From Rhizophagus irregularis (taxonomy: Eukaryota; Glomeromycota; Glomeromycetes; Glomerales; Glomeraceae): a stretch of DNA of 64,000 nucleotides. Positions 1 to 64,000 of this stretch are shown piece by piece. Positions within the stretch are counted from its first letter, which is position 1. Every line of letters begins with the position of its first letter. Position numbers and translations under genes: made by a program. The notes beneath the pieces are model-generated. The model was given only the letters and a program-made list of their open reading frames with translations. It was not told the DNA's origin and ran no database searches. The stretch lies in the NCBI RefSeq assembly GCF_026210795.1, contig NC_089441.1, positions 124,001-188,000 on the forward strand, in the 5' to 3' direction.

Positions 1-3000
1 CATTGCCTTTGTATTTGAAGATCCCTTTTATAATCGCATAACATTCACCACTGTCTTCCTCGTGTATTGTTACGACGTCACCAATATGAAGATGTACTTT
101 GGAAAATACGCCATCGCTTTCTTCCATAGTGTATGTCGCCAATTCATACCAGCTCATTTGAGAATATATAAGAGCTGACTTTTGTCCAATGTCCATAAAT
201 GAAAGAAGCAGCTCAGATTTGAAATTTGGCAAATTTTTCATGATATTTTCGCGATCCTGACGGGATAAGCTCCTCTTTAAGATAATATTTGTAATAAAAT
301 CCACTGGAGATGAAATCGCTATATAAAATAAAAATACGTTAATAATTGCGGAAATATTATTATTATAAAATTGTAATACAAACCTTCTTCATTTCCTTTC
401 GGTTCTTGTTCATTTGATACCTTGTCTTCAGTAATATACCAATTAGTCAATAAATTTCTAAAATTTGAGGACATAGTAGCGAAACCTCTACAAGGTTGTG
501 ATAATCTTTGATCTGCGCCTCCATCTACTAAATGACGAATTGCAAAGAGCGTAGTATACCGCTTTAACAAGTCTAGCTCGACATTCTTGCAATTTGTTCG
601 TGGTACCATTGCTTTAAAGATCCGATGCACCATCTCTTTGATACCAACTTGAGTGTTTATAAGAGTACCATAAGTCCTTGCATGCACCAGCAAGTGGATA
701 TTGATATGCAGGTTTGGTAAGTTAGCAAATTCAGGGAAAACCTAAAGCCACATTATTAAATAATATTTTATATATTGATAAATAAAAAATAAAAAATTAT
801 ATAAGAATTATGAATAATTGTACCTTTGGAAGAATTTTCATTTCTTCTTCAAGGCATTTTTGTAATTCGTCATACGAATCTAATGTAAACTTGCTTTCAA
901 AAACTATCCTCATTGCTTTTGCTACATATACCCAACAAGCAATTATTACATTTTTCGCCATGTTAATGCGTGATTCTTGAATTCGTCGCAGAATGCTTCT
1001 GGATTCATTTTCCTTTAAGCTTGATGATTCTAAAAAACTATTAAGTATAAAAGGCATTATCATAGCGAGCCTAAGATAGTCAGACATCATGAAACTAGCA
1101 TTGTGGCTAATTGGATTTGGCAAACGAGACCATTTTTTTGGTTTCTATAAGTTCTTCCAGGCTTTGATAAACTCGTCCTCTTCTTTTTGTGAAAATAATT
1201 CGCACCTGTGGAAATCAAAAAGCTTTATTAAAAGATTTTGTTCGTTACATATCTAGCTAAAGTTAATTAAATTCTAAGATCATACGTTAATTTAAGAAGT
1301 CGTCCAATCTTCCCAGCAGTTGCATGATATACATCTTGAGGTGTCTGTAGATGCCTTTCTCTTAGCAGCCTATCCAAAATGCTAGGCCTTGTTCTTAGTC
1401 CGAACTCAGTACAAAGTCGTCTTTGCCTTGTGGTAGCAGGTTCATCAAATATCTCTTTAAATTGATCGTCAGTGATGTGATGATATCTTGATGTTGCTGG
1501 TACATCCTGAGAGAAGTTGGTAAGTGATTCTCGAGAGGCTGTACAAGTGCGGCAACCTTTATTGGCATTATGTCGTAATACACCACACATGTCATTCCCT
1601 TGTGGTAAATCAGCAGTTACGACACCTAAACCGGCTATCACCCAAGCATCTTGGCCATTCACTTCCATTAATTTTCCTTGTTCGAATTCTTTCATTTCAG
1701 AAATGAATGGCAACATGAATTCATTGAAATTACCACCGAAAGGAACAAACCCGAGAACAAAGTGATTTTTGAGCAACTTTCTTTGACGGGCAGGCATATT
1801 TCCAAACTGCACATAAACACCTCCTAACGAATGATAAACATTCCTAAATGTTCCAAAATCATCGTAGTATATGTCCAAAAACAGCTTATAAACCGGAATT
1901 GTTGGAGATGGTGGCTGCCTTATGGAAATATATTCTGAAGGATGTTGATAAGAGAACGTTGCATCACGAATGCGCCAGTGTGTATGATGTTTATAAAGTA
2001 TTTCGGTAATTCGTAGTGTATCTGCAGCAACCTTTTCGGAAATTTGTGATGTTGTTATTGTCAAGAATGGTTCATCTTGTAACCAAACTTCTCCGGAAAG
2101 AGAGCGATTTTGTCTTAATTCTCCCTTAAAATTTCCAGGCAAGTCACTATAATCTAGAACTTTTTGGATTCTCAGCCGATACTGTTGGTTCTCTTCATTT
2201 AATAATATCGCTCTCAATCTGCCAAGTTTTCGCTCATTATCGTAATAGTAAACAAAATCGCCACATTGGTATATCTCTATTATATACATATGAAAAAAGT
2301 GTTAGTCTCTTGTACTTTATTGCTTCGCCTCTCTACCATCAGCTTGCATTTAATAAATAATTACCCCCTGATATCATTAATTGTTCTTGACCGAAAAGAG
2401 GTGACTCTGCCCATAAGGTACCATGCCAGTACTCGGATTTTGTTTTTGAATCGACACCAGCACCAAAATACATTTCCTTTAATAGTGATGGGTTGTTAAG
2501 AACATTCCAAATGATATCACTTATTGAAAGTTGATATGCCATCTTTGAATCCTTTAAAGTTGATGGTGTTTTTTTTGATGAAATTGAGATAGATTTTGCT
2601 GATATTGAGGGGAAGAGGAAGACGCTCCCTCCATGATTGAAATCTCCGAATATTCTTTACAATATGATCTCTATTAAATTCTGGTCTCACGATAATGTCA
2701 ACAAGATCTTCATATGCATTTGTTGAAATATTATGTTTATAAATCCAACAAAATAAGGCAGCAGTAGTTAAATTTTGAAAATATGGAGCAAAATCACCAT
2801 CAAAAGATGGTAACTTATCTTTAGCCAATGCTTCATCAACGAATAGCTTTTCTTCTGAGATATCAGAATCATGTCTTTCTTCATTATCTGACGACATTGT
2901 TTCATAATCTTCATCACTTTCTAAGGACATTATATAATCGCTTTCTGTTTCATTCTCTGATGATGTTGAAATCATGTTGGTATCACCTTCTTCATTATTG

Positions 3001-3347
3001 CTTCGTTGTTCTAAATCATCATCATTATCGTTTCGTTGTTCTAAATGATCATTATCGCTTCGTTGTTTTAAATGATCATCATTGCTTCGTTGTTCTAAAT
3101 CATCACCATTATCGCTTCGCTGTTCTATATGATCATCATCACTTCGTTGTTCTAAATCATCATCTCCGTCGCCATATTCATTATACTCTTCGCCACTAAT
3201 ATTATCATCTTCAAAATCTTTTTGTACCATTTTTTCATTGTCATCATTATCCGATAATAAAAATCTGTTGGGCAACCTTCTAAAATTATTACGGATACGA
3301 AAAGGTATTGCAGCAATATTCGCTTTTCGAGGTTTATTTCGTAACAT
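1..3347 (-). pseudogene. Decayed Plavaka/CACTA-like transposase gene, five exons, runs off the left edge
   Basis: Exons read on the minus strand are 3347-2365, 2276-1286, 1205-824, 741-384 and 318-1, separated by GT-AG introns of 88, 80, 82 and 65 nt; the first has a perfect CTAAC branch site. The product starts MLRNKPRKAN and has an acidic stretch with about seven copies of a ten-residue LEQRSDND-type repeat. A transposase-like core follows with DIYYDDFGTFRNVYHSLGG, GNMPARQRKLLKNHFVLGF, VIAGLGVVTADLPQGND and CRTC motifs. I recognise this style from fungal CACTA/Plavaka-type (Tnp2-like) transposases; the family name is from memory. Two lesions break it: a frameshift in an 8-A run (2569-2576) between KKNTINFK and the continuing frame KTPSTLKDSKMAYQ, and an in-frame TAG at 1145-1147 (NL*KPKKW). 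Everything downstream of the TAG stays open through two more introns, so decay is recent. The 3' end lies outside the window. Confidence 0.75.
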
Positions 3348-3475
3348 GGCTATGACAATAATTATAATAAGGAATAATAAAATGAAATAAAATCATAAAT
3401 TTAAAAAATGTCCATGCGCGTTTGTGTATTTAATTCATTAACTGCTTTTATAATATTTTCAATTGGATATCATAG

Positions 3476-6143
3476 TATCGTGACCGCAGCACATAAACGG
3501 AAATTTTGGGTTAACAAATTTCTTAACGGTTACATTAGTTCCTTGTCCGTGGTGCATTAACGGAAATTTTGGGCAATGATCTGGTTACATGTAAAGAAAT
3601 TTTGTATGAAATCGTGACCGCAGGACATAAACGGAAATTTATATTACGAATTTCACGAAATTTTGAGAAAAAAAAATGTCAATGGTTACATTAGTTCTTG
3701 GATCACAGTACATTAATGGAAATCTTGGGGAAAATGATCTAAAATTGACGTGTTAACAACAGTTACATGCAAAGAAATTTTGTATGAATATCGTGCGTGA
3801 CTGCAGAACATAAACGGAAATTTAGATTACTAATTTCTTAAATTTTGGGAAAATCGATCAGAAAAAAATGTCAATGGTTACATTCGTTAGTTCTTTGTCC
3901 ACAGTACATTTTGGTAAAATGATCTAAAATTGACGTGCAAAGAAATTTTGTATGAATATTGTGACCGTGGGACATAAACGGAAATTTGAATTGATCGGGA
4001 AATTTTCTTAATGGCTACATTGGTTCTTTACTTACAATGCATTGACGAAATTTTGAGGCAATGATCTGATGAGTTGACTTCTTTAACGGTTATATATAAA
4101 GGAATTTATATGAATATTGTGACCGCAAGATATAAGCGGAAATTTAGATCATCAAATTTTGGGATAATTGATCGGAAAAAAAATTCGTTAATAGTTAGTT
4201 ACATTAACTGTTAATGAATTATATAATGAACAACATCGTAACTATAGAAATTTGGGTTAACAAAGCTCTTGATTGATGTTTTGACGATTACATGTAAAGA
4301 AATTTATATAGGCTGCTGGACATAACGGAAATTGGGTTAACAAAGCTTTTCTGAAAAATTGACATTACATTTTAAGAATATCGTGATCGCAGCACATTTA
4401 GACAAGACAAATGATCAGAAAAAAATTGTTAGCAATTCGTGTTCCGGTTTATATGAAATTTTGATTTTTATGATTTTAAATTATTACGATCAATTATTAT
4501 GATAAAATCACTAGTGGTGAGCTTTACGGATATATACAATTATAAAATTACATAAGATTTATTTTTTTATTGAAATAAATTGAAAAGAAGGTGAATATAG
4601 TAATATTGTGCGGTATTGTAATGAGATATAACTTCATATAATGGCAATATCAATTCTAACAAATAATTTTAAAGTGTTAAATATTTCAAATTATCACAAA
4701 ATATTAAAGAATCAAATGATCATACTTTTTTCACCATCTGAGCCCAGTCTCCCATGGTCTTCGTTCGGTTGTTACGAGACGGACGTTGCCGTTTCTTTTT
4801 AATGTTGGTTTGGCGAAGATCGTTCAATCGGGTTTGTTCTTTTATTAGATCGTCTAGCGAGATCAATATCGTATTATCTATATATGAAAGAAATTATATG
4901 AATATTATCATACGTTATTTAATGAATTAATATGAGGTATTTTTTTTTTATACCTGTTTCTTCTCTACTAGGTTTGGGAGAGGACATTTTCTTTCTAACT
5001 TTTTTTTATTAGAAATCTAAAAACTCTGATCTGAGATGTGGTATTTTTATATGTAACTGATAAGATATGGACAGTCAAACTTTAAAAAAATATCAATTGA
5101 ATTCTTTGGGAAAAAAGTACAAAGTAATTTTTTTTATAATATTACGACTGTGATATCATGACTGCACTACATAAAAGGAAATTTGGGTCAACAACTTGTA
5201 AAAGTTTTTTTTTAAAATAATTCCGAGATAGAGAATTAATGTAACAAATTCTGTCAATGCGCTGCAGATAAAAATCAATGTAATCATTAACAATTTTTTC
5301 TGATCAATTATTGATCTAAATTTCTATTTATTTATTGCGACCACGATATTCATGCCAAATTTTTCAGATCATTACCTAGATTCCACCAATGTGCTGCAGA
5401 TAAAGATCTTTTGCAGATAAAGAATCAACAGAACTGTTGACAAAATTTTTTTCCGATCAGTTTTTTGATCTAAATTTCTGTTCATGTCCTGCGATCACCT
5501 TACATGTAACCGCAATTTTTCCATTGCCCATTAATATTGCACTGTTAAATATTTAATATAATATTTTTTCTATTAAGATTAAAAGAATAGTTAATAATTT
5601 ATTATCAATCCTAATTATTAAAATAAATATATAATATATTAAACATATAAAAAATGTACTCTATTTAAGTATTAGGACAGCATAATATAGTACGTACAGT
5701 ATAATTCTTCAACCCTGATTATGTAACCATTAACAAATTTTTTCTCCTGATCAATTATCCCGAAAATCCGTTTATGTCCTGCGATCACGATATTCATATA
5801 TAGCTTCTTTACTTGTAACCGTTAATATTGCTCGAAATTACCATTAATGTTCTGCGGACAAAGAGCTAATATACCCATTAAGGATTTTCCCGATCAATTA
5901 TTCCAATAATTTGAAAATTTTGTTGGCCAAATTTCCGTTTATGTCCTACGGTTACGATACTCATATATAATTTCTTTACATGTAACCGTTAAGACATCAA
6001 ATTTTCCCAAAATTTTCTTCATAAAGAATCGATGTAACCATTAACAAATTCTTCCGATCAACTATCCAAGATTTAATGTAACCATGAACGTTTTTTTCGA
6101 GAATGCTAACCCAATTTCCTTTTATGTGCTGCGGTCACGATGT
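3476..6143. mobile_element. 2.7-kb inverted-repeat element with subterminal repeat arrays
   Basis: The outer ends are inverted copies of about 40 bp beginning TCGTGACCGCAGCACATAAA (left about 3478, right ending about 6141). Inside the left arm the unit GTGACCGCAGNACATAAACG recurs at about 3480, 3614, 3797, 3961, 4119 and, degraded, 4300 and 4384, alternating with a second unit containing TGCATTAACGGAAATTTTGG and TTACATGTAAAGAAATTT. In the right arm (about 5470-6141) the same units recur mostly in inverted orientation. The centre (about 4450-5140) is unique and carries the small gene at 4720-4987. Terminal inverted repeats with many subterminal copies are typical of class II transposons, where they bind transposase. 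No target duplication could be identified, and the superfamily is unknown. Confidence 0.65.
4720..4987 (-). CDS. Small basic two-exon protein inside the inverted-repeat element (63 aa)
   Basis: Exon 1 is 4987-4954 and exon 2 is 4877-4720, joined across a 76-nt GT-AG intron (4953-4878). The product is 63 aa, starts MSSPKPSREET, continues NTILISLDDLIKEQTRL, has a strongly basic stretch (KKKRQRPSRNNRTK) and ends GDWAQMVKKV. I do not recognise a domain. The hydrophobic helix LDDLIKEQ followed by a Lys/Arg patch would suit a nucleic-acid-binding or nuclear protein, but that is inference. It is the only coding sequence seen between the two repeat arms, so it may be a gene carried by the element. 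Splice sites, in-frame joining and a higher GC content than the flanks support it being real. Confidence 0.5.
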
Positions 6144-6276
6144 AATTTTTTCTTAATATTAGGAGAAATCTCTATAAATAAATAAAGATAATGCTGTATT
6201 CGTTTCGTCAGGAATCACCTATTTCTTTACGTTGCTACTAGCACAATACCAATAAGTACCATCTTGTTTGTTTATC

Positions 6277-6767
6277 ATGACTAAACGCAGAGGAGTAACA
6301 GGAAAAGGTAATAAAATTATATTTTTGATTTGAAATTTTATATAGTAATTGCGCCTAATACTATTATAATGATACCTAAAAGACAAGGCAACAAAAGCTG
6401 CAAAGACTACAAAAACTATTCGTACATATGTTGCCAACTCTTCACGTGATTATAATAAGGAAAGAGATGAAAGAAGAGAGGAAGGAAGTGAACATGAACA
6501 AGATAATTTACATGGACAAGATGTAGATATTGGAGAAGGTAATAATAGACAAGATGATGATATTGAAAGAATTATTTTGGGTAAATACCTTATAATAATT
6601 GTTTTATTATTCAATTGAAATGATATTTCTACGAATTTATTTAAAAATAAATTTACTTCGTTATAATGAAGATATGCTTCCAGAGCAAGAAGAAAGAAAT
6701 ATTGAAAAAGAAAGAAGAGAAAATGAGAAGAAAGAGATGGAGAGGAGAGAGAGAAAGAGAAAGAAAG

Positions 6768-6818
<51 letters not shown>

Positions 6819-7943
6819 AAGAAAGAAAGAAAGAAAGAAAAGAAAGAAAGAAAAAGAAAAAGAAAGAAAGAAAGAAAAAGAAAGAAGAGAAAAAGAAAGA
6901 AGAGAGAGAAAGAGAAGAGAGAGGGATAGGAGAGAGCAAGATAAAGAACAAGAAGAAAATGAAAATGATGAAAGCGGTAAAACATAAAATCTGAACATAA
7001 TTAATGAATATAATTTTATTCTCATTTAATATTACTTCTAGAGAGTGAAGAAGAAATTCCGGTTCAGTTTGGCGCAATGACCAATCAATTGCAAATTTGC
7101 AATTGGTTGGTCTTACATCCAAGTGTGCTACATTTGGCAAACAAAATGCTTGATGCCTCGACGAAGCAGCCATCAACAAATTTGCCACTAACCACCTCGA
7201 CTTCGTCATCATCTGACAACGTAAAGTCCATTTCTTATTTTGGTTGTTACATTCTTACCAATTAAGAACAATCGTTATTACACAGCAGAATTACTGATGT
7301 ATTATGTATTATTGATATTATTACTATTTAGGATAATTATCGTCTTATTGACGAAGAAATGAAATGTCTTTTTTTGCGAACTAGAAATCCGCCCGATCAT
7401 GCGTTTGATAAAATAACACAAAAAATTTTTGGGCATGATGCTTATCAAAGCGTGGCGAAGTCAATTAACGAACGATATCGTAAATCATTTTCCGACTATC
7501 GATATCAATTGAAAAATGTACTTTCAACATTAGTAAAAGAATTTCGACAAATTGTAGAAAGGTGATCGATACGTTCATATCGTTATGTTGTTTTTACTAC
7601 AATGATTTAATGATTTAAAATTTTTTTCTATTAAAGTGAATATACGGAAAGTTCAGATCCTACCGACGAGGAAGTAAACAACTTCATATCACGTGAGGTG
7701 GTTTTAAAGAGAATCTTAAGCCGATACGTTTCAGCCATCGATTTTACAAAATTATCGGAAACTTCACTAGATAAATTAATAGAATTCTCCAGAAAATGCT
7801 TCAAAATAGTCTGGGTTGAAACTGAAAGCGCAAATATCAAAGAAAAGGTTAAGGAGTTAGATGTTATTACAGAAGATCTAGAAATTCCTTCCCGTAGCGG
7901 AAGAAACATTGCTAGCTCTTTAAAACTCCATCTTTTTTCATAA
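6277..7943 (+). CDS. Charged, lysine-rich protein with an LFLRTRN block (family member 1), six exons
   Basis: Exons are 6277-6307, 6383-6580, 6684-6976, 7044-7220, 7332-7561 and 7637-7943, all joined in frame across GT-AG introns of 67-111 nt, giving 411 aa (start MTKRRGVTGK). Residues about 77-174 are a Glu/Lys/Arg tract that includes a poly-lysine run coded by 49 A in a row. A Ser/Thr-rich stretch follows, and then a block with EEMKCLFLRTRN (LFLRTRN at about 246-252) and SINERYRKSFSDYRYQLK. The last exon is acidic, then helical. The ELKxLFLRTRN block matches that of the gene ending at 13060 and of fragments near 9.9 and 17.6 kb, so these form one local family. No known domain is recognised and the function is unknown. 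The frame through the A-run depends on its exact length; an alternative acceptor at 7041 would serve another frame. Confidence 0.55.
6768..6816 (+). repeat. 49-nt poly-A homopolymer within a coding exon
   Basis: An uninterrupted run of 49 A lies in exon 3 of the gene at 6277-7943, flanked by GAAA-type simple repeat to about 6925. In the gene's frame it codes lysines. Such tracts are unstable in replication and sequencing, so the reading frame here is the least secure part of that gene. Confidence 0.9.
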
Positions 7944-8395
7944 ATACAGTACATATCACATAAAAGACCGTGATAACATTGATATGTTTTTTATTCCTTT
8001 ATTATAATAAAGATTACAATATATCATATTGTTTTAAAAGTTTATAGAATGTGACTTCACAAGTTAATAAGTTAATGTCGTAATAACTTCACTAACACAA
8101 TTTGACGCTAAAATATAACTATTAATCTGTTATTTATGTCATTCTCTAAAAATTATTTTTTTATCGTAACCTTGACCTTATAATCATCAATTATCATAAC
8201 TGTAATCATTTTCTCATTTAATTTTTGATAAAAAAAAAAAATTAACAATCTCTTAACGCAGTAACAATTAACATGTATATATACATACATAACAGGTCTT
8301 ACAGTGATCGTACAAACCTTATTAGGGAATAGCACAATCAATAATCCAGTAATTTAGTAATAAAGAGTAATCAATAAATATCCCTTAAACAGATA
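7944..8395. other. AT-rich intergenic stretch, nothing recognised
   Basis: Downstream of the gene ending at 7943. AT-rich, with the reverse ORF at 8153-8341 judged to be chance. No repeat or RNA was recognised up to the tRNA-like element. Confidence 0.5.
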
Positions 8396-8475
8396 ATCGC
8401 ATGTGGTAGAGTAGTTTGAGATAGGAAATCCGCATCGCAGCGGGTCTCTGGTTCGATTACTATGTATACCTTATG
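8396..8475 (+). mobile_element. tRNA-like head of a possible SINE
   Basis: TGGTAGAGTAG at 8404-8414 fits the Pol III A box (TRGYNNARNNG) exactly, and GGTTCGATTAC at 8450-8460 fits the B box (GGTTCGANTCC) except at one base. The 46-nt start-to-start spacing is that of a tRNA. The stems do not fold into a sound cloverleaf, so it is not a functional tRNA. Downstream, a short direct repeat GCGAAAATTTCCC occurs twice (about 8503 and 8533). A tRNA-derived SINE or tRNA pseudogene is the simplest reading. Confidence 0.35.
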
Positions 8476-8802
8476 GCGATTATTATCGTAGAGTTCTAGC
8501 GGGCGAAAATTTCCCCATATCCTCCCTGATAGGCGAAAATTTCCCAGTTAAACCTTTACAAATATTTTTTTTTATTATTTACTGGCAAATAAAACATATT
8601 TTACACGATATATTATTAATACGAATTTGATTATTTTATGTATTTATTTCAATATTACAAAAATTTCTTTTATTTAAAAAAAATGAGAATAGTAAAAAAA
8701 ATAATGAACTACTAGATTTCTTTTACTAAAAAATGAGAACAATTCATTAATTATAAAAATAAAAATCATTAAAAATTGCACAATACCTAAAAAATTACTA
8801 AC

Positions 8803-9191
8803 TTGATTATGTTTAAAGTACTCATCCATGCTTTTAAAAGATGTCGGTGACAATTGTGATGATGATGATGATGATGGTGGCTGTGGTGGAGATGACAGAG
8901 ACGATGATGATTGTGCTAAATAACTCTTTAATTCAAGCTTATATATCTCTTCTTCCTGACTTGAGATTTGATTTGAAAAAATATCGATCCACTTCAATAG
9001 ATTTGTGTTTTCACGCTCAGTTTTGTCTAGCTTGGAAATCACTTGTTCACCGGCTGTCTCAACAGCTTTTTGGAAATCCTGGAGCTGTATCTGGAGATCA
9101 GATATTTCAATTTCTTTTTGTTTAAATTTTTTATATTGTCGTTTTTTTTGTCTACGCCAGGCCGTTTTCCTAGAATGTAATGATGGTTTTC
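8803..9191 (-). CDS. bZIP-like transcription factor, partial gene model
   Basis: An exon runs from a likely acceptor (AATAATAG just above 9191) to a GTTAGT donor just below 8803. It codes KPSLHSRKTAWRRQKKRQ, then KKFKQKEIEISDLQIQLQ, then a long heptad-rich coiled coil with KLDKTERENTNLLKW, and ends in a Ser/Pro-rich stretch made partly by TCA/ATC repeats. A basic patch directly followed by a leucine-spaced coiled coil is the layout of bZIP factors, which bind DNA as dimers in the nucleus. The canonical NxxAAxxCR signature is not clear, so a non-bZIP coiled-coil protein is possible. The first exon was not found upstream (only a 26-nt intron would be available at the nearest GT), and the 3' exon is uncertain. 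Confidence 0.45.
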
Positions 9192-9360
9192 CTATTATTA
9201 AATGAAAAGAAAATTACCTTTTTTTTTTATCGAAAAAAGATGTTATTTATTATTGGGATTCAACAATTTTGGAAATTGTCCAATTGTACTGTCGTCAAAA
9301 TTAGTTTAGTACAACGTAAAGATCTCGTGTATAATTCCTGTTTCAGTAACTACAGTAGTT

Positions 9361-9432
9361 CAGGGTTTTTTCCCTTCGGGAAAAAACCATCCCATGAAAT
9401 TATACCCAGGAGCGTGTGACTTATGGCCACTG
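9361..9432 (+). repeat. Dispersed hairpin repeat, copy 1
   Basis: A near-perfect hairpin GGTTTTTTCCC-TTC-GGGAAAAAACC is followed by CCCATGAAAT and GGAGCGTGTGAC. A second copy of the same arrangement lies at 54940-55016 (GGGTTTTTCCC, CCCATGAAAT, GGAGCGTGTCAC). It is a short dispersed repeat of unknown class. Confidence 0.6.
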
Positions 9433-9804
9433 TATTATCACGTGTATGATTATTATTATTTAAAGACTACATAAAAATTTGATAAATCCATAGAAGCCGC
9501 AATATTATATCTCGAAGAGCTTGGAAAATCACAAGTAACTGTGAAAAGGCTTCCGTAAAATGAGAAAAATTTGTCGTGCGCATCTTATAAATTCTCAATA
9601 CAATAAAACCCAAAGATGATGAGATTTTAAGTGCGCTCTCATTCTCCTCCGTTAGTATTTTCCTTAATTTGTCGATTCTTTAGATTTACATTCGGCTTAA
9701 TCTTCTCTTTACTATTTTTATATTTAATGTACCTTTCTACTAATTTCTTCCAAAGGACGTTACGCAAATTATTATAAATTTGTAACACGTCAGCGTATCC
9801 TTAA
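9433..9804. other. Intergenic, probable degraded upstream part of the family fragment
   Basis: No intact frame. The stretch lies directly upstream of the coding fragment at 9805-9984 and may hold its decayed 5' exons. The only stop that closes the conserved frame is TAA at 9802-9804. Confidence 0.3.
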
Positions 9805-9984
9805 AAAGAATTCATCGATCCACACAATTCAGGCAGCATTACTCAAGCTCAAATGGCACGTTTGCTTTTTGAGTCGTACAAATCACTACCGAAGTGGATT
9901 AGAAAGATAATTTTCGGCGAATTGAAGCCATTATTTAGGAACGATGTACTTGAACGATTCGTCAAATCTAATTTTGAAAAATGA
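9805..9984 (+). pseudogene. Fragment of the LPKW/LFLRTRN gene family (member 2)
   Basis: An open stretch of 59 codons, KEFIDPHNSGSITQ ... SLPKWIRKIIFGELKPLF ... KSNFEK, ending in TGA. It aligns with the last exon of the gene at 11262-13060 (EKFTDRDTNISYNQ ... SIPKWLRIIVINELKSLFLR), sharing the LPKW and ELKxLF blocks. There is no start codon upstream in frame and the sequence stops just after the block where the other member continues for 150 residues, so it is a truncated copy. Function unknown. Confidence 0.6.
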
Positions 9985-11158
9985 TCAAATTTCCAGATAT
10001 TTTAATGGTAACGATAATCCAGCTTCAACAAGCTTTTTTCAATATCATCCCTAATAAATAAAATGTTAGCGTTTTTATGATATTAGGTACTATAATAAAA
10101 AAATTATCTTTTATCACATTTTATTTACATTGGAGTGAAGAAGCGCAATTATGCAAGACGGGTCACAATTTTTTTTTATGATAATAATAATATAATAAAC
10201 TTATAATACACTATAATATAAAATAAAAAAAATATGCTATAAATTTTCGTATAAGTATTATACTTAAATTATTGAAGAATCAGATTTCCGATCATGTGTT
10301 CCAACATTCAGTTGCTAATATCAAAATAATATTTTGATGATCTTAAAAAATTTTGTTAAAAAGACAATATACTTATTTTGGTCATGTAGAAAATAATCAA
10401 AATTATATAACGATTGTTACCATCATAAAAAGTTATTGTGGCGAAGCAAAATTATAATTATACTGTTTATTTCCACCTCCTGAATTTTCTACTAACATAG
10501 TAATTTCATCTGAAGGATTCATGTGTTAAAATCCATTTCAGTTTGTTGATCCCCAAAATTTAATTTTTCGTTCTCACTACTAAGCATATTTAGTATTCAT
10601 GTCATATTAAGGTAAGTTGCGCTCTCTGTGTTTATGAGAGAGTTTAACTTTAGATGCTTGAGAGGGTTCAAGGAACCCGTAGTGTTATTAGGAAACCAAT
10701 ATCAATACAATTTTTTTTTGCAAAAAAAAGTTTTTTTGCTAATAGGTGTATAAACACGATATGGAATTTTATTCGATCACAAAGAAAAAAAAGAAAAATT
10801 GAAAAAAGATTCTACTCGATCATGATTTAATTACAATATCCGTAATCATATGATGAGATTAATTTCGAAAAAAAGAAAAGTCTAATTATTGACTCAATCT
10901 AATCTATTTAATTTCGAAAAAGAAAAAAAAAAATTCTTTTTTCCATTGTTTTTATTGTACCGTATGATTTTTTTAAGGAAAAAAAGTAATATAATCACGA
11001 TATGAAAAAATTACTTGTTCATGATTTAATCACAATGTCCATCATTATATTAAATAATTAATCAGATTTTTTTTCCCTTAAAAAAATCTGTATTATACGA
11101 TGTAATAGATCAATGGCAAAAAATAATTTTTATTTTCGAAATTAACCGTATTTTTACT
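9985..11158. other. Intergenic with diverged repeats of a promoter-like unit
   Basis: AT-rich. Sequences related to CGATCATGATTTAATTACAA occur at about 10817 and, as TTCATGATTTAATCACAATG, at about 11023; both resemble the CGATCATGATGTGGTAAGAT element at 11160. No coding frame was seen. Confidence 0.4.
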
Positions 11159-11261
11159 CGATCATGATGTGGTAAGATTAAAATTATTTAAATAAAAAAA
11201 AATTCAATTGAAAAAATTTTTTGACCCACATTTTTTAACTCATAGAAACCATTATCAAAAA
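11159..11261 (+). promoter_or_regulatory. Upstream region shared with the paralogue at 16631
   Basis: CGATCATGATGTGGTAAGAT at about 11160 and CATTTTTTAACT just before the start codon are repeated in front of the paralogous start at 16631 (about 16494 and 16610). The promoter was therefore duplicated with the gene. No defined binding site is known. Confidence 0.5.
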
Positions 11262-13060
11262 ATGTCTTCTCAAGATCGTAATAAGCCTGTACAAGAAAAA
11301 GAAAGTCATAGACGGAGCTCTCTTATTAAGCATTGGGAACCTTCGCAACCGCCTTCGCAATCGCCTTCGCAATCACCTTCGCAATCGCAATCTCAACCTC
11401 AATGGTCACAACAATATTTATCTCAATCATCTCAACTTTTACCTTCCTTACGTTCGTCACAGCAACAGTATCCATATCCCTCTCAACGTTTTTCGTCACG
11501 GCAACATTCTCCATACCCCTTGTACCCATACCCCTCGTCACAACAACAGTCTCTATACCCCTCGTCACAACAACAGTCTCCATACCCCTCGTCACAACAA
11601 CAGCTTCCATACCCCTCGTATTCCTCACAACACTTGCAGCATCCTTCAACACAATTACTTTCTGATGAAGAAATTGGTCTGTATTATTATAATATTCGGT
11701 ATTTGAAGAAATCTTCAATAACAGAACAATAACTTGTAACGTTATTTCTATCATATAGATAATTTACTTGCTACACTATTTCTACAAATCGAGGACATCA
11801 TGTCCAGAGCCGTTAATCCTGTTTATGTCCGACAATCTATTGCAGAACGCTTTGCCATGACGCTCCCTGAACATTTACATGATCAAATCGAGCAGATGAT
11901 CCACAGAGGCAAGCGTTCTAGTGAAGAATGAAGCCGCACTTCCTCATCGTCTACACCTATTATGACAACCCCAACTCTCACACGGACGGATTCAATGTAA
12001 CGAATATGATTTTTTCATATTTATAATCTTATAATCTTCATATTAACATAATGTTTTTTAAAATTAGGGATACCTTGGAAGAAATTCCTCTTATAACTCA
12101 AAGTAGTACTAGTACTTCTTCTCTTGGTATTGCTATACCTTCTGTTACATCTTCAACTCTCCTTCGGATGAATCCAATGTAACAAATATATTTTTTTCAT
12201 ATTTATCATCTTGTAATCTTCATATAACAATGTTTTCTTTAAAAATTAGGGATGATATGGAAGAAGAACTCTTAAGCTCAGGCTTACAGCTGCCAAAATT
12301 CTATCTCAAGAATCGAAGATATCCAACATCGATTCGCCCTTATGCAAATTCTCCTGAAAAGTTCACAGATCGTGATACAAATATATCATATAACCAGAAG
12401 AGAATTTCTAATATTATATCGTTGCAAAACTCTATCCCAAAGTGGTTAAGAATAATAGTGATTAACGAATTAAAATCATTATTCCTAAGAACAAGAAACT
12501 TAGATAAAAGCAACAATAATCAAATTATAGAAGATTTCTTAGCGTCATTGTTACCAACTTTTATGAACGATCATCCTGACATATTACATAATGTAGCAAA
12601 AAGTTTTCGTAAAACCTGGTCGTACTGGAGAAATACATTATGGGATAACATCAAGCTTAGATACGAAACTTATCAAAAACGTAAAGAAAAAGACGAAAGT
12701 CTTGATTTCAAGCCGTACTTAAAAGGTCGTCATATTGAAGAAATATTCAACCTTTGGTTGAAATTTTCGGACAAGCCGATATCTCAAGAAAACGAAAATT
12801 CGCTTAAAAATTTAATTCTTTTTGAATTCCACTGTTTAGAAATTTATAACAGTGATGCACGTGACCGTTTTTTTACTCACACCGGAAACCTTTATACGGT
12901 TAATAATATTTTTAACAATTTATCTGGATATAATATTGGTTCTTCGATTGATTTATCAAAGTATGAAATTGAAAATAATGATGATGATGATTCAAATTCC
13001 AGCTCTGAGGATGAACCAAAGCCGAAATCAAAGAAATCTACTAAAAAGCGAAAAAAATAA
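11262..13060 (+). CDS. Q/S/P-rich N-terminus plus LPKW/LFLRTRN domain (family member 3); one in-frame TGA
   Basis: Exons are 11262-11676, 11759-11996, 12068-12178 and 12250-13060, with in-frame joins. The start MSSQDRNKPVQEK is chosen because the paralogue at 16631 begins MSSQDFDKEQ. Exon 1 codes SLIKHWEPSQ and then degenerate tandem repeats SSQQQSPYP. Exon 2 gives DNLLATLFLQIEDIMSRAVN but contains TGA at 11929-11931 (codon 196), so the full-length product is interrupted unless spliced otherwise. The last exon alone is open for 270 codons with SIPKWLRIIVINELKSLFLR, RKTWSYWRNTLWDNIK, FFTHTGNLYTVNN, LSGYNIGSSIDLSKYE and an acidic then basic tail ending KKSTKKRKK. No recognised domain. The tail suggests a nuclear protein (inference). 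Exon 3 and its flanking introns are a tandem duplication. Confidence 0.55.
11997..12249 (+). repeat. Tandem exon-plus-intron duplication
   Basis: Two introns of exactly 71 nt (11997-12067 and 12179-12249) are near copies: both start GTAACRAATAT, contain TTTTTTCATATTTATMATCTT and end AAATTAG, and both are followed by GGAT...TGGAAGAA. Both are preceded by CGGAYGAATCCAAT or a variant. The intervening 111-nt exon keeps the frame (37 codons, phase 2 at both ends). Confidence 0.8.
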
Positions 13061-13639
13061 TATATATTATGTAGATTTTTTTCAATTTAAATTTTTAGCG
13101 TAGAAAAGTAAAGTATCTGGTCGTGTGTTGAAGTTTGATGAGAGGTTCGTATGTAAATTTATAAAACAAATTTTTCTTTTTTTTTAAAAAAAAAAAAAAT
13201 TCTATGTAAAAAACCATCATTTTAAAAACCAGGTCAAATGATTATAATTATCATTGTTACTACAACAATAATTTTTTTCTTTGTATCTATATATATATAT
13301 ATATATATTTTTTTTTACTTTCACAATCTAAAAGAAGACGGGTAGATAGTATATTCTTTATCATTTTTATTTCTATTGTATAACATTATTGCCAAAATAA
13401 AACTTCAAATTTGCAACCAAAATTAACGAACATTCATTCACATTCTTTAACTGAATCGAACACGGCGATATCATTTAGATTTTTTTTGGTACAATTATGA
13501 AACATCACGGCGATATCATTTAGATAATTTTTTTACAATTACAAACCGATATCACGAAGATATCATGCAGTGTTTTTTTAAAATAAATCAAATCATTTTT
13601 ATTAGTATATTGGATTTTATAATACAATAATAAAATATT
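13061..13639. other. Intergenic, short direct repeat
   Basis: AT-rich 3' region of the preceding gene. CACGGCGATATCATTTAGAT occurs twice, at about 13463 and 13507, and a (TA)n run lies at about 13290. No gene was seen. Confidence 0.5.
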
Positions 13640-14123
13640 AAATTGAGTTAATCGTGAAGGTTATTTTTAAAAACAGCAACAGCAACATCAACATCAACTT
13701 CACCAACAACATCTACAACAACATCATCAGCAATATCAACGGCAACAACAATCCATTTATAAACCTCAATCACAATATTATCCTGAATTTGGACGTAATT
13801 ACAGACCATTTCGATTGCAATATCCTTATGAGGATGAACAACTACCTCGTTTACAATATTGCCCAGGTGTCCACATTTTGAAGAGGAGACAACAATCTCA
13901 ATCAACCAGACAAGCAGAAATCATTAATTTGGAAGAGGAGCAATGACGCAGCACATGAAAAATTTTTCTCGTTTAATGGAAGCCTCTACACAGTTAACTG
14001 TGATTTTCCAAGTACTTCTGGTTATAACGTCGCGACATCAATAAATTTATCAAAATACGACGTGATCTTTCAATATGTACTTCCGATGTTGATTCTGACA
14101 TCACTGATCCATCAAATTACTGA
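13640..14123 (+). pseudogene. Truncated copy of the LFLRTRN family (member 4): Q-rich exon joined to the C-terminal domain
   Basis: A CAA/CAG-rich frame (QQHQHQLHQQHLQQH, then YKPQSQYYPEFGRNYRPF) runs to TGA at about 13944. In another frame SNDAAHEKFFSFNGSLYTVN, then TSGYNVATSINLSKYD, follows immediately and matches NSDARDRFFTHTGNLYTVNN ... LSGYNIGSSIDLSKYE of the gene ending at 13060. A further frame change after SKYD gives an acidic Ser/Asp tail (SDVDSDITDPSNY) with a TGA at 14121-14123. The central LPKW/LFLRTRN part is missing. Deletion plus frameshifts make it non-functional as a full protein. Confidence 0.6.
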
Positions 14124-14429
14124 CTTCCATATTGAACAATTTTTTTTTATATTTTCTGCAATATGAATTTAACATTATCACCATATCAATTTGGCATTCA
14201 AGATGATATTCAAAAAATGTCCGTTAACTCTTTATTAGGTTGTAAAAATTGAAAAATATTTCATACAATAAAAGTATAAAAAAAAAAGTTCACCCTGCCA
14301 CCACGGCCCAGATAAACTTTCGAAATTTGCCACTGCTACCAGCAACTCATGGTAAATTTCGTAAGAAAAAAAAAAATTTCAAAATTTTTTTTTAAAAAAA
14401 ATAAACTATTTATAAATCAAAAAATTTAC

Positions 14430-14812
14430 AATTTCTTTTGGAGAACGAAACTCTTCGTTGAACGGCACGACCTCCAGTTCATTTTTACATTCACTACTGT
14501 TGTGCCCAGCTTTCCAGCAGCGTATACAATAATTACCCCATCAAAACTGCGATTTTAAATTGGGGCAACTTTTTACAGAATGGCCAAAATACTTACAAAT
14601 TTTACAGGCCTCTTTATACTGGATGGTTGTAAGGAATTAGCCAGTTGTTGTTCGTCATAGATATTAACACATCTCTCGAAGAATATAATATTCTTGGTGA
14701 AGAAGGTGTTGACAGCGGAAGGTAGGGTATAATTTTCGTCACATTGCTTAAAGGCTAAAGCCAATAGTGTTACCGTACCGTTTAAATATAATCTCGTGTT
14801 ACGCCTGTTCAA
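14430..14812 (-). pseudogene. Relic of a gene with two CCHC zinc knuckles
   Basis: The minus strand codes MNRRNTRLYLNGTVTLLALA ... CVNIYDEQQLANSLQ. After a frameshift in CCATCCAG it continues YKEACKICKYFGHSVKSCPN, a perfect CX2CX4HX4C knuckle. An in-frame TGA and then YCIRCWKAGHNSSECKN, a second CX2CX4HX4C knuckle, follow. Paired zinc knuckles bind nucleic acid and are typical of Gag or LINE ORF1-type proteins and some RNA-binding proteins, so a mobile-element origin is likely. Two lesions show it is dead. Confidence 0.55.
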
Positions 14813-15053
14813 AATCCGGTTTATTTATTTTTGATTGGACTGATAAGTGACACGAAAAGTTTTTTTGTAATTAAGATGTGTAATTATGACGTATAGTGCA
14901 ATATAATTGGGTTTGTGAAACTTGAGTATGACTAAAAAAAAATATTTGATTTCACATGATGATTAACATTAACTGACCAATAAAATTTATCGAATTTTGC
15001 ATTCGAATTACAATAAGAATGTGGGTTTCGTAAGATTTAGTAAACAAAGAAAA

Positions 15054-15836
15054 ATGGGTAAGTAAATTTGCTTGCTATTCCTTTGTCACAAAGGCTGAAT
15101 TAAAATATTCCTTTCGTCATGAAAGGCTAAATCCTTGGTTAAAATAATCGATATTCCTTTTGTCACGAAAGGCTAAAATAAGATTCCTTTCGTCACGAAA
15201 GGCTAAAATAAGATTCCTTTCGTCCCGAAAGGCTAAAATATGTTTCCTTTCATCTTTAACATTCCCATTCCTTTGTTAAAATATGATATTTAATATTCCT
15301 TTATTGAAATCAAATATATTATATGAAAAAGTATATATCAAGAATGAATCATTTTTCTTTTTTTTAATATAAAGTATTAATTTATTATTTTTAATTTTAT
15401 TTAATAATAATATAGGTAAGAAAAGACATGAAGGTTGTCGTGATCATAAATTATCAGTTTTCTTCGGTGGTAAGAACACGAAAGAGTTAAAAGAGATAAA
15501 ATCGAAAGACGTTAAGGGATGGTTAAAGAATAGATTTTCTTACAATTTTGTACATATCAGAAAGGATCCTGATTGGGGGTAATGAAATAAAATAATTAAT
15601 ATATACAATTTTTAATTAATAATTTAATTAAATGAACATTTGTTATATTTAGGCATGGATTTGTGCACTTCGAAAATGATGATGATAAAACTAGATTTTA
15701 CAATTATGTGAGAAACAAAAAATTTATCGGACCTCTAAGTAAAACAATCATGTTCGCAGAAGCGCGTCCAAAAGGAGGAGATGATGATGATTATGATGAT
15801 GATGATGATGATGATGACGACGATGATGATGGATGA
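15054..15836 (+). CDS. Small RRM-like RNA-binding protein with a poly-Asp tail (116 aa)
   Basis: Exons are 15054-15057, 15416-15578 and 15653-15836. The first codes only Met and one base of Gly, followed by a 358-nt intron; the second intron is 74 nt. The 116-aa product begins MGKKRHEGCRDHKLSVFFGG. LSVFFG (14-19) fits RNP2 and GHGFVHF (56-62) fits RNP1 in position and character, with IMFAEARPKG as a last beta strand, so a single RNA recognition motif is likely. The C-terminus is a GAT-repeat-coded aspartate run ending in Gly-stop. Family knowledge predicts single-stranded RNA binding. The exon joins restore the WGHGFVHFE motif exactly, which supports the model. Standing alone, RRM proteins this short are often splicing or mRNA-binding accessory factors (inference). 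Confidence 0.7.
15071..15262 (+). repeat. Tandem hairpin repeats inside the first intron of the RRM-like gene
   Basis: The unit ATTCCTTTCGTCACGAAAGG followed by CTAAAATAAG recurs about six times with decay toward both ends (about 15076, 15106, 15155, 15184, 15213 and 15244). Each unit contains the palindrome CCTTTCG-TCA-CGAAAGG, which would fold as a 7-bp hairpin in the pre-mRNA. Confidence 0.75.
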
Positions 15837-15918
15837 TCTGTAAGCACTATTATTACATTAATGAAATATAAATTAATGAAGGAATTATTACTTATTAAAA
15901 TTTTTTATAAAAAATTAG

Positions 15919-16443
15919 AATACACAAAACCAATCACTACAATCCCCGGTACAGCCGCCCCTATCACAACCATCACCACAATCATCACCGTTACAACTCC
16001 CACCACCACAATCACCACAATCATCACCGGTACAACTCCCACCACCACAATCACCACAACCATCACAATCACAATTACCAGCTTACAATATTTTTGAAGT
16101 CGAAATTAATATCACAATTACCAGCTTACAATATTTTTGAAGTCGAAATTAATAGGTATTAATATTAGTTTATTTATATTAATATTAATTGTTTTTATTA
16201 ATATTTTATTTACTTTTTTTTTGGTAAAGCTGTTTAATTGTAGATATTTTTATTTTTAATGTGAAAAATCTCTCTGTTGATGTAAATATTAATAATACGA
16301 AACTCATATTTGTCAAATTTGAGTACGATTTGCCAAAAGATCCTGAGGGATCCAATTGCCTATTAAGAGAAGCAGTTTTTCCGGACAAGGAAGTTATTCT
16401 AAATCTGGAATTACCCAAAAGGCAAGTTTATATATTAAATTAG
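15919..16443 (+). pseudogene. Q/P-rich gene fragment broken by a 43-bp tandem duplication
   Basis: An exon opening after AAAATTAG at 15918 codes NTQNQSLQSPVQPPLSQPSP and repeats, then SQLPAYNIFEVEIN. A 43-bp unit (16068-16110) is directly duplicated at 16111-16153, shifting the frame into TGA just before a GTATTA donor. A later exon (about 16240-16425) codes VKNLSVDVNINNTKLIFVKF, EYDLPKDPEGSNCLLREAVF and PDKEVILNLELPKRQ, which looks like a true domain but is not recognised. It may be a 3' continuation of the RRM-like gene separated by a stop, or a separate gene. Confidence 0.4.
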
Positions 16444-16492
16444 TAAAATTGTAATTTAATTTATAATTTAAAAACTAATAATTAATTTTTTT

Positions 16493-16630
16493 CGATCATG
16501 ATGTGGTAAGATCAACGCAAAAAAAAGGGATAAAAAAAATTTTTTTTTTTATTCAATTAATTATTTCTTTTTTTTTTTATATTTAGATATTTGTTTTTTT
16601 TTTGACTTGCATTTTTTAACTATCATTAAA
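16493..16630 (+). promoter_or_regulatory. Duplicated upstream region of the family (copy at member 5)
   Basis: Contains CGATCATGATGTGGTAAGAT and CATTTTTTAACTATCATTAA just before the ATG at 16631, matching the region before 11262 with an intervening A/T-rich expansion. Confidence 0.45.
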
Positions 16631-17640
16631 ATGTCTTCTCAAGATTTTGATAAAGAACAAGGAATTCGTAAAAAAGGCTCGCTTATTAAACATTGGCAGC
16701 CATCGCAACCGCAATATCAACAACCTCAGTCTCAACAACCGCAACAATCTCAACCCCAAACTCTATTTCAGTGGCCGCGACAACCTCAACAATTTCAACA
16801 ATCTCAACCTCAACAATTTCAATGGCCGCAACCACCTCAATCTCAATGGCCTCAACAACCTCAACAACCTCAACAACCTTCAATGGTCGCAACAACTTCA
16901 ACAATCTCAACCTTAATGGTCGCAACACCTCAATAGCTATAAGAGTATCAATCGTCGCCGCTACCTCAATCATCGCTCTATCGTCTATCATCGCCTCAAA
17001 TTGGTCAAGAAGAAATAGGTGACTTATAGTTGATATTCAGTATTCTTTCTTTTTATGATATGAATAATTCACTTACCTTGATATCTATCTAATAATTGTA
17101 GACGAAATGTTAAAAAAGAAAGAATTGAGAACATAACGAGTAAAGCGTCAGATCATCTTGCAATTAAGTAGTCGGTTTGGGCTTGTTTTCCTGAATACGT
17201 CAATATGGTTGCCGGAAGGCAATATAAGAAAAGCCAAAGTCCTATATTATCAACAACTCCGATGGAATCTTCTCCGGCTAGTTCTCCATATTGTTCTCCG
17301 CGTTTGGAAAATGCACAAACACGTACTCCCAAGGTAAATATATTTACGTATCATTATAATAAATCTGTAATATTTATAATTCATATATTTCGAACCTATT
17401 TTAATTTTTATTATAGAGACGAATTTGAACAACTACTATTAATTAATAATTGGAGTTACTTTGTTAAAGACCGTCACTACCCAGAAGTCCTTCCCAAGAG
17501 CAAAGATCTAGTGAATAAAGTCAGAAATAGATGAGCGAATTATTAGAAAGCAACGTTATAGTTCCCTCCCAAATGGGGATCAAACATCATATACGTTGAA
17601 TTAAGAGCATTATTTCTTCGTACAGCATCTTGACCATTCT
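16631..17640 (+). pseudogene. Broken paralogue of the gene at 11262 (family member 5)
   Basis: It starts MSSQDFDKEQGIRKKGSLIKHWQPSQ, then has glutamine/proline repeats. After QQPQQP the open frame is lost to TAG and TAA near 16934-16942, and the original frame returns as YRLSSPQIGQEEI with a GT donor at 17019 and acceptor at 17101 in the same place and phase as in member 3, but then meets TAA after EMLKKKELRT. Later pieces are conserved: SSPYCSPRLENAQTRTPK, DEFEQLLLINNWSYFVKDRHYP (compare DDMEEELLSSGL ... FYLKNRRYP) and, frameshifted, SSLP plus ELRALFLRTAS with a stop at about 17631. It is a multiply disrupted copy. Confidence 0.65.
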
Positions 17641-17849
17641 GCTAGGAATTTAAGAGGAGTGAATTGTGGCCGAATATAGGTAGCGCGTATCAAAATAGTA
17701 GTAGTATTGGCGCTAATTTTCGCAATCTTCCCCTTGAAGTTTTGGCTATATTTCGTCAGTGGTTAACGTGTGTTTCAAATGAATTACTTATCAATTGGCA
17801 TTTATACGAATTGATTGAAATAAAGTTGTATGTAAGATTAATTTGAACA

Positions 17850-18245
17850 TTCAATCCAATTAATTTTAAAATAAAATATGTATATTTTTAATATTTTCGT
17901 CAGTTATTCGTGATATCAGAAAAAATAAAAAAAATTGAAAATAAGGGGTTTTATATGAATAAATGATTATCTTTAATATTAAAATACTTTTTTTAGTAAT
18001 AATTTTAATATACCTCTTTGAATTATATAATACAAATACAATAAATAAATATTTTGCATATCGGTACCCGATATGTGTAAGATTGATTCAGTGTTACATA
18101 TCAGTGACTAATTGTTTAGATGTCAGAAATCCGATTTTTAGGCATATTTGATATGTTATATATTGGGTACCCGATATGTAATAAATGTCCGATATATATC
18201 TGATTAGTCACTGATATATAGGTACCCGATATGTATCCGATAGCA
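17850..18245. repeat. Palindromic GGTACC / CCGATATG word array
   Basis: Between about 18058 and 18240 the word CCGATATG and its complement occur repeatedly, including the 20-bp palindrome-like CATATCGGGTACCCGATATG. The ends are not resolved into clean terminal repeats. It resembles the word-array elements elsewhere in the window. 17850-18050 is plain AT-rich DNA. Confidence 0.45.
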
Positions 18246-18291
18246 TCAATTTTGACTAGTGATTTTTTGTTCTTTCTTACCTTTGCTCTCT

Positions 18292-18411
18292 CCATTTAGG
18301 TCCCAGCTCTTTGGATCTAAGGTGCGTCTTGTTTCATTTTTTGTTTGTTTTGTTTGTTTTGTTTCATTTTTGTTCGTTTTAATCTCTACTCTCTTTCCAT
18401 TTAGGTCCCAG
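18292..18411. repeat. Direct repeat pair CCATTTAGGTCCCAG
   Basis: CCATTTAGGTCCCAG occurs at 18292-18306 and 18397-18411, each preceded by a CTCTCT tract and separated by a TTTGTT-rich stretch. The region to 18545 is purine/pyrimidine-skewed and codes nothing convincing. Confidence 0.5.
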
Positions 18412-18734
18412 TTCTTACATGCAGTGGGTTCTGTATTTTGCTTCTCTTTTTTCGTTGTTGAAGAAAGAGAAAGGAAAAAAAACAAAAGTAAGAAAAGAAA
18501 AAGAAGAAACAAAAAAAGTGAAATAAAAAAAATAAAAAAGTAATGCGTAACATATTTTTATTGTTATCAGATCAATGCTATTGTGTCATGTATGTTATGC
18601 ATCGCAGTTACACAATTTGTAAATAGTTATTTATGTGGGTAGTCTAAACATAACGCAGAGTTTTTAAATATATAAATATTGACTTTAAATTAAAGCTAAT
18701 TAAAATGAAATTTTAAATATAAATTATTTATCAT

Positions 18735-18988
18735 TGGGTCCCATGATCACCAGACATTGAAGATAGGACCTTTATGGCTAAGTGACCCGTTACTAAATGA
18801 AGTCTACTTACAGAGTCAAATGATCACTCGACAGTGCACATGTGAGGTACTACCGGTATGACGAGTGGTTTGTAGTTTAATTATATTAGAGTAGTTATTA
18901 GGGAATTTTACTTTGTATATATTTTCTTTATTTTTTTTACTTTAATAAAACTGCAAATGTGCTGCAAAAAAAAAATAAATAAATAAAT
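18735..18988 (+). mobile_element. Retroposed element (SINE or 5'-truncated LINE) with 14-bp target duplication
   Basis: The insert begins TGGGTCCCATGATCACC and ends AATAAAACTGCAAATGTGCTGC followed by A(10) and TAAATAAATAAAT. It is bounded by perfect 14-bp direct repeats AAATTATTTATCAT at 18721-18734 and 18989-19002. An AATAAA signal, an A-rich tail and a target-site duplication are the hallmarks of LINE-mediated reverse transcription. No Pol III boxes or ORF were recognised. Confidence 0.75.
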
Positions 18989-19251
18989 AAATTATTTATC
19001 ATGTAAACTACAAAAATGTACTAAATTTAATGTAGATTAATTTGTTAATTTTTCAAATACAATACAATTTATCAAAAAAAATGATATATTACTTTTGTGA
19101 TTTTTACATTTTTTAATAAATTAAGCATTTTATAAAAATTAGTAATATATTTTATTATAAATTAAGTGATAAATAAATATTAAATGGTCTAAATTATTAA
19201 AAAAAATCAATTATTTTAATAGTTTATAATTAATTTTATTTAGGTAATATA

Positions 19252-20138
19252 CACCCACCTGCCAAAAGTATCTAGGCACTTCTAAAAAATGACCATTAAA
19301 TCACATTATCTCGACATCCAGTGATCAGAATTTAATGATTTATGATTCATTGGATTCGTCTAATTGAGACGCATCTAACCGCAGTATTTTCAAGTCTGTA
19401 GGTTTTAATAGATCAGAAGTTATCAATAAATGTCTAAAAACAGTAAAATGCAAATAACTTTTGATCCATCAATTCTAGAGATATGAAAATAATAGATACA
19501 ATGTACCTTAACAAGACAAATCTAATGAGTTATATTTCATCTTACTAGGTTTAATAGGGAAGAAAACGTTATGAAATTTGTATTTGCTAAATTTTTAAAG
19601 ATGATGAAAAATGAATTTCTTCATAAAGTTAAATCACATTATTTCAATAACCAGTAATCAGAATTTAATTATTTATGATTCAATGAATTCATATTATCAA
19701 GATGCATCTAATTGCAGTATTATTATGTCTCTAAATTTGATGGATCAGATGTTATTCTCAACAGTAAAATGCAAATAATTCATTTTTTATCTTTAAAAAT
19801 TTAGCAAATACAAATTTCATAACGTTTTCTTCCCTATTAAACCTAGTAAGATGAAATATGACTCATTAGATTTGTTTTGTTAAGGTACATTGTACCTATT
19901 ATTTTCATGTCTCTAGGATTGATGGATCAAAAGTTATTTGCATTTTACTGTTGTTAGACATTTATCGATAATTTCTGATCTATTGAACCTACAGACTTGA
20001 AAATACTGCGGTTAGATGCGTTTCAATAAAACGAATCCAATGAATCACAAATCATTAAATTCTAATTATTGGATGTCTAGATAATGTGATTTAATGGTCA
20101 TTTTTTAGAAGTGCTCGGATACTTTTAGCAGGTGGGTG
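19252..20138. mobile_element. Tc1/mariner-type foldback element, about 330-bp arms, TA target
   Basis: TIRs start CACCCACCTGCCAAAAGTAT (left) and end with ATACTTTTAGCAGGTGGGTG (right), flanked by TA at 19250-19251 and 20139-20140. The arms are inverted copies over about 330 bp each. A third partial direct copy of the left arm (GTTAAATCACATTATTTCAA onward, about 19627-19785) sits between them. TA target and a GCCAAAAGTAT-type end fit Tc1/mariner elements. There is no transposase ORF, so it is non-autonomous. Confidence 0.8.
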
Positions 20139-20249
20139 TATTTAATAATTACTATATTAATATATATAAAACTATGAAATTAATATATATATAACTTATT
20201 GCACTGTGGGATGGTTAACCTATTTTCTGTATTTATGTGGTATGGTATA

Positions 20250-20966
20250 CCTAAGGTTGCTTGTCTAAACCTCTTCAAAATCCTACGTAGAGCTCCGAAC
20301 GAGTCGAGTCAAGTCGAGTTATATGTAAACTCGATTCGACTCGAGTTAAATCGAGTCGAGTCGAGTCGAGTTAAAATTATAAAAATATAAACTCGACTCG
20401 ATTCAAGTCGAGTTGGCCCGTCAAACCGAATCGAGTCGAGTCGAATTAAATCACGTGATTTTAATTCGGCTATGCCGATCATTTCCTTTTTTTGGCGATA
20501 GCCGTTCCACAAAATTCCATTTTTGTAATTTTCAAAAAATTTTCGTCTCGGATTTTGTGTAACATAATTTCCAAAAAAGGAAATTCCATAAATTTGGCCG
20601 GAATTATGTTTAATTCGGCTTAACTCGACTCGACTCGATTTTATTAAATTATTAACTCGACTCGAATTGATTCGATTTGATTGTAATTTTCAACTCGACT
20701 CGACTCGACCAACTCGCGAGTCAACTCGACTCGTTTCGGAGCACTAAATTCCTACGATAAGTTTTGTCAAAATTTTACTATAGATTTATTATAGTTTTGG
20801 CAGAGTTTTGGCAGTTTCAGCATTTATAATAAGTTTCAGCAGTTTCGCCTTTCTCCAAAGTTTTGCCAGTTTTTTAATATAACTTTAATATAGTTTTGGC
20901 AGAATTTCGCTTTTCAGTGAAACGCCATCTTGCCTAAACCCCTAGGTTTTGGCAAGCAACCTTAGG
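20250..20966. mobile_element. TA-flanked element with CCTAAGGTTGCTTG ends, carrying a nested element
   Basis: Left end CCTAAGGTTGCTTG at 20250 and right end CAAGCAACCTTAGG at 20966 are perfect inverted repeats, flanked by TA on both sides (20248-20249, 20967-20968). The host part contains repeats of GTTTTGGCAG. Inside lies the hAT-like element at 20288-20746. Non-autonomous, mariner-like by TA target. Confidence 0.7.
20288..20746. mobile_element. hAT-like element A with GAGTC word arrays
   Basis: Ends TAGAGCTCCGAACGAGTCGA and CGTTTCGGAGCACTA are inverted repeats. Flanks are ATCCTACG (left) and AATTCCTACG (right), an imperfect 8-bp-type target duplication. Both inner flanks carry inverted arrays of the word GAGTC, for example GAGTCGAGTCGAGTCGAG at about 20354. 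The core contains GGCCGGAATTATG. It is the same family as elements at 45777-46134 and 50748-51710 by its TAGTGYTCCGAA-type ends. Confidence 0.7.
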
Positions 20967-20968
20967 TA

Positions 20969-22047
20969 CACCTATTTTGTATGGAGCCAAGTGTTAAAAT
21001 TAATAAACTTTAAATTTAAAATATATATATATATAATTAAAAATATTAAAAAAAAATATATTTTTATTATAAAATTACTAAATTTTTTGTGACAAAGTTT
21101 CCATCTGGCAGCCAGCCTAAATTTTAGATTATAAAAACTGGGAATAATCAGTTGATATAGTCAATATTATTATTTTTTCCTTTTAAAATTTCAAATGATA
21201 TAATTTTTTTTTGGTTAAAAAAAAATCCTTCTTCTTTAGCTTCTCTAAATTTTAATTGTTTATTTTTAAGCTAATTGCAAATAATATCACTGCACTTCAA
21301 CAATAATCACTATCATATAATCCATGCATATTATTAGCAATGAATTATTATTCTTATTGTCCATAACTATGGTATTCTATACCATATATGATACCTTTAC
21401 AAATCACAAGCCTTTTATCTATTTAATTAATCAAGATGCTGCTCCTCCAATTATATTTAACTACTAGTCCCACCTACTATTTCTTCAACTAACACATTTA
21501 ATGATAATAATATTTTATCTTATATAAAACCATTTATAAGTATTAACTCAAATTTAATAAATGAAAGAATCACAACCAGCAATGTGATAATCAACAAAGA
21601 CGATGAACAAATTGTTAATACTGCAGAGTTACAGTGTAATTTTGTTTATTCATACCCTATAAAAAATTTTTATCCAAATATTTCCATTATTTCTCCATGT
21701 CTTCCATAAAAATTCTGTGAAAATGATACATTCATGGATATCCATGTTAGCGAGATGAAAATTTCCATAATTTAAGGCTATAAATTCCATGAAAATGATA
21801 CATTCACAGAAAAAATATGGAAAGATAAAACACAGATCAGATTTTTTACAGGGATAATATTTAACATTTATAGTAAATATAAATTGTATAAATTATTAAT
21901 CTATACTATTTTTTTAGCAGTAGATGAGCTTTTAGATAAACTCGATTTGCATATTATTAGAGATTGCGAAGTGCGTAATAAAATTGCTTATCTATTTATA
22001 TATTATTTATATACTGTATATTAGTATAGTAAACAATAGGTATTTTA
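20969..22047. other. AT-rich gap with one open coding remnant
   Basis: At about 21463-21710 (+) an open stretch without ATG reads LVPPTISSTNTFNDNNILSY, then INSNLINERITTSNVIINKD. It looks like real coding sequence but has no partner exons and is not recognised. The rest is AT-rich, with a loose inverted repeat (TTCCATG / CATGGAT) near 21690-21800. Confidence 0.35.
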
Positions 22048-22248
22048 CCAATAGGCAGTGTATAAAATTTGAAAAAATTATATGTGCACATGTGCACATA
22101 AAGCATTTTTTTTTTGTGCACAATCAAAAAATTTTTATGTAAAATAGTGCACATTTTTATTAATTTTATTAATATTTTCTTTAAGAAATTTTGTGCACAA
22201 TAATGCACATTAAATTTTAAAAATTGTGCACATAAAAATTAAAATGTG

Positions 22249-23015
22249 TAGGGAATTGAGTCGACACCTAAAATCATTGTTCGATTAATTGGTTAAAATT
22301 TTTTAGGCAAGATCAACCAAAATCGACTAACAAGCTGTAATCGATTAAAGTTCGATTAAGTACACTCGATCTAATAAAATCGAACAATTAATCGAACAAT
22401 TAATCGATTAAATGTCATAAATAATTAGTATTTTATTAGTAAATTAAAAATTAATAAAAATAAAAATAATAAATTATATAAATTTTATGCAGTTTTATAC
22501 TTTCACATTATTTATTTATAATATATATTAATAATACACACGCCCGTCTGTTTTCTCTACAAAGTAATCCCGTTTTATTTGCAGTTTTTGGTATAATTTG
22601 TGGTTCTTGTTCATCTGTAATATCACTTGCCAAATGTTTTGATGTGTGTAAAGATTCAGTGGAACTATTTGCACGTTTTGGAGGCATTATTTACGTTAAA
22701 AGAGTTTATTAATACTATAAGCAGAGAGTGTAAAAGAAAGAAACTTTCTTACTTGTTACAAAGAAAAATTAGCAAAGTTGCTATTTTAAGATTTTATCAT
22801 GTTTATTTAACCAATTTATCGTTAAAGCATGATTAATTATTTTAATCAATTTATTTTATTCGAGTATTATATAATCGATTTTACATGTTTCAAATTTATT
22901 CGATTATATGTTGATCAATTTTAATTTTTCGAGTACTCGATACACAAAATCATTAGTCGAGTCACTTGACTTGATCGACCATGATCGATTTTGAATTGGT
23001 CGACTCAATTCCCTA
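22249..23015. mobile_element. Inner hAT-like element with ATCGA word arrays, inserted in the outer one
   Basis: TIRs TAGGGAATTGAGTCGAC and GTCGACTCAATTCCCTA are perfect inverted repeats, flanked by perfect 8-bp direct repeats AAAATGTG at 22241-22248 and 23016-23023. The TAGGG end resembles those of Ac-type hAT elements. Arrays of ATCGATTAA/TCGAACAATTAA lie inside both ends. A short ORF on the minus strand (22687-22508) may be the remains of its transposase start. Confidence 0.85.
22508..22687 (-). pseudogene. Possible N-terminal remnant of a hAT transposase (59 aa)
   Basis: The minus-strand ORF MPPKRANSSTESLHTSKHLA runs on to DITDEQEPQIIPKTANKTGL and a TAA. It lies in the middle of the inner hAT-like element. 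A basic Ser/Thr-rich start is usual for transposases, and an internally deleted derivative would keep just this part. No BED zinc finger or catalytic residue is present, so assignment is positional inference only. Confidence 0.35.
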
Positions 23016-23068
23016 AAAATGTGCACATGTGCACATTGTGCACATGAATTTTATACACTGCCAATAGG

Positions 23069-24653
23069 AGTTTGCCGGCGGCGATCATCGCCGGTATCAC
23101 GTGATTTTTAATTTGGCCGGAATTATAGTATCATACTAAAAGCAATTTTATTACCAATAATATGTAATGTATCAAAAACATCAAAGATATTTAATAATTT
23201 ATCTAAAAAATATCAGTATTGTTAAAAAATAATGATCCTATTTGGCTGCATGATAATTAATAATTACACCATAATATTATGAGTAACTTCACAGTTACAC
23301 TTTAAGAAATGCAATTTTATTGGTTAATTTGCTCATGTGGCCAAATACATGCATTACTCCATGACCCATGAAGTCAATTCCCAGTATGACTGTGAAAAAT
23401 CCATCCAATTTGAAAAGGCTAAAATTTTTTTATGAAAAATAAATATTTGCAAGTAAAAAAATGGACAAAAACCAAGAGTGAAAAGACTGTTCCAACTTCT
23501 TTCAAACAATGTGTGAAAGATTTTGTTCCAAATGAGAGGTCAAATCGTACATCTTCAACAAAATTTAAAGATATATATGTGTCAAATATTTTTTATATAA
23601 CCACGTCATACGAAATGATCTTTTCAAGAAGCGTTAGCTCATATTACAATAATGGGCTTCTGGAAAATTAGTCGAAGAGCGTTATTTCTATCAATTTATA
23701 TAAATAAAGAATCGAGATAAATATTTCAATGTGGAAAAAAAAAAATTAATTTGTATCCTTGAACAATGGTTTAACTTTCCATTTTTGCTTTCAATGAAGT
23801 TAGTAATACCATAACATTATGTGTGACGATTTCTGTTCCATGGAATATACTTAAATTCCAATAAACGTTTGAAAATGTGCCAAGAAATTCAATTAAAAAT
23901 TGATAAATTAAATTCGAATAATGTATTATCCGATATTATTTCATTGTAGTTATATTATTTCATTGTTTTATGGTAATTATTTTTCTCTCAATTGTAATAA
24001 CCAAATCTTTTTAAGAGTTTCAAAAGCAGGCATTATTAATAAATTTGGTTTTAAAAAATATGCAAAAAACGTTGATCGTGTTTGGAAATTAATGGGTTTT
24101 CTTTGATATTACCTATCAAGTAGAAAATATCAGTTCCAAAAATTGATTTATTTATCTATTTATTTATTTTTAATAAAATTTAACTATTCAAGTATAAAAA
24201 ATAACGTGTAATTCATTTACAATAATTTATCACGTATAACCACCACATTACCGGCACAATTATTTTTCCGGTCAGTTACACATAATATAAAGAATATCAG
24301 TTGTTTGTTTTAATAAGATCTACGATTATTTATATTATGGATGAACAGAAATTTTCGAAACGTCGCACAGCACACTCTTAAATAATCACTTTTTTTTGGT
24401 GATATTTCTATTTAAACAACAAATAATTTATTTTCATTATCTTGTTGTTTCTTTTCTTTTCTTTTCTTCTTTTCTTTATTTTTTTTTTATTTTATTTGAT
24501 CATTGTTATTAAATAGTTTTCCTTCGTTTACATTATAAGTAAAAAAAAAATTATCTCCTCAAAAAAAAAAATTTGAATTTCCTAAAAAATATTTTCCCTC
24601 TTTTACATTTTTTTTTTTATAAATCTTTTTTCTTATCTTCTTTTTATAAAATT
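23069..24653. other. Intergenic, small unassigned ORF
   Basis: The ORF at 23432-23671 (+) codes MKNKYLQVKKWTKTKSEKTV onward (79 aa), basic, with no recognised domain. It could be a gene remnant. The rest is AT-rich. A CTTTT-repeat tract (about 24449-24478) and T-rich leader precede the methyltransferase start. Confidence 0.3.
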
Positions 24654-25767
24654 ATGGGACATGTTGGTTCGAAAAGTAATTTAAATCCTAATAATAACAA
24701 TCGAAGTTCACGTAAAAGCTCATCATCAATTTCAAAAAAACATTCATTTAGATATGCTAACGGTAGAAGATTTCATAATGATGAAAATTCAATGTATTTC
24801 TTACCAAATGATGAAGAAGAAGGTTAGTTAAATTACTTTTTTGTATAATGATCACCATATATGGGAATAAATTTTTAAAGTAACCAATAAAAAAAAATAT
24901 ATATATATATACTGTATATATTTTCAGTTGATAGACTACAATTAGAACATTTCTTGTTTAGATATATTTGGGAAGATAATTTTTCATCGCCGATTAGAGA
25001 TTTGATCGACAAAGGTGATGCAAAAGTATTAGACGTTGGGTAAGTAGTAAAATATGGCTAATCGGTTAAATTCTATCGGCCCGAATAATTTTAACCTTTA
25101 TATATTTAGATGTGGACCTGGAACTTGGTTGTTAGATATGTCAACAGATTTTCCACGAAGTTCATTTACGGGAGTTGATATGTCACCAATTTACCCTGGT
25201 GATATAAAACCACGTAATTTAACATTTCATACAGCAAACGTATTAGAGGGTTTACCATTCTCTGATAATACTTTTGATTTTGTCTACATGAGATTCTTGA
25301 TGACCGCTTTCACAGAAGATGATTGGCAGAATAAAGTTATTAAAGAATTAATCAGAGTATGTAAACCAGGTGGATGGATAGAAATTATGGAAGGTGATTT
25401 GGTTTTCAATCCTGAAGGTCCAGCTGGAAAAAGACTGATGGATGCATACCGATCAACACTTGAATCCAAACAAATTAATCCAAAGATAATCAACCATCTT
25501 CAATCTATTCTCTCTTCTACAGAAACTTTATCTTGTTTAACAACTAAAGAAAAATCTGGTCCAATAGGTACTTGGGCTGGAAGAATAGGGGAATTATCAT
25601 ATCAAAATTTTTCACAAACCTTACGAGCTTTAAAACCTGTACTCTGTAAATTAATGGAATGTGCTGGTGAAGAATATGATGAATTGATGGAGGAATTTGG
25701 AAGAGAGTGCAACTCGAATAATACTAATTTCGTACATTTTAGATTTTTTGCTAAGAAGGTCGAATGA
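24654..25767 (+). CDS. Class I SAM-dependent methyltransferase (312 aa)
   Basis: Exons are 24654-24822, 24928-25039 and 25110-25767, with GT-AG introns of 105 and 70 nt, all in frame. MGHVGSKSNLNP is chosen as the start; the upstream in-frame ATG at 24573 would add a Phe/Ser-rich leader without support. Residues 1-55 are Ser/Asn-rich and low in structure. AKVLDVGCGPGTWLLDM (about 88-104), created by the second splice, is motif I of Rossmann-fold methyltransferases. VLEGLPFSDNTFDFVYMRF (motif II/III region) and LIRVCKPGGWIEIMEGD (post-I strand) follow in proper order. The fold binds S-adenosylmethionine; the substrate cannot be told. Many fungal genomes, including AM fungi, carry several such proteins, often of unknown role. 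Confidence 0.9.
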
Positions 25768-26665
25768 AATGAGGATCTATGTTGTATAGAAATTACACAT
25801 TTGAAGTTTGAACACTCTCGATCGAATCATCTTTCAATAAACACTTTTTTAAATATTTCCACATAATAACAACAAATAACATAATTATAATTATAATATT
25901 TAATTCAATTTATTTATGCTAAAAATTATAAACCTTTAAGCATCATTTTACGAAATTAATTATTAATTTTAAGCTAGTTAACATAATTTTTTATTGCACA
26001 ATCAATAAACAAAATATGAATAAATTTTTTTATGGGATCAACAAAATTATAAATTTTTGTAACATCAAATAATTAAAATATGATAAAGTATTTATTTTAC
26101 GGTAGGTAATACACGGAAGCAAATCTAAATTCAGATTACGATCTTATTGAGATTATAGGATATGGTGATCATCATTCATTTATTAAAAATACGCCTAAAA
26201 TTGTAGTATTAATGTTACATTAAGTTCTAGACTCGTAAATAAATATGATACGATATTTTTTTTTTGTTTACTTATTTATTTATTTATTTATTTTAAAAAA
26301 AGAAAAAAGAATTGTTTAATTTATGCAAGTATTATTTGTTTTTTCTTTCTCTCTATTTTTTTTTTTTTTTTTTTTTTGAAAAAGTAACATTGCATTGTTA
26401 CGCAAAAAAAAAACCAATATGTATGCAATGTATGCATAAGATGCATAAGATGCAATAGATGCATACTTGGAGTAATGTACCCGAGTTGAAATTTGTTGGG
26501 CACATTTATTTGTATTGTACTCTCGGCGCTAAAAATAAACAAATGAATGATTTAATCAGCAAAGATTCTAATAAAATCAACATTTAAGTCCTCATTCAAT
26601 CCTTCTGCTCCTACAATTAGACTAATTAATGCGAAGAACAATTTCATAATAAAATAAGTAATTAA

Positions 26666-26720
<55 letters not shown>

Positions 26721-28438
26721 TGCATCTGTATTAAAAAAAAAGGTGGCGTTTTCAAACGTACGAATTATTATTTTCAAAAAATTAATTTTTCTATATAAAA
26801 ACGAAAAAAATCCCTTAATTCTTAGGCTATCCTTGCATGAAAGAGACTTGTTTATTTTTGTTACAAAAATAAATAAGTTATTTATTTATAGATTTTTAAC
26901 ATCAAAGTTAATATAATGGTAAATTCGGATAGGATAAAATAAAAGAGAGATTAAAGGTTGTTGTGATACCATGCGATATTTCAAAAACGCCCATTTTCCC
27001 ATTGTTTTATTGTTTTAAGATTCACGGATTTCAAATTTCTTTAATTTCTTCACAAATAAAAATAAAACAAAAAAAAAAGGGTCTAGACGCATTATGTAAC
27101 ATGATGCAAATATTATACGCGTAATATATATGATATATAATATATATGCATTATTTGACGCGATAAACGGCTCATGGTGAATTTTTTAATTTCCGAATAT
27201 TAATTGTAATACCTAGCTATTATTCATATAAATATTCCCCTAAAATTCTTCTTTGTGTTGTACTAATTATAAATAATTCACATATATGGTTGTTTTTAAA
27301 TTTTTATTAAAATTTAAAATAAGTCTAGATTGAACTGTGATATAACTGAATCGTATTACATAATAGTCGTTTTTGAAAACCAGTTAAAATACTTAAAATA
27401 TTCTCGTTTAATTGAAAATCTCCCGATTTGAATATTATACATAAACAAATATAGTAACAATTACTGTAATTACTATCAGTTATGATTCTGGCCTACATTA
27501 TAATTCTCAAAATCTTATGACAAAAATATCAACCAATCAAATTAAATGACTAAGATGTCCCCAAATTACCAAATTTAAATTTTATTCAGAATATCGTTTA
27601 TAAATTATATTTTATATTAATTGATAAAATGAAGTGTATAATAGTACGAAAAGGAGAAAAGAACAAAAATTATTGATTTTTTTTCACTCAATATTCTTTT
27701 CTCGCCCCGAATAGAATTGGTGAATAATCCTAATCCTCCCTTAATTAATTTAAAGTATTATGATTTAATTATGAAGCAGTTTTTTCGTGAAATAACTAAA
27801 ATTCGTTCCTGGTCGATGAGATTAATATCGAAAATTAATTGTTCACTGTAGTAAAATTAAGTATTGTCCTTTGTATTACATGTTAGTGTCACTACTCTCA
27901 CGATCATGCATTATAACGTTGATCCAGAATGACCAGAAAAAGGGTATCCAATTAAACACTATTCACTAATATTATAACGCCTTTTTTGTTAATGGATCTA
28001 CTTGATTTTCTTCATCACGATATTATTCCTAAGAACGGAGGGTGATCATTTCAGTCAAGCACGAATCATCTTTTAACGGTCTAACCTCTTTCTACTCGAT
28101 AGTCCCGATACTATTCATACAAAATCTTCCAATTTTTTTACGATTCAGCAATTAATTCGAATGATTATTTTTAGAATTTCGTGTGAATTGAGATAGCAGA
28201 TCTATCAATGAAGATTGAGCCTTTTTAAGTTATATGAAGTTTATATTATATGATAAGAATTTCTTTAAATAATAATTCCATTCGAAAGGGTTATCATGAA
28301 ATAAAAAAAGACCATGTAAAGTTGCGATCATCTAACCTGGTATTTTTCTATAAATGATCACTCTGAAACACTTTTTTTTTAAAAAAAAAAAAATCCCCCC
28401 TTTTTTTTAAAAAAAATAATATTGCTATTTTCATAAAA
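25768..28438. other. Intergenic, microsatellites only
   Basis: 2.7 kb without a credible gene. It contains a T-run at about 26357-26377, TGCATAAGA repeats near 26437, a (TAA)17 microsatellite at 26667-26717, and A/T runs just before the UNC93-like gene. ORFs across the poly-T and TAA tracts are artefacts. Confidence 0.6.
26667..26717. repeat. (TAA)n microsatellite, about 17 units
   Basis: An uninterrupted trinucleotide run of 51 bp. Confidence 0.9.
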
Positions 28439-30014
28439 ATGTTACGGTATTCAAGTCCATTAGTTCAAGTAATAATCGTCGGTAAGTTAACCAAATGTTA
28501 ACGCATTATTTAATTTAATGTAATTTACGCGTACCAAATTTTACTTTTTAATCAATTAGGAGTTATATGCTTGCTCAATCCTGGCATGTTTAATGCGTTA
28601 AATGGAATTGGAGGAGCAGGTCAACTTGATACCACGGTTGCGGCGAATGCAAATGTAGCATTATATACGTGTTTTTCCATAGGAGGATTATTTGCGGGCG
28701 CAATTGTTAATAAGTTGGGTCCATCAATTTCATTGGCTCTTGGTGGATCAACTTATGCTTTATATTCAGGTTCATTATTATATTATAATCATAAACATCA
28801 TCAAGCATTTCCAGTTACGTCAGGTGCTATTCTTGGTTTTGGCGCAGCACTTTTGTGGACGGGTCAGGGTGCTATCATGTTATCTTACCCTACCGAACGT
28901 AACAAAGGGAAATATATTGGATTATTTTGGATTATTTTTAATTTGGGTGGTGTACTAGGAAGTTTGATTCCAATCGCGTTAAATTGGAACGGTACAAACG
29001 GTGGTAACGTAAATGATGGAACATACATTGCATTTTTAGTGTTAATGGGACTTGGTGCTTTATTATCTTTAACTTTATTACCACCGCATAAAGTAACTCG
29101 TGATGATGGAAAACCTGTTGAAGTACAAAAATTTCCTAAATGGAAGGATGAATTTACTCAAGTTTTTAAATTATTTCTTGATTGGAGAATGTTGATTTTA
29201 ATTCCAATGTTTATCGCTAGTAACTGGTTTTATGCGTATCATTTTGACGTGGTGAACGCGGGTTATTTTAATATTAGGACAAGATCATTTAATAATTTAT
29301 GGTATTGGGCTGCTCAAATTGTAGGTGCTATGGGATTTGGAAAATTCCTTGATACACCTTTATTGGGAAGAAAAAGTCGAGGAATTATAGGATTGTTTAT
29401 ATTATTTATTATGATTATGGCAACTTGGGCTGGAGGTTTAGTTTTTCAATTAACATTTACCAGAAATGATGAAAAAAAGAATTTTGATTTATTCGATAGT
29501 GGGTACGCCGGGAAATTTATACTTTATTTTTTATATGGAATAAATGATGCGATGTATCAGGTAAAAATAAAGTTAACAAACAAAAAAAAAAAATGATGTC
29601 AATTAATTTATATTTCAATTTTTAATAGTGTTATGCGTATTGGATTATGGGATCACTTACAAACAATGCGAGCATACTAGCACGTTATTCAGGGTATATA
29701 TCGTTTTATTATTTATAGTGAAAATCTTATATATAATAAATTGATTTTTTTCTTTTTTTTTTAGATTTTATAAAGCAATACAATCAGCTGGAGGTGCAAT
29801 CTCATGGCGAATAGATGCAGTAGGTACACCCTATTTGGTCGAATTGTTGATTTGTTGGGCTTTATTGGCAATTTCTTTTCCTTGTACTTTTATTGTCGCA
29901 ATGAAGATCAAAGAAACTAGTGATGAAGTTGATAGTGAAAAGACGGGACGTGAAATATCAAACTCAGAAAATGTGGAACGTAAGGGTGGTGAGACTAACT
30001 CGGATGCTATTTAA
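28439..30014 (+). CDS. UNC93-like MFS membrane protein (452 aa)
   Basis: Exons are 28439-28481, 28560-29560, 29629-29693 and 29765-30014, with introns of 78, 68 and 71 nt; joins are in frame. The product starts MLRYSSPLVQVIIVGVICLL, entering a first membrane span with the family-typical LNPGMFNALNGIGGAGQLD. About 11-12 hydrophobic segments follow, with YALYSGSLLYYN, GAALLWTGQGAIMLSYPTE and NRGKYIGLFW-like (NKGKYIGLFWIIFNLGGVLG) loops as in fungal UNC93-like transporters, then a hydrophilic C-tail rich in Glu/Ser. The length is normal for the family. By homology it is an MFS-fold protein of the plasma or internal membrane; the transported substrate is unknown. Its 3' end converges with the kinase gene, 137 bp away. 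Confidence 0.88.
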
Positions 30015-30151
30015 CGATAAAATAATTTTGGAATAATTTTTTTTAACTCTCAATTCACATAATACTTTATAATTTTATTTTTTTTTTTTGGATTTTTTTT
30101 AATATAATATATACATATATATATATCGTAAAAACTATAAGAAAGCAGCGA

Positions 30152-31429
30152 TCAGTTCTCACCATAACCTAATGATCGCCCTATATAGATGAAAACTTCA
30201 GTTAACTCGTTAGCTGTAATTCTCTTTTTATGATCATGTAATAGCATCTTATCAGTGATAAGATGTATTAATAATTTATCAATATTTTTTTTCATCAGTG
30301 GTTCTTTCGGAATAGTTCTTTTGATAATATTGATTGGTAATAAATCACCCCTATAATCCTCATCCTCATTAAAAAATGGTGAATAGAGTCCAGATAACAA
30401 TAAAAATGATATAACTCCAAAAGCCCATATGTCAACTGACGGTTTGTAAAGATCATGAACTTTATAAACATCAGAATTTAATGCGTGATGTATTTCTGGA
30501 GGTGTATAATGAGGTGTCCCACACAATGTCATATCTCTATCAGACGTTTCAATATTATAATATTTAGCTAATCCAAAATCAATTAACTTCAGTCTGGAAT
30601 GTTCTTTATCTACCCACATTATATTTTCTGGCTTTAAATCCCGATGTACAATGTTCTTTTCGTGTAAATATTTTAACGCGTCTAATATTTGGAATGATAT
30701 ATCATAGTATTCTTTTTGGCTAACACTCTTTACTTTACTTCTATATTTTTCTAAATCTTCGTACATCATTTCTTGCCAAATCAGAAGTCGGTCCGGTTCA
30801 ATATAGAATCCAAGAACTTTTATGATATTGATGTGACTCAAAGATTGGAGTAATTTTGGCTCTTGGCATAACTTGTTAAAAGTATATTGGTTAACATTCT
30901 TTGATTCTTTTACAATTTTACAAATACAATCCTTGATATGTTTTTTATTTTTCATATCACTTGCACGATATATCACTGAATGTGCTCCCTCGCCAATTAT
31001 ATCATATTTGTTCTTGAATCGGTCGCTATATATTTCTGGCGCTTCTATCTCCTTTTCTTTTACTCTTTTCATATATTCATCATGGAACACAAAAACCATG
31101 AGTTGGTTGTTATTGTTTCCGAGTTTAATTACGTCATCATTAAACAACAATTGTTTTCCGCGCATTTTTAATTTACTATCGTTGACATAGGTTACATATT
31201 TTTGTGTATTCATAGTCTTTTCTTGAATAAAAGTGTCCCAGACTTGTTGATTTTCTTTTTTACGTAAATAGACGAAACAGTGAAATGGGGCAATAAACAC
31301 CTCGTTATCAATATATCCTTTTCCACATGCGTCATCACTACCAATTATTATAGATTTCTGATTCTCTGTAAGTTCAATATACTTTTGAACGTTTCGACCT
31401 TTAAAACATGAGATTACCTGTAAAGACAT
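30152..31429 (-). CDS. FHA-domain serine/threonine kinase, Chk2/Rad53-like layout (425 aa)
   Basis: One exon without introns. Residues about 20-117 look like an FHA domain: SIIIGSDDACGKGYI, PFHCFVYL (the S/H-type core), and a final LMVFVFHDEY strand. The kinase domain follows with a glycine loop GEGAHSV (146-152), lysine K171 in CICKIVKE, HRDLKPEN (262-269), DFG (284-286), GTPHYTPPE (304-312) and DIWAFGVISFLLL (333 on), so all catalytic residues are present. FHA plus kinase is the arrangement of checkpoint kinases Chk2/Cds1/Rad53, which act in the DNA-damage response by binding phosphothreonine. There is no N-terminal SQ/TQ cluster, and AM fungi have large kinase expansions, so orthology is not certain. 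It shares a 163-bp promoter with Prp19. Confidence 0.9.
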   Translation of the reverse strand: MSLQVISCFKGRNVQKYIELTENQKSIIIGSDDACGKGYIDNEVFIAPFHCFVYLRKKENQQVWDTFIQEKTMNTQKYVTYVNDSKLKMRGKQLLFNDDVIKLGNNNNQLMVFVFHDEYMKRVKEKEIEAPEIYSDRFKNKYDIIGEGAHSVIYRASDMKNKKHIKDCICKIVKESKNVNQYTFNKLCQEPKLLQSLSHINIIKVLGFYIEPDRLLIWQEMMYEDLEKYRSKVKSVSQKEYYDISFQILDALKYLHEKNIVHRDLKPENIMWVDKEHSRLKLIDFGLAKYYNIETSDRDMTLCGTPHYTPPEIHHALNSDVYKVHDLYKPSVDIWAFGVISFLLLSGLYSPFFNEDEDYRGDLLPINIIKRTIPKEPLMKKNIDKLLIHLITDKMLLHDHKKRITANELTEVFIYIGRSLGYGEN

Positions 31430-31592
31430 TTCTTTAATAATAAATATTAAAAAATAATGATCAGATTATATATAGTTCTTATTTGTTTATCAGTGTTGAT
31501 CATATGATGCAATGTTACGTCAATGCTTAGGTTAAGACTTACGAATCACGATCAACCATAAAAAATTCCTCGTCTCTTACAAAAACTTGATT
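31430..31592. promoter_or_regulatory. Shared divergent promoter, kinase (-) and Prp19 (+)
   Basis: Only 163 bp separate the two start codons, so both promoters must lie within or overlap this stretch. It contains TGATCATATGATGC and CACGATCAACCAT but no clear TATA box. Confidence 0.6.
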
Positions 31593-33663
31593 ATGTTTTG
31601 TGCAAGTGAGTTATTAAATCACATTTTGTTTTTCATATACATTTTTAAAATGCAAATACTGATTGTATATACATGCACGTATATATTTTAGTTTCCGGAG
31701 AACCTCCACAGGAACCCGTAGTTTCGAAAAAATCGGGACAAGTTTATGAAAAAAGATTGATCTTAAAATACATTGCTGACTATGGTAAAGATCCAATTAC
31801 CGGGGAAGATACAAAGGAAGATGATTTATTAGAAATAAAAGCAAGTAAGTTCCAAACAATGTTTTAGACGAGAATTAATATAATGATGATCAAAATGAAT
31901 AAACAAATCAACTAGAAGCTGTTGCTGAAAAAACCTTGATTAGAATTAAATTACTGAGTCCATTTAAGGAACATTTCCATTTTAAGATCAATTGACAATA
32001 ATTTTTAGTAATAAAAATAATAATTTATATAATTAGGTCCAAAGACCGTAAAGCCAAGACCTGCTACTTTGACATCAATTCCATCTCTTTTGTCAGTCTT
32101 TCAAAATGAATGGGATAGTTTGATGTTAGAAACTTTTACTCTTAAACAACAATATCAACAAGTTCGACAAGAATTAAGTCAGGCTTTATATCAGCACGAT
32201 GCTGCTTGTCGAGTTATCGCTAGACTAATGAAAGAAAGAGATGCTGCTAGAGAGTGTGTGATTTTTTTTTTTTTTGAGTATTTAATCACTATTCAATCAT
32301 ATGTGATATTTATTTTTTCTAATATTTCAAAAAAAAAATTAAACTAGAGCCTTAGCAAGCGTACAAGCACATATTGCTATAAAACCTCCTCCGGAAGCGG
32401 TTGCTTCAGAAAGTCAAAATATGGAAATCGAGGAACAAGAAAGAGGCATCAATGAAGTTGTTATTAATAAACTAAATGAAACTAGTGCTGTGTACGTATA
32501 TTATTTTTGTTATTGATTAATATGATGTGCATGTGCACATTACATTTTCGATACACTTAATTAATTTTACATGTCAAAATCATAGACTATCGAAAAATCG
32601 TAAGAAAAGAAAACCACCCCCAGAACTTACTTCACCTGATACAATTAGAACCTTTACACAAAATTTTTCAATCGGTTCTTTGCATACTTCAACTACACCT
32701 GGAATAACGTCTATGGATGTTGATCAAACAGAACAACTAATTCTTACAGGCGGTAATGATAAAAAGGCGCTTATATTGAATAAAGAGGAAGGTAAAGTCA
32801 CCAGTCAATTAAAGGGGCATACAAAAAAGATTACAGATGTATTATGGCTTGGAAATCCTAATGAAGAAGGTTATGATACTGCATTTACCGCGAGTGTTGA
32901 TAAAACTATCAGAATATGGCAAAAGACTGATAAAGATTACAAGACTAAGTCTACTATTTCAGCGCATACCGCTGAAGTCACAGGTATCTCAGTGCATGCT
33001 ACTAAAGATTATTTGGTATCTGTGTCAAACGATTCAACATGGGCTTTTCATGATATTCACACTGCCCAAACGTTAGTAAAGACTGAATCAAATGATGTGA
33101 CAAATGGTTATTCGACTGTAGAAATTCATCCTGATGGACTTATCCTGGGAACTGGAACAAATGATTCTATAGTTCGAATTTGGGATATCAAAACGCAAAA
33201 GAATGTCACATCATTTACTGATCATACTGGGCGTATCACTTCGATCGCATTCTCAGAAAATGGCTATTATTTAGCAACGGCATGTGAATATAATGCAGTC
33301 AAATTATGGGATTTAAGAAAGTTGTTAAACTTTCATACTATACAACTTGATGAGGGAGCAAAAGTTAATAAAGTATGCTGGGATTACAGTGGTCAATATT
33401 TAGGTGTTTGTGGAACAGATGTTAGGTAAATTTTATTCATTATTATTAAAAAGTAAATTTTTCTACTAGTTATTTCGTTATTATTTACATTCTTTATTTT
33501 CCCTTTTAGAATTTATCAAGCAAAATCATGGAATCAGTTGGCAGTTTTTACAGATAATACTGCTGAAGCTACAGATATGAAATTTGGTGAATTGGGAAAA
33601 TCTGTATATGTTAGTGGTTTAGATCGTACTTTAAGATTTTACGGTGAGCCTACGGAGGAATAA
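31593..33663 (+). CDS. PRP19: Pre-mRNA-processing factor 19 (Prp19), U-box E3 ligase with WD40 repeats (506 aa)
   Basis: Exons are 31593-31605, 31692-31844, 32037-32253, 32348-32491, 32586-33425 and 33510-33663. Introns are 86, 192, 94, 94 and 84 nt, and every join is in frame. The first splice makes the conserved start [20 protein letters not shown] of the U-box, continuing [20 protein letters not shown] and [13 protein letters not shown]. Then come the coiled-coil region ([51 protein letters not shown]) that tetramerises Prp19, a linker, and a C-terminal WD40 propeller with [26 protein letters not shown] and [12 protein letters not shown]. The length matches yeast and human Prp19 (about 500 aa). 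It is the scaffold of the NineTeen complex, needed for spliceosome activation in the nucleus and also for DNA repair. The latter makes the shared promoter with a checkpoint-type kinase notable. Single-copy housekeeping gene, intact. Confidence 0.97.
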
Positions 33664-33859
33664 ATTTTCCTACGAAAAATGAAAATGAAAGGTTTTTTTT
33701 TTTTTGTATTCATGTTTTACGTCAAATTTACTTGGAAATAGAATAATATATTAGATGAAAAAAAAGTTTAGTTTATTTGAAAAACTAGTATTATTATAAA
33801 TTTTATTAATAAAATAAATAAACTCTATAATTGTGGACCCAATTATTAAAATTGGCTTT

Positions 33860-35792
33860 TTAATGCTGGAATGCTGGTGGAAGATCACATTTACCAGGAT
33901 TTTTAACACACCACAAAGGTTGCAACGGTTCCGCTCTGATTCCTCTTGCCACCATTCTGAATCTCCAATCATTTAAACGAGGTAATGCTTCTTTAGTTGT
34001 TCGAGGGTTAACATTTTCATCATAATTTCCTGACCATAAAATTTCAGCTGCTGATGATGCCCTTGGCCATAATTTAGTTTCAAAATTTGTTGGATCTGCT
34101 TGTTCAGACCACAATAACGTCTCACCTGTTAAAATATAATAATAATCGTTTGAAAAAAAGTAAATTACGCGAAATAATTAATAAAACCTATTTGTATATA
34201 CCTCCTATAACAAGTTTAGCTTCTTCTTTTGTAAGGTCTTTAATTGGATTATAAGAATAAATCCTTTGCCAATGTTTGAACGGATCACACCTAAGGACAA
34301 AAAATTTAAGAAATCATTTCAAGATTGTACAATTTAGAAAATCTTTCGTGTTAAGATATTTACCAACTATTTCCATCCGGATTATCGCCAACCCAACCTC
34401 CATGACCACAATCCAAATACCAATAATCAGCACTACCGGCAATCACTCTATAACCAAGTCCAGTAACTTTTTTGATATTATCTTCGGTTGTCCAAACTTG
34501 AACAACAACATCCTTAGGTAAAGGTAATTTATGTTCAACAACCATTTCCTGCCAAGTAATTGGAGTTTTACCACTTTTCCTAACGAGTGAATGAAGCTTA
34601 TTAATGAACATTCCCAATAAAGTTTCATAAGTATCATTCGGATGTTCTTTGAGATAAGCAGTAACAGAATCAGTTACTTTCCAACAATTCATTACAACTT
34701 CATCGCCGCCAGCGTGATAAAATTCATCGGGAAACCATGATGTCATCTCTGGAATAAGATTATTTAAGAATTCATAAGTGGCCGGTAATATTGGATTCAT
34801 TTGACCACTTGGAGGAGCTGCAGAATAATTATTCCAGTCTGGTTGAACGTCTGGACAAGTAATGATCTCAGGCATACTATAAGAGATGGCAAAAGTATGT
34901 CCTGGCATATCAAATTCAGGAATAACACGAATTCCTCTCTAAATAACAAAAGGAAATTCAGTTACACAATTCTAAATAATTCTGAATTAAATTCTTTTTG
35001 ATATATCTTCTTTACCTGATGAGCAAATTCTACAATCGTTTTGATGTCCTCTTTAGTATAAATCATAGTATCCGGATCATAAGCTCCTTTTTCACTTAAT
35101 TCTGGATAAACTTCGCTTTTAACAGGCCAACTATTGGCATCAACTACGTGCCAATGGAATACATTAAATTTATTCCAACTCATAACGTCTATCATTTTTA
35201 ATAAATCATTAACTGGATAATAATTTCGTGAAGTATCTAATAGTAGACCACGATGAGCAAATATAGGGTAATCTCTAATATAATGGGGGGCGAAAGGTAT
35301 AAATAATTCTTTTTTCTCTTTACTAAAATAAAGTAATTGAGTAAATGTATTTAATCCATGTAAAATTCCAAAAATTGTCGAAGCTTTAAGGTGAGCAATC
35401 AAAGGTTTATTATTTTCATCACTGGTATAAGGAATTGATAATTCATAAGATTCATCAGTATTTAAGTTCAATTTTGATGATTTATCTCCTGTGATTTCAA
35501 TGTTTAAGGAATGTAATGTCAATGAATTCTCGGAAACTTCGAAATGAACGTTTGGTGAAATATATTTTTCGTTAACTAAAAATTCTCGAAATCGATTTTT
35601 TGCTCCTTCAAAAATTTGTTGTGTTAACTCCTCGGCTGTCTCAATGTTTGTACATTTTATATCAAGGCTTGGAAATATTTTCAATGATTCGTTCCCTTTT
35701 AACCAACTTTGTGGAATTGGCCACATTGCTAATACTTCACTACTATATAATATATAAAAAAATAATATATAGGTAAGGTAAAGTCCCGACAT
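33860..35792 (-). CDS. Secreted GH20 beta-N-acetylhexosaminidase (568 aa)
   Basis: Exons read 35792-35016, 34938-34364, 34290-34202 and 34125-33860, with introns of 77, 73 and 76 nt. Residues 1-22 ([20 protein letters not shown]) form a signal peptide. A GH20b-type N-terminal domain follows (to about 165), then the barrel beginning [46 protein letters not shown] and [14 protein letters not shown] follow, with the catalytic Asp-Glu pair at about 338-339; the Asp holds the substrate acetamido group and the Glu is the acid. [20 protein letters not shown] ends the barrel. It removes terminal GlcNAc from chitin oligomers or glycoproteins outside the cell or in vacuoles. In a root symbiont it could trim chitin fragments that plants sense (inference). 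Intact, normal length, convergent with Prp19 at 196 bp. Confidence 0.95.
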
Positions 35793-36061
35793 TTGTATTT
35801 TATTTGTAATTTTTCTTTTTTATTGAATCTAACTTACTAAGTTTAACGTCGAAAATCGGTAGAAAATGGGCAATTATGCGATGTATAAACTTAATCAGCT
35901 TTATCAGCTTGTAGATTTAAGATCACATGATTTGTATTTGAAACATCACTAAGCCAGGTTCGTAAGCCATGCCGAATATTGTTGCACATTACACCAATTT
36001 GGTATTACACCCGCATGTTATACAAGTTAATAATTAAAAAAAAACTACTACAAAAAGCTAC

Positions 36062-36336
36062 TAATATTTATTAATATCGTATCTTTGCAATTTACACATC
36101 TCCTTTGTAGATATAAATTCTTTAATACTCGAACAAAATTACACTTTAAGTAATTTCAGAAGATTAAAAGATTACCCTGTTCACAAATTGGAAAAATCAT
36201 AGCTCAAGAATCGTCATCATCAATTCCTATTACATATAGAGAACATTACGACATACCTCCCAGTGACACTTCACAAACTCCCGTAAACATAATAGCCAAG
36301 ATTATTACTGCTAGAAATTTAATTTCTCGATTTTAA
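36062..36336 (+). other. Orphan open exon-like stretch, no ATG
   Basis: A frame open from about 36061 to a TAA at 36334-36336 reads ISFVDINSLILEQNYTLSNF, then RRLKDYPVHKLEKIIAQESS, then PITYREHYDIPPSDTSQTPV. The composition is protein-like rather than low-complexity, but there is no start codon and no upstream exon before the hexosaminidase start at 35792. It may be a decayed gene end or a 3' exon of an unrecognised gene. Confidence 0.3.
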
Positions 36337-36349
36337 CTCATTAATGAAC

Positions 36350-37505
36350 TTATATTTTACTCAACCAATCTATAACTCTTGCCCTCTTTTCAACAGTCCC
36401 AGCACTTTCAGCATCATCATTTGTCAAATCAATAACTTCAATTTCCTTCTTGATTCCGTTATTTTCATCCAATGGACGTTTGTTATTTCTATTATTTTCT
36501 TTCTTGACTTTGTTGTTGTGATCATTTTCATTTTTAATTTCACATTTGATAGTATTATTCGGTTTTATACCATCATTATTATTACTTTGCGGTAAGTTGT
36601 TTATTTGATTAGCAACAGCTCCTCTATTGAACGACAAATTTGGAAAACTAGGAAAACTAGGTGGATTTTGAACTTGAATACCTCGCATGGCAAGCCAAGA
36701 AGCTGGTCGATAATGAAGGTGTAAAACTGCAATTGGATCATTACTTTCTTTAACCATGTCATAATAACAAATATGATTACGAACATTTCGAGGTATAAAA
36801 TCTGTAGTACATTGAATTCCAAATGTTTTCTTACTCTCCTTCACTCTAGCTTGTTGAATATCAAATGAAGGTATATTAACGTTTTGTCTCAGGACTGAAC
36901 GACCTTTGTAAAAATAAATGGAAATAGCACCAATTCCACCTCGTAAATTAAGAGTATTATTAGGAGTACTTGATGATTCGTCATAAATTGAATTAGAAAA
37001 AATAAACTCGAGTTTCTTATCTCTTGTTGCATTAAGAAAACAATCTTGAAATTGAACTGTACGAGATTTTAGGCCGCGATATGTCTTATCGAATTGCCCA
37101 TCAATAAGTGTTTCAGCCATCATTGGGTTCTTTGAAGACGCTTTCGTTGAAAAAAATCTTAATTTGAATTTTTTTCCAGGTTCGGCGATAATATAATGAT
37201 TCGAATCACTATATGTAAGGAAAAATAATACGAAAAAAATTGTTCAAAATAAATTACAACAATATACGCAAAATAACACAAAATTATTCTATTTACCTGT
37301 AAATTGGTTGTTGGGTATTTCCTTGAAGTGTGTAAGACTTGCCGGTAGTCAACTTTAAAAAAATAGACCAAAATTATTTTATAACCACTACTTTATTTCA
37401 ATTAATATTTTACTGACTTACGTTAGTTTCACTATCAGATATAGCATACTCGACAAGAGGCATTTCATCCACTAAAACTTCAAATGAGAAACCGTTTAAA
37501 ATCAT
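36350..37505 (-). CDS. DUF7918-like protein with C-terminal SUMO-interacting motif (332 aa)
   Basis: Exons read 37505-37422, 37352-37297 and 37208-36350, with introns of 69 and 88 nt; joins are in frame. The product starts MILNGFSFEVLVDEMPLVEY and continues LTTGKSYTLQGNTQQPIY and KKFKLRFFSTKA. GGIGAISIYFYKGRSVLRQN and NDPIAVLHLHYRPASWLAMR follow, the pattern of fungal DUF7918 domains (N-terminal domain about 1-190). Residues 190-295 are Asn/Lys-rich and disordered. Near the end EIEVIDLTNDD is a textbook SUMO-interacting motif followed by acidic residues, so binding to SUMOylated partners, probably in the nucleus, is a fair inference. Family function is not known. In some fungi the domain is found alone with a similar basic tail. 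Confidence 0.75.
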
Positions 37506-40500
37506 GTTTGATATTATTTTCACTTTGTAAAAAAAAGAACACAAAAAAAAGTAGTAGTTTAGTAAGAACAGAGATTCTGATGCATTATATAAAAAAAGTC
37601 GCGTGTGATCTTCACGATTAAATATAGATTTTTGATAATGTACTACTGTGTGCGACCAAAAAATTACGCGTATAAGTGCTGCAACACTATTATATATATT
37701 GAAGTGTTTCTAATATTTACACTCAGATCTAGATCGATATACCGATCTATATTAAAAATTCGAATAACGACAATCTTTTACCTTCCCACTATATGAGAGA
37801 ACATATAAATATCGGTATAATTTTAGTTTCAAATATTTCATATGACAGATATCGTCATATTGGAGTTTGAATTAAAGTTGAGTGTGTAAAAATTAAAAAA
37901 CGATAATCAGAAAAGCTTTCAATCGAAAAAGATACGTTAAACTTCATTAACACCCGCGATAATTTTCGTGATTTGGATGTAAGGGTATTATGAACATTTA
38001 ATGTTTAAGAATAATAAATTCACGAATAAGTAAGTAATTGGATGTTTTTTAGACATTAAATTGTCTCAATCCGAATTTTTTTACCGAGCATCTTAATCTA
38101 AGGTGGCCTTATCCTAAACCGGAAGGTATAATGAAATGATTGTATATTTTTCTAACTTTTCGTGTTTTTTGGTGTTCCGGATGAACCGCAATCCGTGAAA
38201 ATTTGTTGACGGATAGTTCTAAAAATGATCATCTGATAAGATATATTAAATCTACTTTTTTAGCATTTTCGTACTAATTTTTATCAATCTCCCGTGTTTG
38301 AAAGAAGTCTTTTACCATAATTATCTAACTACGTCCAAATAGATGAATATGCTGAAATATCATAACGGTTTGACGTATCAGTTTCTCAACGTCAACATTT
38401 GAACACCACCTCTTTTTGATTTGAATTTATTTGGGTCTATATTTGCTGAAAAATAAGTTCAGATGCTTATTGTGTCTAAGAAGTAAGATTTTATCTTGTA
38501 CGTATAAACCAAATGATTTAATTTAAAAATTAAAAATTTCTTCATTGAGAACAAAACGAAAAGTGTTATATTTGTACGTTTTTTTTAATACATAAAATTT
38601 GTGTACTCAATTGCTTCAGTATATATAAAATATAAATAAAAAATTAACTTCGTTATCGAAAAGAATTATTAAATTTTAAATTATTTACATTAGTATTAGT
38701 TAATATTTTAATATCCGTTCATCCGGTTATATCAGCAGATTTTAAGAAATTGTTCAGATATGATCCGTACGGATCAGATCATCACTGCGCGATCTTTTTC
38801 AATTTTCACTCCGTTAGCCGTAAATTCCACTCGGAAAGGTAATATTGTTATTTTTCTTTTTTTTTGTTTTAAGTAATGAATTATTTATATCACTTTATTT
38901 TATGGTTCAGTTAAAATAATTTTTAAATACATGTATGCTGAAAATTTAGAAACAGAATGTGTGTAAGTGAAAAAGTGACAGGAATATATTGCTAGACTTA
39001 AAAAAAGAACTTGCCAGTAGTTTTATTTACAATTTATAGTGAAAATGAATATATGATGACGAGATTGTGTTTCGCAAAAATCATTATAAATTACGATAAA
39101 ATCACTTTTTCTCGTAATTTTTTAAGGTCAAGAAACAAGTAAGTGATTCTCACAAGAATGTAAAAATTTTACATCTAATTTTTGTGTCATATGTGTTATT
39201 TATATTGTACCATTTGTTTCTTGTTATTCGTGCTGCGTCATTTATAACTTTTATGATTGAAGGTCTGCTAAGGAATCAGTTATGTATCTTCTTTCTAACA
39301 GTTTTAGAATTCGAGGAAAATATTGCAGGAAGGAAGGAGGATGGGAATCAGAGGCGGAAGACTTATGTGATAGAAAACCAAAGTAAGTCTATTAAATAAT
39401 AATTTAATGCTTGCTAATAGTACAAAATACTCATTTTTCTCATGCTTTTCTTTCTGCTTATTGTCAAACTATTTCAAGATACTGAGGATAATAAAACCAT
39501 GAAATTGAATAATCATTGAATGCCATGGGAATTTACACTTATAATAGATCAAAACTAGTGATCAAACCAAGAATGATGTATCATGAATTCAATAATTAGA
39601 AAATTGAGATCAAAAAATTAACTATCTTCCTTAATATGAAAAGAGAAAGATTTTGTAAGATTTTGTAAATCTAGTAATCAGAATTGCAATAAATAAGAAA
39701 CCAATGATTAAAATTGCTTCAAATTTTGTAGATTTGTTGCCAAATGTGTTATGTATATAAATTATCAGTCTTTTATCTTATTTCTTTGTTTCACAATTGA
39801 TTTTTTAATTCAAAAAAAATTATAAAATATTTAACCTATAAAAAATCTGAAACTTCTGATATAGCATTTTAAATTGTAGTTCATTAAAAGGTGAATGATT
39901 ATAAATTAAAGTATATATCAAGTTAATTTTATTAAAAAAAATTTGATTATTGAAAAATTTGAGATTAAAATTTCTTTATTATATTGATTACAATCTAACT
40001 TTAACTCTTAATTTTAGTAAAAAGAACTAAAATTCAAAATTAAATTTAAATTATAAGAATTATAATAAAGTTTTTTTAATGTTAGTTTAATAATATTCAA
40101 AATATTTCAATTAAAATAAATTTAATATATCTAAAATTTATTTTATTTTAATGATCAATTTATAGAAAAACTAACTAATTAAATAATAACCAAATTTTTT
40201 TTTATAAATATATAGAAAATAACTACATTTAATCAGAGAGAAAATTTCCTCCTTCTAATATTTATTAAAGTTAGAATTAGAATTAGAATTAGAATTAGAA
40301 TTAGAATTAGAATTAGAATTAGAATTAGAATTAGGTTAGAATTAAGTTAGATTTATTTATCACAATATTTACATACACTCTATAATCTTCATTTTTGTTA
40401 GTAATTAATTTGAAACCTCAAAAATTTTTTGTTATTAAAAATCCTATTTGTTACCTTTTATTCATTATAAAAAGAACTTTCCTTTCAGTTAAAATTAGAA

Positions 40501-42736
40501 ATTTTTAATTATATATATTGATTATTAATAACTAAAAGTAATATTAAATTTTTATTAAATTCTATCTTTACTTAAATTTTTACTGGTTTTTTTTTTTGAA
40601 AAAAAAATCAATTGTAAGATAAGAAAATAAATAAAAAACTGAAATTTTATATATTTAAATTTAATATTAATCCATTTAGCAACAGATCTGCAATTTCAAT
40701 TACTAATTGCTCATTAGATTTTTTACTTTATCCAAAATGAAATTATTGAAAAAAAGTTAAGAAAATGCTTTTATTTAATAAGGTTATTTTAGTATTTGCA
40801 AAATTATTTTGCAAAATAAATTAACTGCAAAGGTGATAATTTTTTTAAATAAAAAAAAAAATTTTAATATTAAAAAATTAATTATATCTCTTACCAAAAA
40901 TATATATTTTAATAAACAATTTTAATAATAAATTATTTTGCTTATATTAAACTAAATATACTATAAATAATACATATTTTAAGAAATAATATTATATTTG
41001 AATAAAAAAGACACTATATAAGCTGTTACTTAATTATTGTAATAATTTTTTATTTCAACTCTTATTTAATCTTTTTACTATTTTTACTAATACTTTAATT
41101 CAATTTTTTTTTTATAATAATAAAAAAATGTATTTTTATAAGAATTTTATTTTTTATTTATTTGCAATATATTGCACTCTAAGCATTTTGTTAAAATTAT
41201 ATAATATTAAGTAAAATTAAAATATGTAATATTTAATTAAAGTATAAAAAATAGATTTTTTATAACTGAAGAATTTTAAGTCTTTAAAATACATATAAAA
41301 AATGAAGGAAAAAAAATATAATATAGATAATAAAAAGGATGTGATACATAGCAAGTATGATAAATTAATTATAAAATTCTTTTATAAATTGTAAAAAAAA
41401 AAATAAAGATAATATTTCTTTATATAAACAGCTTACTTAATATGCAAATAGAATTAAAAGTACAAATTTACCAATTAATTAATTTGTTAAATCAGACTTA
41501 TTTGAATTAAAAAAATCAATCCTTGAATACATTAGCAAATTTTAACTGAATCTTAATAGGACCCTGAATATACTAATATAACTCATAAGTAAACTTTAAG
41601 TACTGAAGTAAAAATACATTTTATGATATAACTCTATCAATATTGAAGCTAGAAATTCGATTTTACTATCATTAGAATTTAGAATTTTCTTATTGAGACG
41701 AATCTAATGATATAAATTTTATTAAAATCGAATTACTGGTTATATTAAAGGCAGGATATATAGGATAATAAAATTTTGAAAACACTTCTGTAATACGCAA
41801 TTTTTGAAAAATTTTAATATAAATTCTACACAAACTCAAATATGAGTTGTATTAGTATTGTTCGGAATCTTATCAAAATGTATAAATATAGGTAAAATTT
41901 GATAAGAATTCTATAGTTAGTTTTGGTTTAATAAAAGAAATATTAATTATTTTAAAGTTTTTTAAATATGTTTATTGTTTACTTGAAGATTAATTAACAT
42001 TTATTTTTAAATGATAAACTATAGAGAAACTATTTAAGTTTAAAAATAGAAATAATGATAAAGTTTTATAAGAGTAATTATTAGATTTAAAAGTTAAATA
42101 ACAATAAATAAAAAGTTTAAACCAAACAGAAATAAATCAATGTTTTATTAATAAGAATAAAGAATATTTGAAGAAAATAGGTTATTGTCTATTAATATGT
42201 AGTAAATACCAGTCACAACTGATAATACTGTTCAAATTCTTTTATTTTTTTAAAAAAATTGGTTCTATATTCATACATTTGGACATTTATATCTATCAAA
42301 ATAAATTCCTTTTTTTGAAATTATAGAATAAATCCAAGTCTTTATAACTATACATATTTTAGATATTTTTTTAAAAATTGATGGTTATTCTCATTTGTGA
42401 AAAAAAAGTATTATTAACAAAAATTCTATATAATTTTAGTGTAATTTTTCCTTTATTTTTATAAATAAATTTCAAACTTTTTTAATAACATCTTTATTAT
42501 CAATAAATGATTTTATTTTTTAATGACAACCTTGCAATAATACTGGTAATACACCATTTTCAATCCAGCTTTTTGCTAATTTATTAATTATTTTTACACA
42601 ATATAATCAACTTTTTTGCTGCATTAAAAATTGCATTTTTATGAGTCATACCCTTTTTTTTTTAATTAATAAAAACTTATAAATTGAACGTCAAACGATA
42701 TTTTAAATAATTATATACTAAAATTTTTTTTTATTT
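37506..42736. other. 5.2-kb gene-poor, AT-rich stretch
   Basis: No convincing gene. The ORF at 39184-39399 (+) is hydrophobic at first and then charged, with no partner exons, and is treated as chance. One hexamer repeat array is at 40271-40333. From 39.9 kb on, the DNA is extremely AT-rich. Confidence 0.5.
40271..40333. repeat. (TTAGAA)n hexamer microsatellite, about 10 units
   Basis: Tandem TTAGAA with a degraded end (TTAGGTTAGAATTAAG). It differs from the fungal telomere repeat TTAGGG and stands alone inside AT-rich DNA, so a telomeric origin is unlikely. Confidence 0.85.
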
Positions 42737-42960
42737 TAATGGAAGATTATTTCAAAAGCTTCTATTTTATTAGAAAAATTATTATTAATATCCATTTCAT
42801 TTTCAAATTCTTCAGAATCTTTGTCTGATTCTTCATTTGGTTTTTCAACTAATTTTTTATCTGATTTTTCATCTAATTCTTTATCTAATTCTTTATCTAG
42901 TGATTCTTTATCTGGTAATTCTTTATCTAATTCTTTTTCTTTTATAATTTCAAATTCTGC
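42737..42960 (-). pseudogene. Acidic, LDKEL-repeat coding remnant
   Basis: The minus strand is open for about 74 codons without ATG: AEFEIIKEKELDKELPDKES, then LDKELDEKSDKKLVEKPNEE, then NNFSNKIEAFEIIFH and TAA. The repeat is GAATTAGATAA. It looks like the acidic C-terminal tail of a decayed gene, possibly a transposase; not recognised. Confidence 0.3.
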
Positions 42961-42991
42961 TTATAAAAGTTGGGTTGTAAAATACTGAGTA

Positions 42992-43182
42992 TAGTCAGAT
43001 CCCTATATAGTTATTTAATCGATTAATGATTATATATAGGGCTTTTATTATGATGTGATTATACAACTGAAAAATTTTTTTATATAATAATATATATATT
43101 AATACTTTTCAAAGGTGTGATTATATAGAGGAATTTTATATAATGTGACTATATGGAGTGTAATTATATAGAGATCTGACTG
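42992..43182. mobile_element. 191-bp TA-flanked MITE with AGTCAGATC ends
   Basis: Ends TAGTCAGATCCCTATATAG and CTATATAGAGATCTGACTG (last base 43182) are inverted repeats with TA at 42990-42991 and 43183-43184. The interior consists of repeats such as GTGATTATAT. Mariner/pogo-like by target site. Confidence 0.65.
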
Positions 43183-43184
43183 TA

Positions 43185-45683
43185 ATTGGTAAAGAATCTT
43201 TAGCTACTTTAGTATATATTTTTGATGGATCATACTTTCTATAATATGATGCAGTAGAATTTCCAGTATAAAGTGTTCTTTTTTTATCAGTTTTTGGAAT
43301 TTATTAAAAATTGTTAAAAATTTGTAATAAAAAAATAAATTCATTATATTAAAAAAAGAATTATAAAACCTTTATTTATCTAAACAAAAGATAGTTCTTC
43401 TAATTTTAATATTCTTGAGTACAATAATTTTCATTTGAACTATTTGTTAAATAATTATTATCAGATTCATATTTGTACTTATCTGAATATTGCATTACAA
43501 ACTGACTAGAATTTATATTATGAAGTTAATTTTTTTAATAGCTAATTTTTTACAAGAAATAGGAAGAATATAATTTGTAATAAATAAAAACTACAAAATT
43601 TTTTTTTTCAAATTTTTCTAACAAAATGTGGATAAATTTATAAGCTAGAATAATTTATTTGTACAAGTACTATTAATGATATTTTTTTATATTACATAAA
43701 AATTACTTATTTTCAAATTTTTCCTATCATAGTAAATTACCTGATTGTTAAAATTTACTATTTTTTAATTTAACCCAACAAGTTTAAAAGCTATTGATAT
43801 ATTTCATTAAAATTATTGGTTAGAATTTTAAAATATTATTTTTTAATAATATCTTTTTAAAAATATCATATTATAATTATATAATTAGGTTGGTTATAAA
43901 GGTATTGTACTATATAAACAAATGGATCAGAAGGATTAGGTGTTAATGATATTACTAATTTTATGTTTATGATTATAAATTAGTACAAATCATATATAAT
44001 GTATTGAATTAATAAATTATTCTTTAGCTTAATAATGATATAAAAAATTGCAATAACTTGGCTAGTTTCAGTATAAAAGTATTTCTGTTTTGATATATAA
44101 TATATCTAAGATTTTATTATTTACGTAAATATGAAAGTTTTTATATATCTACAATATAGCAAGATTTTTTCATTTTATATAATACAATAATAATATACTT
44201 AAAGTTTTTTATAAATATTATTAAACATAATTCTATTTTAAGTTACATTATTTTTTGCTATTAATTATTTATTTATATTTAGTTTTTTATAAAAGATAAC
44301 ACTACAAAAATCATATTATATACCAATTAAAAATAAAATTACTTTTAAGTGAAAGATTCATACAGTAATGCCAAATTCACTAATTTCTAATAAAATAAAA
44401 AAGCAAATAAAAAAACAAAATATATTTATTTATTATTGTTATTTTCAATTTAGTGTGATTATAGTATAATACCTAAAAATAATCAATTTTTAAAAATTTG
44501 TAAATACCCATAATTTTTTTAAATAATCAGCTAGAAAAAGGTTGATTACTTATAATTACTGAGAAAAATCATGGAAAATTCCTAATTATTTAAGTAGTTT
44601 ACTTATAAAAAACTGTTATTATTATATAAAATTAAAAAATTTGCTTATAAGTAAACTATTTGAAAAATTGAGATTTTTTTATAATTTCTATTGATATTCA
44701 CAAGTTATCAACTATTTTTTAAATGATTTTTTAGAAAAATTATAGGTATTCACAAAATTTTAATAATCATATTTTTATAGAAGTGCTAGTTATGATCACA
44801 TTAAATTGAAAATAGCAATAATAAAGATTTTTTTCAAGTACATTGTATTGTAATTATTTCTCTATATTACCTATTTATTATATAGCCATTTTTTTTTCAG
44901 AATATAAGAAGAAAAAGTAAAACTTTATATAAAAATGCGAGATTCTTAAATTTAGGGTATGTAGAGGAAATTTAAACTTCTGTAATACTAGAGCTGATAA
45001 TTCCCTTTTTTATAATTTTGTATAATACCACATGACATCTTGACCAATGAGAGTAAGGTTACACAATATACATATATGGGATATAGGATAAATAGGATTA
45101 TAATAAATAGAATGAAATAAATGGGATATAGAATGGAATATAAGTGGAATGGAATATGGAATTCTTTCAATCTCATTTATATAAGCAATAAGTATAATAC
45201 TATTTATATAATATAGTTTTGGTACTTTCAGATTTTTTTATTAAGAATCTAATCTTTGGTGATTAGATTATCTTGTTTCTTATTAGTATTTACTAAACTT
45301 TCAACTAAAGATGGGTTTACAAATGATTTTTTAAATCCACAATATTGCAAATTTTGGAGTTAAATTGCGGTTAGTAACTCGCAATTCTGCAATTAACATT
45401 TTTAAATAATAATAAAAAGTAAAACTTTTTTTGAGGTTTTTTAAAATTATTTTAATAAAATTTTATTTATTTATTATAAATAATACTAGTATAAAGTTCG
45501 TCTTAAATACAAACTAATGAAATAATATAATTGCACTATTTCTTAGAAAGTGGATAATTTTATCCATTTTTTTAAAATAAATCTTACTGCATCTAAATTC
45601 TGGTTGTTTTTTTCTGGAAGCTTTAAAAAAAGAAAAAAAATAAATTATTAAATTTATTAAAAAAAAATAATAAAATCTCTCCA
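43185..45683. other. AT-rich stretch without recognised genes
   Basis: Extremely AT-rich. A short GGAATGGAATATGGAAT purine-rich tract lies near 45140. Around 45340-45400 the words GCAAATTTT and TTGCGGTTAG begin a diffuse array that is seen again at 46610-46850. No gene was found. Confidence 0.45.
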
Positions 45684-46560
45684 GTCCTTTGATTCTTTAC
45701 CTTAATTTTACAGAAACTCTATAAAATTACAAAAAAGAACAAAAATAAATAAAAAAAATAGTGAAAACCTTTTGGCTAGTACTCCAAACGAGTTGAGTTG
45801 AGTTGAGTTGGCCCATCAAACCAAATTGAGTTGAGTTGAATTAAATCACGTGATTTTCTTCGGCTATGCTGATCATTTCCTTTTTTGGCGATAACCATTT
45901 ACAAATTCCATTTTTGTAATTTTCAAAATTTTTCGTCTCGAATTTTGTGTAATATAATTTCCAAAAAAGGAAATTCTATGAATTTGGCCGGAATTATGTT
46001 TAATTTGGCTTAACTCGACTTGACTCAATTTTATTAAATTATTAACTCGATTCGACTCGATTCGATTTGATTGTAATTTTCAATTCGACTTGACTCGACC
46101 AACTCGTGAGTCAATTTGACTCATTTCAGAGTCTTTCAAATTTTAAAAGTCTGGTCATATTTTTTGTCTAGCAATTCTATAAAGAAAAAAAATAAAGTTA
46201 ATTAGATTTATTAAAAAAAAAATAACAAAAACTTACTTTATTAAAAAATAAACTTTAAAAAAAATTAATGAAAACTCTATCCTGGCCTTCTCTTACTTCA
46301 ATTTCAAAAGTCCAGTTATATTTTATGTCCAGTAACTCTACAAAAACAAAAAAAAAATCTATTAAAAAAAAATAAACTTATTAAAAAAATAATAAAAATT
46401 TCATCTTACCTCAATGAAGTTCGGTTATGCTTTATATCTGGCAATTTTACAAAAATGAATAAAAAATAAATTAATTAAAAAAAATTTAAAATAACTTCCT
46501 TTTTGTTTCCTCCTTACCTCCATTTCAAAAAGTATTTCAAAAAGTCCACTTTTGTACAGA
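45684..46560. repeat. About five degenerate tandem units, roughly 110-150 bp, interrupted by a hAT-like element
   Basis: Units containing CTTACCTCAATTTCAAAAGT, then CCAGTTATATTTTATGTCCA and CTCTACAAAAA occur at about 45684, 46135, 46280, 46405 and 46510, each followed by an A-rich spacer. The element at 45777-46134 sits between units one and two. Confidence 0.5.
45777..46134. mobile_element. hAT-like element B, CpG-decayed relative of element A
   Basis: It aligns from end to end with 20288-20746 (shared core GGCCGGAATTATGTTTAATT, shared CACGTGATTTT), with the left end TAGTACTCCAAACGAG. Most differences are CG to TG or CA, for example GAGTCGAGTCGAG against GAGTTGAGTTGAG. The right end is too decayed to read a target duplication. 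Confidence 0.65.
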
Positions 46561-46609
46561 ATTTCAATAAAAAAAAAAAGATTATTGTATCATCTCGATA
46601 ATCTAATTT

Positions 46610-46850
46610 TCAGTTTGTTCGCAAATATTCTGTAAATCTGCAAATGGTTGCTAGTACTGCAATTTTTCCGCAAATAAATTATGGTATTAGTGGCCATTTG
46701 CAGATTTGCGGAATATTTGCAGATTTGCAAATAATTATGGATTGCAGAATTGTGAATATTTAGCTTTCAAAAGCTGCAATATTTTGCAATACTGCAAATC
46801 ACAATTATTTCGCAATTGCCTATTTGCGGCACTATCCTTACTTTCAATAG
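46610..46850. repeat. GCAAATATT / TTTGCAG word array
   Basis: Dense direct and inverted copies of TTTGCAGATTTGCA, GCAAATATTC and GCAATATTTTGCAATACTGC, with a related patch at 45340-45400. The array ends with CTATTTGCGGCACTA, which would fit a TAGTG-type hAT terminus, but the opposite end was not found. Confidence 0.45.
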
Positions 46851-46893
46851 AATAATTTTTCATTTTTCAGAAAATAATATTCTTGCTTATATA

Positions 46894-47419
46894 CAGTTAG
46901 CCCTTTCTATAGCGAATTTTGATATAACAAATTTCACGATATAATGAATTCTTAGTGTGATACGTATTTAATCATATGAAAAAAAATTTATTACACCAAA
47001 TTTTACTAATAAAATGCAGTATAACGTTAAACGAAGAAAATTTTATAAATTCACATATGTAAATGACTCTTTTATACTGAATTTCTTTTAAAATGAATTT
47101 TTTTTTTAGTATAATGAAGATTTTGCAAGATAAATTTTAAAGGCAATTTAATGTTGATTTGATGAAATTTTTTTAAATAAGCAATTTTACCACTTTTAAT
47201 TCATTTATCAAAAGATGGGTGGTTTATGTTTCAAAAGTTTCCTTTTCTTTTTCATGATCATGACGTTTTACAAATGTATTGATTTCCCTATATTTTATTA
47301 TACTATATTATACCAAATTTTCTGCTATATCAAATAATCCATTATAGCATTAATGAATTTACTTATAATAAAGGTCTGATCAGCCTGGACGCTTACTTTG
47401 TTATACCGAGGGCCAACTG
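46894..47419. mobile_element. 526-bp TA-flanked element with CAGTTAGCCCT ends (pogo/mariner-like)
   Basis: Left CAGTTAGCCCTTTCTATAGC and right ACCGAGGGCCAACTG are inverted repeats, flanked by TA (46892-46893, 47420-47421). Subterminal words such as GATATAACAAAT recur. No ORF; non-autonomous. Confidence 0.7.
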
Positions 47420-47639
47420 TAGTGCACTTTTACTATTAGTTGTATTTGTAATTAGAGAAAAGCTAATTGTAATAGATTTAAAAAAATAACTACTACTCAA
47501 ATTGAAAAGTTGCTTCTGATTTTGATTAACTAATATATCTGCTCTATATTTAATTATATTAGTATTGATTAAAAGTATTTGGTTAGCATTATCATTATTA
47601 TAAATATTTGTATAGATATAAATACAGATAGTAAATTTT

Positions 47640-49530
47640 TAAATATTATGGCCTTTACTTTTGGCAAATACTCCAGAAAAAACTTTAATAACTTTTCTTC
47701 CTTTAATATTATTACCACTACTATTATTATTACTATCACTGCCATTATTATTACTATCATTATCACCATAATTTCTATTATCATCTTCATTTTTATTACT
47801 TTTTATTTTTCCAAATCTTTACCTTTTCTTATTATTTGACTTATTTCCACTAAGTCTACTGGATTCTCCTGAAATACTACCACTATTACTATTACTTATG
47901 TAATTGGTTGTTTCTATCATTTCACATACAACTTTAAATTCATCATCATATATCTTTTTCAAGTTATTCTAGAGTTAATTTGCTTAAAGGTACTATTACC
48001 TAACAGGTAATGCATAGAAAGTTATAATTTCCATAAAAGTTAGAACCAATAAAATATACTAATTGTGATTTGAGTATATATACAATTAATACAATTCTTC
48101 TTATTAATAAGTAGTTTATATAATTGTTCAACTTTAATGAATAAATTTAAAGAAAACAGTATACTTTACACTACTTTTAATACTAGGTGGGCAAAAATAA
48201 ATTCTATTATAGATAATATTATCCAGTGTTCGGAAATGACCTGGTCATTTGACCATTTAAATGATTTATGAAATCATTTGTTATTATTCATAATCATTTG
48301 TTATTTGGTCATTTCAATCATTTGATTTTAATTGGCTAATATTTATCACATAAATAATCATGTGACTATAATTAAAAAATAATGAATGTAATGTAGGCAA
48401 AAATCATAATGCTGGCCAAAATTACATTCAAATGATTAAAATTATTTGTCATTTGAGTATTGAAATGACATGTCATTTGTCATTTATTATTTGAATCATT
48501 TGGTCATTTCAAGTTATTTGCCGAACACTGATTATCATCAGCATCATATTTTTCTGTTTTGGCCATTTTTTCAAGTGAGATTGTCTCATTATGTTTTTTT
48601 CTTTTTTTAATATTGGATCAATTAGAACTGTACCTTTTAAATTTCTGTTACATATGTGATGATAAAAGTCACACCAGATGATACAGTATTTTTAACTAAT
48701 CTTTGATTTTGATTATGAGAAGTGTTACCTTAGGAGTTGGTTTTATATTAATTTGTTCATAAATCTTTCTTTTGATATCAATCCACTTGTTTTCAAACCA
48801 CTTACACATTCTGTTTTTAAACTCTAAAGACAATCTACAATAGAACATAGACCTAATCTATATTTAAATAACTATTCAAATTAAAAATATTTTTTCATTC
48901 AGTAATTATATCAACTATAATAGTATTAAATCATACCTGATAGTACTCAAGATATAAGGTATTTTTTTCTTACTTTTATTAACAACAAGATTCACTGCTT
49001 TTGTTACTAATATATCAACAATATTACATCCATCTTTAAACATCCAACCAGCTTTATTTTGTTTATAAATATATTAAATAACATAGTGTTTAGTCAATTT
49101 TTGATTCCATATCAAAGTTTGACTTTAGTTAATCTTTAGAATCAAGCTGTATAAATTTTTCTTTCAGTTCAAATATTTTGATTGATAAGTTTTTCAAATG
49201 CTTTCTTTCTATGTTATGTGGTGAAATCGCAAGTTCTTTAACCTTTATGTGATTTGAAATGTATAACAATTGTACCCTCTAAGCAAATATTATTATCATT
49301 GTAAATAATTTTATCACCAACAACAAGCTTTTTTTCATTGACACATTTTTTGAAGGTAATATGATCAGAAGGTGGATCAATAACAATATAGTATTTCCTA
49401 GTATCAAAACACTCAGAGATAAGTTTTGTTAAAGGCAACTCTTCACCTCCTAGGAATGTCTTAATGTTGACAAAAGATTTAGATTCTATGAGGATTTGTT
49501 TATCACTTAACTTGTCAAGAGAAAGATTCT
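47640..49530 (-). pseudogene. Decayed multi-exon gene, unrecognised
   Basis: Read on the minus strand, pieces in order are KLSDKQILIESKSFVNIKTF with LPLTKLISECFDTRKYYIVI (about 49520-49238, stop TAG), QNKAGWMFKDGCNIVDILVT with KSKKKIPYILSTIR ending at a GTATGA donor (about 49075-48940), LSLEFKNRMCKWFENKWIDI with KRKIYEQINIKPTPK ending at a GT donor (about 48840-48730), and DDEFKVVCEMIETTNYISNS followed by a Ser/Asn-rich tract with an in-frame TAA (about 47955-47690). A hAT-like MITE (48224-48530) sits between the last two. The conserved-looking pieces and splice sites show a former gene; function unknown. Confidence 0.5.
48224..48530. mobile_element. hAT-like MITE D with AAATGATT word arrays
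   Basis: Ends CAGTGTTCGGAAATGACC and GCCGAACACTG are inverted repeats. Flanks share ATTATC directly at both ends. Inside, CATTTGA/AAATGATT words form inverted arrays. CAGTG ends suggest hAT, though only 6 bp of duplication are intact. Confidence 0.65.
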
Positions 49531-50349
49531 AACTTTAAAATTTTGAGTCTGTTGTCATATGAGAAAAGTGGCCACCTTTTTCACAAGACCATAACAAGTG
49601 ATGTTAAGTTAAAATTAAATAAAATAAGAACTTTATTAAATAACTTAGTTTATTATTACATAAAAATATTAAGACACAAATTTTGGGTTATAAAATATAA
49701 TATTTATTGGGTTAAAATTATTACATTGTAAAAATAGTACTTAAAAATAAAGATTATATAATATCTGAATGTAAGAAAGTTAGGGTACTTATTTTAGGAT
49801 TGTTAACTTATAATGTTTCCATAAGTATTAGTTATTTACTGATCTAGTAGTACACAGTGAAATTCGATAAACTGGATCTATCAGTTTCACTAAAAATATC
49901 CGGTTTATCGGGATATCCGGTATAGCGAAAAAATTTCGATATATTGGAAATCTATTATACTGAATTTTTTTAAAGAATTCATGCTAATAAAATTAATATA
50001 CACTATATTTTAATTTTTTATCTTAGTTTTAAGTTGAAAATAAATATAAAATATTTTTAATTGAATATATAAGTAATATAGGACCCCAGACATCACATAT
50101 ATAACTCACATTTGAGTTTTAGCAAATTCAATCAAAATTAGGTTAAACTCATAATTTTAGAAAGAGCAAATTGATTGAAAATTAATTAATAGTCATAATT
50201 ATGAGTTTTAGCAAATTGTATTGATTTTACAAAGTCATATTTTATATTTGAGCAAATTGGTACTTTTTTTTAAATTTAACTTATCCTTTGTTTTTAACTT
50301 TATAAATAATATTTTTAAAAATATTAGTTTCGGGGTCCGGGTCATATTT

Positions 50350-50440
50350 TGGCCAAAATTAAGTATAATTCCGGCCAAAATTAAGTATAATTCCGGCCAA
50401 AATTAAGTATAATTCCGGCCAAAATTAAGCATAATGCGGG
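50350..50440. repeat. Four tandem units of CCGGCCAAAATTAAGTATAA
   Basis: Near-perfect repeat, period about 24 bp, inside the middle element. A related single copy (CTGGCCAAAATTAAGATTTA) lies at about 51776. Confidence 0.85.
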
Positions 50441-50747
50441 CCAAAACCCGTCCGTTTAGTTTCGCAACATTTTATTTTTTAATAATTATTTATTTAATTT
50501 ATTATTTTTATTAATTATTATTTTATCTATAATCTACATATTTTAATTATAAAAATTGGCAGTTTAATTTATATTAATCATTTATTTTTTTATTGATAAT
50601 AAAAAAAAGATTATTAACTCATATTTTGAGTTTTAGCAAATTAGTATAGATTTGAAATGTGATAATTTGATTTTTAGCAAATTAGGTCTATTTTAGCAGG
50701 AGCAAAAAGTACTTAAATTCATGCAGATCAGTTATGAGTTATATATG

Positions 50748-51710
50748 TAGTGTTCCGAACGGATCAAATCAGATCGGATTTGAGATGAATCTGATCTGAT
50801 CCAAATTCGGATCAAAAAAAATGGATCCGATCCGATCTGAATCTGAAACAGACTTGATTCGATTCGGTCTGAATTCAATTCGGATTTATCCAATCCGATC
50901 CAAATCCGAAATTTAAAAAACATTGCAAAACATTTTTTATTATTAATTTATTGAAAAAAAAACGTTTCACAACATTTTTTTAACGATTTTAATAAAAAAC
51001 GTTGCGAAACGTTTTTATTTTTAATTTAAAATAAAAAATACCGTTTTGCAACGGTTTTTTTTACTATTTTAATAAAAAACATTGCGAAACATTTTTTATT
51101 ATTAATTTATCGAAAAAAAAACATTTTGCAACATTTTTTTAACGATTTAATAAAAAACGTTGCGAAACGTTTTTTATTTTTAATTTAAAATAAAAAATAC
51201 CGTTTTGCAACGGTTTTTTTTACTATTTTAATAAAAAATGTTGCGAAACGTTTTTTATTATTAATTTATTGAAAAAAATACCATTTCGCAACGGTTTTTT
51301 TAACTATTTTAATAAAAAAATGTTGCGAAACGTTTTTTATTATTAATTTATCGAAAAAAAACTTTTTTAACGATTTTAATAAAAAACGTTGCGAAACGTT
51401 TTTTATTATTAATTTATTGAAGAAAAAAACGTTTCGCAACGTTTTTTTTGATTTTAATAAAAAACGTTGTGAAACGTTTTTTATTTACCATTTCGCAATG
51501 GTTTTGAACTGGATCCGATCCAGATCCATTCGAATCAATCCAATCCAATCCAATTTTAATGAATTGTTGATCCGATCTGATCCGATCTGAAACGGATCAA
51601 ATTTTTTTGATTCGGATCGGATCATGGATCATAAAATATATGGTCCAATCTGATCTGTCACGGATCAGATCCACGGATATGAATCGGATCAGTTTTTTTT
51701 CAGAACACTA
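50748..51710. mobile_element. hAT-like element C with GGATC word arrays, perfect 8-bp target duplication
   Basis: Ends TAGTGTTCCGAACGGATC and TTTCAGAACACTA are inverted repeats, flanked by perfect 8-bp repeats TATATATG at 50740-50747 and 51711-51718. Both ends carry inverted arrays of GGATC/GATCC (about 50760-50910 and 51510-51690). The centre is an array of palindromic GTTGCGAAAC units. Confidence 0.85.
50918..51490. repeat. Palindromic array of AACGTTGCGAAACGTT units
   Basis: About seven units (near 50998, 51080, 51148, 51237, 51320, 51386 and 51463; spacing 65-90 bp) of AACGTTGCGAAACGTT, alternating with inverted CGTTTCGCAACG and A/T spacers. Some units show CG to TG/CA changes (ACATTGCAAAACATT). 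Each pair can fold as a long hairpin. Confidence 0.8.
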
Positions 51711-52268
51711 TATATATGTGATGTCCAGGGTCCTAGTAATATATAACTTCGGCTGGAATTAAGATTTTTATAATTCTGGCCAAAATTAAGATTTACCGCA
51801 TCACGTTACTTAAATTTTATTGGTTATATACTTTTCGTCAAAATGACAAAATACTAATTAAATTTATTTTGACAGACGTAATGTATTTTGACAGACGTAA
51901 TTAATTCATAGTAATTTTATAATAAATAGTGAATTGGTCCGTTCGCCGAAATATGATGTAATTAATTAGCGGAGAAGTATAATTGGTTAGTGGTCACATG
52001 ACCCGGTTTATCAAATCATTTTTACTATAGCTGGTTAGAAAATTGATCCGTTATATCAAATATCGAGCTTTTACTAATAAACTCCGGTATATCAAAACTA
52101 TTTTAATATACGTGATTTAGTTCCAGCAAAAAAATCTGGTTTAGGGCCAAATCCAGTTTATCGAAGATCCAGTTTATCGAATTTCACTGTGTATATCAAT
52201 GGGTTATCATCTGAAGGATGATGACCCATTTATATACTAAACTAGATCAGTAAATACTGTATATCACA

Positions 52269-52555
52269 GGCCATAGTACCCCCCTATGCATAGTACCCCC
52301 TTGAAAAATTTCATAGAATTGTATAGTACCTGAGGGGATATTTTACAATTATCTCGTGATCTAGTGATCAGATTTGAGCCATCTTTTTTTTGTTTGATAG
52401 CTCTCATTGAGGTCTTCAAAATAAAAAAAGATCGTTCAAATTGGACTGGTAGATCGTGAGATATTCGCAAAAAATGGAATTTTTAGGCTTTGTTTAGTAC
52501 CCGGGGGTACAGGGTCAACCCCCGATTTTTGCAAGATACCCGGGGTACTGTGGCC
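52269..52555. mobile_element. Short inverted-repeat element with GGCCATAGTACCCC ends
   Basis: Left GGCCATAGTACCCCC and right GGGGTACTGTGGCC are inverted repeats with one mismatch. The interior repeats AGTACCCCC and GTACCCGGG motifs. Target duplication not clear. Confidence 0.55.
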
Positions 52556-53432
52556 CACTATATATGGTAACTTTTTTATCATCCTAGATATACTAATTGG
52601 TCCGCCAGTTTATAATTGGCGGAAAAAATCCTAAATACCAATTAGTAGCCAGGTGATAATTACTATTATTATTTTAAAATGTTTATCACCATATGGGTCT
52701 TTTATTTTCATATTCGTTCATAATAAAATGATCTACATCACGTGATAATTAATTATTTTAATATTGCGCCACATATTACGAAGTAGTTACTGACCTATCT
52801 ACTATTTTTAATGATGGTAAAATAATGACACTATACCGTTACCGCCAAAACCAATGTTTCTTTTCTTAATGGCTTCCACGAGATTTCCAACTGTCACATT
52901 TTCTTTTTGATTTTAAAAATGTCTTCATAAGAATAATCGTCTATGATCAAGCAGTTTATAAGTATTGTAGCCATTTTTTTGTTGTATAAAAAACAGAATA
53001 ACAGATATTTGCCAAAAAAACAAAACTGTTAATCAGGGATATACAAGTAAATCTAGTTTGCACCTTTAGTCACTAACTACACAGAGCACCCCCAGTAATA
53101 AAAGTCAATCCATTTTTTATATTCCATCTTTTTTCTGTAAAAGGCTCATATTTCTGGAATTAATAACCTTATATCACGGAATTTATCAAATTATTTACAT
53201 TTTCCGTGAATGGATCCGTGAAAGGCTCATTTTTACGGAGTTTTTACAGAAATAACGGATAAATTTTTTTATAGTGACCGTAACCAAAAGTACAGTCACG
53301 GGATATTTTGATTGTACTACAAAACAAAATGTCCAATCAAAAACATCCCTCCTATTCATTAATAACTTGCCGATAAAAATTTGTATTATGAATATTAAGT
53401 TTTAGGTATCTGATCAAAATCTCAACAGTCAC
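52556..53432. other. Intergenic with small hairpins
   Basis: CCGCCAGTTTATAATTGGCGG near 52609 is a hairpin inside a larger CTAATTGG / CCAATTAG inverted pair. TTCCGTGAATGGATCCGTGA with CACGGAA words lies near 53170-53250. No gene was seen. Confidence 0.4.
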
Positions 53433-53666
53433 TTGCACGACTAACACAAGATTGACAACAAAATCTCAACAATCCAAAATCTCAGCAATCCAAAATCCTG
53501 ACAAGTCATTATATTGACAATTTTGTGATGTGTGTTCTAATAAAATAATTTTTGCAATATGTAATATTTAGTTTAAGTGTGTTATAATTTTGTTGGGATT
53601 TTGACTTTCAGGATTTTGACTTGTCATTGTCGAGATTTTGTTGTCAGTCTTGTGTCAGTCGCTCAA
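53433..53666. mobile_element. Foldback element with about 40-bp inverted ends
   Basis: Left TTGCACGACTAACACAAGAT then TGACAACAAAATCTC is matched in reverse by GAGATTTTGTTGTCA then GTCTTGTGTCAGTCGCTCAA on the right, with a few transitions. Inside, CAATCCAAAATC words repeat. No target duplication was seen. Confidence 0.6.
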
Positions 53667-53754
53667 ATGATTTTTGAAATTTCGTACCAAAACCTAAATT
53701 TTGTTTACTTTTTATTATTTTTTTATATTTTTAGTAATCTCCCGTCTTGAAATC

Positions 53755-54021
53755 CTAATGAGGTGCATCATTGTATGCTACTTTTACCATAAAAATGGTA
53801 TTGAATAGAAATTTATAATACAATAACTTTAAAATAATTATTAAACGTGTACATATTAATAAAGAAGCTACTCTAAGAACATTGTAATCCTTCCAAGTGT
53901 GTGGAAAAATTATTCTTCTTGAATATGATTTAATATCATCAACTACCTTTTTCATTTCTGAAAAATTTTTAATTACTGAATTGACCCAGTGATAATTTTT
54001 TGCTTGATGTTGTTCTATCAC
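53755..54021 (-). CDS. Hypothetical ORF, MIEQHQAKNYHWVNSVIKNF (88 aa)
   Basis: An ORF with protein-like composition: KNYHWVNSVIKNFSEMKKVV, then DIKSYSRRIIFPHTWKDYNV, then a hydrophobic stretch (LLICTRLIIILKLLYYKFLF) that could be a membrane helix. The frame extends upstream past the ATG to an AG (TTTATAAG), so it may be an internal exon. No domain recognised; it could be a remnant. Confidence 0.3.
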   Translation of the reverse strand: MIEQHQAKNYHWVNSVIKNFSEMKKVVDDIKSYSRRIIFPHTWKDYNVLRVASLLICTRLIIILKLLYYKFLFNTIFMVKVAYNDAPH

Positions 54022-54539
54022 GTAAAGCTTATAAATAAAAAAAAAATGAAAAAATTAGCAATATTATAATTATTAAATCAATAAAATCTTTTGAAAATTT
54101 ATCATTTGAGTTTGAAAATGCTATACATGTTTTATTCTTTTGTGAATTGTCACCATTTTCTTGATCTCTTTTTTCATATTTCAAGAATGGATAAACTCCT
54201 TATCATTTCACCTTTGTAAAAAATGACAAATCATTTCCTAAACCTTTTTGTAATAGTACAAGGTGATAACACATAGGTCACCGGCTTAAAAGAAATGCAT
54301 AACAGCTACAAATCCATTTTCAGTATTTGTTACGTCTTCACCTAAGTCACCTTTTCACTTTTGTTGTCTAAAATTTTCATTCACTCTCTCCCTTCTCGCC
54401 TCTCACTCTTTGCTACCCGCTCTTGTCTCCCTTCCACTAATGTTCATTTTATCATACTTTTTTTTTCATTGTTGTCTAACTGTTTAAAGTAATATAGCGG
54501 GTGGTGGATAAGGTAGTACTTTCATTGATATTTTGGGTA

Positions 54540-54860
54540 TTTCGATGATGCTATGCAGGGATGGTAGCGTGCTTACTTTGCAAGCCCGTGAGTACCAGAT
54601 TTTCTGCAGTCTCACAGTAGGGCTGATTGGAAAATTGTTTAAAGCGGTATAGTACTATACGAGGGTTGTAGTATAGGTGCTTGCTTTTTAGTAAGCTTAT
54701 AGGTACCAGCTTTTGCTGCAGTCCTGCGATAGGACCAGTTGGTGTAAAACGGCATGATGGAAGAGAGATAAGGAGGATGATTCTACTCCAAGGCTATGCG
54801 TAATATTTTTTTACAGGGTAGAGCATAGTGAAGTCCCTTTGTTGTAGGACCGGAGTACTT
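54540..54860. repeat. Duplicated structured unit with several hairpins
   Basis: Two related halves (about 54557-54660 and 54668-54750) share GTACCAG-TTTT-CTGCAGTC and a segment ending GATTGG or CAGTTGG. Hairpins CAGC-TTTT-GCTG, GTCCTGCGATAGGAC and, downstream, GTCC-CTTTGTTGTA-GGAC are visible. The shape suggests a transcribed, structured RNA end, perhaps the 3' end of a non-LTR element or a tRNA-derived SINE; unproven. Confidence 0.4.
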
Positions 54861-54939
54861 TTATATTATATGATAATGAGAGAATCAATACTTTTAATGA
54901 AAATTTTCTGTTTTTTTTTGTATATGTATTATTTATTTC

Positions 54940-55016
54940 ATGGGGAGTTGGGAATAATAGGGTTTTTCCCTTTCCCATGAAATAAATGGGTAATCCCTGG
55001 AGCCGTGGAGCGTGTC
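54940..55016 (+). repeat. Dispersed hairpin repeat, copy 2
   Basis: ATTTATTTCATGGGGAG ... GGGTTTTTCCC ... CCCATGAAATAAAT forms a long inverted repeat, followed by GGAGCGTGTCAC. It is related to 9361-9432. Confidence 0.6.
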
Positions 55017-55159
55017 ACTCATTAATATTAATTATTTTAACTATTTTAAACTAAAATTAGTAATCTCCGGCTATCTATATAAGGCTGGGAAGTAAGTAAA
55101 AGAAGATTCCCAGTCATTTATAAATTCAGCTAATAGGTGGTAAAGAATTTGTTATGCAA

Positions 55160-55293
55160 AAATATTATCTGTTATAAATAATGAGAATATTTATAAACTC
55201 AAATTTATACCTCATTTAAGAACTGATGAAGAGTTTGTAAGCAAAGAAGATTTAGCAATGGTAATTACTCGCAATTTTAAAAAATTAGTATGA
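55160..55293 (+). other. Short orphan coding remnant
   Basis: An open frame without a proper start reads NENIYKLKFIPHLRTDEEFV, then SKEDLAMVITRNFKKLV and TGA at 55291-55293. Protein-like, not recognised, no partner exon. Confidence 0.3.
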
Positions 55294-58200
55294 AGGTGAT
55301 CATGAGTGACACTTAGTGCGATAGCCGATAGGGGATTAGTTTAATTATTTAATTATTTAATGTCTTTTTTAATTCATATTTAATTATTTTAAGATGGTAT
55401 TTAAAAGTGAGGTAGGTTTGTTATGTTGCACATATCATTAATTAGTCCGTTAATAATTATAGTTTATTTTGGTTTTTTTCACGGTGTAACTTTAATAATT
55501 TTAAGACTTTATATAATTTCTTAAAGTGCAATTCATATTATAAATTTCTTTTGTGTAAAAGTAAACTCTTTTTCAAATAAAAATAAAATTAGCTATTCGG
55601 AAGGCATCGGTGTATATTGAGTATTTATTAGAGATTCATGGAATATCAGGCTTATTTCATTGTGTATTATGTATAACACCGATAAATTTTATACTTTTTA
55701 TACTTGTGGAGCAATTTAAAATAAATTGAGTTGTTAGTATAGATCCGACAAAAAAATCCATCAGTGTATACATAATACCGATGGGATAACTAAATTTAAA
55801 CCCTTTTTAATATCGACAAATTTGGTTATATTTATGTAAAAAAATCACTAACATGGCATGAGTTTATTGTAGAATTATTCGCATTTGTATAGCTTCATTT
55901 GATGAGCTTTTTGATCTAATATGTTAAAAATACTGTATTATGGTCGTTTCGCTTTGAACAATAAAAAAAAAATCAATAGACATTAGACAGTAAATTTGTA
56001 TTAATTTATTAAACCTTAAATTTACTTATATCACTTTAATGAATATATATATATATATATGAATTAACCTGCTCTTTTTGTCAATTAATGTCATTTGAAA
56101 TTTGTATTATTAAATGAAAATAAAATTTTGGCAAGGATTAATAAATAATTTATTTTTAACATCCATGTAAATAATTTTTTTTCGCAGATAATGATAATTA
56201 AATTTTTGATGCATAATTAGCTTTATTTTTTATTGGGTGTTTAGATGTTGTACTTCCAGTTTTATTCGATCGGATAAATGCGGATACCTACGATTATGTC
56301 CGCAGTTTATCCGGATTTGCAGGTTTCGGATAGGTTGAGAATTGAAGATCAAAATTTATAGTTCATTATGAAGTCATTAATTCTTTTTAAGTATTTCAAT
56401 CAAAATAGAAAATTGTAATTTAATTAATTTAATTAAATTTATAGTTAAAATTAATTACTGGTATTGGAAACGATGCGATGGAGTATCATTACTTTGATAT
56501 TATTGCAACAAATTTGGAAGCGTTCTAATTGAAAATATGCACGTTATGCTTATAGTTTAATAATTATTGTCTGAAATGTTTGCAATAACGAAGACATGAA
56601 GGTACATATGTCAGGATTTTTACCTGGGTTACTGCCAAAAAAGCAATAGTTCTTCCTTTTTTGAAACAATTCATTCTCACATGTGACATTATCGTTGAAT
56701 GAATCGAATGAATCCATTTTTTGCTAAAGGTCAGGCATACTCCACATGGTTTTTTGGATATCGATAATGAAAAGAATATTAAAAATATTAAAGTATTTTA
56801 TTGTAACTTTTGTCGCGGACGCAGGAACACGTGATCATAAATAACGATGACGTAAGTCGTGACGTGTCGTTCGTTTACAAGTTTTTTTTAAAAAATATAT
56901 GGAATATTTTCAATATTTTTAGTATTCTCATTATTTCTACGTTCTTTAAAATTTTTTTTAATTATAATCAGCAACCGAGAGAAGAAACAGCAATAATGCT
57001 ACAACGACTCAAACAGAAACTACAGAATTGATGAAAAGCAAGTAGAGGAAGTAGAAGCTCAACCTAAGAACCCACGAAATTGACGACCATATAATATACA
57101 AATTTCTATAAAAATTTTACAACAGAATTTTCCTAAATAAAGTTTGTTACAGATAAATTCTAATATAAAAAATAATATTTCTTAGCATTTCACATTCAGT
57201 TAAACCGGTTACCTAGTTTCGGTAAATCTTCGGTATTCATTATTAGACGAATCGCAATTAAGTAATTATGTATCGTTCCTACATTTAGCCAGAATTTGAC
57301 ACTATTTTCAATAATAATTGATTATTTATTTAAATTATTTAATTTCGGGTGTTTTATTGGCAGGAGTGACGGCATTAACAGTCAAACTCTGGTATGTATC
57401 TTCATAATAATATAAACAAAGTAACGACCCGCTGCGAGATTTAGTTAAATTGTTCTTTACCATGAAAGAGGAGATATATTCCACGATAGTCCATTATTCT
57501 TATCTTTCGACGAGATATACAAATATACCAACCAATAAGACATAAATAGTTCGCCAAACGGCCACAGAACGCTCCCAATATAGTAATCATATATGACCCC
57601 CTAAGTAACCCTAAAAAAACGCCCACAGAACCTATTCCTGCCTCCTATAATTCCTACCCCTCCGGACCAATTCCAGATATGGTAATTAATAACCTGTAAA
57701 TTATATTACACATTTGTATAAGTTTATAATTTAATTAATTTAAGAATATATACTTTAGATGAATAGCATGACGTACCTAAATTATTAAAATATTTATCAT
57801 TAGTGATAGTCATTCTCTTTAATGTGGTAAATGTGGTATATATAAATATATATACACATTACAATAATAACATAAAACTCTCTTGTAAAATTGACGAAAA
57901 TGACGGGTTGACAACATCCCAGAAAAAAATGGTTAAAGAATCTTCCCGCTATTCACTAATCCTATATTTTCAAGCAAGTCTCCGTTAAGTTACTGTTAAT
58001 ATTAAATAATTTAATATGCATGTTAATAAATATGCAACAACTATAACTCAATCAACAATTATAATATAAAATTCTAATAATATAACAATGTAACAACTAT
58101 TATAACAACACAATAATTAAAACAACTATAACAACAATTACAACACAATAAATTTATCAAGAGTACCTCCTGTACGATTAAAGTCGATTAATCCTTAAAT

Positions 58201-61200
58201 ATAGATCAGAGTGATAAATAATAACCCAACACAAGAAATTCGTATTTGACCATATCGTTCGATATAATGTTATCGTCGTTGAGAATTTAAAACGGAATAT
58301 TTCTCTTTTGTCGAGATTTTTCTGAAATAAAATCCAATTAAATAATAAATCATTTTAGTTGTTTTGATCATTTGTTTACTAAAATACCATGCATGCTACT
58401 ATTAATAAATGTAAAAAGTTAAGAAATACCGACAAACGAATAGGAGAATTTTTGAATTTATGATATTATATATATTTTTTTTATTTATTAGATTTACTTT
58501 TTTATATGTATTTGAGTCACTACTTTTAAATATTAATTAAAAAGAAAATGGGATTTTTTTTCTTTGCTCAAATTTCAGTTTAAATTTCATAATTTCATGA
58601 GAAGAAAAAAGAGGCTGGTGAAAAAAAAAATCATGTGTTTTAAAGTTTGTAACATAAAACTCGTGATCGAAAAGATTTTTATATTGTGTTGATGGGTACA
58701 ATGTTACCTTTAAAGAAAGAAGGAGACAAAAAAGTAAAATCTTGCACAATAAATCAGGTTAAATATATATTTATATAAAAAAGAATTTTTTTTTGTGTAA
58801 ATGGAATCGAAAATGGAATGTATCGTTGACTACAAAAGTCGGGTAACTTTTATAGATAGCCCCACATCAAATGACCCAAACCAATTGCACATCAATTACC
58901 CTTTACATCTTTAAAGAATAAGATTTCGAAATAAATATATTGATTTTAAAAATAGATTAGTTTAACAAATAATCAAGCATGATCTTACGATATAATTACT
59001 TCTTTTGTAATTAAAAAATTCTTTATGGGAACTCGTTAAATAATTTTAAGGATAAATAATTTTAAGGGTAACGTTTCAGAAATAATTCGGGCAACCCTAG
59101 TAACTCTTAATTTTTTTTTTTGTAAATCACGTATGATATAATATTTAAATTATTCTTAAAATTTTTTAATTGTTGTACATTTTATCGAATAAGTCTTAGC
59201 TAATACTCTTTTTTATTTTATTTTATTTTATTTTTTTCAAACAAAGAAACGAGAAAAAAAAAATTTCGAGAATTTTCAACAAGATTCATAATATTTTGAT
59301 CGATCATATCAAAAAAATTAATTAATTTTTTCGTGTTATCTTCGCGATACAGAAACGCCAATAGTGCGTAACACAAAACAAAAACAAAAAAATATATGAT
59401 TCAAACTAATTCTAATAATTTTTTTTTTTTTTTCACCGAATCTAAATTATTTCGTAACCTTTTTCCCAAAGTTATGGAGAAAGTAGTTTAGTTAAAGAAC
59501 AATAAACAAATAACGTGCGGATCGGCTCTGTGTGTAATTGCGTCATAGTTTGTTGCGCATGTGCAATGTTAAATATGATTATCACAAATCGGGGAAATTT
59601 CTTGGGATCGGTTAATTAATTACCGTAAGATTTTATTATATATTTTTTGGAAAATTTTAATAAATTTTTTTTTTTTTCTAATAATAATATTACATCATAA
59701 TTTCATAAGTTTTTTCATTGATAATGTTTTAAATCGATTATCATGGAAAAGTCTTAACAATGGGAACGTATTTTGAATTATTTTAACTAAATACAGTATA
59801 TTTTTTTGTTTTGTTTTGAATGGCTTTTAAACTTTTTTTATCATTGAAATTCTTTATTCATAATAATTCGGCTACTCTCTATCAAATGAAAGAGATATGA
59901 AGAAAAAAAAAAATAATCTTATTAATTGAGTTGAGTTGTATATTTTTTTTAATCGAAATCACGTGATTTAATTGAGATCGTCAAAGAAAGAAAATTCGAA
60001 AAGGGATTAAAAATAAAAAAAAATTCGAATATAATTATAATTTATATATAACAAAATAATCATATTTAAACACGTATTATATTGTACACATAAATAATAA
60101 TTTATAGATCTATGACACATTAAATTACGCTTTGTTTATATTCCTGCATCACAGAGTACGAATAAAGTTCAAAGATATTCTTGATATTCTTTGTAAAAAA
60201 AAAAAAGAAAATAAATTAGGAAATTTGAAATCCGATAACAGTTAAAGAAATTATATTTGATTATATTTAATCTAATCTTTATTTAGATAAATGTCTCGGA
60301 AAACAATTTTCAAAGATTTATGATTGTGAAACATTCTAAATATTTTATTAATATATATGTATTATATGTACAAAGTAATTTACTTTATTTAGTTTATTTT
60401 ATAATTTTTTGTCTTAGGTCTAAATGTTAAGCCACCAGTGACAATAAATGGTTTAGAACGTTTAATGAGATTTTCAAAACGTAAAAATTTTGTGTAATGG
60501 AGTCATTTTGGAATTACCAAAAAAAAAAAAAATTTTTTTTTCATAGGTTTTGAAATTTAATATATTTTTTTTATTTGAAAAAAAAAACGCCAATTTACTT
60601 AAATTAGTTTTAACATGGCGGAGTAAATTTCTTTAATCGGTATTGAGCGGCCGGCATTATAGAGTGATGTCAGTGAGGCTTTTTTTCTCTCGTGACATAA
60701 TAATTCCGGGAAACAATAATGATACAATAATACATTTGACAGAAAACTTACAGGAATTTTGTCATTTGTTACTCAAATTTTTATATTTAGTAAAAGAATG
60801 CATTACAATTTATTTTAATTAGGTAACAAACAATGTTGATCATTTTACTTTTTACTTTCGCTTTAAAAAAAAAAATTTTTTTTTTTACTTTGTTTTTTTT
60901 TAAAAAAAAAAGAAATTACTATTAATGTATGACAATCGAAATCATTCGATATGAATAAAAAAAAATATAATATTTATCGTTTAAAATTGTATATTCTAAA
61001 TAAAAAAAAACAAAAAAGTAAAAAAAGAAGGCTTAAATAATAGTTAGGGAATATAAATAAATGAAATCATCATTTTTATAAATTAGGGAGAAATGTTCCG
61101 TCATAAAAAAATGATTTTCACGGGAAATAAATCGATGATTGTTTATTTGTTTAAAAATTATCACCTGAGGATTTTTTTTTTTTTTAATGATGAAAGTGGT

Positions 61201-61998
61201 GTAATAACCAATACGTGGGGCATTGTTCCAATATCACCTTTTTTAATCATTTTGTATATGCAAATTAAATTGTTACGTAATAAATAAACGATTTTCTATT
61301 CTCTTGATATATTTAGTAACATATAAATATAATACAATATATTATATATATATAGTATCATATAGTATCATATAGTATATAATAGTATAATATAGTATAA
61401 TATTAAGTATTATATATATAGTATAATATATAATATTATATATATACTTTATACAATACAGCCGAAGTGAAAAAAAAAACCCGAATTAATGTGACTTGTA
61501 ATATAAATAAGGAATAACAAAAAGTTGTTTAGTAATTATTAGTCAAATAATTCAAATAAATATTAATAAAAGTAGTAATTTGATATTCTAAAGTAGATCA
61601 TTTTTATTTAACGTTTTATATAAATTATATAAATTATGTGTAATCTTATACATTTTATGACATCAAGCCACATGTGGTTGTTACATATTTGGTTTAGTTC
61701 ATCTTAACATTGACATTTCATAAATATATTACGAATGTTTTATTTATGTTGTATAACAATCATTTTTTTTTATTTTATTTATGCATTTCTTACCAAATAT
61801 ATTACGTGTTATACTTTGCAACATTTATAAATACGCCCGAATTTTGGTTCCAAAAAAAAATTTAGAAAAAAAAAAAATAATCAAAAAATAATATATATTT
61901 TTTTTTAAAAAAAAAACATAAAATAAATAATTATATATATATATTATATATATTAAGATATTATTAAGATATTATTAAGATATATAAAAAAAAACACA
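55294..61998. other. 6.7-kb gene-poor stretch
   Basis: AT-rich with long A/T runs. Weak candidates only: a TTG-started frame at 56810-57031 with one hydrophobic helix, a minus ORF at 57441-57626 that is partly hydrophobic, and a short exon-like stretch VKPPVTINGLERLMRFSKRK at about 60428-60495 (+) after a CTTAG acceptor. Two GATAA-type words near 56270-56335 resemble the word arrays. ATAGTATCAT repeats lie at 61350-61440. None is strong enough to call a gene. Confidence 0.4.
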
Positions 61999-62259
61999 AT
62001 GTCAACAACAGCAACAAGAACACAACAAAAATCAAAAAATTCTTACCATACATCACAACCACCGACAGAATCAATGATTGAAGCAGCAAAAATTGATTAC
62101 GCTACTCGTCTTTTCTTACATACTCAACAACAACTTCAACAAGTATATTCTTCACCATCAGAAGATAAAGAAAGGAAGAATAATAAAGGTTTTATGAGAA
62201 AAGACTACGGTGAAATTCGTGATCAAAAAGTCAAGAAAACGAACAAAAGAAATTGGTGA
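61999..62259 (+). CDS. Hypothetical protein, 86 aa, Q-rich and basic
   Basis: A single-exon ORF starting MSTTATRTQQKSKNSYHTSQ. The middle IEAAKIDYATRLFLHTQQQL looks helical; the C-terminus is charged (KVKKTNKRNW). Codon use is more balanced than in the surrounding AT-rich DNA, and the A-rich leader before the ATG resembles other fungal starts. No domain recognised. It could also be the first exon of a longer gene, but no good donor precedes the stop. Confidence 0.5.
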   Translation: MSTTATRTQQKSKNSYHTSQPPTESMIEAAKIDYATRLFLHTQQQLQQVYSSPSEDKERKNNKGFMRKDYGEIRDQKVKKTNKRNW

Positions 62260-64000
62260 CTAACCGCCCTTTGCGATAAATACGATAAATATTGTTGCAG
62301 AAGAAATAAAACTGGTATTGATTCAAGCTAACTAAAAGAAGTGATGATGATCAAATGATCAAAATTACAAAATTAGTATTATAAAGTTAGTTATATATAT
62401 TATATATATATTATATATATATAGATTTACTTTTTAGCTAGAATTTTTTTTACTTTTTTTTTTTTTTGTATTGATAATTAAAAAGTCGTTGCATTTATTA
62501 TCCAGGGAATAATTTTTGACTAGCTCATTTAATTCCGCTAATTAATTTTACTTTAGCAATAAAAAAAAAATGTTCAGCTTTATAAGAATATGTTTTTTTT
62601 TTAGATTTATAATATAATAATTCTGTGAGCGTTATTTTTATTTTTTTCTTAAAAAAAAATTCCAGATAATAATAATAAAAATACTTTTTCTTTTTTTCGT
62701 TAAAATTATTTCGTTATTTTCTTTATTTGTGATATTACTTTTGCGTAATTTTTGTGTAATAACTTGGTGTTTTTTTTTTCGTAAGCCAATATAGGAAATA
62801 TACTTCCCATTGATACCGAATTTTGGAATTTTGAGCCCACGCATGATTTAGAAGGCGTAAACAAAATACACAAATTCAAAAGGTAACTAAAAAATTTAAA
62901 CAATTGTATTATAACTTATTGTTTGTATCTTTCATCTAATTTACGCCAATGTAAATCTACTAGAACTACTTTGAAACTATTACGCAAAGGGGATTGTGGA
63001 ATGATGAAACTTAAAACAACTTTGGAAACAATCACACTTTTGATCATAGTATGAATGATTTTTTCATCATATTTCGATTTTACTATTTTTATTTTTTTTT
63101 AATGATGATGAAATCTGATTTCATTTCAAAAATCTTACGACACATTCAGTGATTTCATAAGATTTTCATAATTTTTAACAAATTTGTTTGATGTTTATAT
63201 ATATCCATTTTTTTTTTTTTTAAAGTTGTAGATCTGAGATTACTCATAGTTCTGCACAAACATAATGACGCAATTACACAAATGATCATTCATTTTCACA
63301 CGTGTGGTTTGAAATTTATTCAGAGTTAGTTTGTTTTTTATAATATATCAATTTTCTTGTATATTAGATCTTTTAAAAAAAGGTGAGAATTTTTAATCAT
63401 ATATCAATTTTTTTTACTTTCATATAATTTATTTTTTTTAAAAAAAAAATATAATATAATGCTAATAAATCATCACGCCACATTTTAAAAGACGCCATTA
63501 CACAATATAACGCCATAATACTCTTTAATTCTTATTTGGTAAAAAAAAACAAATCTCAATTTTAAATGTTTGTAACTAATTCTGGGTAATCTGATTAGGT
63601 TTAGTATTAATGTTTAGTATCGTGTGATGTAAAAATTTCTTATTGATCTTGATAAAAAAGTTATGATTGTTCGATTGAACGAATCTTTATGGCGTAAATA
63701 GCGTAAATAATTCTAAAGTTCTAAGATAAGAAAAGTTTTCTTAGATATTAGGTACGAGAAATCTCTTTTTTTAATGGCGTAATTACATAAATATTTGTTA
63801 TCATTTTCACTATGATATATTATTTTACCACTAAATCATATCCTACTACTTTAGGTAAAGCCAATTTTTAGGTGTGAAATAAAGATGATTATATTTGATC
63901 TTAAAAAAGAATATTGACGCCTAAACTAAAAAAATTTATAATAGATCATTTTTTAAAGAATTGGGGTAAGAAAATAGAAATTCCGTTTATTGAAAGAATA
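62260..64000. other. AT-rich right end, no gene recognised
   Basis: Poly-A/T runs and short minus-strand ORFs at 62638-62903 that share the same DNA in two frames. GGCGTAAATAGCGTAAATAA words near 63692 repeat loosely. Nothing firm to annotate. Confidence 0.45.

Follow-up and report, generated by a model that had tools for sequence, protein, structure and literature searches.

Elements and word arrays in the window

The window, the whole stretch of 64,000 nucleotides of Rhizophagus irregularis DNA that was analysed, carries a series of short elements, some nested in others, with arrays of a short word near their ends (features are given without strand). The original prediction placed such an architecture, in which short terminal inverted repeats (TIRs) enclose many inverted copies of a single word, at nine places. 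It stands at five of these (GGATC, ATCGA, GTGCAC, GAGTC at 20288 and AAATGATT) and falls at three (50079, 18058 and 45777), and its view of one word per family within a shared architecture is right for most cases.

We scanned the window and 91 loci for units with an 8-bp target site duplication (TSD, at most one mismatch) and hAT-like inverted ends. The loci are a non-random set, retrieved with hAT, GAGTC and GTGCAC queries, and the scan imposes YA..G starts, so that its evidence independent of the hAT model is the TSD and the inverted match alone. It returned 24 units in eight end families, and none in a mirror decoy; a stricter scan (exact TSD, 1600-bp limit) gave 21 units against 0 in the decoy. 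The 24 units occupy 20 places, since four units repeat another (L031, two in L061, and L074/L075). Those in the window are the GTGCAC, ATCGA and GGATC elements and the TAAGGTTGCTTG element at 20252-20964. Short TIRs starting YA..G occur in the scan units, where they were imposed, and in the AAATGATT element.

The GTGCAC element (22056..23060; TIR CAGTGTATAAAATT, 14/14; TSD CCAATAGG) holds nine GTGCAC words and is interrupted by the ATCGA element (22249..23015; TIR TAGGGAATTGAGTC, 14/14; TSD AAAATGTG). Unbroken GTGCAC copies span 163 bp in L074 and 229 bp in L064, and a first look gave 28 candidate copies. Flanking TA dinucleotides seen by eye had suggested a Tc1/mariner element for ATCGA, an assignment ruled out by its exact 8-bp TSD. 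The GGATC element (50748..51710) has the TIR TAGTGTTCCGAACG / TAGTGTTCTGAAAA (11/14) and the TSD TATATATG; all three, bounded units as predicted, have hAT-type ends and a perfect 8-bp TSD. The interior of the GGATC element is a satellite of units of about 79 bp, which it has in common with the L007 element (72% alike over 259 bp). Since satellites can be captured, shared interiors alone are no proof of descent.

The GGATC element lies inside an outer element (50079..51735) with TAGGACCC ends and a AGCAAATT array. This array, predicted to be an inverted one of GAGTTTTAGCAAATT, runs in a single direction (six copies one way, 0 the other), and the ends begin TAGGA, outside the YA..G pattern; judged by its ends, this element is not a hAT.

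A second host is the outer hAT-like element at 20252..20964 (TIR TAAGGTTGCTTGTC / TAAGGTTGCTTGCC, 13/14; TSD GGTATACC/GGTACACC), which is split by the GAGTC element and has an unbroken 244-bp copy in L002, with the word CGAAAC eight times. The GAGTC element (20288..20746; TIR TAGAGCTCCGAACGAG / TAGTGCTCCGAAACGAG) belongs to a large family (254 first-look candidates, 40 scored). The TSD of the window copy fails; that of the family is supported by 15 of 24 sister copies, in which 7-8 of the 8 bp agree, and the predicted unit is thereby upheld. No Pfam match was found in its one long frame. Short, non-coding, with defined ends and many alike copies, it is a MITE, here of hAT type. The array at 45777..46137, which had been counted as a separate case, proved to be a decayed copy of this family (90% over 336 bp), shortened on the left and with an approximate right end, in which GAGTC often reads GAGTT.

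The AAATGATT (TCATTT) element at 48224..48530 has the TIR CAGTGTTCGG and a 6-bp TSD only (ATTATC), found by eye. It is one of a repeat family with these ends (116 first-look candidates, 40 scored). In 46 matching rows, the start coincides with 48224 in 16, the end with 48530 in 17, and both in six; the start falls 0-3 bases before 48224 in 26/46 and the end 0-3 bases after 48530 in 30/46. These shared starts and ends confirm it as a bounded repeat family. The GCAAAT/CTGCAA array (46610..46843) and a nine-copy CCGCAA array of L025 are related (81% over 140 bp); the scan for a TSD and inverted ends gave no unit at the former, and no TSD was found for the L025 element. The CCGATA array at 18057..18248 (six copies), at the place predicted as a TIR-bounded CCGATATG unit, showed no TIR or TSD in the scan.

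Enrichment and position of the words

The words were predicted to be denser than chance, which holds against shuffled sequence and much less against the window itself. In 18 segments chosen by eye, the best 6-mer scored above all of 200 dinucleotide shuffles in 16, the exceptions being 45779-46137 (equalled by 1/200) and a small L091 element (3/200), but above all of 150 same-length window segments in only eight. The score was equalled by 15 of these window segments for ATCGA, 13 for 45779-46137, eight for an L091 element, two for AAATGATT and one each for GAGTTTTAGC, CCGATATG and GCAAAT. The best 6-mer sometimes differs from the word originally named: CAGATC in the GGATC element, AACTCA in GAGTTTTAGC and CTGCAA in the GCAAAT array.

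Word position is stronger evidence than 6-mer enrichment. No copy is farther than 200 bp from an end for GAGTC (27, counted as CGAGT/ACTCG), GGATC/GATCC (20) and ATCGA/TCGAT (17), and likewise in two elements from elsewhere in the genome, L062 (ATCCGG, 27) and L007 (AGGTC, 19). The interiors of the GGATC and ATCGA elements have none, and the interior count is 0 in the four long elements. The expectation that words would be rare outside the units is also borne out: the 300-bp flanks contain none except for one beside L062, the left flank of L007 being represented by just 4 bases. Based on the bounded ends and TSDs, and on this confinement of the words, these units are for the most part hAT transposons with subterminal repeats, the majority of them non-autonomous (MITEs).

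Transposase-bearing elements

The proposal that each word might be paired with a transposase succeeded for two families in which both ends were read (AACCG and AAGCC, words other than those of the window elements) and, by a BED finger alone, for GAGTC; the genome matches examined linked no transposase to GGATC, GTGCAC, ATCGA or AAATGATT. The two elements, autA (L092+L018, 2448 bp, TSD GTTTTTAT) and autB (L093+L022, 3311 bp, TSD TATAGTAT), both have a perfect 8-bp TSD, and 13/14 AACCG and 13/16 AAGCC words, respectively, lie within 200 bp of their ends. Both encode zf-BED, hAT-like RNase-H and hAT dimerisation domains by Pfam, with RNase-H scores of 27.4 and 29.5 bits (cut-off 27), and for the dimerisation part the PDB gives Hermes as a match. 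In autB a TGA interrupts the frame between the RNase-H and dimerisation parts, and it does so too in a second copy on C29. The ends of autA, TAGGGATG, resemble those of Ac.

The autA 3' end with its word has 17 exact matches, of which 16 are faced by a BED finger at a distance of 2106-2112 bp (for one, at C19:30770, the nearby BED at C19:32739 was taken from the BED match list), while the 17th adjoins a dimerisation domain. Allowing three mismatches gave 38 matches, 18 of them without a BED within 5 kb among the BED matches listed. We applied the base-reading positions of Hermes (PMC10368747) to autA and autB by counting back from the first zinc histidine; in this by-eye alignment the residues at -1, -4, -5 and -7 are R, T, S and P in autA and D, T, G and S in autB.

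For GAGTC, 3/52 ends of one type have a BED match 337-371 bp inside, read inward, where no more than one was reached in 20,000 random placements, with a 600-bp limit fixed only after the matches were seen. In two of the three copies a GAGTC end of the other type follows the BED start at 3.14 and 3.25 kb and closes the element. The BED matches are weak and decayed (E 3.7e-4 to 9.3e-4, 26/44 positions, a stop in each), and neither the 84 RNase-H matches nor the 150 dimerisation matches scored (of 835 candidates) fall inside these copies. The GAGTC-end pattern, with three mismatches, found 110 matches and its reversed control 11; among the weakest, a few may thus be due to chance. In a wider 5-kb test, a BED was directed at three ends among the 100 listed of the 110, one of them a separate MITE; at least two occurred in 37/2000 random sets. 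A GAGTC-like end beside the hAT gene at C19:1742834 was considered as the end of that gene and rejected, as it belongs to a small, independent MITE that has a TSD of its own (CTGCCATG, found by eye).

One end type with several words

The less usual feature is one end type with several words in single-transition steps. The end GYTCCKAA is followed by AGATC, GGATC, AGGTC, GGGTC or GAGTC, each one transition from another. This end with two RRRTC words had 280 matches versus 0 in the reversed control, in a pattern that allows RRRTC words only, so that larger steps could not appear.

We favor, at a probability of roughly 0.85, the reading that these are hAT elements in which the array of each family serves as predicted BED binding sites, with words shifting in single transitions after GYTCCKAA. 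Each end would comprise a short TIR and then 100-200 bp with many copies of one word in both directions. By analogy with Ac, Hermes and Herves, the BED zinc finger of the corresponding hAT transposase would most likely bind these words, so that the enzyme docks on the array and is thereby brought to the TIR. Every transposase family would have its own word, and we infer that finger and word change together, giving the single-transition differences. The amplification of putative binding sites that was originally suggested is plausible, and the suggested fast co-evolution of word and transposase is backed indirectly, at the sequence level, by the one end type with single-transition words and by the differing BED residues of two fingers. 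More tentatively, hAT families with one end type may have radiated by stepwise pentamer exchange across their terminal arrays, an RRRTC code, such that transposase/end sets no longer cross-react; if true, a single nucleus would contain a natural series of lock-and-key steps.

A single tolerant transposase might instead accept any RRRTC word, with MITE families founded by drifted arrays evened by slippage and the protein unchanged. We regard this as possible although doubtful. It would accommodate the mixed word pairs (GGGTC then AGGTC in 40 of 100 matches listed), the reading of two related motifs by the Hermes BED in the accessible text of PMC10368747, and the blindness of our pattern to larger steps. 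Against it, AGATC as second word occurs only with the end GCTCCTAAC (8/8 among the matches listed), linking word and end subtype there. An origin by replication slippage, in which the arrays would have grown like microsatellites and have no binding role, is improbable: a head-to-tail arrangement is frequent for GAGTC, AGATC and AGGTC units, but the same word is found at both ends and in both directions, GTGCAC spacing is uneven, long elements lack words in their interiors, and the layout is equal in transposase-bearing elements. Very improbable is a role in DNA folding (hairpins of inverted words) or small-RNA silencing in place of transposase binding, for although the two ends are imperfect inverted repeats, folding explains neither the different word in each family nor the confinement to 200 bp.

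The subterminal-array architecture itself is already known, and the accessible portions of the papers cited here describe several cases. hAT transposases bind subterminal DNA where the words sit (PMC3260210, PMC10368747, PMC3143072). Ac/Ds of maize has AAACGG subterminal repeats, an 11-bp TIR and an 8-bp TSD, and is similar in that short repeats no more than 200 bp from the ends are bound cooperatively by transposase, and in its many non-autonomous relatives; it has one word, whereas here a single genome has several, in part following one and the same end type (PMC3260210). Hermes of the house fly shares the BED finger, RNase-H fold and C-terminal hAT dimerisation, and its AAG(T/C) repeats, including a quasi-palindromic pair, are read by BED and cluster near the tips (17 at one end, 14 at the other), but the motif is 4 bp in one element and asymmetric ends are stressed (PMC10368747). 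Herves (CG/AATTCAT, bound by Herves transposase at both ends; PMC3143072) and Kat1 (AATTCA, six copies; PMC4763223) have an element-specific subterminal motif, as here, but each study concerns a single element. The hAT-derived CGGBP proteins have hAT BED-type domains with many DNA preferences, often with CGG and some AT-rich, one AT-rich example being from Rhizophagus irregularis, and for four hATs the motif agrees with the subterminal DNA of the element itself; this is a protein-side survey, whose accessible text has no word arrays and no families with shared ends and different words (PMC8097297). Of the literature found for Rhizophagus and subterminal DNA, only that survey concerns transposons, and the portion seen does not describe arrays at element ends; the word "subterminal" is absent from the accessible parts of PMC11075540 and PMC8647823. 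Titles and abstract openings, in a search lying mostly outside subscription journals, gave no report of hAT families that share TIRs and differ in their word arrays.

How a transposase and its ends shift specificity while mobility persists is an open question. With several families in one genome, a common end type, words one letter apart and some words tied to transposase-bearing copies, the steps are directly testable, and this genome is a good place to watch lock-and-key pairs change. Word and end together also offer a handle for repeat classification; two-thirds of the transposable elements of Rhizophagus irregularis are unclassified, according to the accessible text of PMC11075540. In GAGTC, the one family tested, selection does not keep the words after insertion: across 24 copies, non-CpG divergence was 2.7% in the words versus 1.6% in the other DNA, the words being no better preserved.

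Words at the ends of TIR-bounded elements

The elements and ends described here are of a known kind, namely hAT with subterminal repeats; what is unusual is how many words one genome holds and the one-step word ladder within one end type. We infer binding of the words, their orthogonality and the speed at which they change. The original prediction that the arrays lie in TIR-bounded units held for GAGTC (20288-20746), GGATC (50748-51710), ATCGA (22249-23015), GTGCAC (22056-23060) and AAATGATT (48224-48530), and did not hold as described for AGCAAATT, CCGATATG and 45777. The genome searched comprised 146.7 Mb in 32 contigs (window GC 27%). A scan of the window and 91 genomic loci (L-numbers) for an 8-bp TSD with inverted hAT-like ends recovered 24 units, equivalent to 20 places and 8 end families, and none in a mirror decoy used as control; the loci are a non-random set, obtained by hAT, GAGTC and GTGCAC queries. 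Inside the window these units were GTGCAC, ATCGA, GGATC and a TAAGGTTGCTTG element, with the ATCGA element nested inside the GTGCAC element and the GAGTC element inside the TAAGGTTGCTTG element. A clean TSD was not found for the GAGTC copy of the window; in its family, 15 of 24 copies (30 fetched, less six incomplete matches) have a TSD agreeing at 7 or 8 of 8 bp. In some GAGTC copies (right ends of L033, L034, and L039) an extra GAC separates the TIR from what looks like the target duplication. AAATGATT belongs to a repeat family: the 40 scored of 116 first-look candidates gave 46 matching rows, 26 of which begin at 48224 or up to three bases earlier and 30 of which finish at 48530 or up to three bases later.

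The top 6-mer exceeded all 200 shuffles in 16 of 18 segments and all 150 ordinary window segments in only 8, figures that flatter the claim because the segments were picked by eye; the top 6-mer sometimes differs from the word originally named. The position profile is cleaner evidence. All words lay within 200 bp of an end in GAGTC (27/27; a 457-bp element without a separate interior in this count), GGATC (20/20), ATCGA (17/17), and the elements of L062 (27/27) and L007 (19/19), and the interiors of the four long elements held none. The 300-bp flanks of all five were likewise empty, save for one word beside L062, the left flank of L007 being only 4 bases. The words of these five are therefore confined to the ends and, as had been expected, denser than in their flanks.

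Other places had a different character. AGCAAATT, taken as an inverted array, occurs in six copies in one direction only, and its element (50079-51735) is bounded by TAGGACCC ends and lacks a clear 8-bp TSD. A repeat type with TAGGACCCC/TAAGACCCC ends is present at 50079-51735, in L025 (923-1198) and in L010 (from 2247); judging by its ends it is not hAT, and its duplication may be TA or 6 bp. The scan yielded no ends for the CCGATATG array (18057-18248), and the GCAAAT array (46610) is a relative of one in L025. The GAGTC case proposed at 45777 belongs to the family of 20288, of which it is a decayed copy.

In the 24 GAGTC copies, CpG divergence was 13% both within and outside words, and non-CpG divergence was 2.7% in words vs 1.6% elsewhere. 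As divergence is no lower in the words, they are not visibly kept once inserted, with which the GAGTT words at 45777 agree; any importance they have would lie in the act of transposition itself.

Different words after one end type

Related ends of the form TAG.GYTCCKAA, in elements read fully or at one end, are followed by GAGTC and GGATC in the window, AGGTC in L007 and AGATC in L025; the latter two elements are without TSD evidence, L007 starting 3 bases into its locus and the right end in L025 not being found. Genome-wide, GYTCCKAA plus two RRRTC words had 280 matches and the reversed pattern none. Among the 100 matches listed, AGGTC took the second place most often (47), the others being GAGTC (19), GGGTC (15), AGATC (8), AAGTC (8), and GAATC (3), with AGATC found there only with GCTCCTAAC and the other words having end subtypes in common; the pattern was confined to RRRTC, and the number of other words after GYTCCKAA is outside its reach. 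For GGGTC, the arrays observed consisted of just two or three words adjoining the end. In L062 and L064 (TIRs TAGTGCCTCGACCC and TAGTGTTTGGATCC), loosely similar ends are followed by other words, of ATCCGG and GGATAA type.

An inner satellite of ~79-bp units (AACGTTGCGAAACGTT; window 50914-51485, L007 ~140-375) fills both the GGATC element and the L007 AGGTC element, 72% alike over 259 bp, with different arrays around it. Such a satellite is what array-wide exchange would be expected to leave; its acquisition by capture is also possible. On contig C2 (5702900-5706135), two ends of GGGTC type are oriented toward one another across 3.24 kb. This may be a transposase-bearing copy; its interior had no hAT or BED match among the matches listed.

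Transposase-bearing elements and their words

All 150 scored of 835 genome candidates matched the hAT dimerisation domain, and fetching the 5' side of two matches gave autA (2448 bp, TSD GTTTTTAT) and autB (3311 bp, TSD TATAGTAT), transposase-bearing elements with both ends read. Each has a BED finger, an RNase-H-like match barely above the cut-off and a dimerisation domain, that of autA matching Hermes in the PDB. A TGA separates the RNase-H-like and dimerisation parts of autB, likewise in a second copy on C29, so we make no claim of activity. AACCG occurs 14 times in autA and AAGCC 16 times in autB (in a count begun 5 bases late), and 13 copies of each word lie no more than 200 bp from an end. 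A third such element (L010, 3' end only) has the end TAGGGATGGGGACGG and, by eye, CGGTTC-like words.

The autA 3' end with its word has 17 exact genome matches, 16 with a BED finger directed at the end 2106-2112 bp off and the 17th adjoined by a dimerisation domain. With up to three mismatches there were 38, 20 having BED directed at the end within 5 kb; the other 18 had no BED within 5 kb among the matches listed, and some are perhaps MITEs. A 310-bp unit (C15:1625034-1625343) has autA-type ends on both sides with GGTCCGG or GGACCGG in place of the autA GGTTCGG, which makes it a slight alteration of the word in a second end type.

Second-type GAGTC ends number 52 in the genome, and three have a BED match, read inward, at 350, 337, and 371 bp (no more than one in any of 20,000 random placements), under a 600-bp limit chosen after the matches were seen. 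A first-type GAGTC end closes the far side of two of these three copies (C8:247330 and C18:2636939). In a 5-kb test of first-type ends, BED was directed at the end in three among the 100 matches listed; one of these is a separate MITE, and at least two were reached by 37 of 2000 random sets. Since each of the three BED matches near second-type ends is partial and carries a stop, and no RNase-H or dimerisation match lay inside these copies among the scored matches (dimerisation: 150 of 835), they look like dead transposase-bearing copies, and it is by the finger alone that a transposase would be paired with GAGTC.

According to PMC10368747, Hermes reads bases through Q64, S66, N67, and R70, all preceding its zinc histidine (H71), in addition to backbone contacts. 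Aligned by eye, autA has P, S, T, R at the equivalent places and autB has S, G, T, D, differences that would fit different words and prove nothing. PMC8097297 describes diverse DNA preferences for hAT-derived BED-type domains; among them is an AT-rich motif belonging to a protein of Rhizophagus irregularis.

Side modules and further arrays

A module with GGCCGGAATTA / GGCCAAAATTA, in places near ATCACGTGAT, recurs in or beside elements with different words (window 20596, 23115, 45986, 48414, and 50351-50427; L062 1100-1300). Further word arrays are GATCTGATC beside TAGTGCTCCTAAC (L025 684-915), TTGCGG (L025 3010-3150), ATCAAATC beside TAGGGTTCTG (L091 236-365) and ATTACGGC in a 132-bp element (L055 2784-2915), and for each of the last two, 3 of the 150 window segments score as high.
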